From a virus, in the IMG/VR virus record IMGVR_UViG_3300042691_024710, positions 1 to 45,761 of that record: a stretch of 45,761 nucleotides of DNA; one strand, 5' to 3'. Shown in pieces: positions 1-45,761 of this stretch. Position 1 is the first letter of the stretch. Each line of letters opens with the position of its first letter. The notes beneath the pieces are model-generated. The model saw nothing but the letters and a program-made list of their open reading frames with translations, searched no databases and had not been told where the DNA came from. Made by a program: the position numbers and the translations under genes.

Positions 1-2
1 AA

Positions 3-89
3 CCATTAGCTGCTGCTGTTGCAAATTGTGACTGTTCTACAGTTCAATTTACAGATGAGTTTGCTGCTGATGAAAATGGTCTTGGATAA
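3..89 (+). CDS. C-terminal end of an upstream gene (partial), possibly a head protein
   Basis: The frame starting at base 3 is open to a TAA at 87-89 and encodes 28 residues ending in DENGLG, with a CDC motif near its start. The gene begins outside the window. It is followed at once by a strong hairpin terminator, as often seen after a highly expressed gene such as the major capsid protein, and in crAss-like genomes the capsid gene lies upstream of this block. That identity is only a positional guess; the visible residues match no motif I know. Confidence 0.55.
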   Translation, partial: PLAAAVANCDCSTVQFTDEFAADENGLG

Positions 90-92
90 TAT

Positions 93-120
93 AAAGGGAA
101 GGGTTTCCTTCCCTTTTTTT
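93..120 (+). terminator. Rho-independent terminator after the upstream gene
   Basis: A perfect 10-bp stem (93-102 with 107-116), G/C-rich at its core (GGGAAGG/CCTTCCC) with a 4-base loop, runs straight into a T tract (114-120). It begins 3 bases after the stop codon of the upstream partial gene and 30 bases before the next start, so it separates that transcript from the fiber cassette. Confidence 0.9.
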
Positions 121-145
121 CTTTTAACTATTAATAAATACTAAA

Positions 146-535
146 ATGGGGATTCCTAGATATTTAGAAGAGAAAATTAAAAGTATAGTTCATTGTTGTA
201 CTTCATTAGCTATTCCTCGTACTTCAGGTGATACTGTTAAAACAAGTGAAACACTTGGTGGTAAACCTGTTTACTTAGGATATTTTTCTGTTGACCTTAA
301 TGCTACAAGTCCTATTGTAGTTTCAGGTACTAATATTGAAAACTTAGTTGGTGCTGAAATTATTTGTAAATTAGCATCAGGTGAACAATATGTAGTTAAT
401 GGTGGTGCTTTAGTTGCTACTATATGTGATGCATCTGTATTTGTAGATGCAACAGGTGACTTATCAATAGATTGGTCAACAGCACATGGTGCAGGTGATA
501 CACTTGAACTTTATCTTAAATATACTCTTCTCTAA
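146..535 (+). CDS. Small beta-rich virion protein, unknown function
   Basis: This is a 129-residue protein whose family I do not recognise. A short helical N-terminus (about residues 1-20, MGIPRYLEEKIKSIV) is followed by alternating hydrophobic/polar residues that suggest a beta sandwich, with several cysteines (HCC near 17-19, IICK, ATICD). It is the first gene after the terminator and the first of a same-strand run of closely packed structural genes, so a decoration or fiber-base role is plausible but inferred only from position. The start has no Shine-Dalgarno box and follows an A/T-rich leader (ACTAAA). Confidence 0.75.
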   Translation: MGIPRYLEEKIKSIVHCCTSLAIPRTSGDTVKTSETLGGKPVYLGYFSVDLNATSPIVVSGTNIENLVGAEIICKLASGEQYVVNGGALVATICDASVFVDATGDLSIDWSTAHGAGDTLELYLKYTLL

Positions 536-539
536 AATT

Positions 540-1412
540 ATGCTTCTATTATCTAAAACAGATAATTGTAACTACCTTGAAATAAAGTCAGAAACTCTTT
601 CTGACTTTATTTCTAATAGTGCAAATTATACCAATCTAACAATTGCAACTACTATTAATTGTTGTGATGATACTGCAATTACTTCTGAAATAGATGAAGA
701 TGTAATTGATTTAAGAAAGTGGACATTAAACTTTCCTGTTGATAGTACATTGATAATGCAAGGAATGTACTTTGAAGATATATATACAGGACAACAATGG
801 AATGCATTTTCAACTACTTATCCTGTAAGCACTTATATGTGTTCAACAGGAGATATTACATTATTGTTTCCTATTATACAAGCTTGGTTTACTGCTAACT
901 TTAGTGTAATTGTAAGTCAATCTTATACTTATAATCTAAGTACTAATGTATGTACTTATGAAATAACTAATTTACCTTCTAATATTAAACCAGTACAATT
1001 ACATACTAAGAATGTATCAGGTGTAGATTTATATACTTATTTTCAATATTTTCCAATTAATAATTTATTCTTTACTGCTAATTCAATGATAATGTCACCA
1101 CAATATTTTGGTGGTAATGAATTTGTAGATGGAATATATAGTGTAGAACTTACATTTACTACTGAAAGTGGAAACATTATTACAGAAAAAAATTGTTTCT
1201 TTTTAGATTGTAAAACAGGTTGTGAAGTATCAACAAAGTTAAAAGAACTACAAAAAATTAAAGAAGTAGAAAATGCTACTAATATCTTTTTATTGCATTA
1301 CACCTTAACTGAAGGTTCTAATTGTGGTTGCAATTGTAGTGAACTTTGTGAATTATTTCGGAAATTGTGCCTTGAATTAAATTCATCTTCTTGTCTTTGT
1401 GGCTGTGTATAA
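540..1412 (+). CDS. Structural protein with cysteine-rich C-terminus, unknown function
   Basis: The protein has 290 residues when started at the ATG at 540, four bases after the preceding stop. An in-frame ATG at 486 would overlap the previous gene by 50 bases, so 540 is preferred. The body (about 1-220) is beta-rich and aromatic. The last 66 residues form a helix-like segment followed by a dense cysteine cluster: about ten cysteines including DCKTGC, NCGCNC and a terminal CLCGCV. Such a cluster could bind metal or form disulfides; which one cannot be told here. Nearby, the downstream gene's N-terminus is also cysteine-containing, so the two may pack together. I do not recognise the family. 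Confidence 0.75.
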   Translation: MLLLSKTDNCNYLEIKSETLSDFISNSANYTNLTIATTINCCDDTAITSEIDEDVIDLRKWTLNFPVDSTLIMQGMYFEDIYTGQQWNAFSTTYPVSTYMCSTGDITLLFPIIQAWFTANFSVIVSQSYTYNLSTNVCTYEITNLPSNIKPVQLHTKNVSGVDLYTYFQYFPINNLFFTANSMIMSPQYFGGNEFVDGIYSVELTFTTESGNIITEKNCFFLDCKTGCEVSTKLKELQKIKEVENATNIFLLHYTLTEGSNCGCNCSELCELFRKLCLELNSSSCLCGCV

Positions 1413-1414
1413 TT

Positions 1415-2977
1415 ATGAAAAAATGGAATTGTAATATAGTTGCTAATATGTATGATAGAGTAATCCGAAGAAAATTTGGATTACTTTGTAATGATGATAC
1501 ATCTAATGAAGACTTTATTAATTCATATATAAATAGATTAGATTGTACCCCTATCAATTTACAATGTGTTGACTCTCAACCTTGTGATAGTATTACTACT
1601 ATAACTGAATGTAATCTTATTTTAAATGTAACATTACAATTAGAACCTACTAATTCTATTTATACTTTTGTACCTGATTTATACAATGCAGTAGGAACTC
1701 CAACTTATAACTGGACTTATAATCCTTTACATTGGACATTTGTATCTCTTATAAATGGAGTATTAAAATTAGAACCTACTATAACTAATGGTTCATCTAT
1801 AACTACAACAGTATCATTAGTAGTTGAAGATGAAAGAGGTTGTAAAGCAAACTTTACAACAGGTAAATTTACTTACTTAGGAGGTTGTACTGACCCTGAT
1901 GCTATTAATTATAATCCATTAGCTACATTTGATAATGGTAGTTGTTATTATACAGAGTTATCATTTTCAATAAGTTATATATGTCAACCTGATACAAGTG
2001 GAACTATATCATTAGTAATATCAGGAGGTGTAGCACCATATACTGTAATAGGTACACAAAATGGTACTAATTTACCTAATGGTTCATCATATAGTGCTTA
2101 TGTTGTAGATTCATTAGGTAACACTACTCCTATTCAATCAGGAACTATTAGTTGTCCATTTGATTGTGGAGCAATAGAAATCTTAGATAACTTTGATTCA
2201 ATATGTCAATTAGATGACTTTGGTAATAATACAGGATTTGCTACAATATATTGTACTCCATCAGGTGGTACTTCTCCATATACTACTACAATATCTATTA
2301 ATAGTAATCCTGCAATACCATTTGTAAATGGCTCAACAGTTTCTAATTTAGATGAACTTATTATTTATATTGTAGATGCTAATGGTTGTGAATATGAAAG
2401 TAGTTTATATACAATAGATTGTCCTCCATATTCTCCTGGTGGTTCAGGTACTTGTGATGAATTAGAATCTGACTTTGAAGGAGCAGGAACTGAATTTTAT
2501 TTAGGATTAAGAACTACTGATAGAAACTTTACAGGTGGAGGTTATTCACTTGAATATGATATAGCATTTGGAGTTATTAATTTACCAGTAGGTTATACTA
2601 CTGCTAACATATCTAATATTGATTATACTGTTGAAAATATATCTCCTGTTGGATTAATTCAACAATATCATTCAGGACCATGTACTATTTGTGCTGATAA
2701 TATGGGATTTCCTGCAATTAATGGAAATGATTTATCAGGAGCATGGGGAACAGTTGCAAACTTTTATGCTAACTATAACTTTAATTGTGACCTTAATGGT
2801 GATGAAATACAAATATTAAGATTACAAGTAGATGCAATTATTACATTTACTAACTTCACTAATGTTTGTCAATTATGTATTTCTACTGAAATAGAATTAG
2901 AATATTTACCTTGTGATAGAGTATTTACTGAAAATCAAGTTGCTCAATTAGTTAATGTAACAATTTGTGAACCATAA
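1415..2977 (+). CDS. Fiber/adhesin-like protein with SprB-type repeats
   Basis: The protein has 520 residues when started at 1415, two bases after the previous stop; the in-frame ATG at 1391 would overlap the previous gene. Order of parts: a short cysteine-containing head (1-60); an immunoglobulin-like region (about 60-155); a motif reading CTDPDAINYNP..ATFDNGSC at about 158-177, a cysteine-bracketed Asp/Asn-rich loop common in Bacteroidota and their phages; two SprB/PKD-like repeats (about 183-250 and 262-335) with the signatures GGVAPYT..VVDSLGN and GGTSPYT..IVDANGC; and a larger beta domain (346-520) with many cysteines. SprB repeats occur in Flavobacterium gliding adhesins. A role as head or tail fiber contacting the cell surface is inferred from this content and its place beside other fiber genes. 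Confidence 0.8.
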   Translation: MKKWNCNIVANMYDRVIRRKFGLLCNDDTSNEDFINSYINRLDCTPINLQCVDSQPCDSITTITECNLILNVTLQLEPTNSIYTFVPDLYNAVGTPTYNWTYNPLHWTFVSLINGVLKLEPTITNGSSITTTVSLVVEDERGCKANFTTGKFTYLGGCTDPDAINYNPLATFDNGSCYYTELSFSISYICQPDTSGTISLVISGGVAPYTVIGTQNGTNLPNGSSYSAYVVDSLGNTTPIQSGTISCPFDCGAIEILDNFDSICQLDDFGNNTGFATIYCTPSGGTSPYTTTISINSNPAIPFVNGSTVSNLDELIIYIVDANGCEYESSLYTIDCPPYSPGGSGTCDELESDFEGAGTEFYLGLRTTDRNFTGGGYSLEYDIAFGVINLPVGYTTANISNIDYTVENISPVGLIQQYHSGPCTICADNMGFPAINGNDLSGAWGTVANFYANYNFNCDLNGDEIQILRLQVDAIITFTNFTNVCQLCISTEIELEYLPCDRVFTENQVAQLVNVTICEP

Positions 2978-2988
2978 TTTTTAATACT

Positions 2989-3381
2989 ATGAATATTGAC
3001 CCTATACTTGCTAAATTTATAATGGGTGCTTTTGGTTTTATGTTTACAGCACTAATAGGAATATTAGTATGGTTGTCTAAAGGAGTAATGACTAAAATAG
3101 ATGTCATTGTAAAAAATCAAGAAACTGATGCTGTAGATAGAACAGGTATCAAAAAAGATATAGATGTTATTAAAACTGATATGAATGTAGTTAAATTAGA
3201 AATGAAAGACATTTCTGATATAAAGCAAAAGCTTGTTAGAATTGAAACTAATGAAAAATTCCTATTAGATGATGTTACAAGTTTTAAAGATAATATCAAC
3301 ACTACTCAAAAAAAACTAAATGAATTATCTGAAAAAGTATTAGTTCAAGAACAAATAATATCTATACTTAAACCTAAATGA
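2989..3381 (+). CDS. Membrane-anchored coiled-coil protein
   Basis: This 130-residue protein has one clear transmembrane helix near the N-terminus (about residues 8-30, FIMGAFGFMFTALIGILVWL) and then a long heptad-patterned, charged region (about 35-127) expected to form a coiled coil. The gene directly upstream of the two-helix holin-like gene suggests a lysis or membrane-complex role; Bacteroidota phages often pair such proteins with holins. No catalytic motif is visible. It could be an accessory lysis protein or a holin of its own; I cannot choose. Confidence 0.7.
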   Translation: MNIDPILAKFIMGAFGFMFTALIGILVWLSKGVMTKIDVIVKNQETDAVDRTGIKKDIDVIKTDMNVVKLEMKDISDIKQKLVRIETNEKFLLDDVTSFKDNINTTQKKLNELSEKVLVQEQIISILKPK

Positions 3382-3388
3382 TTACACT

Positions 3389-3631
3389 ATGAGTAAATTA
3401 ATAAATACACTTGAACTAATAAAAAAATATCAAAGACCTTTAAGGACTCTTATTTGGACTTTGTTGATTACAATATCTTATTTAACTTGTTTGTATAGCA
3501 CTAAACCTTGTAATGAAGGATTTGTAATTGAAGGAATACTAATAGCTATGTTTGTAGATATGGGTATTTATACTATAAGTAGAACATTTGAAAAAACTAA
3601 AAATATAGAAAATAATGACAACCAGGGATGA
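3389..3631 (+). CDS. Putative holin, two membrane helices
   Basis: This 80-residue protein has two predicted membrane helices (about 18-37, LRTLIWTLLITISYLTCLYS; about 45-63, FVIEGILIAMFVDMGIYTI) separated by a short loop with one cysteine, a basic N-terminus and a charged polar tail (EKTKNIENNDNQ). Size and topology fit small two-helix holins that open the inner membrane at lysis. It lies 7 bases after a membrane/coiled-coil gene and its 3' end overlaps the next gene by 17 bases. No endolysin is recognisable nearby, so the holin call rests on topology and context. Confidence 0.6.
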   Translation: MSKLINTLELIKKYQRPLRTLIWTLLITISYLTCLYSTKPCNEGFVIEGILIAMFVDMGIYTISRTFEKTKNIENNDNQG

Positions 3632-3905
3632 TATTCACAAAATTAAACAAGCTTTAGAATGTGCTTGTCAAAACAATGCAAGTAATGTTACATTATTAAC
3701 TGACATTGATACTATATTAACTAATTTATATGAAGTTACACTTAGAGCTAATTGGACTACTTATGCTCCTAACTCAATAGTATATACTTATGATGCTAAT
3801 AATAATGTAACAACTGCTAAGTTTTATTCAGGTGCTACTCTTGTATTTACTCAAACATTTACTTATGATGCTAATAACAATTGCACAAGTATAACTGTAT
3901 CTTAA
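3615..3905 (+). CDS. Small structural protein with two YD-type repeats
   Basis: This 96-residue protein has a helical N-terminal third (about 1-40, DDIHKIKQALECACQ) and a C-terminal half made of two copies of a short beta repeat, YTYDANNNVTTAKF and FTYDANNNCTSITV, which resemble YD/RHS repeats. The gene starts inside the last codons of the holin-like gene (17-base overlap) and ends one base before the next start, so it is probably translationally coupled. It opens the fiber-module series and is likely part of the fiber or its chaperone; this is inferred from position. Confidence 0.7.
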   Translation: MTTRDDIHKIKQALECACQNNASNVTLLTDIDTILTNLYEVTLRANWTTYAPNSIVYTYDANNNVTTAKFYSGATLVFTQTFTYDANNNCTSITVS

Positions 3906-3906
3906 T

Positions 3907-5172
3907 ATGTATAGAATTAACCCCTATACTGGAAAACTTGATAATATTGGCAGTTACCAAAATATTGGTTTTTCAGACTCCCCCAATTTTGATGCATTTA
4001 GTAGATTGAGAATTTCAAATCCCCTTACTTTATTAAGTTCTCAATTAACCTATGACCTTTCTCCTTTATTGTTTGAACAAATAACAAATGGTACAGGTGC
4101 AAGTATATCACATGATGCTACAAACAGATATGCAAATATAGCATTTTCATCTACCCCTACAGGTGGAAAAGCCATAATGCAAAGCTTTGAATATTTACCA
4201 TATCAACCAGGAAAATCACAATTGATATTTGTAACATTTAATTTTGTTGAAGGTGTTTCTAATGTATTAAAGTTTGCAGGTTACTCAGATGGTGTTAATG
4301 GTATTGAGTATCAATTAAATGGTAATCAAAAACAATTTGTTTTATACTCTTCTACATCAAATGGTAATATTACTAAATTACAATCAGAATGGAATTTAGA
4401 TAAGTTAGATGGTACAGGCCCTAGTGGTGTTACATTAGCAACAGATAAAGTTCAAATACTTGTAATTGACTTACAAGCATTGTATGCAGGTAGAGTTAGA
4501 ATAGGTTTTGATATTGAAGGTGTAATAATATATGCACATGAATTTTTACATGCTAATCAAATATCACCTCCTTATCTTGCATCTGCTAGTTTACCTGTAA
4601 GATGTGGAATGACATCTACTGCAACAGTAACTACATCAATGTATTTTCTTTGTACTGCTGTAATATCAGAAGGTGGAGGAGAAGATATAAATCAGTTTGG
4701 TTATACTTTTCAACAGATGAGTGGTTCTGTAAGTGTACTGACATCACCTACACATGTAATGACACTTAGACCTAAATTATTATTTAATAGTATAACTAAT
4801 AGGTCAAGAGTTTCTTTTATTGATGTTGAAATTTATAATGGAGGTAACCAACCTGTAGAATGGCATTTAGTTGTTGGTCAAGCTTTATCAGGTACTACAA
4901 CATTTACTGATGTTAATAGTAATTATTCAAGTACAGAATATAATACTGCAGGAACATTAAGTGGTGCTTATGCTGTTAAAATAGATGGTGGTTGGGTAAC
5001 TTCAGGTGGTAGTTTTAAATCAGTTACAAATACTGCTATCAATTCAAGATATCCAATAACATTAAATGCTGCAGGTGCACATAGAACTTTAGGTACAATT
5101 ACTCTCATTTTAACAAGTTTAAGTGGAACACAAGTATGTAGAGGAGCAATAAAATTTAGAGAAATAAGATAA
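3907..5172 (+). CDS. Tail fiber / virion surface protein
   Basis: This 421-residue protein begins with the short peptide RINPYTGKLD, which recurs at the start of the gene at 5188. It then has the signature DSPNFDAFSRLRISNP.TL (about residues 23-43), a motif I recognise from structural proteins of many unrelated phages. The rest is beta-rich, with a glycine-rich turn (SEGGGED, about 253-259) and a terminal beta domain. It starts one base after the preceding stop (TAAtATG). The fiber role is inferred from motif and neighbours; the receptor is unknown. Confidence 0.75.
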   Translation: MYRINPYTGKLDNIGSYQNIGFSDSPNFDAFSRLRISNPLTLLSSQLTYDLSPLLFEQITNGTGASISHDATNRYANIAFSSTPTGGKAIMQSFEYLPYQPGKSQLIFVTFNFVEGVSNVLKFAGYSDGVNGIEYQLNGNQKQFVLYSSTSNGNITKLQSEWNLDKLDGTGPSGVTLATDKVQILVIDLQALYAGRVRIGFDIEGVIIYAHEFLHANQISPPYLASASLPVRCGMTSTATVTTSMYFLCTAVISEGGGEDINQFGYTFQQMSGSVSVLTSPTHVMTLRPKLLFNSITNRSRVSFIDVEIYNGGNQPVEWHLVVGQALSGTTTFTDVNSNYSSTEYNTAGTLSGAYAVKIDGGWVTSGGSFKSVTNTAINSRYPITLNAAGAHRTLGTITLILTSLSGTQVCRGAIKFREIR

Positions 5173-5187
5173 TTAAAATATAATAAC

Positions 5188-5595
5188 ATGTCATACAAAT
5201 TAAATCCTATAACAGGTAAACTTGATTATTATCAACAAGTTATAATATCACTTATTGGAGCATGCTCTGATGAAACAACTGCCTTAACTACAGGAACAGG
5301 TAAATTAACTTTTAGATTACCTTATGATTTTACTTTATCAGAAGTAAGAGCAAGTTTAACAACTGCTCAATCTTCAGGTTCTATTTTTACTGTAGATATA
5401 AATCAAAATGGTACATCAATACTTGGTACTAAACTAACTATTGATAATGGAGAAAAAACATCTGTTACAGCAGCTACTGCTGCTACAATTGTTACAAGTA
5501 ATTTAACTAATGATGCTGAAATGACAATAGACATTGACCAAATAGGAGATGGTACAGCAAAAGGTTTGAAAGTCACTTTAATAGGTTTTATATAA
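5188..5595 (+). CDS. Fiber module protein, GTGKLTFRLPY type
   Basis: This 135-residue protein has the N-terminal docking-like peptide KLNPITGKLD followed by a compact beta domain. The domain carries conserved segments GTGKLTFRLPYDFTL, GSIFTVDINQNG, TKLTIDNGEKTS and DIDQIGDGTAKGLKVTLIG. I recognise this as a module carried at the tips or ends of tail fibers in many tailed phages, usually as a domain of a longer protein; here it is a separate gene with its own anchor. Exact biochemical role is unknown. Confidence 0.8.
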   Translation: MSYKLNPITGKLDYYQQVIISLIGACSDETTALTTGTGKLTFRLPYDFTLSEVRASLTTAQSSGSIFTVDINQNGTSILGTKLTIDNGEKTSVTAATAATIVTSNLTNDAEMTIDIDQIGDGTAKGLKVTLIGFI

Positions 5596-5596
5596 T

Positions 5597-6400
5597 ATGA
5601 TGATAATTGACCCATATAGGTTTTCAGAAACTTGTGACCCTGATGCTGAATTATTTATTACAGCTACAGGTATAACTAATGTTACTCAAAAATCTGCTAT
5701 TTGTAAATTAGTTAGTGCTTTAAAAACTAATAACTTATGGATTAAAATGAAAGCAATTTATCCATTTGTAGGAGGTACTGCTACTACACATAAGTATAAC
5801 CTTAAAAATCCTTTAGATACTGATGCAGCACATAGAATTGTTTTCAATGGTGGTTGGACACATAGTAGTACAGGTATTCTTGCTAATGGTGTAAATGCTT
5901 ATGCAAATACAAATGTTCCAATGAATGCATTAAGCCAAAATGATGCACATATATCTATATATAGCAGAACAAATAGTGTTATTACTACAATAGATTTAGG
6001 TGTTCAATTTACTACAATATCTTTTAGTTCTTTTATTGCTGCAAGAATATCTGGTAATTTTAATTCAAGATTAAACACATCAGGTTTTACAGATGGTTTA
6101 ACAGCAAATGCAGATTCAAGAGGTCAATATATTTCTTGGAGAACTGATGGAAGTAAAATAACAACAAGAAAAAATAATAATGTAGCAAATGCATTTAATC
6201 AAACTTCAACAAGTGCAGGTGCTAATGTTTTACCTTATTTTATTGGTAACTTAAATTTTAATGGTACTCCATTAGGAGGATATTACAGTAATAGAGAATA
6301 TGCTTTTGCAAGTTTAGGTCCAGCATTAACAAGTGCTGAAACATTAATATTTCATACTATAGTACAAGATTTTGAAACACTTTTAGGTAGACAAGTTTAA
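5597..6400 (+). CDS. Putative fiber protein, lectin-like fold possible
   Basis: This 267-residue protein has the string DPDAELFITATGITNVTQKSAICKLV near its start and KAIYPFVGGTATTHKYNLKNP with GGWTHSSTG further on (about residues 50-95). This arrangement recurs in fiber and structural proteins of Bacteroidota phages and resembles concanavalin/LamG-like carbohydrate-binding modules, though I cannot confirm the fold by eye. It starts one base after the previous stop (TAAtATG) and is followed after one base by the next gene. Binding a host glycan is a reasonable but untested inference. Confidence 0.75.
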   Translation: MMIIDPYRFSETCDPDAELFITATGITNVTQKSAICKLVSALKTNNLWIKMKAIYPFVGGTATTHKYNLKNPLDTDAAHRIVFNGGWTHSSTGILANGVNAYANTNVPMNALSQNDAHISIYSRTNSVITTIDLGVQFTTISFSSFIAARISGNFNSRLNTSGFTDGLTANADSRGQYISWRTDGSKITTRKNNNVANAFNQTSTSAGANVLPYFIGNLNFNGTPLGGYYSNREYAFASLGPALTSAETLIFHTIVQDFETLLGRQV

Positions 6401-6401
6401 T

Positions 6402-6614
6402 ATGATACAAGTAGGACTTTTAACATTAGAACAATATTATAACATTGTAGGTATGCCTTATGATGAAGATTCATATTTTAATCCAATTCAAGATATAGAT
6501 GATAACTGGGTTATAAGTACAGAAGAGATAGAATTTTGTGTAATATTAGATTTTATGTGGGTAAAGAATTTACCATTGATAGAATATAAACCAAAACCAT
6601 CACCCTTTTTATAA
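6402..6614 (+). CDS. Short conserved fiber-cassette protein
   Basis: This 70-residue acidic, aromatic protein contains FNPIQDIDDNWVISTEE and a FMWVKNLPLI segment. The same strings occur as tails of fiber proteins in Bacteroidota phages (recalled, not searched), so it may be a split-off fiber end or a partner of the preceding lectin-like protein. It starts one base after the preceding gene (TAAtATG) and is the last gene before the cassette terminator. Confidence 0.65.
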   Translation: MIQVGLLTLEQYYNIVGMPYDEDSYFNPIQDIDDNWVISTEEIEFCVILDFMWVKNLPLIEYKPKPSPFL

Positions 6615-6643
6615 AATTAAATTTGATAAATAGCCAAAGTTTT

Positions 6644-6679
6644 AAGATATTTGTTATCAAACAAATATCTTTTTATTTT
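6644..6679 (+). terminator. Terminator ending the fiber cassette
   Basis: A perfect 12-bp stem (6644-6655 with 6660-6671) with the loop ATCA is followed by TTTATTTT. The stem is A/T-rich, but its length and T tract fit an intrinsic terminator. It lies in the 65-base gap between the last fiber gene and the nuclease gene and ends just before the nuclease ATG at 6680. Confidence 0.75.
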
Positions 6680-7405
6680 ATGAGCAAGCAAGTATTAAGT
6701 ATTATTAGTGATTCATTTTCTAAACTTTTATTTCAAGAAGATAAACATATATACACAGTAGATGAAAAAGTACTTCCTTCAGTTTCTGCTATGGTTAAAA
6801 CACATTGTCTTCCTTTTGATGAATTATATTGGGCAAAGAAAGAAGAACAAAAAGGGAAAGAGAATATTCAACAAGTCCTTGAGAGATGGGAAAGAAAAAG
6901 AAACATTGCAACAACCAATGGTACTTCAGTACATGTATATGCAGAAAAATGGTGGCAAAGAAAAGATTCCATACCCAAAAATAATCAACAGAAAGCGGTA
7001 AAAGATTTTTTAGAAGAATTAACAGCAACAGGAAGATATAGTTTATTACATACTGAGTTACAAATGTATTCTGAAAAATATAACTATGCAGGTACTTGTG
7101 ATTTACTAATGTGGGATAACTTAAAAGACCATGCTATTATAATGGATTATAAAACAAATGAAGAGTTAGATAAGCAATTTGGATTTTTATTAGAACCATT
7201 TAGTTATAGTGCTAATACAGCATTTAATAAATATCAGATTCAGTTAAGTTATTATCAATTAATTTTAGAAGAAGTAAATATAAAAGTTGAAGAAAGATTT
7301 ATAATATGGTTAAAGCATGATGGAACTTATGAAGTAAGACCATGTTTTGATTTTACAAATGTTTTAAAAGACTATTTAAATATACATATCAATGAAAGTT
7401 GTTGA
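6680..7405 (+). CDS. PD-(D/E)XK family nuclease
   Basis: The protein has 241 residues when started at 6680 (MSKQVLSII), just past the terminator; an in-frame ATG at 6623 would put the terminator inside the coding region. The nuclease core is visible: a Glu/hydrophobic strand (LLHTELQMYS), GTCDLLMW with D141, DYKT with D156-x-K158, and Q188LSYYQ, the order typical of RecB/Cas4-like PD-(D/E)XK enzymes. The metal-binding and catalytic residues look intact. crAss-like genomes commonly carry such a nuclease in the structural block; a role in packaging or recombination is possible but not shown. The 3' end overlaps the next gene by 14 bases. Confidence 0.85.
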   Translation: MSKQVLSIISDSFSKLLFQEDKHIYTVDEKVLPSVSAMVKTHCLPFDELYWAKKEEQKGKENIQQVLERWERKRNIATTNGTSVHVYAEKWWQRKDSIPKNNQQKAVKDFLEELTATGRYSLLHTELQMYSEKYNYAGTCDLLMWDNLKDHAIIMDYKTNEELDKQFGFLLEPFSYSANTAFNKYQIQLSYYQLILEEVNIKVEERFIIWLKHDGTYEVRPCFDFTNVLKDYLNIHINESC

Positions 7406-8087
7406 AGCTATACAAAGAGTTCAGTCTTTATATTCTAAAGGTGTTGCTGCTGATGACAGAAGATTAACTAATAGACACATTTACAGTAAGTTAAAAACTG
7501 TAAGGTCAAGATTACTTTATGAAAAAGTAGTCAAAAAACAATTTATATCAAGTACTAATTATCAGGTATTAAATTGTGTTGAACTTGTTAAAGCACCTAT
7601 ACATGAATGTCCTTGTATTCCTCCATTAGGTTGTTGTATATATAAAACTAAATATCAATTACCTACACCTGTAAGTGGTATTGGTGGACACATTATAAGA
7701 AGTGTTACATCTTTAGATGGTAGTATAGTGTATTCAGAAATAACCTGGCAGGATAAAAAATATAAACAGTATGATAAATATACTGCTACAAAACCTGATT
7801 ACTTTATTTCTGATGAATACTTATATGTTACTGCTAAGAATGAAGCTGAAGTAATTAGAATAGAAATATTATTAGATGACCCTGTTGAAGGATATAATTT
7901 TCCATCATATTGTCCTAATCTTCAAGATGCATGTATTTCAATTTATGATAGAGAATTTCATTTAGATAACTCTATGTTTGATGCAATGATAGAGATTACA
8001 GTTCAAAGTTTATTACAAGTATTTGTATCAGGAGTAGAAGATGAGTCTAATAACTCTAAAGATAATCTATCACAACAAAATAAGTAA
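7392..8087 (+). CDS. crAss-type virion ring / tail stabilization protein
   Basis: This 231-residue protein has a helical N-terminus with DDRRLTNRHIYSKLKTVRSRLLYEK (about residues 20-44), a pattern I recognise from the small conserved structural protein of crAss-like phages next to the IHF-like gene. A cysteine-containing beta section follows (HECPCIPPLGCC, about 74-85), then a helical C-terminus. In the known structure of PhicrAss001 several proteins from this gene block form stacked rings below the portal; I cannot tell which ring this is. It overlaps the nuclease gene by 14 bases, which suggests coupled translation. Confidence 0.65.
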   Translation: MKVVEAIQRVQSLYSKGVAADDRRLTNRHIYSKLKTVRSRLLYEKVVKKQFISSTNYQVLNCVELVKAPIHECPCIPPLGCCIYKTKYQLPTPVSGIGGHIIRSVTSLDGSIVYSEITWQDKKYKQYDKYTATKPDYFISDEYLYVTAKNEAEVIRIEILLDDPVEGYNFPSYCPNLQDACISIYDREFHLDNSMFDAMIEITVQSLLQVFVSGVEDESNNSKDNLSQQNK

Positions 8088-8088
8088 A

Positions 8089-8616
8089 ATGAGTAAAGGA
8101 AAGAAGTTAGAAACATTTATTACCTCTTTCAAGTATTATATGGAAGAAGCTAAAGAAAAAGTAAATAAAAAAATATATTTATCTGTACTAAATGGATTTG
8201 CTGAATTTTTAATAGAATCAATATTAGATGGAGAATGTGTATATTTGCCAAGTAAATTAGGAGCAATAGAAATAATAGGTAAGAAATTAAAACCAAGAGT
8301 AACAGATGAAGGCATTGAAGGATTAACTATTAACTGGCAAGCAACTAAGAAGTTATGGAAAGAATGTAAACCTTGTGAAGAAAAAGGACAAAGAGTATAT
8401 TATTTTAATGAGCATAGTGATGGAGTTAGATATAGATTTATGTGGAGTAGAAACTCTATATTAATGACTAATAAGTATTTATACACTTATGTTCCTAATA
8501 GAAGAAGTAAAGCTAAATTATTTAAGAAGATATTAGAAGGTAAGGAGTATTTATTGTTAGAAGGTAAGTTTGCACCTCATTCAAGAAAAATTAAAAATAT
8601 TACTAAACATGAGTAA
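8089..8616 (+). CDS. IHF/HU-like structural protein
   Basis: The protein has 175 residues when started at 8089, one base after the previous stop; an upstream in-frame ATG at 8041 lies inside the previous gene. An N-terminal helical pair (about 5-50) is followed by YLPSKLGAIEIIGKKLKPRV..GLTINWQATKKLWK (about 50-95), which matches the beta-arm region of IHF/HU-like proteins described in crAss-like genomes. The family is usually near 100 residues, so the C-terminal 75 residues are an extension. In this phage group it is a virion component rather than a nucleoid protein. It overlaps the next gene by 8 bases. Confidence 0.7.
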   Translation: MSKGKKLETFITSFKYYMEEAKEKVNKKIYLSVLNGFAEFLIESILDGECVYLPSKLGAIEIIGKKLKPRVTDEGIEGLTINWQATKKLWKECKPCEEKGQRVYYFNEHSDGVRYRFMWSRNSILMTNKYLYTYVPNRRSKAKLFKKILEGKEYLLLEGKFAPHSRKIKNITKHE

Positions 8617-9613
8617 TGAAGTTACACCTTATGCATCAGTAAATAGAATATTTGGTAAACTAAGAAGAGATTTAGGTTCAATTCAAAGCATCAATGAATC
8701 TGATATGATAGAGTGGGCAGCAGAAGCTTTAGAAGCTATTGGTGCTGTTACTATTTATGAAGAAGCAGTTGCTTTTATTGAAGTTAGAAATCATCAATGT
8801 GAATTACCTAATGGACTACATGCTATTATGCAAATAGCAAGAAATACTTGTTGGGATGATGTTCAGGGTTGTGGAGCATGTCCATCAGATATTATAGCAT
8901 CTGCTATTGCTTCTAATCAAACTACATCTCAAAATACTACACCTATTCCTGTTGCTCTTAACTGTGATGGTGAACCTATGGATGCTTATGAATTAGCATA
9001 CTATAGACCTTACTATGATATGAGAAATGAAACAGGATACTACTCTAACTCTTATCTTTTTAATAATTGTTTTTCAGTAGTAAGATTAACTAATCATACC
9101 TTTTTTAATTCATTGGTATGTCAGCATCCTGAAGGAGAAAAACTTTATTCTGAAGGTTCAGGTATGTTTAATGAATACACTATTATTAATGGTGATACAT
9201 TAAGATTGAGTTTTGAAAAAGGACAAGTAGCAGTATCTTATGTAAGACAACAAGTTGATGACCAGGGTTATCCAATGATACCTGACCATTATGCTTATAC
9301 TACTGCTCTTACAAAGTATATTACTTATAAACTAATGGAAAGAGATTTCTATTCAGGTAGAGAAGGTAGTCAAGGTAGATTACAAAAAGCAGAACAAGAT
9401 TGGCATTGGTATTGTAAACAAGCTCGTAATAGAGCTATGATGCCTAAAGGTGTTGACCAATTACAGAATATTCTTGAACAAAGACAATACTTGTTACCAA
9501 GAAATACAAGGTACTATGGATACTTTGGTAAAATGTCAAGACCTGAATCTCGTAAATTTGATGACCCAGATTTCAGAAACTATTTCAGAGGTTACTATAA
9601 TAGATATATCTAA
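8609..9613 (+). CDS. Head-tail adaptor, P22 gp4-like (tail tubular protein)
   Basis: The protein has 334 residues when started at 8609 (MSNEVTPYASVNRIFGKLRRDLG); the in-frame ATG at 8570 lies deeper in the previous gene. The opening helices, the WAAEALEAIG segment (about 36-45), a beta domain with FIEVRNHQCELP (about 55-66), and a C-terminal helical part rich in aromatic and basic residues (ERDFYSGREGSQGRLQKAEQDWHWYCKQARNRAMMP) match the adaptor called tail tubular protein in crAss-like phages, which forms a ring under the portal. Its stop overlaps the next start by one base (TAATG). Confidence 0.75.
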   Translation: MSNEVTPYASVNRIFGKLRRDLGSIQSINESDMIEWAAEALEAIGAVTIYEEAVAFIEVRNHQCELPNGLHAIMQIARNTCWDDVQGCGACPSDIIASAIASNQTTSQNTTPIPVALNCDGEPMDAYELAYYRPYYDMRNETGYYSNSYLFNNCFSVVRLTNHTFFNSLVCQHPEGEKLYSEGSGMFNEYTIINGDTLRLSFEKGQVAVSYVRQQVDDQGYPMIPDHYAYTTALTKYITYKLMERDFYSGREGSQGRLQKAEQDWHWYCKQARNRAMMPKGVDQLQNILEQRQYLLPRNTRYYGYFGKMSRPESRKFDDPDFRNYFRGYYNRYI

Positions 9614-12600
9614 TGGATAAAAATGTAAATAGACCAAATAAAGGTATGGTGCAGGATACTAATCCTGTTGACCAACCTAAAGAAACTTATAGATATGCTC
9701 TCAATGCTGTCAATGAAACTAATGATGGTAATAGAAATCTATTAAATAATGAAAAGAGTAATGAGAAATGTTGGGAATTACCTATTGGTTTTTTACCAAT
9801 AGGTTCTTGTTACACTATTAATAATGAGGTATTAATATTTTCTGTTAATCCTAGTACTAATGTAAGTGCAATAGGTATAGCTAAAGATTGTGATTATAAA
9901 GAAATATTAAATTCAGAATGTTTAGGATTTTCTATTGAACATCAAATAGATGCAACTTACAGAGTTAAAAATGGTTGTGAAAGAATATTTTATTTTACTG
10001 ATGGATTAAATCCTGTAAGACAAATTAATATAGATGCATTAGATAGTTATTATAGTGCAGCATATATAGCATGGTTAGCTAATCCTATTGGACCATTTGT
10101 AGGTGAAAAATGGAATTGTAATTTATTTGCATTAATTGCTCCTTATCAAATACCTTGTTTTGCTGATGCTCAAGTAGTTAATGGTGGTAGTTTATTATCA
10201 GGTTCATATAATTTTGCAATACAATATGGAGATGCAGAAGGTAATTCTACTAACTGGGTTACTATATCAAGACCTGTAAATATATATTTAGATAGTCAAT
10301 ACTTACCTTATTTAAATATATTTGGTTCATCTAATTTAGAATCTGATGCATTAGGTGGAACAGCAGTACCTAGTAATAAAGCTATTCAATTAAATATCAG
10401 TAATTTAGATACTTCATTTTCTGTTTATAGAGTAGCATGTATCAGAGCTACATCATTTACAGGATTAGTTACTTCAGCAGTAGTATCTCCTGATATTCCT
10501 ATAACTCAAAATATATTTATATATAATGGTAATCCTAATGGATTTACAGAATTAGAACCTAATGATATAACATTAGGTAGATTAAATCTTGAATATGCTC
10601 AACATATAGAGCAATTAGAAAATAGATTAATTGTAGCTAACACTAAAGGTAAACAAGTAAACTTTTGTGGTTTTCAAAGATATGCTTCTAAAATTGCATC
10701 TCATTATATTGTTAAAGATGTAGCAGATACAAATGCATTAGATGAAGGTAATCCTAAAAATCCTTTATCTCCTTTTGAATGTGTAGGATTTATGGGTGGT
10801 GAAGTTTATGCATTTGGTATTGTATATGTATTTAAAGATGGATTTGAATCTCCTGCTTATCATATTCCTGGTCCTCCAGTAAATGAAAGATGGGATTGGG
10901 ATACTGATACTTGTGTAGATATAGTAACTGAATATGGAGTAACACCTGATAATGAATTTGTAGCTCCTTGGAATCGTGATATAGAACATATTGTTCCAGA
11001 TATTCCTGCATTAGTTACAGCATATAATGCTGCTCCTTATGTAGAAAAATGGAGAGTATATGAAACTGCTATTGCTACTACACCTGGAGTTGAAGGACAA
11101 ATGGCATATTGGCAATGTTTAAATAGTTACTATCCTGAATTAGAATCATGTGATGGTGGAGATTATTGGGGAGAAGATTTTTGTGGTAATGCAATTGTAA
11201 ATAATCCTATAAGACATCATAGGTTTCCTTCTCGTACTTTAGAACCTCATGTAGATAATGATTCAGGAGTACAAACATATTATGCTATTCAAGTTAAAAT
11301 TACTATTGTAACTGCATGGCCTACAGGAGTAACTGATATAAATTTAACTACTGATTATGAGGTAAATCTTGTTCTTCAAACTCCTGTAATTACTAATGTT
11401 GAAGAAGCAGATTTTGTAGATGGAGTTTATACTACTAATGTAATAACTATTGCTGTAGATAATCCTACAGATATTTCTAATATTTTTGGTTCAGGTGATT
11501 TCTTTACTACTTATGCTGCTGACTTTACAGTAGAGTATAGTGTAGTATTTGCTTATGATGTTCCATATAATGGTTCTACTTTAAAACTATTAGGAGTTAA
11601 ATTTGATAATGTAGAATATCCACATCCTGATATTGTAGGTCATTATTTTGTTAGAGCTGAAAGAGATGATTTTAATAGAACAATATTAGATTCAGGTATT
11701 ATAGGTAAAATGAGAGGTACTCCTACTGATTCATTTGACTATATGACTTTTTCATATTTTACAAGAGGAAATCAAAATGGAGTTTATCATCATTATGTAT
11801 TTACTCCTAAGTTTTTATATCAAAGACAAAATTTAAGACCTGAATACACTAAAGTAGAATTAGAATTTAATTATAATAAAAAAGCATTATCTTATATTTT
11901 AGAAGATGGTGTAGGTTCTTTTATTGTAGATACTGATACATTAATAGAATGTAGAGGTCAGTTTTATTCAGGTACTGATAATACTAATGGGGATACTAAT
12001 CGTGCTACTTATAATATAATGACTTTAAATGGAGCATCTTATGAAGATAACTTTACTCCTCCACAAAGAGTTTATAATACTTCTTTAATAAATAATATTC
12101 AAGTATTATTAGCATACCCAATTCCTAATCCTGTAAATAGTGACAATATAAGATACATGACTTATAGAGTAGAAAGAGATGTTCATTCTAATTTAGATTC
12201 TATAAGTTATTATAAAATGCATAATTGTGTAATTGAAAGTGAAGGTGACCAACCTGACATCTTTGCAGGTGATGTATATATAACTCAGTTTAAATTAACT
12301 AATACATTATATAGAGAGTTCTTTAATGGAATCATTGGTGGAATATTAGGAGTATTAGCTATTGCAGCTGCTGCAGTATTGACAGTATTAACCTTTGGTG
12401 CAGCTACTCCTTTATTAATAGGAACAATAGTATTAGCAAGTATAGGTATTACAGCAACTGCTATTGCTACTACAGTTAATGCAATGAAAGAAAGTAACTT
12501 AGATGCTACTGTTGCTGATAATGAATTAGATAATTTATTTTTTGCTGTTGATAGTGTTACTGCTTATGCCAATGAATATTTATTAGGAGTTTATGTAGAA

Positions 12601-14307
12601 TCAGAAATTAATACTGCATTAAGACAAACTACTAATAATGAATGTGGTGCATTGTTTTCTGAATCTATTCCTGCTGCTGAATACTTTAGAGCTAAAATAA
12701 TGTATTTTGATTATACTGAAGAAAAGTGGTTACCTAAAGGTGCACCATGTCCTGAGCCATATCACTATAATATAGACTTTTCAAGAATGGCTAAAGAAAA
12801 AATATATTTTCCCTTAGATAGTGGATATGATTGTTGCTCAGAATGTTTAGAAAGTTTTCCATCAAGAGTATATTATTCTGAACAAAGTTTTTCAGAAGAA
12901 AGTGGAGATAACTTTAGAGTTATACTTCCTAACAATTACAGAGATATAGAAGCTGAACATGGTGGTATTACTGATTTACTTAGAAAGAATAATAACTTAT
13001 TAATTTTTACTGAAGAATGTTTGTGGAATTTACCACAGAATGTTCAACAACAAACTGTAAATGAAATAGTTACATTCTTAGGTACAGGTAGTTATTTTTC
13101 TATACCACCAAGAAAGTTAGTAGATTCAGATATGGGTAGTGCAGGTACAAGACATAAATGGTCAGTAACTAAATCACCATTAGGAGTAGTTTATGTATCT
13201 GAAATAGAAAAAGCAGTTTACTTAATTGGAGGACAAGAAGGAATACAAAATATTTCTAATCAAGGAATGTATAATTGGTTTACTGAAAATACTCAATCAT
13301 ATTTAGCTACTCAGTTTTTTAATCTTACTGGAATACAATTTCCTAATGTTAATAATCCAAATAATCCTAATGGTGTAGGTATTCATGGTATATATGACCC
13401 AAGACATCAAAGAATTATATTAACCAAAAGAGATTATCTTTTATTAGTTAAAAGTGTTATTACATTTAATGAAGCATTACCTGACCCAATAATTGAAGGT
13501 CAAGTATATTTCAATACAAATACTAACTTATTTTATGTAGGTCAAGATGATGAATTAGTACAAATAACTTTTGATGATAATAAATATTTTGAAAATAAAT
13601 CTTATACTATAAGTTTTTCAGTATTAACTAATTCATGGATTTCATTTCATTCTTATTTACCATTGTTTTATTATAGTGACCATTATACTTATTATTCTTC
13701 TATATCTAATGCAATATATAAACATAATATAATAGGTAGTCATCAAAAGTATTATGAAACATTATACTCACATCTTATTGAAACTGTATCTATTTCTAAT
13801 CCTATGGCAACAAGATTATGGTCAGATATACTTTTAGAAACTTATGCAAGAACATGGGATGCAGTAAATCAAGATTATTATGATATTAGAAATGTAACAT
13901 TTAACTATCTTACTCTGTATAATAGTAGACAGATATCAGGAGAATTAAATATGATAGTTAAAGATACTCAAGCTAATCCTCAAGATTATTATGAACAACA
14001 AACTACTAATTCTAACACATCAATTGTTATTGATAGAAAAGAAAGAGATTGGCACATTAATGATTTTAGAGATATGAGAATTGATTATTTAATATCAATG
14101 TTTACTAAAGCATGGAGTAGTATATTATCAGAATATCCTATTGATAAAGTAGTCAATCCTCCAGTAATAGATATTAATAAAGATTGGTATCAACAAGAAA
14201 GTTTTAGAGATAAATATTTAATAATAAGATTAAGATTCAGTAATTTTGAAGGAGTAGAACTAACTACTAATTTTGTTATTGAAACTGAACAACAATCCTT
14301 TAGATAA
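9613..14307 (+). CDS. Tail muzzle / nozzle protein (crAss gp44-like, P22 gp10-like region)
   Basis: This 1564-residue protein starts in a one-base overlap with the adaptor gene. N-terminal and middle parts are propeller-like: CWELPIGFLPIGSC (about 53-66), YFTDGLNPVRQIN (about 127-139), ENRLIVANTKGKQV (about 336). A long hydrophobic stretch (about 903-958, GIIGGILGVLAIAAAAVLTV and onward) interrupts it. The region about 1087-1240 has VYYSEQSFSEESGD, NNNLLIFTEECLWNLP, GTGSYFSIPP and GGQEGIQNIS.QGMYNWF, a pattern of phage nozzle proteins. It has many cysteines, unlike the cargo genes after it. Size, order and motifs fit the protein that forms the distal tail tube in PhicrAss001. Confidence 0.8.
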   Translation: MDKNVNRPNKGMVQDTNPVDQPKETYRYALNAVNETNDGNRNLLNNEKSNEKCWELPIGFLPIGSCYTINNEVLIFSVNPSTNVSAIGIAKDCDYKEILNSECLGFSIEHQIDATYRVKNGCERIFYFTDGLNPVRQINIDALDSYYSAAYIAWLANPIGPFVGEKWNCNLFALIAPYQIPCFADAQVVNGGSLLSGSYNFAIQYGDAEGNSTNWVTISRPVNIYLDSQYLPYLNIFGSSNLESDALGGTAVPSNKAIQLNISNLDTSFSVYRVACIRATSFTGLVTSAVVSPDIPITQNIFIYNGNPNGFTELEPNDITLGRLNLEYAQHIEQLENRLIVANTKGKQVNFCGFQRYASKIASHYIVKDVADTNALDEGNPKNPLSPFECVGFMGGEVYAFGIVYVFKDGFESPAYHIPGPPVNERWDWDTDTCVDIVTEYGVTPDNEFVAPWNRDIEHIVPDIPALVTAYNAAPYVEKWRVYETAIATTPGVEGQMAYWQCLNSYYPELESCDGGDYWGEDFCGNAIVNNPIRHHRFPSRTLEPHVDNDSGVQTYYAIQVKITIVTAWPTGVTDINLTTDYEVNLVLQTPVITNVEEADFVDGVYTTNVITIAVDNPTDISNIFGSGDFFTTYAADFTVEYSVVFAYDVPYNGSTLKLLGVKFDNVEYPHPDIVGHYFVRAERDDFNRTILDSGIIGKMRGTPTDSFDYMTFSYFTRGNQNGVYHHYVFTPKFLYQRQNLRPEYTKVELEFNYNKKALSYILEDGVGSFIVDTDTLIECRGQFYSGTDNTNGDTNRATYNIMTLNGASYEDNFTPPQRVYNTSLINNIQVLLAYPIPNPVNSDNIRYMTYRVERDVHSNLDSISYYKMHNCVIESEGDQPDIFAGDVYITQFKLTNTLYREFFNGIIGGILGVLAIAAAAVLTVLTFGAATPLLIGTIVLASIGITATAIATTVNAMKESNLDATVADNELDNLFFAVDSVTAYANEYLLGVYVESEINTALRQTTNNECGALFSESIPAAEYFRAKIMYFDYTEEKWLPKGAPCPEPYHYNIDFSRMAKEKIYFPLDSGYDCCSECLESFPSRVYYSEQSFSEESGDNFRVILPNNYRDIEAEHGGITDLLRKNNNLLIFTEECLWNLPQNVQQQTVNEIVTFLGTGSYFSIPPRKLVDSDMGSAGTRHKWSVTKSPLGVVYVSEIEKAVYLIGGQEGIQNISNQGMYNWFTENTQSYLATQFFNLTGIQFPNVNNPNNPNGVGIHGIYDPRHQRIILTKRDYLLLVKSVITFNEALPDPIIEGQVYFNTNTNLFYVGQDDELVQITFDDNKYFENKSYTISFSVLTNSWISFHSYLPLFYYSDHYTYYSSISNAIYKHNIIGSHQKYYETLYSHLIETVSISNPMATRLWSDILLETYARTWDAVNQDYYDIRNVTFNYLTLYNSRQISGELNMIVKDTQANPQDYYEQQTTNSNTSIVIDRKERDWHINDFRDMRIDYLISMFTKAWSSILSEYPIDKVVNPPVIDINKDWYQQESFRDKYLIIRLRFSNFEGVELTTNFVIETEQQSFR

Positions 14308-17300
14308 TGGCTAAAAGAAAATTAAATAAAAAGAAAATGGCTAAAGGTGGAGAAGTAAAACCTAACCCAGTTGACCCACCAAATTATAAAGATAGACTTC
14401 AACAATTTTTATCTTTATCTCCTGAATATAAAAATATATTTACAGCAAGGTCACCATTGGAATATGGGTTATCAACTAATGGACTTGATGCAGGAATGTA
14501 TTTTAATCCAATGACAAACATGCCAGGATTATATGGAGCATTAAACTTAAATAAAAAAGGATTTAATCTTGGTGTAGAAAAAAGAATTGGGTTAGGAGAA
14601 AATACTACTGACATAAATGCAGGATATGGTAATGATAAATTTAATGTAAGTGGTAATTTAAAAAGAAGTACACAAGGAAATGAGTTTGGTTTATCAGCAG
14701 GATATAATACTCCTAATTTAAATATAGATGCATCTTATTCTAATGTAAAAGGAATGCCTAATGTAAATGCTAATGTAGGATTTAATAAAAATAATTATAG
14801 AGGTGCATTAGGTTATGAATATAATGATGGTCATAAGCTAACAGGTAATGTTGGATATTCTAATGATGTGTTTGATGTTGGAGTATCAGGAATGTATTCT
14901 CCAACAGATTCTAATATTAATGCTAATCTTAATTATAAACTTGGTACAAGAAAAAAACAAAAAACTGAACCTATAAATATTAAGTCTGATAAAGAACCAC
15001 AAGAAATAAAATTAATTAATGATGATGAAGTATCATCAAGTGAAGCAGCTTTTCCAACAAATATGAAAAAGAAAAAAGTTAAAAATAATAATGGCTTATA
15101 TAAAGCAATATTTGGATTACCTGCTGGTGGAGGATTAGGAGGTGCTATGGGTGGAGCTGCTAATATGGGAACAGGTATGAGTAATCCATTACAAAATGCA
15201 AGTGGTCCATTAGGAGGAGTAATGCAAATGTTAAATGGTCCATTAGCTCCATTAGCAGGTATGGCAATGAACTCTGTTACAGATATGATTGATGCCATAG
15301 TTACTCCTGAAAGAGAAAGAAGACCTGTATTACAAAATGCATCAAGTTATACTTTTGAAAATGGTGGAACTATAAAAATTAAACCATCTAAAAAAGGTAC
15401 ATTTACAGCAGCTGCTAAGAAGAGAGGTAAAGGTGTTCAAGAATTTGCAAAACAAGTATTAAATAATCCAGATAATTATTCTCCTGCTATGGTTAAAAAA
15501 GCAAACTTTGCAAGAAATGCTGCTAAGTGGAAACATGCAGTAGGTGGTATGGTAAAACCTGATAGTGGTTATAACTTAGTTAAGAATACTAAAACAGAAT
15601 TTTTAGATATACCTGCTGCATTTGATTATGCTAATGGTGGACTTGTAGGTAATTACATGGATGCATTTGATGCTATGGCTTATGGTGGTATGATAGACCC
15701 ATCAATGTATATGCAACAAATGATGTATGGTTCTTATGCACAAGGTGGACAAATACCTCAAAATATTCCTGTTGAAGTAGAAGGAGAAGAAATGTATGAA
15801 ATGCCTAATGGACAAACAGGAGAGTTTAAAGGACCTAAACATGAAAATGGTGGTATGCCTATGGCTTTACCTGAAGGTACTAAAATATATTCTGACAGAC
15901 TAAAAGTTAATGATAAAACTATGGCTGACAGAAAAGCTAAAAGAGAAAATAACATTAAGAAGTTAGAAAAACTTTTAACTAAAAATCCTAATGATAAGTT
16001 CTTAAAAGAAGCATTGAAAAGACAAGAAGAAACTTCAATGTTAGAAGAACAACAAGATATGCAAATGCAGGAACAGGCTCAGCAACAACAAGCTCAACAA
16101 GAACAAGCTATGGAGCAAATGTTAATGGGTGCTGCACAACAAGATATGCAAGAAGGAATGATGATGGCTATGGGTGGTATGATTAAAAGAGCTGATGGTT
16201 CTTATAGTCAAAGAGGTCTATGGGATAACATTAGAGCTAATAAAGGTTCAGGTAAAAAACCAACTAAAGAAATGTTGGAACAAGAAAGAAAAATTAAGAG
16301 AGCAGAGAAAGCTTATGGTGGTATGATTAAATATGCTGATGGTACTCCTCCTTATGGTGTAACATATAATTATCCTACATATCTTCCTAAAATACCTGTA
16401 GACTTTATAGTTTCTACTCCTGGTCAACAAATGAATGATTTATATTATGAAGATTATTTAAATACAACAGGAGGAGTTCCAGGTAAATCAGGGTCTATGA
16501 ATGTAATGCCTTTTAGTATAAAACTTGCTAATCAAAATAATTATCCATTATTTGAAAATCCATTTACTAATTATGATGTATCTGATAATCAATTAGATTT
16601 ATCAATGACTCCTACAGATACTGAAATTAATTTAAGTAATGTTTCTCAAACTACTACAACTCCTGAAGAAGATATTCAAGATGCATTTAACAATGCAATG
16701 ATGATAAATAAAACAAGAAGAGTAACTCCTACAAATATTGAATCTAACAAAGATGATAAATTAAAAGGACCAAAATCTGGAGGTACTAATCCTATTTATG
16801 ACCAAGACCCATTTGCATTATTAGATGCTACTGGATTTTATAATTCAAAACAAGGTATAAATTATACTAATCCAAATGTTTCAGGAAAGACTACTGAACC
16901 TGAAACTCTTAAACCTAAAAAAGAAAATATATTTCAAAAGATATTAGGTATATTAGATGGAGGAGGAGCTAAAGGTAAACCAAAAACTAAAACTGGAACT
17001 AATAAAAATACAAATATTCAACAAGGAGATTTAACTGAAGGAGATAGAGTAGGTATGGCAGGAACTTCAGTAGGTATGTATGGACCTGCATTAATGACAA
17101 TGTTAAATAGAATGGAAACTCCTCCAAATATAAATTTTTTTAGTACCTTTGGGCAAGATGCTTTAAGAACTCAAGAAGAAGCTGAAGGATTAGCAGGTAT
17201 ATCAAAAGATGAAGCATATAGAAAAAATCTTATGAGAGCTAATGCTTTAAGAAAACAATTAGTAAATAGTGCAAGAGGTGTTAATGATATTAGAAGTGGA

Positions 17301-17771
17301 CAATTGAGTGCAGCATTAACTGAACAAGAAGGAGCAAGAGGAATATTAGCTAACTACTTACAAGGTATGTCAGGATTAAAAGGTCAAAGAGCACAACTAC
17401 AACAACAAATTGACCAAACAAGAATGGGTGGAGAACAACAAAGAGATTTAGCTGATAGACAAGATGTTGACCAGTTCTATACTAATCTTGCTGAGAATGT
17501 TGCTAATGCTTCTAACATGATGCAAAAACAAGGTAGAGATTTAAATGTAGTTCAATACAATAAAGATGTACTAGCATTATCTAAAGCTTATTCTAAGTAT
17601 GGTGTATATGCAGTTAGAAATCCAAGAACAGGACTTTTAGATTTAGCACAAAAAGATGTTAATGGTAATGTGGTATATCTTACTGAAGATGAAGTAAGAA
17701 ACTTACCTAAAAAGAATGAACCTGAAGTTAAAAAAGAACCTGAAATTAAAACAACTGAAGTAAAAGGATAA
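14307..17771 (+). CDS. Cargo / ejection protein with repeated GG motifs
   Basis: This 1154-residue protein overlaps the muzzle gene by one base. Parts in order: a basic N-terminus; about residues 65-215, ten or so alternating strands with Gly/Asn turns (NLNKKGFNLGVEKR, DKFNVSGNLKRS, NEFGLSAGYNT) resembling an outer-membrane barrel; a Gly/Met-rich amphipathic stretch (about 269-331); a conserved basic module with GTFTAAAKKRGKGVQEFA and NYSPAMVKKANFARNAAKWK (about 363-412); at least nine short GG sites (AKGGEV, ENGGTI, AVGGMV, ANGGLV, AYGGMI, AQGGQI and more); a Gln/Met-rich region (about 577-625); and a helical C-terminus (about 945-1110). I see no cysteine. It corresponds by place and style to the crAss C1-type cargo protein. 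Confidence 0.75.
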   Translation: MAKRKLNKKKMAKGGEVKPNPVDPPNYKDRLQQFLSLSPEYKNIFTARSPLEYGLSTNGLDAGMYFNPMTNMPGLYGALNLNKKGFNLGVEKRIGLGENTTDINAGYGNDKFNVSGNLKRSTQGNEFGLSAGYNTPNLNIDASYSNVKGMPNVNANVGFNKNNYRGALGYEYNDGHKLTGNVGYSNDVFDVGVSGMYSPTDSNINANLNYKLGTRKKQKTEPINIKSDKEPQEIKLINDDEVSSSEAAFPTNMKKKKVKNNNGLYKAIFGLPAGGGLGGAMGGAANMGTGMSNPLQNASGPLGGVMQMLNGPLAPLAGMAMNSVTDMIDAIVTPERERRPVLQNASSYTFENGGTIKIKPSKKGTFTAAAKKRGKGVQEFAKQVLNNPDNYSPAMVKKANFARNAAKWKHAVGGMVKPDSGYNLVKNTKTEFLDIPAAFDYANGGLVGNYMDAFDAMAYGGMIDPSMYMQQMMYGSYAQGGQIPQNIPVEVEGEEMYEMPNGQTGEFKGPKHENGGMPMALPEGTKIYSDRLKVNDKTMADRKAKRENNIKKLEKLLTKNPNDKFLKEALKRQEETSMLEEQQDMQMQEQAQQQQAQQEQAMEQMLMGAAQQDMQEGMMMAMGGMIKRADGSYSQRGLWDNIRANKGSGKKPTKEMLEQERKIKRAEKAYGGMIKYADGTPPYGVTYNYPTYLPKIPVDFIVSTPGQQMNDLYYEDYLNTTGGVPGKSGSMNVMPFSIKLANQNNYPLFENPFTNYDVSDNQLDLSMTPTDTEINLSNVSQTTTTPEEDIQDAFNNAMMINKTRRVTPTNIESNKDDKLKGPKSGGTNPIYDQDPFALLDATGFYNSKQGINYTNPNVSGKTTEPETLKPKKENIFQKILGILDGGGAKGKPKTKTGTNKNTNIQQGDLTEGDRVGMAGTSVGMYGPALMTMLNRMETPPNINFFSTFGQDALRTQEEAEGLAGISKDEAYRKNLMRANALRKQLVNSARGVNDIRSGQLSAALTEQEGARGILANYLQGMSGLKGQRAQLQQQIDQTRMGGEQQRDLADRQDVDQFYTNLAENVANASNMMQKQGRDLNVVQYNKDVLALSKAYSKYGVYAVRNPRTGLLDLAQKDVNGNVVYLTEDEVRNLPKKNEPEVKKEPEIKTTEVKG

Positions 17772-17777
17772 ATAATT

Positions 17778-20297
17778 ATGGGAAGATTTTATAAAACAGC
17801 TAGTCCACAAATGGTGGACTTTATGTATAAGATTCCTGAACAAGCTTTACTTAAAGCAATAGAAGGAGTTGATAAACAAATAGAAAATGAAGAATTATAT
17901 AGAACAGAAACTTCAAAGTTACTGCAAGAAAAAGCTTTAGCTCCTGATTTACAAAGACAAAAAGAAAAACTTGAAGGGTATCAAAAAGAAATAGATGAAG
18001 TAGCTTCATTATATAATACAAGTTCTTTAGGTGCATTAAAAGATAAAGATAGAATTAGAGCTTTGAGAAATAAAATATATCAAGATGTAACAAGAGGAGA
18101 AATTGCTGCACAGTATAAAAATTATGATATAAGACAAAAGCATCTTGAAGAAGAAACTAAAAGAGCTACTGATAAAGATGGTACTGTAAGAGAAGAAGAT
18201 TTAGCTATAGCAATGAAAAAGTTTGATGAAGCTTTTGCAAAAGGAGATGTAGATGACCAAGGTAATATTGTAAAACCAGGTGGAACTGCTTATGACCCAA
18301 CAACAAAAGCATATAGAACTTATGCTCCTGAAAAACTTGTAGATTATTTTGATGTTTCAGAAGAAGCTAAAGTACAATCTGAAGGTTGGGTATCTGACAT
18401 TGATGAAAAAATTACAAAACAATATTTAGACCCAAGTGGTAATTATTTAATTACTGATACACAAGGAAAAGAAATATTACCAAAAGATAATCTTACTTTT
18501 GGTTTATATAATATATTGACTAGTAATCCTAAAGTTACTAATCAAAGAAATCAAATGATAAAGATTAAGAGTGGAGCAAAACCAGGTACTGAAGAATATT
18601 TAAAAGAATGGGAAAGTGTATATGGAGTAAGACAACAAAGAGGAAACTTAAGCAGTCCATTTGCAATGGAAACTGTAATGCAAACTGTTACAGACCCTGA
18701 AACAGGTAAGACAGAAACAAAACCTTTAACAAGAAAAGTTCAAAAATATGATGAAAATGGAAATCCTGTAAAAGGAGAATTTGAAGAAAAGGAAGTAAAA
18801 AGAATGGTTAATCCAGGTGAAATATATTCAATTGCTCAAGCAGCAGCTGAAAGAAAAGATAAAAATAAAATTGAATCTTCAGTTACTAGACAAGCTACTC
18901 CAGAATATGAAAAGTTTTTACAACAGCAAAAAGAAATTGCAGTTGCTGAAGCAATAGCAGATGATAAAGAAAAAAGAGAAGCAAAAGCTTCAGTACAATT
19001 TAGTAATAATCAAGCTGAAATTACTGAATCAGTAATAACTGCTACAGATTCTTATGAAGCTGAAAAAAATATTGAAAAATTAAAAGATAATGCAATTAGT
19101 TTAGTAAATAATGCAAAGAAAAATTATGTACAATTAATTAAAGATAAAAAACTTTCACCTAATGTTGAAAAAGAAATTTTAACTGAACTTTATGAAATAA
19201 AGTCTACTGATTTCAAATCATTACAAGCATTATTTGAAAAACATAAAGCACATGGTTTAGCAGGAGTTGGAACAGGAGTTAAAGAATTAGAAGCACAGTA
19301 TAATAAATCAATGAATGAATATGAAAAACAAGATAAGCATTATAGTATAATATCAAAAGCAAATAAACCTAGTACTTACGATGATATTAATGCAAAATAT
19401 AAAGAAGCTGAAGCAAAACTACAAGAATTAAAAGACCAAGGATTAGATTATAATAATAATTTATGGAAAGAAGCTTCTAATGAATTTAATAAAATTAAAA
19501 ATCAAAGAAGTGCATTAATAACTCAATGGAGAAAAGGTATAAATAATTCTTTAGATGTTAACAATAAAGAAACAATGAATGCTAATACAAGAAGTGTATA
19601 TGCAATGGGAGGTAGTGAAATTGAAAAATTATCAGGTAAAAAAGTATTTACAGGATATGTTAATGCATTAAAAAATATTAAAGCAAGTAATCTATTTCCT
19701 CACTTATTGTCAGGTTCAAATGCAGTAGTAGTTGAAAAAGGTGGAAAATCAAAAGCAACTAATTTTACTGAATTAATAAAAGATTTAAAAATAAATCATG
19801 AAGTAGTTAATGCAATGGATAGTGGTGAAAAAGTAGAAGTAGAAGGAAACAAAACTGTTACTTTTGAAATGGGTTCTGCAAGAGTAGTACCTGATGAATT
19901 AATAGTACCATTAGTCCAAAATGGAAAAAAGATTAATAAAAATTTAGGTGAAAATAGTATTCAAGTAACTATGAAAGTATATGATAAAACTACAGGAAAA
20001 ACTACAGTTAATGAAATTTATATTCCTGCAAATGAAATTTATAATACTGATTTAAAAAAGGGAAATGATGATTTTGCAAAATTTTATAAACCTAATAAAT
20101 TTAAAAACAGAACAAATAGTGATTTTGGTAATATAAAATCAAAAGCAAAAACAGAAGATAAAGAAGATTATTTCCAAACAACTGAAGAAGGTCATAAATA
20201 TTATCCTAATTCTGATTCATGGATTTTTAATAATGGTTATTCAGCTACAGGTTCAGATGCTCTTGATTACTATAGAAACTTATTAGGTATTAATTAA
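17778..20297 (+). CDS. Cargo / ejection protein, helical N-terminus
   Basis: This 839-residue protein lies six bases after the previous stop. The first 140 residues are strongly helical and charged (IPEQALLKAIEGVDKQIENEELY; KLEGYQKEIDEVASLY), followed by an EF-like acidic stretch (about 150-165) that has no clear calcium-binding pattern, long coiled-coil-like segments (about 360-600), and a beta-rich C-terminal domain (about 640-790). I see no cysteine in it. No enzyme motif is visible. Position between the GG-motif cargo protein and the virion polymerase, and its general style, fit the internal proteins that crAss-like phages package and eject. Confidence 0.7.
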   Translation: MGRFYKTASPQMVDFMYKIPEQALLKAIEGVDKQIENEELYRTETSKLLQEKALAPDLQRQKEKLEGYQKEIDEVASLYNTSSLGALKDKDRIRALRNKIYQDVTRGEIAAQYKNYDIRQKHLEEETKRATDKDGTVREEDLAIAMKKFDEAFAKGDVDDQGNIVKPGGTAYDPTTKAYRTYAPEKLVDYFDVSEEAKVQSEGWVSDIDEKITKQYLDPSGNYLITDTQGKEILPKDNLTFGLYNILTSNPKVTNQRNQMIKIKSGAKPGTEEYLKEWESVYGVRQQRGNLSSPFAMETVMQTVTDPETGKTETKPLTRKVQKYDENGNPVKGEFEEKEVKRMVNPGEIYSIAQAAAERKDKNKIESSVTRQATPEYEKFLQQQKEIAVAEAIADDKEKREAKASVQFSNNQAEITESVITATDSYEAEKNIEKLKDNAISLVNNAKKNYVQLIKDKKLSPNVEKEILTELYEIKSTDFKSLQALFEKHKAHGLAGVGTGVKELEAQYNKSMNEYEKQDKHYSIISKANKPSTYDDINAKYKEAEAKLQELKDQGLDYNNNLWKEASNEFNKIKNQRSALITQWRKGINNSLDVNNKETMNANTRSVYAMGGSEIEKLSGKKVFTGYVNALKNIKASNLFPHLLSGSNAVVVEKGGKSKATNFTELIKDLKINHEVVNAMDSGEKVEVEGNKTVTFEMGSARVVPDELIVPLVQNGKKINKNLGENSIQVTMKVYDKTTGKTTVNEIYIPANEIYNTDLKKGNDDFAKFYKPNKFKNRTNSDFGNIKSKAKTEDKEDYFQTTEEGHKYYPNSDSWIFNNGYSATGSDALDYYRNLLGIN

Positions 20298-20323
20298 AAT
20301 ATTAAATTTTAAACTAAATATAT

Positions 20324-23300
20324 ATGTGTCCAGGTCCTGATAATAATAATCCATTAGTAAATCAAAATACTAATCCTATTACTCCTTTATCTCCTGAAGA
20401 ATTTGCATCTAAATCTAAACAAGGTGCTTTAATAGGTCAACAATTAGAAGTATTAACTCCTAAGTTTACAGATTCAGGTGAAAGTTTTTCTGATATTACA
20501 TCAAGTACAACTTCTGCATTTGATAATGCTTATGAAGAAAGAATGAAAGAACTTGAAAAAGAAGTAGTCAAAGAAGAATATGATGACTTTTTATCAGGTG
20601 CAGGTAAATTTATAGCTAATACAGCAACAACAGCAGGTGCATTTACACTTGACTTATTAGGTTTTATAACTGACCCTGCTGATTGGAGATTACCTACTGT
20701 TGGTGGAAGTATAGATGCAGTTACTGGATTATTTGGATATAAAACAAATGCTGCTGATTATACAGGATGGGTTGACCCATTAGCTTATGTAAATAAAGGA
20801 TTTGAAGCATTAGATGATTATACATTATTAGGTGATGGTGATGTAACAGGAAATGGTTGGACAAGAGCAGCTCAAACAGCAAGAGATTATGCTAATCATT
20901 ATTTTCAAGTTAATACTACTAATGATTGGTGGGATTGGGGAGTAAACTCTACTTCAATGATTTTAGGTAATGCAGCAGGTATGTTTGTACCTGGTGCTGC
21001 TATTGCAAAAGGAGCTCAATTAGCAAATTTAAGTCAAAGAGCAAATACACTATTAAATGCATTTGTAATGACTGAAAGTACAGGTATGCAAATTGCACAA
21101 GATGTTCATGACAAAGTATATGGAGAAGTATTGAATACATTGTCTAATGGTCAATTAAAAAATGTAGAAGATGCAGCATATCAACAAGCATATCAAGATG
21201 CAATAAATAATGGTAATAATACAAAAGATGCTGAATGGGCAGGAATGCAAGCAAGTAAAGAAGCAAGAAATGAATTTGCTTTAGCTAATCCTGAACTTGG
21301 TGCTCAAGCTTCTAAGAATGCAGGGTATGGTGCTGATATAGCTTTAAAAGGTATGGCTCCAATATTTGCATTTAATTTAATTACTGCTAATGCATTTACT
21401 AAGTCTTTATATAATCCAAGAAATATACTTAGTAAACCATCAAGAGTTGGAATGATGAAAGCTGGAGAAGAAGCAGGAAGTGAATTTATAGAAGAAGGTT
21501 TTTTAGAAAAACAAGCTGAACAAATAGGTGTATCTTATGGTACTAAAGGAGAATATACTGCTAAAGATTTATCTTCAATAGTTTGGGATTATGATAAGAA
21601 TACTTTAAACTATGCTAACTTATATGAAGGTGCAATGGGTGCATTAGCAGGTGGACTTATGAGTGCAGGTAGAGATGTATTAAGTTATGGTAAAAGAAAA
21701 AAAGATTATGACACACAACAAGAAACAATAGAAAAACAAAATGAAATAGGAGCAGTATCAAATATAAAAGATACAGCAGGAATTAGACAAATAGTTGATA
21801 ATGCTACAACTATAACTAAGAATATACAACAAGTATCTCAGTTAGCAAAACAAGCTTCTTTACTTGATGCAATGGGTAAAAAAGAACAAGCTAATATTAT
21901 TAAATCTAAAATGCTTGATGTTCAAGCATATCAAGCATTTAGTACAGGAACTACTGCTAACTTAATTGAAAACTATGAAAAAATAGCATCTAATACAAAT
22001 GCAGGTCCTGAAGTTCAAATGAGAGCAAGAGAAGCTGTTGCTCAAATTAAACAGATGGAAGAAATTTATAAACAAACAAGAGGTAAGTTTATAAATGACC
22101 AGGAAATCTATTCAAGTAAAATATTAAATTTATCAGTAGATAAAGCTGAAAAACAATTAGAAACTGAAATAATTCAAAAGAAATTAGAAGCTGATGCTGC
22201 TATCAAATTAGAATTAGAATCAGGTAGAACATCTTTAAGTAAAGATGTTTCTGTTATAGATAATGAAACAGGTAAAGTAGTTGAAACTAAAAAAGAACAA
22301 TTAGGATATGATGTTTCTAATTTAAAAGTAAATCCTTATACTAATACTGATACTAAAGATGCTGAAACATATAGAAACTTTAGTGAGCATATTGGTAATA
22401 ATGTTCAAGCAGTTAGAGAACTAAATGAATTACAAGAAAGACTTGGTGAAGTTAAAAAACTTAAAGAACAAAACTTTGAACATTATAATGAAATAACTTC
22501 TAAGCCATATCAAAACTCTTTGAGATTTGAAAGAAAGTTCTTTAACTCAATAAGTAAAAGTCAAAAAGAACTTGAAGAAGTTAAAGGTACTGATAAATAC
22601 ATGCCTTTAGTAGAAAGTGTATTGGAAAAATACAAAGGTAAAATAACTGATAAAAGATATAATCAAATTAAAGAATATTTTGAAGAGGAAAACAATACAA
22701 AGAAAGTAGCAGAACAAGCAGCTAAAGAAGAAATTAAAAAGAATGAATTTGCTAAAACTCCTACTGATACTGAAGTTAAACCTACTGGTGAAGAAGTTGT
22801 ATCTGAAAAAGTAAAACCTGAAGGTACTAAAGCAATGTTAGAAAGTGTTGCTAATAAATTAGCAACAGGACAAAGTGTAAAAAATCTTAGTCAGGAAGAA
22901 CAACAATTCTACATGAACAATAGTGAAATTGTAGATAAAAGAAGAGGAGAATTACAAAGTGGAAAAGATACTAATACTCAATCAGAAATTACAGAAGATG
23001 AAGAAATAAGTACAGAAATAGAAAACTTAAGTGGTCAAGTAAGTACTGAACTTGATGAAATATTAGAAGCTACAACACCTGGAGAAAAAGAAAGTGAAGT
23101 TAAACCTTTATCTAAGAGTGAAGTAAAAGATGCATTAGGAACTTCTGTATCTCAAGAATCTAATGTAAAAATAAAACCAGTAACAGAAAAATCTCAAAGA
23201 CAAATTAATGCTGAACAAGAAATAGTTAAGTATGAAAATATAATCAAAGAAGAAGAAAGTAAACAACCATTAACATCTGAACAATTAGAATTAATTGAAG

Positions 23301-26300
23301 AACATAATGAAAGAAAAGAAAATTTAGAAAGGCATAAAGAATTTTTAAAAGAAAAAAAATACAATTATAGTTGGTCTGTAGATGAAATAAATTATTATTA
23401 TTTTGATGAAGATGGTGATTTAATGGTTGGTGTAAAAGATGGAGCAAAAATTGGATATACTGATGAAATTAATAGTAATAAAGTAAAAAGAATTGAAAAA
23501 AAACAAGGAAAAGAAGCAGCTATTAATTTTATTAAAGAAACTTTAAGAAAAGGAGAACCTAGAGAAAGAAAAAGATTAATTGATAAAATAAATAATCTTG
23601 AATCAATAATTAATAAAGATGAAAAGTTAATTCAAGAATTAGAAAATAAACAATCTGATACAACTAAAATTGATGAAGCTAAAACTAAGATAGAAGAGAA
23701 CAAAAGAATAATAGAAGAAGAAAAAAATAAATCTAAAATAACACCAGTAGTAGAACAAAAACAACCTACTCTATCTCAAAAAGAACAAGAGATATTAAAC
23801 TCATTTAAAGATAATAAAGCATCTAAACCTTTAATTAATAGAAAGTTTGCAGCTAATAAATCTGAAATAGAAAGTTTATTAGCTAAAGGTATAATTAAAG
23901 AAGATGGTAATAACTATGTAATTGCAGGTAGAGAAGCTCAAGAAGTAACTCTTACAGTAGAGAAAACTAAAGCAGAACAAGTTGCTGATAATTTATTAGC
24001 AAAAGAATTTACTCTTAATCCTAAAGGAACTTATGATTTACAAATAAACTTAAAAGCATTAACTCCTGAAGAAAGAGCAGATGTTGAAGATGCTGTTAAA
24101 GTTATTAATGAAAGAATTAAAAATAATCAACTTGATGGTTGGAAAATAGAAAAACAAAGTAATCCATTATTTGAAGCAGTTACTATAACTAAACCTAATC
24201 TTACTTCTAATCAACCAATGGAAGAAGGTGATGTATCTTATCAACCTGATGAAATACCATCACTAACTAAAGAACAAGAAGAAAAGATTAAAGACCTTAT
24301 AGAGAGTTATGCTACTACAATGGAAATTGACAATAATAAATTTCCAACATTTGAAGAACTTGTTAAAAGTTATATTAGAACAGTAGGTAAAGAAAAAGCA
24401 GAAAAACATTTAAAACTATTAGGTACAGGTTGGGAATTAAATGGTTATGGAACTATTAATGATTACAATGCTATACTTAGAAAGCTATTTGGAAAGTATG
24501 AAGACATAGCTTTAGGTTTATCAGCAATGAGTGAAGAGTTATCTCAAAGTGTAGCTACTCCTGTTGAAGTAAAAGAAAAACAAAAAGAATTAATTGAGAA
24601 AGAAGAAATTAAAGATAGCAGAATACCAATAGATGTAACTCCTGATAAACAAGTTGTATATTCTACTGAAACTGATATTGTAAGTGATACAAGTCCTAAA
24701 TTAGGATTTTCATTATTTGATTTTACAATTTCACAAACAGTAAGAGATAAAGATGGTAAAACAATAGTAACTACCAATACTATAAATGAAGGATTGAAAA
24801 AGAAACTAGATGAAGATAAACTTGTAAAAGCTATTAAGACAGCAAATTTTGAAAATGTTAAAGTTGGTACTAAATTAACTGTAGGAGTTAATCCTTTAAA
24901 TGAACTTAATAGAGTAAAGTCATGGGTTATACCAGTAAGAGTAGAAGATAAAAATGACCCTTTATATGGTAATGATGTAGTAGAAAAAGGAAAAGTTAAG
25001 ACTATAACATTTGGAGAATGGTTAGACCAAAAATTAGAAGAGTCAGGATTATTAGTAGAAGAATTTATAGAAACTCAAGAATTTTGGGATAGAGTTCCTA
25101 TTCTTGTTTCTGATGAACAAGGAGATTTCATTGGACAAATTCGTGATATAGGATGGTACACTCCTACAAAATTTGGTGGTGACATTAATGAAGCAAGAAG
25201 AAATGTTAATGAAATTAGAAAGGCAATAAAGGAAGCTTTTAAAAGAGGTGAAAATTCAGTATTTGAAATTACTAGTATTACTGGTGGTAAATATACTCCA
25301 TTAATTCTTACTGAAACTATACCTTTAAAACAAGCTAATCCTCAAGCAATGGTAGGATTAATTGTTAGACATAAAGATGGTAGCTTAAAAACATTTATTT
25401 ATGAAAATGGAAAAAGAAAAGAAGTAAAGGTTGAAAACCTTAGTGTCATTACAGGGGCAGAGGAAAATAAAAGTAAGTCTATGATGATAGTAGACATTAG
25501 AAGATGGGGAACTGATGAAGAAGGTAATCCTACCTATAAAGCATTTTATTCTACTAGTCCTAAGTTATCTGCAAGTCAAGTTGAAACAGTTAAGAATATT
25601 ATATATTCTAAATTTATTGTTGCTAATACTCAATTATCAACATCACAGAATAATAAATTTGCTAAAACATTAGATGCAATTAATTCTACAGTAGGTATTG
25701 ATTTATCTAATAATGATGCATTTGTAGACTTATTAAAAAGATTTGTTTTTATATCTCCTATTAGTAAAAATATAAGTGCAGAGTATTATCAAAGTTTAGT
25801 TAATAAAGTAAATGAAGGAAAAATAGAAGAAGTAGAAAATGAATTAGTAAAAAAATATTTTACAAATATTAAACCATTAAAAACTGGTGAAACAGCTATT
25901 CTTTCTTTATCTCCTAATACTATAATTGTAGCTAAAGCTACTGCTAATGGAACACAGGTAAAAATCATTAATAACAATACTATTCCTGTAGAAAATAATG
26001 AAATTCAAAAAACTGAAGATTTCTTACAAAGAGATGCATTATTAAAAGAAGTATTACAAAATTCATTTTTAAATGGTTATGCTCAAGCTAATTATTACTT
26101 GCAACCAGTAATTCAGGTAAACAATGATTTTACTGTAACTACAATTGCAAACAGTTATCCAGAGTTTGTTCAGAATAATATACTAACTAATTTAATGTCT
26201 ATTAATGTAGGCACTAATGATAATCCTGTATATGCTACAAGATTACAATCTAATATTTATTATAAACCTGTAGGAACAACAGAAGGAAAAAGTATAAGTA

Positions 26301-29300
26301 GAAAAGAAGGACAAGTCATTGTTAGTGATAGTAAAGTAACTGAAAAAGATAAACAAACTATAACTAATGTAGTAGAGTCAGCTTCTGATGAAGCATTTGA
26401 AGATGCAGTAGAAGGAGTAGAACAAGATGGTTTTGAATTGTTTGGAGAAACAAAAGAAGAAAAAGCAGAAGATTTAAAATCAGTAGTTAAAAAAATGAAC
26501 AATGAATCTAAAGAGATTGTAGAAAATCATTTAGAAGCAAAACCTAACTTAGAAGATATAACTGAATATAATGAATTTTTAACTCAAGCAAGTAATAAAG
26601 TAAAATGGGTTAATGAATATTTTAATGAAGATGATACAGAAACAGCAGAGTCTTTAGAATCTAATCAGCCTAGAGAAATAGGTGAAGAAGATATTAAAGA
26701 TATGAATATTAATTTATTGAGAATCAATGGTATTAGTAGTAGACATCAAACTCAAATAGCTATTCATGCTGCTGTTAAACTTGGTGATATTCTTTCTGAT
26801 GAAAAAATAAATCAAAAAGAAGTTAGAGATAAAGTAGTAGAAGAAATTAATAAAGTATTAGGTGCTAATAAAGAAGCATTACAAGAAACTCTTGCTGAAT
26901 TAAAAAGCATACCTCAATATCAGGATAGACCAAAGGTAATGTCTTTAGTTGTTAAGTATGAAACAGCACTTAATAAAATAAATCTTTTATTAGAAAATGT
27001 AGATGTAGTTTATCAGGAAAGTTTATCTATGGTTTTAAAAGACTTAAATGGTAAAGTTACTGAGAATAAACAAATAGAAATTGGTAATGACCCTAAAGAG
27101 AATGACCTTGATAATGAAGAGAATGAAGAAGATATAGATGATGAACTAAGTGAAGAAGAGGATAGATATTTAGGAACTGAAAACTATTCTAAAACTTCAT
27201 TAGAGGTAAATCCTAAAGCAAGTATTACTTCTACTCTTAGAAGATTTATGAGAGGTATTCCTGACATTAATTCTTCTACTGGATTACCTAAAACAGGTGC
27301 AATGGGAGTAACTACTTATGTAGATTTTGATACTGTATATGATGTAGTACAATCTTTGTTAGCTGATGCTCCTGTTGATTTCAACATGATGATGGATATA
27401 TTAGAAGTAAACAAGGGTACACAACCTTGGCTTCCTATACTTATCACTAAATTAAAAGAATCAAGTTCTGAAGTTAAAAATCAGTTTACTACTACAATGG
27501 GTAAACATGCTTTGACTATGGAGTTCTTAATGTATTATTTTGATGAAGATAAAAATGTAACTTTTAAAATTGTAAATACTAACTTATCAAGTATTAATCG
27601 TAAAATAAAAGATGAGTGGAGAAATAATCTTAAAACATCTAATGTTCTTATAGATGAATATGGTAATGTAAGTAGAGAAACTGTTGATGAATTATTAAGA
27701 ACTTATAATTCATGGATGGAAACTCCAAGTAGTTTAAGGTCAGAGTATCAGAGATTTATTAAAGAAAGATTAAAACTAGATGAAACATCTTTTAAAGCTG
27801 ATGAAAATGATAGAACAAAAGGAATAGCAGAAGAATTAAAAAAACAAGAAAGTAAATCTAAGATAACTAATGTTGATGGTAAAGAATACTTAGTTTCATT
27901 AGGTAGTGATAACACTATTACTATAAGTCCTTATGGTAGAAATATAGTTTCTAAAGCAATAGTTAATTATAATAATCTTACTCCTCAAGAATTAAAACAA
28001 GCAACAGAAGAAATTCAAGATTGGTTTGATGCCTTTGGTATTCAATTAACTGATAATGCTATTGATGGATTATTTAAAGATAAGAAAACAACAGCAGAAC
28101 AATTCTTTGAAAAGAATAATACTTTTGCAGTAGGTACTCTTGTTCAATGGTTGAACACTACTCAAAAAGCACTTTCACAAGATAAAGAAGTAACAATTAC
28201 AGATGAGAGTAAAAACAATCCTTTAGAAAATTCTTCTATTAATGACCTTGCATATCATCAATCTAAATACTCATCAGGCATTGTAACTTCTTCATTTAGA
28301 GATGGTAAGAAATCTATTTATGGTTTTACTGCATTTAAATTTATTACAGATAGAGCTAATGAGATAAAAAATAAACCTGAGTTTAGAGAAAACCTTAGAA
28401 AATTATCTTTTTCTAAAAAGTCATTTTGGTTACAACTATTTGAAGATGGTGTTGAGTTACCTGTATTTAATTTTAAAAATAGATTTAATGTTACCCATTT
28501 AGGTTTAACTGCATTAAAAGAACTTAGTAAAAAACTATACAGAGATAATGGTATTACTGCATTAGGTGATGTTGACCATGAATTAGTTAAAGTAGGTATG
28601 CATCAAGCTGACCAAGGTGCATTATCAAAACCATTTACTATATTTGGACAACAGGTAAGTCTAAGAAATATAACTACTTTGTTCCCAACAATGTCAGATA
28701 AATCTACAATGACATTGATTAAAACATTAGGATTAAATCTTGCTGATAAAAAATACTTTAACAAAACTGAAAGTGGTAAACTTGTTCCTAATAAAAGCAT
28801 AGCTGAATTTATTTTTGAACAAACTGTATTACCTGAAATAGAAAGAGTTATAAATTTTAATGCAAAGAATCCTAATGGTACTGACATTAAAAATTATGAT
28901 AAAGGTGCTAAGATGCTTTTGTTAATGCCACATCTTAATGACTTAGTTATCTTTGAACAAGATGGTAAGAAAGTTACTTTAAATGAAGCAATAAATACTA
29001 CAGATGCTGATTTACAAAAAGTATTACTTAAAAAAGATGTCATTATTACTGAAGTACAAAATTATGTTTCTGCATTAGTAGAAAAGAAAATGCAAGTATG
29101 GGCAGCTAATGGATATTATACAGTAAAAGAAGAAACATTTTATAAAGATGACACAGATGAGATAGAAGGAATAACATCAACAAAAACTAAAGTAACTAAT
29201 AAATTACTTGATAAAAAATACATGGAAGGAGTTGTAGCTGATAGTCAATTAGAAAAAATTGAAATTGCTGCAATGGATTTTGAAATCAATCAAATGTTAT

Positions 29301-32300
29301 CTAATGCTAATGCATTTATGACAATGATTGGTGACCCTGCTGTTTATTATAAAGCTGATTCTTCTAAATCTTATATTCAACAATCTAAAGAAACTTTTGT
29401 AAATGTAGGTAAGAGATTAGCTTTAATGATTGCTCCTGGTTCTAAATTAGCTGATTCTGAAACAGAACAATATACTCAGGTAATGATAGATGATAGACTT
29501 GCTATGTCTGAAAATGTTAGTTTCTTAACTGAAGTATTAGATAATAAAAAGTTTGATTGGAAAGAATACAATAGAATAAAAAGTCTTAATACTAAATCTG
29601 AAGACCCAGTAGAAGCTAAAAAACTTAAAGATGAACAGAAAAAACAGTTTAAAGAGTTTTATGCTAAGTATCCTAACTCAAATGGTTACTTTGATATAGA
29701 AGGAACTGATGCTCAGGAATATACTACATGGCAAGAACATCTACACATCTTAGAAAAGTTAGGTAGATTAAGTGATGCTACTGCTACTATTACTCCTGAA
29801 GAAATAAGAGAAGCAAAAGAAATGTTTGCTAATAATGTTCCTTTAGAAAAAATGTCAGATAAGCAAAAAGGTATTCTTAAAAAAGTTCTTCAACCTATTA
29901 AGCCAGTTTATACAGGTCAAATATTTGATGAAGCACAGGATGTAATGAGGACAGTATATATTAAGTCATCTTCATTTCCATTGATTCCTCAAGTAACTAA
30001 AGGTACTGAACTTGAAAAATTAAGAAGTGCTTTAGAAGATTTACAAAAAGAAGGAGCAGGTCCTAATCCATCACCATATAAATATGTAAGAGCTTCTTAT
30101 CAAACTGCTAATAAAGTAGGTGCTAAGTCTAAAGTAATACAGATATATGAAGATGATGGTTCTATTAAAAAATTAAAACCTGAAGAGTTAAAAGCTTCAT
30201 CACTTATTCTTAATAGAAAAGATTTTAAGATTCAGTTAGATGTACCATTTAAATCATTTAAGAAAAAAGAAGATACAGTTAGTTTAGGTACTCAGCTTAA
30301 TAAGATATTATTTGGTAATGGTATCATGGATGCTACTGGATTCATGTATAATGGTGTAGAAGTAACTGGAAAAGAACTTGAGAAAGAATACACTAAAGCA
30401 TTTATAGAACTATCTAATCTTAAAAGACAACAGTTATATGATGAATTAGGTATAGATATTAAAACTAATAAACCTACTGATGTTAGAGCAACTGCTGCTA
30501 AACTTCAAAATATTTTAAAAACTGAAGCTGTAAACAGAGGTTACTCTAAACAAGATGTTGAAGCTCTTGAAGTTATCATTAAAGAAATAGGTGGAGAAGA
30601 AGATTTAACTTTTAAATTACCATTGTGGTTAGCAGCTAATGCTAATAGATTTGAATCTCTATTAAATGCTATTGTAAATAATAGAATAGTTAAACTTAAA
30701 TTTCCTGGTAGTTCATTTGTAGCAGGTTCTGAAGAAGGATTTAAATTTCAACATGACTTTAAAGATGTTGATGAAAATAAAATAGTATGGACAAATAAAT
30801 GGAATGGTCAAGGATTACAAGCAGCTAAATATGATGCTGATGGTAATTTACAATATGCTCAGGTAATAGCTCCATCTAAGTTTAGAAAAAAAGATGGTAC
30901 TCTTATTGATTTGTTATCAAAGAATGAATATGGACAATACATTTATGTAATTGAATCTAAGACAGGGAATAAAACAAGTTTCAAGCTTAAAGAAAACATG
31001 ATTGACCCTGAATTAAGAAACATTACTGCATTCAGGATTCCTACTTCAGGTCACATGTCAGCAGCTCAAGTAGAAATAGTTGGCTTCTTACCTAATGAAC
31101 AAGGAGATTTAATGATTGTACCAAGAAACCTTACTAAACAAAAAGGTCTTGACTTTGACGTAGATAAAGAAAATACTTATCAACTATGGCATGAAACTTC
31201 TGAAACTGGTAAAATTACAGTATTAAAAGAAGGAGATAGAGAAAAGTTATTACAAAATGAAATTATTAAAATTCATACTGCTGTATTAAGTAATCCAAGT
31301 AAAGAAGTACAGAAGAAGATTAACAATATTCTATCTATTGATTATGCTAAAGAACAAGCAGAAAATATAGATGAAATGATTTCATCTACTAAAGATGATA
31401 CTTTTTTTACTCCATTGAGTTCTGAATATCAAAAAGAAAAAATGTTCTTAGGAGCAAGTGGTAAAATAGGTATTGGTGCTTACTCTTTAGATGTAACTAC
31501 ACATTCATTATTTGAACAAGCTAAAGCTAAAGGAAACCAGGTATCATTAAACTATTCTGAAATTAATGATGCAGGTAAAACTATTACTAATCCTTTTCAC
31601 ATGTCTTTTGAAGGTGAAGGACATACTGATGGAACTTTAGGTAATCAAGAAACAATAGATGGTGAAAGAACTATTGCACAAGTATTATCTGAATTACAAA
31701 ACATTGCTACTGATAATGAGAAAGAGCAAGTAATGGGTAGAGTAAATCTTAACTCATATACTCTTGATGTATCTAAGATATTAGCAATGTTAGGATTTGA
31801 CAAAGCTAAAAATGGTAATTCAATTCAGTTTACATTCTTATCTCAACCTATTATTAGAGAGTATGTAAAAGAAATGGATAATGCTAATTCTAATGTTGCA
31901 GAATTTAATCCTAATAAAGAATCTGCAGTAATTATAAAACTATTAGAAAAGTATGGTAACAAGAATTATGAATTAGGATATGATGTAGATGTAAGGAATA
32001 CTAAGAATTTTACCATGGATAAAATGGAAAATCAATTGAAAGGTAATGTAGATAATGATTTCCAGTTAGCTGTGTTAAATAGATTCTTAGAATTAAAAAA
32101 ACTTGGTGTTGCTGTAAGAACATTACAAACTGCAATTAATACAGATTCAAAAGGATTAGGTAAATCTATTTTAGATAATTCTCAAAAGATTGAAAGTATA
32201 AATAACTTATTAATCAATCCATTGATTACTAATGCAAGTACATTGTTAGGTAACTTTGTTCCAATAGTAAAAATGAATAAAGAAGGTAATAAAGTTAGAG

Positions 32301-35300
32301 TATTATCTGAAGAAGAATATCAATCTTATATAAATGAGGGTTATGTAAAGTTTGGTGATAACTTATTTTTACCTACTACTGTTAGTGGTGTATTTACTGC
32401 TAATGCATTAGTAACTGCTACTTCATTATGGGATAGACATTTTCCATATAACTCTCAGTTATTCAAAACTATTTTTGATAGTTTAATGCCTTTAATTTCT
32501 AAAAGTGAAGCAAGTGATGCTAGAAAGGTAGAAAAGAAAACAATGGTTATTAAAGAAATCAAAAGATATTTAAACTCTTATACTGCTGCTAGTACATTAT
32601 TTGATAATATAAATGCACAAGCAGAAAGAGAAAGATTATTCTTTGATAGAACAAGTACAGGTAAAGCATCTTTAGCAACTTACATTAAAGACCTTAAAAG
32701 AACTAATAGTTCATTAGCATCTAATAAGTTAATAGAAAGACTTGAGTTAGTAGTAAGTACTCAAGGTGAACCTTCATTAATAAAGTTTAATAACTCATCA
32801 TCAGGGTTTTATGATGAAAATGGATTAAATAATGCACTACTTGAATTAATGGAATTAAATATTAACTTACCATCATTTAATGGTGAGCCATATACTTCCA
32901 GAAAATTAGCACAAGATTTAATTACCTATTCTTACCTTGAAGGAGGAGTACAAGAAGCAACTCAATTTGTTAAGTTTATTCCATTATCTTATCTTGATAA
33001 GATGGGATTCTCTCTTAACTTATCAAATATTGATTTTAATTCTAAAGGAGCAACTTCAATATTTGATATTATAGCTAATGCACCAAACAATAATTCAAAA
33101 TTCATAACTCAATTTGCTCAACATAATCCTGCTGTATTACCTAAATTAGATAATTATATTCCAGGAATAGATAAAAGAAAAGATTTAGATAAATTATTAA
33201 ACTTTAATGTTCAAGATTTATCTAAAGAAGCAGATGGTTTAACAATGCCTGATTTTGTATCCATGAGATATGAAGGTAAATATTTATTATGGAAAAAAAC
33301 AGGTCAAGGAAACTATACACAAATACCTGTAGTTCAATCAGGTATATCAGAATATGATAATAAAGTACAACAAATTACTCCATTAGCATCTGAAATAATA
33401 GTTCCTCAAAATCCTATTAAAGAGCAACCATTAAGTCCTACATCTGATGAATCAAGAGTAACTAATGAAACAAGATTTGGATTAAATACTGATGCTTCAT
33501 TAACTGATATAGTTACTAATTTAGCAAACTCTATAGGTATAGATGAATACTTAGTAACCTTAGCTAAACAATTATTACCTGCTATTGATTCAAGTACTAC
33601 TATTACAGTAGGTGATATTAAAACTAAAGGTAAATATCAAATGCCTGAGAATGCTATTATAATTAGTAGAGCTCAAGCTAAAAATGCTACTGATACTGAA
33701 TTAGCAAGAACTATTCTTAAGGAATTAATGCATTCTATTACTAATAAAGAACTTGCTAAACATGTATATAGAAGTTCAGCAGATAATAAATATTATCTAC
33801 AATCAAGTAATGCACCTAAATATATTTCAGAACTCATTAGGTTATTCAACCAGGTATCTAAAATACCTGAGTTTGAAAAAGCAATGGAAGCTATTAAAAA
33901 GAAATTAGCAATAGAAGGACAAGAACAAGTTCTTACTCAACAAGAAAATAGAATTTACTATGGTGCTTATGATGTATATGAGTTTGTTGAAATGATGATG
34001 ACTCAACCTGAGTTTCAAAAAGAGATGGCTAAGATTAAAACTGATAGTGGTAAATCAGTATTAGACTTATTCAAAAACTTTATCAATACTTTATTTAAAA
34101 ACTTAGGAGTTAAATTTGAAACAGGTACTGTTGCTTCAGAAGCTATTGAGAATATTTTAATTCTTGTTGATGAAAAAGGTAGACTTAAACAACAAGCTCC
34201 TGAAGTTAAATCTACTAAATTACCATCTGAAAAAAATATGGAAATTGAAACAATACAATATATTTTAAATTCTATTATAGAATTTATACCTAATCATAAT
34301 GGTAGTATTGCAGGAAGTTCTTCTATAATTGATTTTGTTATAAATAAACTAAAAAATAATCCTATTTATAAAAATTTTAATGAAATTGAATTAGAAGAAC
34401 TAAGTGAAAATATATTATTAAATATAGCAGATATTACTAATCAGTTAAACTTAAAAAATGGTATTAAAATAGAAGAAACAATAGATGGGATATATTATAC
34501 AAAAATAAATTCTAAAAATGATATTAAAAATGATAAAGATAAAATTAGTAACATTACTAACTTTATTAAAAATTACAAACAACCTATTCAAACTCCTGAA
34601 GTTAAACCTGTTTCAAAAAATAAAATATCTGATAATATTAAATCTTTTGTAAACAGTTTAATACCTAATTGGATTGATAATAAAAATAATGAACTTTCTT
34701 TAGCTTCTGAATTTAAATCTATACAATTATTAAGTGAAGGAGAATCTACAATAGAAGATAGAATTAATTTTGGAAAAGAAGCTGAGAAATTAATAAGAGA
34801 AGGAGTAAGAGGTAAAAATCCATTTGAAGGTGTAACTTTTGAAAGTCAAATACCTAATTTGTTATATGCAGTAATATCAGGTAAGTTAGCAGAAAGTAAT
34901 ATATCTGAAAAAGATATGTATGATAATATTTTTTCTACTCAACCTGAAGTTAAATCTACTACAACTACTCAACCTAGTACTGTTATTACAGATGCTAAAG
35001 CTGATATACAAAGGAGAAGACAAGAAGCTATTGATTCTATACAAACAATGGAAGAATTAGGATTAGAAGCTCCTATAGGAAAAGAAGGATTTTTTTATGC
35101 AGATGCTTTTGGAGTTGACCCCGAAGAAAGTGATTTAGATTCTTTTGAAGGAAAAACTAAACAAGAAGTAATTGATAAAATTAATGCAAAATATAATGCA
35201 GAATTAGCTGCTTTAGAAAGTAGTAAACCTAGTACTACATCTGAAAAACCATTTACTACTAAAGTAGACCAATTTACTTATACTTATAATCCAGTTACAA

Positions 35301-37957
35301 AACAGGTTATTCATAATGCTAAATCTGGTGATAAAGTAGAAACTAATGAAACTCAAATCAATAAAGTATTAGCAGCTTATGCTAAAGCTAATAACTTTGA
35401 AACTAAAGTATTTAATAAACAAGAGTATGTACAAATAAATGGTAAAGTTTTAAATGTAAATACTGGTTCAAAAGTTATTCAAAAAGAGATTGTAGATTTG
35501 TTTAATGTGTCAACACAACAAGAATTTATAAATTTAACTAAAGACCAATTTAATGTAATAGCTAGTGTTGAAAATATAAAAACTGGTGAATTATTAATAC
35601 CAATAATGGTACCAACAGATAATGATATAACAAGAATAGATGTATTATATAAAAATGGTAAATTAATTAATGAAGATACTAATAAAGAATTAACAGATAA
35701 AGAAAAACAATTATTTAGTTCTGCTTATAAATTTGCATTTAAGTTTTTTACAGAAATGAATAAAGCATTAAATAAAGTTAAATATTCAGTAGATAAATAT
35801 GAAAATGAATTTTCACAAATTTTTAAAACAGCAAGAGAAAATCCAGATTTTTTAGAATTAGATAAACCTTTTATTGATTTTTTAAATGAAGTAAAAGGTA
35901 TTTATGATTTTAGAAAAGAAGTTAGTAAAGGTATAATGAGTTATACTACTTGGTTAATTAATCCTAATTATTATCATAGTGATGTTAAAATGTATGCTAT
36001 TGATATATTTAAAACAAGTCCTATTTATAAATTATTTGAATATTATAATGCATTTACTACTCAGCCTAATGTAGTTTTAGTTACTGAACCTACTGTATCT
36101 AATCCTGTTAAGAATGATTTATTAAATATTCTTGAAGAAATACAAAAAGATATTGATGAAGATAGTGACAACTTAGATTTTCCTGTTGTAAATGCTGGAG
36201 AGTTTTCAGGTTATCCTAATATTCAAAAATATCTTAATAGTGAATTTGGTATAGAACAAAGAGAGTATCAATACTTTAAAGCAAACAAAGATGTAGTAGA
36301 AAATTTATTATCAGGAATGAAAGAAGTTAATCCTAATAATTTATTAGAAAAACTTAAATCTATAACTGATACTAATGATACTGGAGTTAATTCTGATATT
36401 AATCCTATTATTAGTGCTGATACTAAGAAAGACCAAGAATTACTTAAAAAAGCTAATGAACAAATAAAGAATACTAAGTATGAATTATTTCCTGGTGTGA
36501 ATGCTAATGTAAAACAAACAGAAGCAATAGATAAATTAACAGATTTCTTAAAAACACCAAGAGATAAATCAGAAAAAACTCAATCTACTTTTGTATTAGT
36601 AGGTAGAGGTGGTACTGGTAAAACTACTATTGTTAAAAAAATTGTAGATGAATTTCCTGGTAAAACAGTAGTAGGTGGAGCTATATCTCATACTGCTAAA
36701 AACAATCTAAAAAAATCATTAAAAGTTAAAAATGTAAGAACTATTGCTTCATTAACAGGTATAGGAGTATTTGATGATTTAAATGATTTCAAAGATACAA
36801 CTTTAGAAAGAGCTGATATTATCATTATAGATGAATGTTCTATGATTGATGCATTTACTATGAATAGAATTTATCAATTAGCTAACCCTAATGCTAAAAT
36901 TATATTCATGGGTGATAATGTTCAGTTACCTCCTATTAATGAAAAATCATCTCCTACTTTTGATGCAGCTACTAAACCTGAATACAATGCTAAATTAACT
37001 GAAAGAATGCGTCAAGGTGAAGATTCTCCTATTGTACCTTTATCTGATATTGTAGCAGAAAATATTGAAAGAGAAGAAAAACAAATAGAAAGAAAAGTTA
37101 TCAAAAGAAGAGATAGTAATTTCAATCCTATTACCAATAAAGGTGTAATCTTTACAGAAAACAATAATGAACTAATGAGTAATCTTGAAAGAGATTTTAA
37201 AGCTGATGTTCAAAATACTAAGATTATAACTTTCACTAATGATGAAGGTAAAAGTGGTAGTTCTGATAATAAAAAAGAAATGAATAGAGTAGTAAGAAAT
37301 ATTTTATGGGGAGCTGATGCTAAAAATGAATACAATATAGGTGAAATATTAGTAGCTGATAATATTATTTATGATGCTAATATTCTTAATGGTGAATATT
37401 ATGAAGTTCAATCTGTTAAACCAATAAATGATGCAGTTAAAATTACTGATATTGAATTAGTTACAGGTAAAGGAGTAGTGCAAAAAGTAAAAACTTTTCC
37501 TGGTTATTCTTTAAAAGTAAAAGTAATTTCTGAAACTGATAATTTTAATAAAATAATAACCTTAAATTTGCCTTCTGCTGATTCTAAAGAAAAAATAAAT
37601 GAAATTCAAGACAGATTAGAAAAAGCTAAGAAATCATTATTTATTCAGAATAAAAAAATAATACCTGATGTTAATTATGGTTATGCTATTACTTCTCATA
37701 AATCTCAAGGTTCTACTTTTAACAATGCTTATGTAATGGAAGATAATATTATTAATTCAAGAATGGATAATAAACAAGCTAATCAAGCATTATATGTAGC
37801 AATGACAAGACCAAGAAATAAATTGGTAATGTTTTCTCAATTAAAAGAAGGTGAGTTTTTAACTGAGAAAGAAAAAGCAAATATGGTTAAAGACAGGTCA
37901 TTACAACCTGAAGAAATAGAAGATTGGACATCACAAACAAATGAATGTGGTATTTAA
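20324..37957 (+). CDS. Giant virion RNA polymerase polyprotein with C-terminal SF1B helicase
   Basis: This 5877-residue protein is one open frame. Residues 1-450: helical, with small-residue hydrophobic stretches and AGEEAGSEFIEEGF. About 480-1300: coiled coils and charged linkers with EVKP. About 2140-4150: polymerase region, including LWLAANANRFES, LKFPGSSFVAGSEEG, AFRIPTSGHMSAAQVEIVGFLP and GLDFDVDKE with D3610, D3612 and D3614, the DxDxD metal site of crAss virion RNA polymerases (double-psi beta-barrel, related to YonO and QDE-1). About 4380-4620: a metallopeptidase-like domain with KELMHS in place of HExxH. About 4625-4880: small modules separated by PEVK linkers. About 5390-5860: SF1B helicase with Q-motif (Q5398), Walker A GRGGTGKT (5427-5434), Walker B IDECSM (D5503, E5504), GDNVQLPP, TSHKSQGST (5790-5798) and YVAMTRPR. 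Only three cysteines are seen (2, 5505, 5875). Role: packaged enzyme for early transcription. Confidence is high for polymerase and helicase, lower for the rest. Confidence 0.9.
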   Translation: MCPGPDNNNPLVNQNTNPITPLSPEEFASKSKQGALIGQQLEVLTPKFTDSGESFSDITSSTTSAFDNAYEERMKELEKEVVKEEYDDFLSGAGKFIANTATTAGAFTLDLLGFITDPADWRLPTVGGSIDAVTGLFGYKTNAADYTGWVDPLAYVNKGFEALDDYTLLGDGDVTGNGWTRAAQTARDYANHYFQVNTTNDWWDWGVNSTSMILGNAAGMFVPGAAIAKGAQLANLSQRANTLLNAFVMTESTGMQIAQDVHDKVYGEVLNTLSNGQLKNVEDAAYQQAYQDAINNGNNTKDAEWAGMQASKEARNEFALANPELGAQASKNAGYGADIALKGMAPIFAFNLITANAFTKSLYNPRNILSKPSRVGMMKAGEEAGSEFIEEGFLEKQAEQIGVSYGTKGEYTAKDLSSIVWDYDKNTLNYANLYEGAMGALAGGLMSAGRDVLSYGKRKKDYDTQQETIEKQNEIGAVSNIKDTAGIRQIVDNATTITKNIQQVSQLAKQASLLDAMGKKEQANIIKSKMLDVQAYQAFSTGTTANLIENYEKIASNTNAGPEVQMRAREAVAQIKQMEEIYKQTRGKFINDQEIYSSKILNLSVDKAEKQLETEIIQKKLEADAAIKLELESGRTSLSKDVSVIDNETGKVVETKKEQLGYDVSNLKVNPYTNTDTKDAETYRNFSEHIGNNVQAVRELNELQERLGEVKKLKEQNFEHYNEITSKPYQNSLRFERKFFNSISKSQKELEEVKGTDKYMPLVESVLEKYKGKITDKRYNQIKEYFEEENNTKKVAEQAAKEEIKKNEFAKTPTDTEVKPTGEEVVSEKVKPEGTKAMLESVANKLATGQSVKNLSQEEQQFYMNNSEIVDKRRGELQSGKDTNTQSEITEDEEISTEIENLSGQVSTELDEILEATTPGEKESEVKPLSKSEVKDALGTSVSQESNVKIKPVTEKSQRQINAEQEIVKYENIIKEEESKQPLTSEQLELIEEHNERKENLERHKEFLKEKKYNYSWSVDEINYYYFDEDGDLMVGVKDGAKIGYTDEINSNKVKRIEKKQGKEAAINFIKETLRKGEPRERKRLIDKINNLESIINKDEKLIQELENKQSDTTKIDEAKTKIEENKRIIEEEKNKSKITPVVEQKQPTLSQKEQEILNSFKDNKASKPLINRKFAANKSEIESLLAKGIIKEDGNNYVIAGREAQEVTLTVEKTKAEQVADNLLAKEFTLNPKGTYDLQINLKALTPEERADVEDAVKVINERIKNNQLDGWKIEKQSNPLFEAVTITKPNLTSNQPMEEGDVSYQPDEIPSLTKEQEEKIKDLIESYATTMEIDNNKFPTFEELVKSYIRTVGKEKAEKHLKLLGTGWELNGYGTINDYNAILRKLFGKYEDIALGLSAMSEELSQSVATPVEVKEKQKELIEKEEIKDSRIPIDVTPDKQVVYSTETDIVSDTSPKLGFSLFDFTISQTVRDKDGKTIVTTNTINEGLKKKLDEDKLVKAIKTANFENVKVGTKLTVGVNPLNELNRVKSWVIPVRVEDKNDPLYGNDVVEKGKVKTITFGEWLDQKLEESGLLVEEFIETQEFWDRVPILVSDEQGDFIGQIRDIGWYTPTKFGGDINEARRNVNEIRKAIKEAFKRGENSVFEITSITGGKYTPLILTETIPLKQANPQAMVGLIVRHKDGSLKTFIYENGKRKEVKVENLSVITGAEENKSKSMMIVDIRRWGTDEEGNPTYKAFYSTSPKLSASQVETVKNIIYSKFIVANTQLSTSQNNKFAKTLDAINSTVGIDLSNNDAFVDLLKRFVFISPISKNISAEYYQSLVNKVNEGKIEEVENELVKKYFTNIKPLKTGETAILSLSPNTIIVAKATANGTQVKIINNNTIPVENNEIQKTEDFLQRDALLKEVLQNSFLNGYAQANYYLQPVIQVNNDFTVTTIANSYPEFVQNNILTNLMSINVGTNDNPVYATRLQSNIYYKPVGTTEGKSISRKEGQVIVSDSKVTEKDKQTITNVVESASDEAFEDAVEGVEQDGFELFGETKEEKAEDLKSVVKKMNNESKEIVENHLEAKPNLEDITEYNEFLTQASNKVKWVNEYFNEDDTETAESLESNQPREIGEEDIKDMNINLLRINGISSRHQTQIAIHAAVKLGDILSDEKINQKEVRDKVVEEINKVLGANKEALQETLAELKSIPQYQDRPKVMSLVVKYETALNKINLLLENVDVVYQESLSMVLKDLNGKVTENKQIEIGNDPKENDLDNEENEEDIDDELSEEEDRYLGTENYSKTSLEVNPKASITSTLRRFMRGIPDINSSTGLPKTGAMGVTTYVDFDTVYDVVQSLLADAPVDFNMMMDILEVNKGTQPWLPILITKLKESSSEVKNQFTTTMGKHALTMEFLMYYFDEDKNVTFKIVNTNLSSINRKIKDEWRNNLKTSNVLIDEYGNVSRETVDELLRTYNSWMETPSSLRSEYQRFIKERLKLDETSFKADENDRTKGIAEELKKQESKSKITNVDGKEYLVSLGSDNTITISPYGRNIVSKAIVNYNNLTPQELKQATEEIQDWFDAFGIQLTDNAIDGLFKDKKTTAEQFFEKNNTFAVGTLVQWLNTTQKALSQDKEVTITDESKNNPLENSSINDLAYHQSKYSSGIVTSSFRDGKKSIYGFTAFKFITDRANEIKNKPEFRENLRKLSFSKKSFWLQLFEDGVELPVFNFKNRFNVTHLGLTALKELSKKLYRDNGITALGDVDHELVKVGMHQADQGALSKPFTIFGQQVSLRNITTLFPTMSDKSTMTLIKTLGLNLADKKYFNKTESGKLVPNKSIAEFIFEQTVLPEIERVINFNAKNPNGTDIKNYDKGAKMLLLMPHLNDLVIFEQDGKKVTLNEAINTTDADLQKVLLKKDVIITEVQNYVSALVEKKMQVWAANGYYTVKEETFYKDDTDEIEGITSTKTKVTNKLLDKKYMEGVVADSQLEKIEIAAMDFEINQMLSNANAFMTMIGDPAVYYKADSSKSYIQQSKETFVNVGKRLALMIAPGSKLADSETEQYTQVMIDDRLAMSENVSFLTEVLDNKKFDWKEYNRIKSLNTKSEDPVEAKKLKDEQKKQFKEFYAKYPNSNGYFDIEGTDAQEYTTWQEHLHILEKLGRLSDATATITPEEIREAKEMFANNVPLEKMSDKQKGILKKVLQPIKPVYTGQIFDEAQDVMRTVYIKSSSFPLIPQVTKGTELEKLRSALEDLQKEGAGPNPSPYKYVRASYQTANKVGAKSKVIQIYEDDGSIKKLKPEELKASSLILNRKDFKIQLDVPFKSFKKKEDTVSLGTQLNKILFGNGIMDATGFMYNGVEVTGKELEKEYTKAFIELSNLKRQQLYDELGIDIKTNKPTDVRATAAKLQNILKTEAVNRGYSKQDVEALEVIIKEIGGEEDLTFKLPLWLAANANRFESLLNAIVNNRIVKLKFPGSSFVAGSEEGFKFQHDFKDVDENKIVWTNKWNGQGLQAAKYDADGNLQYAQVIAPSKFRKKDGTLIDLLSKNEYGQYIYVIESKTGNKTSFKLKENMIDPELRNITAFRIPTSGHMSAAQVEIVGFLPNEQGDLMIVPRNLTKQKGLDFDVDKENTYQLWHETSETGKITVLKEGDREKLLQNEIIKIHTAVLSNPSKEVQKKINNILSIDYAKEQAENIDEMISSTKDDTFFTPLSSEYQKEKMFLGASGKIGIGAYSLDVTTHSLFEQAKAKGNQVSLNYSEINDAGKTITNPFHMSFEGEGHTDGTLGNQETIDGERTIAQVLSELQNIATDNEKEQVMGRVNLNSYTLDVSKILAMLGFDKAKNGNSIQFTFLSQPIIREYVKEMDNANSNVAEFNPNKESAVIIKLLEKYGNKNYELGYDVDVRNTKNFTMDKMENQLKGNVDNDFQLAVLNRFLELKKLGVAVRTLQTAINTDSKGLGKSILDNSQKIESINNLLINPLITNASTLLGNFVPIVKMNKEGNKVRVLSEEEYQSYINEGYVKFGDNLFLPTTVSGVFTANALVTATSLWDRHFPYNSQLFKTIFDSLMPLISKSEASDARKVEKKTMVIKEIKRYLNSYTAASTLFDNINAQAERERLFFDRTSTGKASLATYIKDLKRTNSSLASNKLIERLELVVSTQGEPSLIKFNNSSSGFYDENGLNNALLELMELNINLPSFNGEPYTSRKLAQDLITYSYLEGGVQEATQFVKFIPLSYLDKMGFSLNLSNIDFNSKGATSIFDIIANAPNNNSKFITQFAQHNPAVLPKLDNYIPGIDKRKDLDKLLNFNVQDLSKEADGLTMPDFVSMRYEGKYLLWKKTGQGNYTQIPVVQSGISEYDNKVQQITPLASEIIVPQNPIKEQPLSPTSDESRVTNETRFGLNTDASLTDIVTNLANSIGIDEYLVTLAKQLLPAIDSSTTITVGDIKTKGKYQMPENAIIISRAQAKNATDTELARTILKELMHSITNKELAKHVYRSSADNKYYLQSSNAPKYISELIRLFNQVSKIPEFEKAMEAIKKKLAIEGQEQVLTQQENRIYYGAYDVYEFVEMMMTQPEFQKEMAKIKTDSGKSVLDLFKNFINTLFKNLGVKFETGTVASEAIENILILVDEKGRLKQQAPEVKSTKLPSEKNMEIETIQYILNSIIEFIPNHNGSIAGSSSIIDFVINKLKNNPIYKNFNEIELEELSENILLNIADITNQLNLKNGIKIEETIDGIYYTKINSKNDIKNDKDKISNITNFIKNYKQPIQTPEVKPVSKNKISDNIKSFVNSLIPNWIDNKNNELSLASEFKSIQLLSEGESTIEDRINFGKEAEKLIREGVRGKNPFEGVTFESQIPNLLYAVISGKLAESNISEKDMYDNIFSTQPEVKSTTTTQPSTVITDAKADIQRRRQEAIDSIQTMEELGLEAPIGKEGFFYADAFGVDPEESDLDSFEGKTKQEVIDKINAKYNAELAALESSKPSTTSEKPFTTKVDQFTYTYNPVTKQVIHNAKSGDKVETNETQINKVLAAYAKANNFETKVFNKQEYVQINGKVLNVNTGSKVIQKEIVDLFNVSTQQEFINLTKDQFNVIASVENIKTGELLIPIMVPTDNDITRIDVLYKNGKLINEDTNKELTDKEKQLFSSAYKFAFKFFTEMNKALNKVKYSVDKYENEFSQIFKTARENPDFLELDKPFIDFLNEVKGIYDFRKEVSKGIMSYTTWLINPNYYHSDVKMYAIDIFKTSPIYKLFEYYNAFTTQPNVVLVTEPTVSNPVKNDLLNILEEIQKDIDEDSDNLDFPVVNAGEFSGYPNIQKYLNSEFGIEQREYQYFKANKDVVENLLSGMKEVNPNNLLEKLKSITDTNDTGVNSDINPIISADTKKDQELLKKANEQIKNTKYELFPGVNANVKQTEAIDKLTDFLKTPRDKSEKTQSTFVLVGRGGTGKTTIVKKIVDEFPGKTVVGGAISHTAKNNLKKSLKVKNVRTIASLTGIGVFDDLNDFKDTTLERADIIIIDECSMIDAFTMNRIYQLANPNAKIIFMGDNVQLPPINEKSSPTFDAATKPEYNAKLTERMRQGEDSPIVPLSDIVAENIEREEKQIERKVIKRRDSNFNPITNKGVIFTENNNELMSNLERDFKADVQNTKIITFTNDEGKSGSSDNKKEMNRVVRNILWGADAKNEYNIGEILVADNIIYDANILNGEYYEVQSVKPINDAVKITDIELVTGKGVVQKVKTFPGYSLKVKVISETDNFNKIITLNLPSADSKEKINEIQDRLEKAKKSLFIQNKKIIPDVNYGYAITSHKSQGSTFNNAYVMEDNIINSRMDNKQANQALYVAMTRPRNKLVMFSQLKEGEFLTEKEKANMVKDRSLQPEEIEDWTSQTNECGI
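34199..34217 (+). repeat. Direct repeat copy 1, PEVKST linker
   Basis: The 19-base string CCTGAAGTTAAATCTACTA occurs here and again at 34943-34961, both in frame and both encoding PEVKST. A shorter variant, CCTGAAGTTAAACCT, lies at 34595-34609. The copies sit between separate modules of the giant polymerase protein. Confidence 0.75.
34943..34961 (+). repeat. Direct repeat copy 2, PEVKST linker
   Basis: This is the exact second copy of the 19-base repeat at 34199-34217, 744 bases downstream and in the same reading phase. Recombination between the copies would delete 248 codons without a frameshift. Confidence 0.75.
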
Positions 37958-37969
37958 AAAATAAAATAT

Positions 37970-39754
37970 ATGAGCTGTAGACCATTTAAAACATCAGAAG
38001 CTAATGCTAAAGCATTTCTTAAAACTAAAGGTGCAATAGATAACTTTCTTAATATTAAAGACTTAAATACTTTTAGAAAAGAAAATGCTATTCTTAAAGA
38101 ACAAGCTAAGAATAAATACTTTCCTAATGTTAAAGATTGGAATGAAAAAATATTTTTTGAAAACAGAGAAGGCACTAAAGCAATTCCTAATAAAAAAGTA
38201 TTTAAACAAATAGATAACATTAATGGAATATATTATTCTCCTACTGAGCAAATAGTTAAAACAGAAAAAACAGTAAATTCATTAGCTAAAGCAACTTATT
38301 TTAAAGATTCAGATACAAAAAAAGCATCTGATGTATTTACTGAAATTAGTAAAAGTAATTATCCATTAAATAAACTTGCTGAGAAATTATTACCTTATGT
38401 AAAAGCTAATGATGTAGATATTGAATTATCAAATGAAACCTTTAAGTTTAATCTTGAAGATGGAACAGAAACAACAGCAGCTGGAGTATATGATAGTAAC
38501 AATAATAAAGTAATGCTATTTAAAAATGAATACTTTGATAATATTGAAAAATTAATTATTCATGAAGTATTACATTCTATAAGTGCATATCAATTAAAAC
38601 AAGATTCTGAAACTAATAATGATTTTAAAAAGCTATTTGATTATGCTAAAGAAAACATACCAAAAAGTTATGAATTAGAAAACATAGATGAATTTTTAGT
38701 AGGTATATTTACTGATTCAAAATTTATAAAACAATTACAAAAGTTACCTGCTATTGAAGTAAAAAAATATAAAAATTTTCTTGAAGAAGTTATTGATTAT
38801 TTATTGTCTTTAATGAAGTTAACAAAAGGAACTACTTTATATGACCAAGCATTTGATATAGCTACTAATGTGTTAGAAGAACAAAAACAGTATTCTGAAA
38901 CAATGAAAAATGAAGAAGAATACATGAGAAAACAAATAGAAGAAATGGATAATTATTTATATTCTTCTGCTCAAAAAATTACATCAGGAGTAGAAGAACT
39001 ATTTAATGAGAATCCTGAATTAGCTAATCAAGTATATGAAGCTTTAGGGTTTGATAGTTTAATTACATCTAACGATAAAATAATATATGGACATCCAGGA
39101 ATAGGTAAAACATATTTAAGAGATAGTGGTAGAACAAATGTAATTGATTTTGATTCTGATTATAAAAATAAAATTAATGAAAAATTTAATTTACCTAAAG
39201 GTTTTAAAGCAAGAAATGATTTTCAAAATAATAATAAAGAAAAATATCAACAAGCTATAAGAGAACTTTGGAATGAAGCTAAACAAGAAGCTAAAGAAAC
39301 AGGTAAGCAATTATTTGCTTCTGATATGATTTTATTAAGAGAATTTGCTAATGACTTTGACAAAGTTATTACAATGTCAAAAGAAACTTTCATTAAAAGA
39401 GCTAAACAAAGAAATGATTATACTCCAGGATTAGAAGGTACTGAAGGTTGGAAGAATAGTTTAGATATTGCAATTGCTAATATAAATAAATCTAAAGTTT
39501 TTACAACTGATAAATATTTATCAGATTTATTTATAACTCCAGAACAAAAACAACAAGCTTTACAACTATACTCTCAATATTTAAATACAGGTAAAAATGA
39601 CATAAAAGGATTTAAAGAATTTGTAGAAAAACAATCTGGTCAAGAAGTAAAAGAAAAAACTCAAGAAACTAAAAAAGATATAGTATCTTCAGCTATTGAA
39701 AATCAAATTGAAGAGCTTATCAGAAAAGGTATTATTAAATCTAAATGTGATTAA
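37970..39754 (+). CDS. Metallopeptidase-like (HExxH) plus P-loop protein
   Basis: This 594-residue protein starts 12 bases after the polymerase gene. Its middle domain (about 120-300) has IIHEVLHSI, with H198, E199 and H202 forming the zincin HExxH, followed by a helical half with DEFLVGIFTDSKFIKQL and NFLEEVIDYLLSLMKL. The same helical plan follows the degenerate KELMHS in the polymerase protein, so the two are probably paralogs. The C-terminal domain (about 365-530) has Walker A GHPGIGKT (374-381), then VIDFDSDYKNKI, like P-loop kinases rather than ATPase motors; its substrate is unknown. The only two cysteines seen are C3 and C593. Zincin domains are known in phage polyvalent proteins. Whether it processes virion or host proteins is open. 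Confidence 0.75.
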   Translation: MSCRPFKTSEANAKAFLKTKGAIDNFLNIKDLNTFRKENAILKEQAKNKYFPNVKDWNEKIFFENREGTKAIPNKKVFKQIDNINGIYYSPTEQIVKTEKTVNSLAKATYFKDSDTKKASDVFTEISKSNYPLNKLAEKLLPYVKANDVDIELSNETFKFNLEDGTETTAAGVYDSNNNKVMLFKNEYFDNIEKLIIHEVLHSISAYQLKQDSETNNDFKKLFDYAKENIPKSYELENIDEFLVGIFTDSKFIKQLQKLPAIEVKKYKNFLEEVIDYLLSLMKLTKGTTLYDQAFDIATNVLEEQKQYSETMKNEEEYMRKQIEEMDNYLYSSAQKITSGVEELFNENPELANQVYEALGFDSLITSNDKIIYGHPGIGKTYLRDSGRTNVIDFDSDYKNKINEKFNLPKGFKARNDFQNNNKEKYQQAIRELWNEAKQEAKETGKQLFASDMILLREFANDFDKVITMSKETFIKRAKQRNDYTPGLEGTEGWKNSLDIAIANINKSKVFTTDKYLSDLFITPEQKQQALQLYSQYLNTGKNDIKGFKEFVEKQSGQEVKEKTQETKKDIVSSAIENQIEELIRKGIIKSKCD

Positions 39755-39765
39755 ACTTATATAAC

Positions 39766-42700
39766 ATGGGATGTACTTATGAATTTATGGGTAAACTTTA
39801 TACTAAGGAGCAACTAACTCAGTTGCTCCAGGATAAAGGTATTCAAAATAAAATAAAAGTATTAGAACGTAATCTTACTGAAGATTATGGAGTATCTAAT
39901 TCACCTGAAGAAACATCTTATGAATTTTCAGAAGAAGATTTTGTAGCATTTGATGATACTATACCTACTAATGATGACAATATTAACTTTGATATTGCTC
40001 AAGAAACTGATGTAGATATGGTATTAGATTATGATAAACTTGTAAAGTTTAAAAGAAATCTACTCAATACTCTTAACAACAGGATAGCTAATCTTAGAAG
40101 TTATATTGCTTCATTAACTGATAAGAATAAAATAAAAACTAATACAAAGTTAGTAGAAGAATTACAAGAAAGAGCTAATATATTAGACCAGGAAATATAT
40201 AATGAAAAGAATGCAGGTGAAACATCTTTACAAAAATTAAAATTTCAAGCTCAAAGAGATTTAGAAAGACTTGATAAACTATTAAGTCCTAATGAAGCAT
40301 TAACAGATGAATATGAAAATCTACAAGAAGCTAAAAAGATACTTAACTTTTATAAAGCATTAGAATTAGTTCCAAGTAAAATTGATGTAGACAATAATGC
40401 ATTTAGTGTTCATCCATTTTTTAACATTGAAGAAATATTAGGACCAGAGGGTAAACCTATTATAGCTGATGAAATAGCTGCTGTATTTAATAATATAGCA
40501 GCAGAGTTTAAGAAAAAAGAAAAACCATACAATGATAGACAAAAAGTATTGTTAGAAAAAATAGTTAATTCTAATCCTAAAGTAAGAGAAATATTAGGAG
40601 AGAAATCTTATGATGAATTAATGCAAAACCTTGATGATGCTCATTATGTTGACATGTGGTTAATGGAAGCAAACAGAGGTATATTTTCTAAGAATGGTTT
40701 AATTCCACAAGTAGCATTAGAAATAATACAAGATAATGAAACTGAAAGTTTAAGTAAACATAAAGTATTTGAAGAAAAGCATAATGAACTTTTACCTAAA
40801 GTAAGAGCAGCATTAAAAAGATTAAATACAGGTTTACTTTCAGGATTAAAAGGAGTATCATATAATATATTTTTTCAACAAGTATTACCTGGAAAAACAG
40901 GTAATAAGCTTGTAAATAGATTTTCACAGGATTACTTTGATAGTATAGGTAATGTACTATTTAGATTTAAAGAATCATTGTTAAAAGCTCAGGCATTATC
41001 TCCAACAGAATTAAATGAAGAAGGAGATGAAGTAAGAAAAAAAGCTATTAATAATGCTTATGAAGCTAAACAAAAATGGTTTAGAGAAAATACAATGATG
41101 CTTGACATCAGAAAGTTACCTGAAATAGCAGCAATATTTCCTGAATTTGAATTGCAATCTCAAGATGATGGAGGTAAACATAAACAAGAGTTAATAGACC
41201 AATTAGGTGAAATAGGATATAAAGAGCAATTGAATAAACAGGTTAATGAAATTAAAAAATATATAGCCTGGAGAGATTCAATTCAAGAAATGTATCTTGA
41301 ACAAAGAAATGCAGAAAGTATAGGTGACTTAACTCAAGATGAATTAAACAATCTTAAACTTACATTAGGAACTCACAATCCATTTAATGCAGCAGCTTAT
41401 TTTTATGATAATGAAAAAGTAAAAGTAGGAGGTAAATTTGAAAATAGTTCAATGAATTATAATGTAACTATTCCAAGAAGATATAAAGCTGAAGCATTAA
41501 TAAATGCACAAGGTAAACTTACTATTAAACCAACTGGACAAGAAACAGGATTCTATGATAAAAATTATGAAACAATAGAATCTGATAAAGATTTAAAAGC
41601 TTACTATGATTTGATTAGTGAAAGAATGGAACAGGTAAGTGATATATTTCCTGAAGAAGTTAGAAAGAATTTGTTTTCAGGTTCTTTACCTATGATTAGG
41701 AAAACAGTAGCTGAAATATTAACTGACCCTAATATTCCTATTCTCAAAAGATTATCTAAAGCACTTAGTCAAATATATGAAAATATTAAATTAGGATTTG
41801 GTGTAAATCCTGATGATAGTATTTACCAAGATACTTTAGATGTCATTACTAATAAAGCAGAACCTAAAGTAAATGCATCATTTTTAAATAATAACAAAGA
41901 AGCAATATCTGAAAGATATGATATTGCAAAAAGAAAATTAAACAATGAATTAAAAAAAGCAGGATTACCTTTAAGAGTAAATAAATATACTGAAATATTA
42001 ACTGATGCTTTACCTTATCCTGTAACAAAATTATTAGCAGATAAATTAGGAATACCTGCAACTACTAATGCATTAAAAGCTAAGTTTGGTGAAAAAATAA
42101 AAGTAGGTGATGTATTATATAAATTAACTATATCAGAATTAGTTGAAGATAATTCATTAGACTTACCTAAGATTATAAAGTATTATTCAATGATGGGTGC
42201 TGAATATGAAGCAAGGCAAAAATCATTACCCTTAATATCAATACTTAAACAACATTATAATCAAATTAAAACTTCATTAAAAGCAGGACAAACTTTAAGA
42301 ACAAGAGCTAATACTCAATTTGAATCCTGGTTTAACAGAGTAGTGTTAGGTAATACTTTTGAAGATAAATTTGGAGTAGAAAAGAAAAGTACACTTGAAG
42401 AAAAGAAAACTGCTAAAGATAAAGTAAAAGCATTCTTTAAAGGTAGATTACTTTCAGGTGAAGATGAAAAAATGAGAAAAGATATTAACTCTTTAATAAA
42501 TGATATTGATAAAGAAATAGTTGATGTATCACAAGATAAGTCAGTAGAAGCTCAAGTAAAACTTAATAAGTTAATAGAAGAAAAAGATAAATTAATAATT
42601 AAGAGAGAAAAGTTAGGAAAAAGAGGTTCATTGTCAAAAGGTATTGATGCATTATTAAGTCATATTAGATTCTTAGGATTAGGTTATAAACTTAGTTCTA

Positions 42701-44442
42701 TGGTAACCAACTTCTTAGAAGGTCAAATAGCTAACATGACTATTGCAGCAACAGGGGATTATTTTGAACCTAAGCATTATTATAGAGCAATGCATATTGT
42801 TAAAGGTAGTATAGTTAAAAATGCTACTTTTGGTAAATTTGCAACTAATGGTTCACAAAAAACAAGAATATTTGCTGATAGATTTGATATACTTCAGGAT
42901 TCAACTAATGAATTACAAAAAGCATCTCAAAAAACTGCATTGAGTTATGTAGATTATGTTACTCCATATACAGGTAATAAAAGAGTAGAATACTTAAACC
43001 AAACTCCATTAATGGTAGCTGTAATGTTAGATACTGAAATTACAGGAAAGAATGGTAAAAAAAGTAGTTTATGGGATGCATTAGAAGCTAATGGAAAATT
43101 AAAACCTGAATTTGCTACTAAAGAAAATATTGAAGCATGGGAAGAAGGAAGAGGAGAAAAAGCTCAAGCATTTAAAAAGAATGTTAGTAATGCTATTGTA
43201 ACTGCTCATGGTAACTATGATAAGTTAAGAGGTATAATGGCTAAAGAATCAGTAGCAGGAAAAGTATTATTAATGTTTAAAACCTGGATTGGTTCTCAAT
43301 TATATCAAAGACTTGCTATTGAACAAGATGATTTATCAGCAAATGCTAAAGGATATAAAGGTAGATATAGGTCACATACTAAAGCATCTGCAATGTTACA
43401 TGGAGCATTAATAGGTGGAGCATTTGCAAGTTGGCCAGGAGCTGTTTTAGGAGGTGTATTTGGCTTAGGAGTTGCTATATATCAAGGTAAAGCAGTTAGT
43501 AAAACAGAACAAGAAAGTTCAATTGGTATATTAAAAGAAACATTATTTTTACTTAAAGCTATATTAAGAAAAATGATAGGTGCTCCTATTAGTCTTATAA
43601 CAGGTAAAAAAGCTAGTACTATTATTAATTATGTAGCAGGTAAAGAAATTATTTCAGAATATAGTAACTATGACAAATTAGTAGGTGCTCAATTTACAGA
43701 AAGAGATAAGAAAAATATGAGAGCATTAGTTTCTGAAATGTCAATTCAATTATCATTACTTGGATTTGGATTATTAGTAAAACAATTATTATGGGATGAC
43801 GATGATGAAGAAGATGACCCTAAAAGAATAAATCATAATATTTTAATGAACTATGTAAATCAATTACAAGAATCAGCAGCATCATATATTATATTACCTA
43901 ACTCATTTGAAACATTATTTGGTAGAGTAGGTTTATTTGATTTTTGTAATAAAGTTGGTAAAGTAGTAAATTCATTAACAGATTATGCTAATAAAAATGA
44001 TATATCAACTGATGGTGCTAATCAAGGAGAATCTAAAATGTTGGAAGCACTTAAAAAAGTTACACTTCCTGCTATTGTAACTCAAGATGCATTAGGATTT
44101 GAAACTTTAGGTGAAAGACAATTTTCTCCTACATTTTATGATGACTGGTTTTGGGATGATGAAAAAGTAGCAAGAAGAGTAATAGAACAAAAAAGAGCAG
44201 TAGTTAAAAAAGAATTAGAAAAAGAAGGAATACCTGAAGAAAAAATAAAAAAAATATTAGATAGAACTTTAAAGCTACCTAAAGATATTGATGACCCTAA
44301 TAGTAGAACAGCAACTAAAAGTATTAAAAAAGAAAAAGAAAAACTAACTGATGAAAAAAAGAAATTTGTTAAAGAGTATGAAGAGAATTTAAAACAAAGA
44401 ATGAAAGAAGAGCAAGAAGAAGAAAAAGAAGAGGAAAAATAA
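39766..44442 (+). CDS. Large cargo / ejection protein with hydrophobic C-terminal region
   Basis: This 1558-residue protein starts 11 bases after the previous stop and is the last gene of the rightward operon. The N-terminal two thirds are helical and highly charged (about 70-190 and 460-530 coiled-coil-like). The C-terminal third has GKVLLMFKTWIGSQLYQRLA (about 1165-1184), a Gly/Ala-rich hydrophobic stretch ASAMLHGALIGGAFASWPGA and onward (about 1205-1243), a second hydrophobic helix SIQLSLLGFGLLVKQLLW next to an acidic run (about 1326-1350), and a Lys/Glu-rich tail ending EEKEEEK. Only C3 and C1394 are seen. I do not assign a family, though the C-terminal region resembles domains at the ends of phage polyvalent proteins. 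Membrane association during ejection is an inference from the hydrophobic stretches. Confidence 0.75.
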   Translation: MGCTYEFMGKLYTKEQLTQLLQDKGIQNKIKVLERNLTEDYGVSNSPEETSYEFSEEDFVAFDDTIPTNDDNINFDIAQETDVDMVLDYDKLVKFKRNLLNTLNNRIANLRSYIASLTDKNKIKTNTKLVEELQERANILDQEIYNEKNAGETSLQKLKFQAQRDLERLDKLLSPNEALTDEYENLQEAKKILNFYKALELVPSKIDVDNNAFSVHPFFNIEEILGPEGKPIIADEIAAVFNNIAAEFKKKEKPYNDRQKVLLEKIVNSNPKVREILGEKSYDELMQNLDDAHYVDMWLMEANRGIFSKNGLIPQVALEIIQDNETESLSKHKVFEEKHNELLPKVRAALKRLNTGLLSGLKGVSYNIFFQQVLPGKTGNKLVNRFSQDYFDSIGNVLFRFKESLLKAQALSPTELNEEGDEVRKKAINNAYEAKQKWFRENTMMLDIRKLPEIAAIFPEFELQSQDDGGKHKQELIDQLGEIGYKEQLNKQVNEIKKYIAWRDSIQEMYLEQRNAESIGDLTQDELNNLKLTLGTHNPFNAAAYFYDNEKVKVGGKFENSSMNYNVTIPRRYKAEALINAQGKLTIKPTGQETGFYDKNYETIESDKDLKAYYDLISERMEQVSDIFPEEVRKNLFSGSLPMIRKTVAEILTDPNIPILKRLSKALSQIYENIKLGFGVNPDDSIYQDTLDVITNKAEPKVNASFLNNNKEAISERYDIAKRKLNNELKKAGLPLRVNKYTEILTDALPYPVTKLLADKLGIPATTNALKAKFGEKIKVGDVLYKLTISELVEDNSLDLPKIIKYYSMMGAEYEARQKSLPLISILKQHYNQIKTSLKAGQTLRTRANTQFESWFNRVVLGNTFEDKFGVEKKSTLEEKKTAKDKVKAFFKGRLLSGEDEKMRKDINSLINDIDKEIVDVSQDKSVEAQVKLNKLIEEKDKLIIKREKLGKRGSLSKGIDALLSHIRFLGLGYKLSSMVTNFLEGQIANMTIAATGDYFEPKHYYRAMHIVKGSIVKNATFGKFATNGSQKTRIFADRFDILQDSTNELQKASQKTALSYVDYVTPYTGNKRVEYLNQTPLMVAVMLDTEITGKNGKKSSLWDALEANGKLKPEFATKENIEAWEEGRGEKAQAFKKNVSNAIVTAHGNYDKLRGIMAKESVAGKVLLMFKTWIGSQLYQRLAIEQDDLSANAKGYKGRYRSHTKASAMLHGALIGGAFASWPGAVLGGVFGLGVAIYQGKAVSKTEQESSIGILKETLFLLKAILRKMIGAPISLITGKKASTIINYVAGKEIISEYSNYDKLVGAQFTERDKKNMRALVSEMSIQLSLLGFGLLVKQLLWDDDDEEDDPKRINHNILMNYVNQLQESAASYIILPNSFETLFGRVGLFDFCNKVGKVVNSLTDYANKNDISTDGANQGESKMLEALKKVTLPAIVTQDALGFETLGERQFSPTFYDDWFWDDEKVARRVIEQKRAVVKKELEKEGIPEEKIKKILDRTLKLPKDIDDPNSRTATKSIKKEKEKLTDEKKKFVKEYEENLKQRMKEEQEEEKEEEK
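39807..39829 (+). other. GC-rich hairpin inside the start of a coding region
   Basis: GGAGCAAC (39807-39814) and GTTGCTCC (39822-39829) form a perfect 8-bp stem, extendable by one A-T pair, about 40 bases after the ATG of the 1558-residue gene. Such G/C-rich pairing is unusual in this AT-rich DNA. It encodes part of KEQLTQLLQ and there is no T tract, so it is not a terminator. It could slow ribosomes or be chance. Confidence 0.4.
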
Positions 44443-44468
44443 CAAGTAACATTGTTGGCTATAAAAAT

Positions 44469-44499
44469 AAAAAAGCAACCCATTACAGGTTGCTTTTTT
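44469..44499. terminator. Bidirectional terminator between converging operons
   Basis: A perfect 12-bp stem (44469-44480 with 44488-44499) has a G/C core GCAACC/GGTTGC flanked by six A on the left and six T on the right, with a 7-base loop. Read from either strand it ends in a T tract. It lies between the stop of the rightward cargo operon (44442) and the stop of the leftward DUF3310 gene (44534), so it can end both transcripts. Confidence 0.95.
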
Positions 44500-44533
44500 C
44501 ATGAAAACACACAAATTAAAACACAAGAGACAC

Positions 44534-44752
44534 TTAACACTTATTTTTTAAACTTTCTATTTTTCTTTCAATATACCATTTTGCTTTTTCTAAATCCTGA
44601 ATTATAGAATCTTTTTTACCTGCTCTTGAAATATATTTTACTGCATTACCAAGATGAAAGTCAAGATTCCAAGCTTCAATAACTTTAATAGCTTCATATA
44701 CATTTTCTTTTCCACCATAATGATTAGGATGGTTTACTTGCTCTCTTTCCAT
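44534..44752 (-). CDS. DUF3310 family protein (T7 gp1.7-like)
   Basis: This 72-residue protein has the DUF3310 pattern: VNHPNHYGG at 6-14, AIKVIEAWNLDFHLGNAVKYISRAGKK through the middle, and DLEKAKWYIERKI near the end. Small phage proteins of this family include T7 gp1.7, reported as a nucleotide kinase; whether this shorter version has that activity is unknown. It starts two bases after the stop of the upstream leftward gene, so the two are co-transcribed. With the dUTPase upstream, a nucleotide-metabolism role is reasonable. Confidence 0.85.
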   Translation of the reverse strand: MEREQVNHPNHYGGKENVYEAIKVIEAWNLDFHLGNAVKYISRAGKKDSIIQDLEKAKWYIERKIESLKNKC

Positions 44753-44754
44753 TT

Positions 44755-45468
44755 TTAAAATTTTATAACATTATAAGAAATTCCTACACCAATAAAAGGT
44801 ACAGGTTTAAAATTTATAAAGTCTAATCCATAACCTGCAGTAATACCAAGTCCAAAATGTTTAGGTTTAGGTAATGTAACTTTATAAGCTAACATATCTG
44901 TAACTTTAGTATATGGATTGTCATTAGTGACTAAAACCTCCATTTTCCTGGTCTTCTTGTTTTTAATAAAAGCTACTGAGTATTTGTTATTAATTTCTAT
45001 TGAAATGTCAGAGCTTTGAAAATTGACTTTTCCATTCAAATTTACCCAATTATCATTAAATTTTATAAGAAATTCTTCTCTTTCTTTTCCTGTACTATCA
45101 ACATAAATTACAGTACTATCAGTTTTAAAAATAGTATCAAATTTTATTTTCTCCTGAACTACTGTTATTGTTTCAGGTTTTTGACCTTTATATTTCTGAA
45201 TTTCAAACTGTAATGCTTTTACAATTTCTCTATCAGATTTTAATCTTAATATTTTTTCAGCATTTTGAATTTGTAATACTTCTATTGCTGCTACTGATTT
45301 ACCATATCTATCTTTGTAATGCTTAACAGTATCTAATAATAAAATTTGATTTTCATATTTTGTTTTAAATTGTTGTACTATATTTCTATGACTACAATCA
45401 GTTGCTAATAGAACAAAAATAATAATTATAAGAATACCAATTGATAAGTTTTTTATATCTGTGTCCAT
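44755..45468 (-). CDS. Envelope-spanning protein, spanin-like candidate
   Basis: The protein has 237 residues when started at 45468 (MDTDIKN). An in-frame ATG at 45522 would place the upstream terminator hairpin inside the gene, so 45468 is preferred. Parts: an N-terminal membrane helix (about 7-23, LSIGILIIIIFVLLA) ending ATDC, which is not a good lipobox because D precedes the cysteine; a heptad-rich region (about 28-95); a beta domain with TVIYVDSTGKEREEF; and a C-terminus HFGLGITAGYGLDF..PFIGVGISYNVIKF with alternating aromatic residues and a final Phe, like the last strands of an outer-membrane protein. An inner-membrane anchor, a rod and an outer-membrane-like end suggest a spanin-type lysis protein; this is inference. 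Similar endings occur in other Bacteroidota phage proteins as I recall. Confidence 0.6.
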   Translation of the reverse strand: MDTDIKNLSIGILIIIIFVLLATDCSHRNIVQQFKTKYENQILLLDTVKHYKDRYGKSVAAIEVLQIQNAEKILRLKSDREIVKALQFEIQKYKGQKPETITVVQEKIKFDTIFKTDSTVIYVDSTGKEREEFLIKFNDNWVNLNGKVNFQSSDISIEINNKYSVAFIKNKKTRKMEVLVTNDNPYTKVTDMLAYKVTLPKPKHFGLGITAGYGLDFINFKPVPFIGVGISYNVIKF

Positions 45469-45483
45469 AAGTGTAAATTTAAT

Positions 45484-45512
45484 AAAAAAGTGAGATATTT
45501 CTACCTCACTTT
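45484..45512 (-). terminator. Terminator after the dUTPase gene (leftward)
   Basis: An 8-bp perfect stem (45487-45494 with 45505-45512) reads AAAGTGAG, 10-base loop, CTCACTTT on the minus strand and runs into TTTTTTATT. It lies between the dUTPase stop (45547) and the start of the next leftward gene (45468), so it would end or attenuate the dUTPase transcript. I see no obvious Bacteroidota promoter (TAnnTTTG) in the gap, so the downstream genes may depend on readthrough. Confidence 0.75.
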
Positions 45513-45546
45513 CTGCTTTCAATAAAAATCATTAAACTTGTAAAAA

Positions 45547-45761
45547 CTATAATATGCCAGTACTTCCAAAACCATTAAAGCTTCTATCTGTATTTCCAAG
45601 TTCATCAACTATTAGAAAAGAAGCTGTTTCATATTGAGTTATAATACCTTGTGCAATTCTTTCACCTATTGTAATTTTAGATAAAGATTGTGTCATATTA
45701 GAAAGTATAACTCCTATTTCTCCTCTGTAATCTGAATCTATTGTTCCAGGAGAATTAAATA
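45547..45761 (-). CDS. dut: dUTPase, C-terminal part (runs off window)
   Basis: Seventy C-terminal residues are visible on the minus strand; the start lies beyond the window. The trimeric dUTPase motifs are clear: motif III NSPGTIDSDYRGEIGVIL, motif IV GERIAQGII, and the flexible C-terminal motif V RSFNGFGSTG with the Arg and the Phe that closes over the uracil. The enzyme converts dUTP to dUMP and pyrophosphate and keeps uracil out of DNA. It ends in TAG, the only TAG stop among the genes here. If TAG were read as glutamine, five more residues would follow before a TAA. Confidence 0.95.
   Translation of the reverse strand, partial: FNSPGTIDSDYRGEIGVILSNMTQSLSKITIGERIAQGIITQYETASFLIVDELGNTDRSFNGFGSTGIL

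Follow-up and report, generated by a model that had tools for sequence, protein, structure and literature searches.

How do very large folded enzymes leave a capsid, pass through a narrower tail and two membranes, and refold? This question lies behind the interest of the window, the whole stretch of DNA analysed here, which is a 45,761-base viral contig fragment. The five long cargo ORFs that the initial annotation had described as nearly free of cysteine are all present, at the coordinates given below, and every feature of the cargo block lies on the plus strand. Directly upstream of the block is a crass-fold muzzle protein of 1564 aa (9613..14307; Pfam crAss_MUZ, E=6e-50; phrog_15100), the neighbor by which a crAss-like cargo module is recognized. 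It is followed by a cargo 1 (C1)-type protein of 1154 aa (14307..17771; phrog_15413), placed after the muzzle like crAss001 gp45, and by a cargo 2 (C2)-type protein of 839 aa (17778..20297) in the position of crAss001 gp46. The third protein (20324..37957) has 5877 residues, with cysteines at positions 2, 5505 and 5875, and is homologous to crAss001 gp50, phi14:2 gp66 and proteins of Fpv1 and cr118_1. It combines in one chain what PhiCrAss001 encodes as two proteins: gp47, or R1, and gp50, the polymerase, or R2. Alignments place the catalytic motif of the R2 polymerase core, GLDFDVD, at residue 3608 (31145..31165), and this GxDxDxD motif together with the homology to gp50 and gp66 identifies the protein as a virion RNA polymerase. 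Toward its C-terminus is a Dda/RecD2-like SF1 helicase domain (residues 5395-5838; 36506..37837; Pfam AAA_30 5e-24 and UvrD_C_2; PDB 9kwf and 3upu), whose only cysteine is in motif II (DECSMI, codon 36836-36838).

The last two proteins of the block are smaller. The 594-aa cargo protein (37970..39754) contains an HExxH motif at residue 198, a Walker A motif at residue 374 and cysteines only at positions 3 and 593; its homolog is partial, the N-terminal part of cr4_1 R3. The zincin-like HExxH motif is also found in a 1034-aa protein of the relative L013. An AlphaFold model of the 594-aa protein, built from two sequences, has a mean pLDDT of 37, too low to be informative. The R3 cargo protein of 1558 aa (39766..44442), with cysteines at positions 3 and 1394, is a homolog of crAss001 gp49; the similarity is weak but consistent (1.6e-5), and the protein resembles one from Fpv1 as well.

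The best explanation of the block is a crAss-like podovirus module of ejected cargo, with two small cargo proteins followed by an R1-R2-(594)-R3 chain. Its proteins are homologous to the virion RNA polymerase cargo of crassviruses (PhiCrAss001 gp47, gp50 and gp49; phi14:2 gp67, gp66 and gp65, where gp66 is PDB 6vr4). Mass spectrometry detected the counterparts in PhiCrAss001 virions, and the authors proposed that this cargo is ejected with partial unfolding (PMC10172136). Ejection of the window cargo is inferred from this; the counterparts in phi14:2 are likewise annotated as virion proteins. As in the window, the cargo of both phages follows the muzzle, C1 and C2, is poor in cysteine and has cysteines at facing termini. 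The window differs from them in its fused R1 and R2, in the added Dda-like helicase, and in an R3 split into 594 and 1558 residues with a cysteine pair of its own.

The depletion of cysteine is extreme. A recount gave 0, 0, 3, 2 and 2 cysteines for the 1154-, 839-, 5877-, 594- and 1558-residue proteins, identical to the figures first reported, so that cysteine makes up 7 of 10,022 cargo residues (0.07%) compared with 96 of 4,766 (2.01%) in the remaining ORFs of the window (Fisher p = 4.5e-39). The latter value is still about 1.4% after removal of two very cysteine-rich ORFs at 486-2977; these encode 308 and 528 aa, are about 5% cysteine and have no PHROG match. The sharp switch described at the muzzle/cargo border is also confirmed: the muzzle has 22 cysteines in its 1564 residues, the adjoining C1 protein none in 1154, and the muzzle is thus the non-ejected border of the depleted block. 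Cysteine is the most depleted residue of the cargo (log2 -4.8), followed at a distance by histidine (-1.2) and tryptophan (-0.9), and TGT and TGC occur in the cargo genes 7 times in frame, 96 times in one of the remaining frames and 514 times in the other. The plentiful out-of-frame codons and the far stronger depletion of cysteine than of any other residue exclude base composition and codon bias as the cause, as had been argued from the neighboring proteins.

Homologs with ordinary cysteine content would have spoken against a selected depletion, and we looked for them; the depletion recurred in every relative examined. The C2-type protein lacks cysteine in all relatives with a complete gene as well, and cargo cysteine in Fpv1, crAss001, phi14:2, p-crAss and cyanophage Lbo-JY46 amounts to 0.04-0.16%, compared with 1.0-1.6% elsewhere. 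Counts across phages extended the depletion to the unrelated ejected proteins of N4 (0 of 4,294 residues), T7 (1 of 2,261) and P22 (0 of 1,309), and cysteine was the most depleted residue in 9 of 9 phages tested (Fisher p 4.8e-8 to 4.5e-39). The N4 virion RNA polymerase (Schitoviridae gp50) resembles the window cargo in being injected and, at ~3,500 residues, almost without cysteine; unlike it, it is a single chain and has no joints. Ten of 13 N4-like virion RNA polymerases have no cysteine and the other three have one. T7 gp14-gp16 and P22 gp7, gp16 and gp20 are also ejected and nearly cysteine-free, but they are separate proteins with no facing cysteine pairs. Among T7-like phages, gp15 lacks cysteine in 44 of 44 cases and gp16 in 38 of 43; the nozzle protein gp12 of the same phages has 1-10. 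The helicase domain provides a comparison within one family: it has one cysteine in 444 residues in the window and one in 470 in cr118_1, compared with 5-10 per ~485 residues in free helicases of related phages. T7-like gp14 (L036:27728-28318) has one cysteine only, Cys 2, which 37 of 40 relatives keep, and T7 gp6.7 (L036:18864-19130) has Cys 2 too, a terminal cysteine in another ejection system.

A near-absolute rule about one amino acid in unrelated podoviruses offers a sequence-based clue to which proteins are threaded. The stronger suggestion, that cysteine content alone could predict which phage proteins are ejected, did not hold. The virion RNA polymerase subunits of phiKZ contain 0.54% cysteine, a weak contrast with the 0.95% of its non-virion polymerase, and several proteins not known as cargo are poor in cysteine (the T7 and P22 scaffolds, the N4 major capsid protein, and phiKZ gp181 with 1 cysteine in 2,237 aa). 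Because of these two kinds of exception, low cysteine correlates strongly with ejection in podoviruses but does not predict it by itself.

The few cysteines that remain are not scattered. Five of the seven are among the first or last three residues of a protein, and four of the seven form facing pairs between consecutive proteins of the RNA polymerase type, so that both joints of the window (2/2) are flanked by cysteine. At the first, Cys 5875 of the R1R2 protein (C-terminus ..TNECGI; 37946..37948), which is the same in L013-L015, faces Cys 3 of the 594-aa protein (N-terminus MSCRPF..; 37976..37978). At the second, Cys 593 of the 594-aa protein (C-terminus ..IKSKCD; 39746..39748) faces Cys 3 of R3 (N-terminus MGCTYEF..; 39772..39774), which is invariant in the R3 alignment. 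Both pairs are kept in relatives at 38% identity. An unpaired cysteine at residue 2 of the 5877-aa protein (MCPGP..; 20327..20329) is common only to the close relatives L002, L004 and L007; it is kept in 85%-identical relatives and missing in 57-65% ones (L006, L008).

The same arrangement is found in reference genomes. The three chain proteins of phi14:2 have 4 cysteines in 5,398 residues, all of them at joints (..NTIC facing MACK.. and ..KQECK facing MSCK). In crAss001, gp47 ends in ..RCNS and gp50 begins MSKRC; gp50 in turn ends in ..CGANTLYEL and gp49 begins MAKKC. Since crAss001 gp47 (R1) lies on the other strand, the pairing follows the order of the proteins and not the contact of the genes. 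The closest named relative of the window is the Flavobacterium phage Fpv1 group (Fipvunavirus); the Fpv1 record carries no Crassvirales taxonomy. Its 4401-aa R1R2 protein ends in ..KNCN and its 1596-aa R3 starts MACTV; unlike the window, it lacks both a 594-type protein and a helicase at the end of R1R2. Joint pairs are also present in DAC15, cr111_1, cr116_1, cr118_1, cr50_1, cr4_1, cr109_1, p-crAss, cr11_1, phi17:2 and Lbo-JY46, and in crAss002 if R2R3 is assumed to begin about 33 residues after its annotated start. The annotated start of crAss002 gp33 (L028:19243-31980) is probably too early by that amount; a start at MSCTPS fits both the joints and L122. In Lbo-JY46 and phi17:2 (L033, L034), which have R1- and R3-type proteins with joint cysteine pairs, a BLAST search for an R2 catalytic protein between these two gave no match.

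Scans with one protein at a time, taken from the window or crAss001 gp49, returned only 4-9 relatives. The larger sample comprised 112 loci from IMG/VR that carry the R2 motif and fall into 95 clusters at 85% identity; they were compared through group alignments around the catalytic motif because an alignment of all groups was too diverse. We scored 81 complete joints between consecutive chain ORFs on crAss-like viral contigs; seven loci with interrupted or hard-to-start ORFs were set aside, six of which we inspected by hand. Among the first ten residues of the downstream protein there was exactly one cysteine, located at residue 2-7, in 81 of 81 joints, and the upstream protein had exactly one in its last seven residues in 77 of 81; in the remaining four the C-side cysteine is 16-29 residues from the end. 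Uniform placement would give 1.9 and 1.7 such cases. By contrast, the outer termini of the chain had no such cysteine (0 of 27 N-termini and 0 of 67 C-termini), and control ORFs of the same loci had a terminal cysteine in 10 of 101 (N) and 7 of 101 (C) cases (Fisher about 1e-40 for the N-side and 1e-37 for the C-side). All 34 of the groups below 50% identity show the pattern, and sequences aligned on the joint cysteine have no invariant neighboring position. The TAG-recoded loci in this sample (L042-L104) have more cysteine in the chain interior, 0.35% compared with 0.07% in standard-code loci (five times), and more elsewhere, 1.8% compared with 0.66%.

Loci in which the joints are absent are informative in the same way. 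Fused R1R2 proteins often have the C-terminal joint cysteine only (for example L134, L071, L110, L102 and L043; up to 4,796 aa). L127, in which R1, R2 and R3 form one protein of 5,824 residues, has no cysteine at its ends, at the joints or near the R1/R2 region, and in L009, where the 5877- and 594-type proteins are fused, the corresponding pair is missing. In L106, also fused, there is a cysteine near the R1/R2 region, and we consider the case ambiguous. An apparent R1R2 fusion flanked by two cysteines in L111 arose only because TAG had been read as Gln; this codon is a real stop. Where ORFs within the chain are broken in an intron- or frameshift-like manner (L063, L076, L079, L085), no cysteine is present at the break, whereas the true protein ends in these loci have one. 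In three of the four, the break falls at the catalytic motif, where self-splicing introns would be expected: the coding sequence of the polymerase is interrupted just after GSDFD at L076:9098-10193, L079:6118-6509 and L085:9726-10166, and one of the gaps (L076) holds a 215-aa ORF. From their position and this inserted ORF, the interruptions are likely self-splicing introns at active-site codons. We had predicted that the R1 of L125, encoded apart from R2R3, would end in cysteine, and this failed: it has none in its last 50 residues, though R2R3 starts MAC. A count of 9 changes between split and fused states on a tree was dropped, with few sound cases left, because six of the "split" labels (L077, L095, L101, L132, L133, L140) belong to loci that start inside the gene.

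Cysteine is obligatory at termini that face a joint and absent at outer termini, which argues that it is used and not only avoided. We lean toward a model in which terminal disulfides join otherwise cysteine-free subunits into a single thread that is ejected, and are then reduced in the cytoplasm of the host. Selection would purge cysteine from proteins that pass unfolded through the tail, since threading in a setting where virion proteins form disulfides could not tolerate internal or wrong cross-links, and one cysteine would be kept at each end that faces another protein of the polymerase chain. In the particle, the C-terminal cysteine of one subunit would bond with the N-terminal cysteine of the next, so that R1, R2, (594) and R3 pass through the tail as one covalent head-to-tail thread. 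The disulfide would thus do the work of the peptide bond that joins these parts in relatives with fused genes, and the lack of other cysteines would keep a chain in transit from forming wrong bonds or loops. Once in the recipient, whose cytoplasm is reducing, the bonds would open, and the subunits could fold and assemble. We would give about an even chance to the fuller picture, in which the multi-part injected RNA polymerase of crass-like phages is a single covalent disulfide thread that passes in fixed order, a protein train released by redox state.

Disulfide formation, passage as one chain and reduction in the host are inferred from sequence. The thiols of virion proteins do become oxidised in at least one relative, since tail hub, ring and vertex proteins of PhiCrAss001 virions hold inter-subunit disulfides; the published map of that virion resolves nothing of the cargo chain except parts of gp45 (PMC10172136). 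Our literature search returned no biochemical data on a joint disulfide in the virion or on its reduction after ejection. Several observations count against the model: the L125 R1 without an end cysteine, the four C-side cysteines 16-29 residues in, the L106 cysteine, the unpaired Cys 2 of the 5877-aa protein, the 0.35% interior cysteine of many TAG-recoded gut loci, and the ejection of several separate proteins without such pairs by N4, T7 and P22.

The initial annotation had proposed selection on proteins that are threaded unfolded through the tail and cross an oxidising periplasm. In a threading-only form of that reading, cysteine is purged against disulfides and mixed disulfides during passage, and the terminal leftovers are tolerated, being unable to close a loop. 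Its account of the depletion stands: the effect is specific to cysteine, has a sharp border, recurs in relatives and is general among ejected proteins of the unrelated phages N4, T7 and P22. It does not account for the ends. Tolerance predicts an occasional cysteine at any terminus, whereas the joint-facing termini have one almost without exception and the outer termini never do, and joint cysteines are lost in fused relatives. We therefore regard avoidance by itself as unlikely to be the whole explanation.

A second possibility is that the terminal pairs serve assembly, a disulfide or metal contact holding the split polymerase together or fixing the stoichiometry of packaging, with depletion a separate consequence of ejection. 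One cysteine per side fits 1:1 pairing, about 6 copies have been suggested for each RNA polymerase protein (PMC10172136), and the terminal tails are joined in fused versions. However, two cysteines alone make a poor metal site, and histidine is not enriched near the joint cysteines (0.010 and 0.014 compared with 0.013), which disfavored a zinc-site reading of the termini. The enzyme works in the cytoplasm, moreover, where a permanent disulfide would be unstable, and we consider an assembly function distinctly improbable as the sole role of the pairs.

Long, helical, charged cargo proteins might be poor in cysteine in any case, and histidine and tryptophan are indeed somewhat low. We think this very improbable: cysteine lies ~2.5 to 5 log2 units below the next residue in 9 of 9 phages, TGY is common out of frame, and the cargo helicase domain is depleted relative to its free relatives. 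The idea that all virion proteins are low in cysteine, ejected or not, for which the T7 and P22 scaffolds, the N4 capsid protein and phiKZ gp89, gp90 and gp181 (0-1 cysteines each) could be cited, is more remote still, given the ordinary cysteine numbers of muzzle, portal, nozzle, adaptor and fiber proteins in the same phages.

If the terminal-disulfide model is true, disulfides would be reversible couplings that control the order in which proteins are delivered into a cell. The paired cysteines predict concretely which protein would bond with which, and at which residue. The crassvirus cargo proteins are of a known kind; what appears to be new is the rule of paired termini and the function proposed for it. 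A search of the accessible literature found no mention of cysteine depletion or terminal cysteines in ejected phage proteins, which does not prove novelty.

Two further features of these cargo regions were observed. The virion polymerase protein carries a fused Dda-like helicase at its C-terminal end not only in the window (36506-37837) but also in L025 (R1R2 residues 4440-4909); being part of that protein, the helicase would enter the host with the polymerase. Finally, a CGGK/CGGR motif (Cys-Gly-Gly-basic, sometimes followed by a second Cys) occurs in C1-type or neighboring small cargo-region proteins of crAss-like phages, at L016:41987-44515, L023:4738-6966, L024:7177-9675, L027:38835-39629 and L035:4270-5076.
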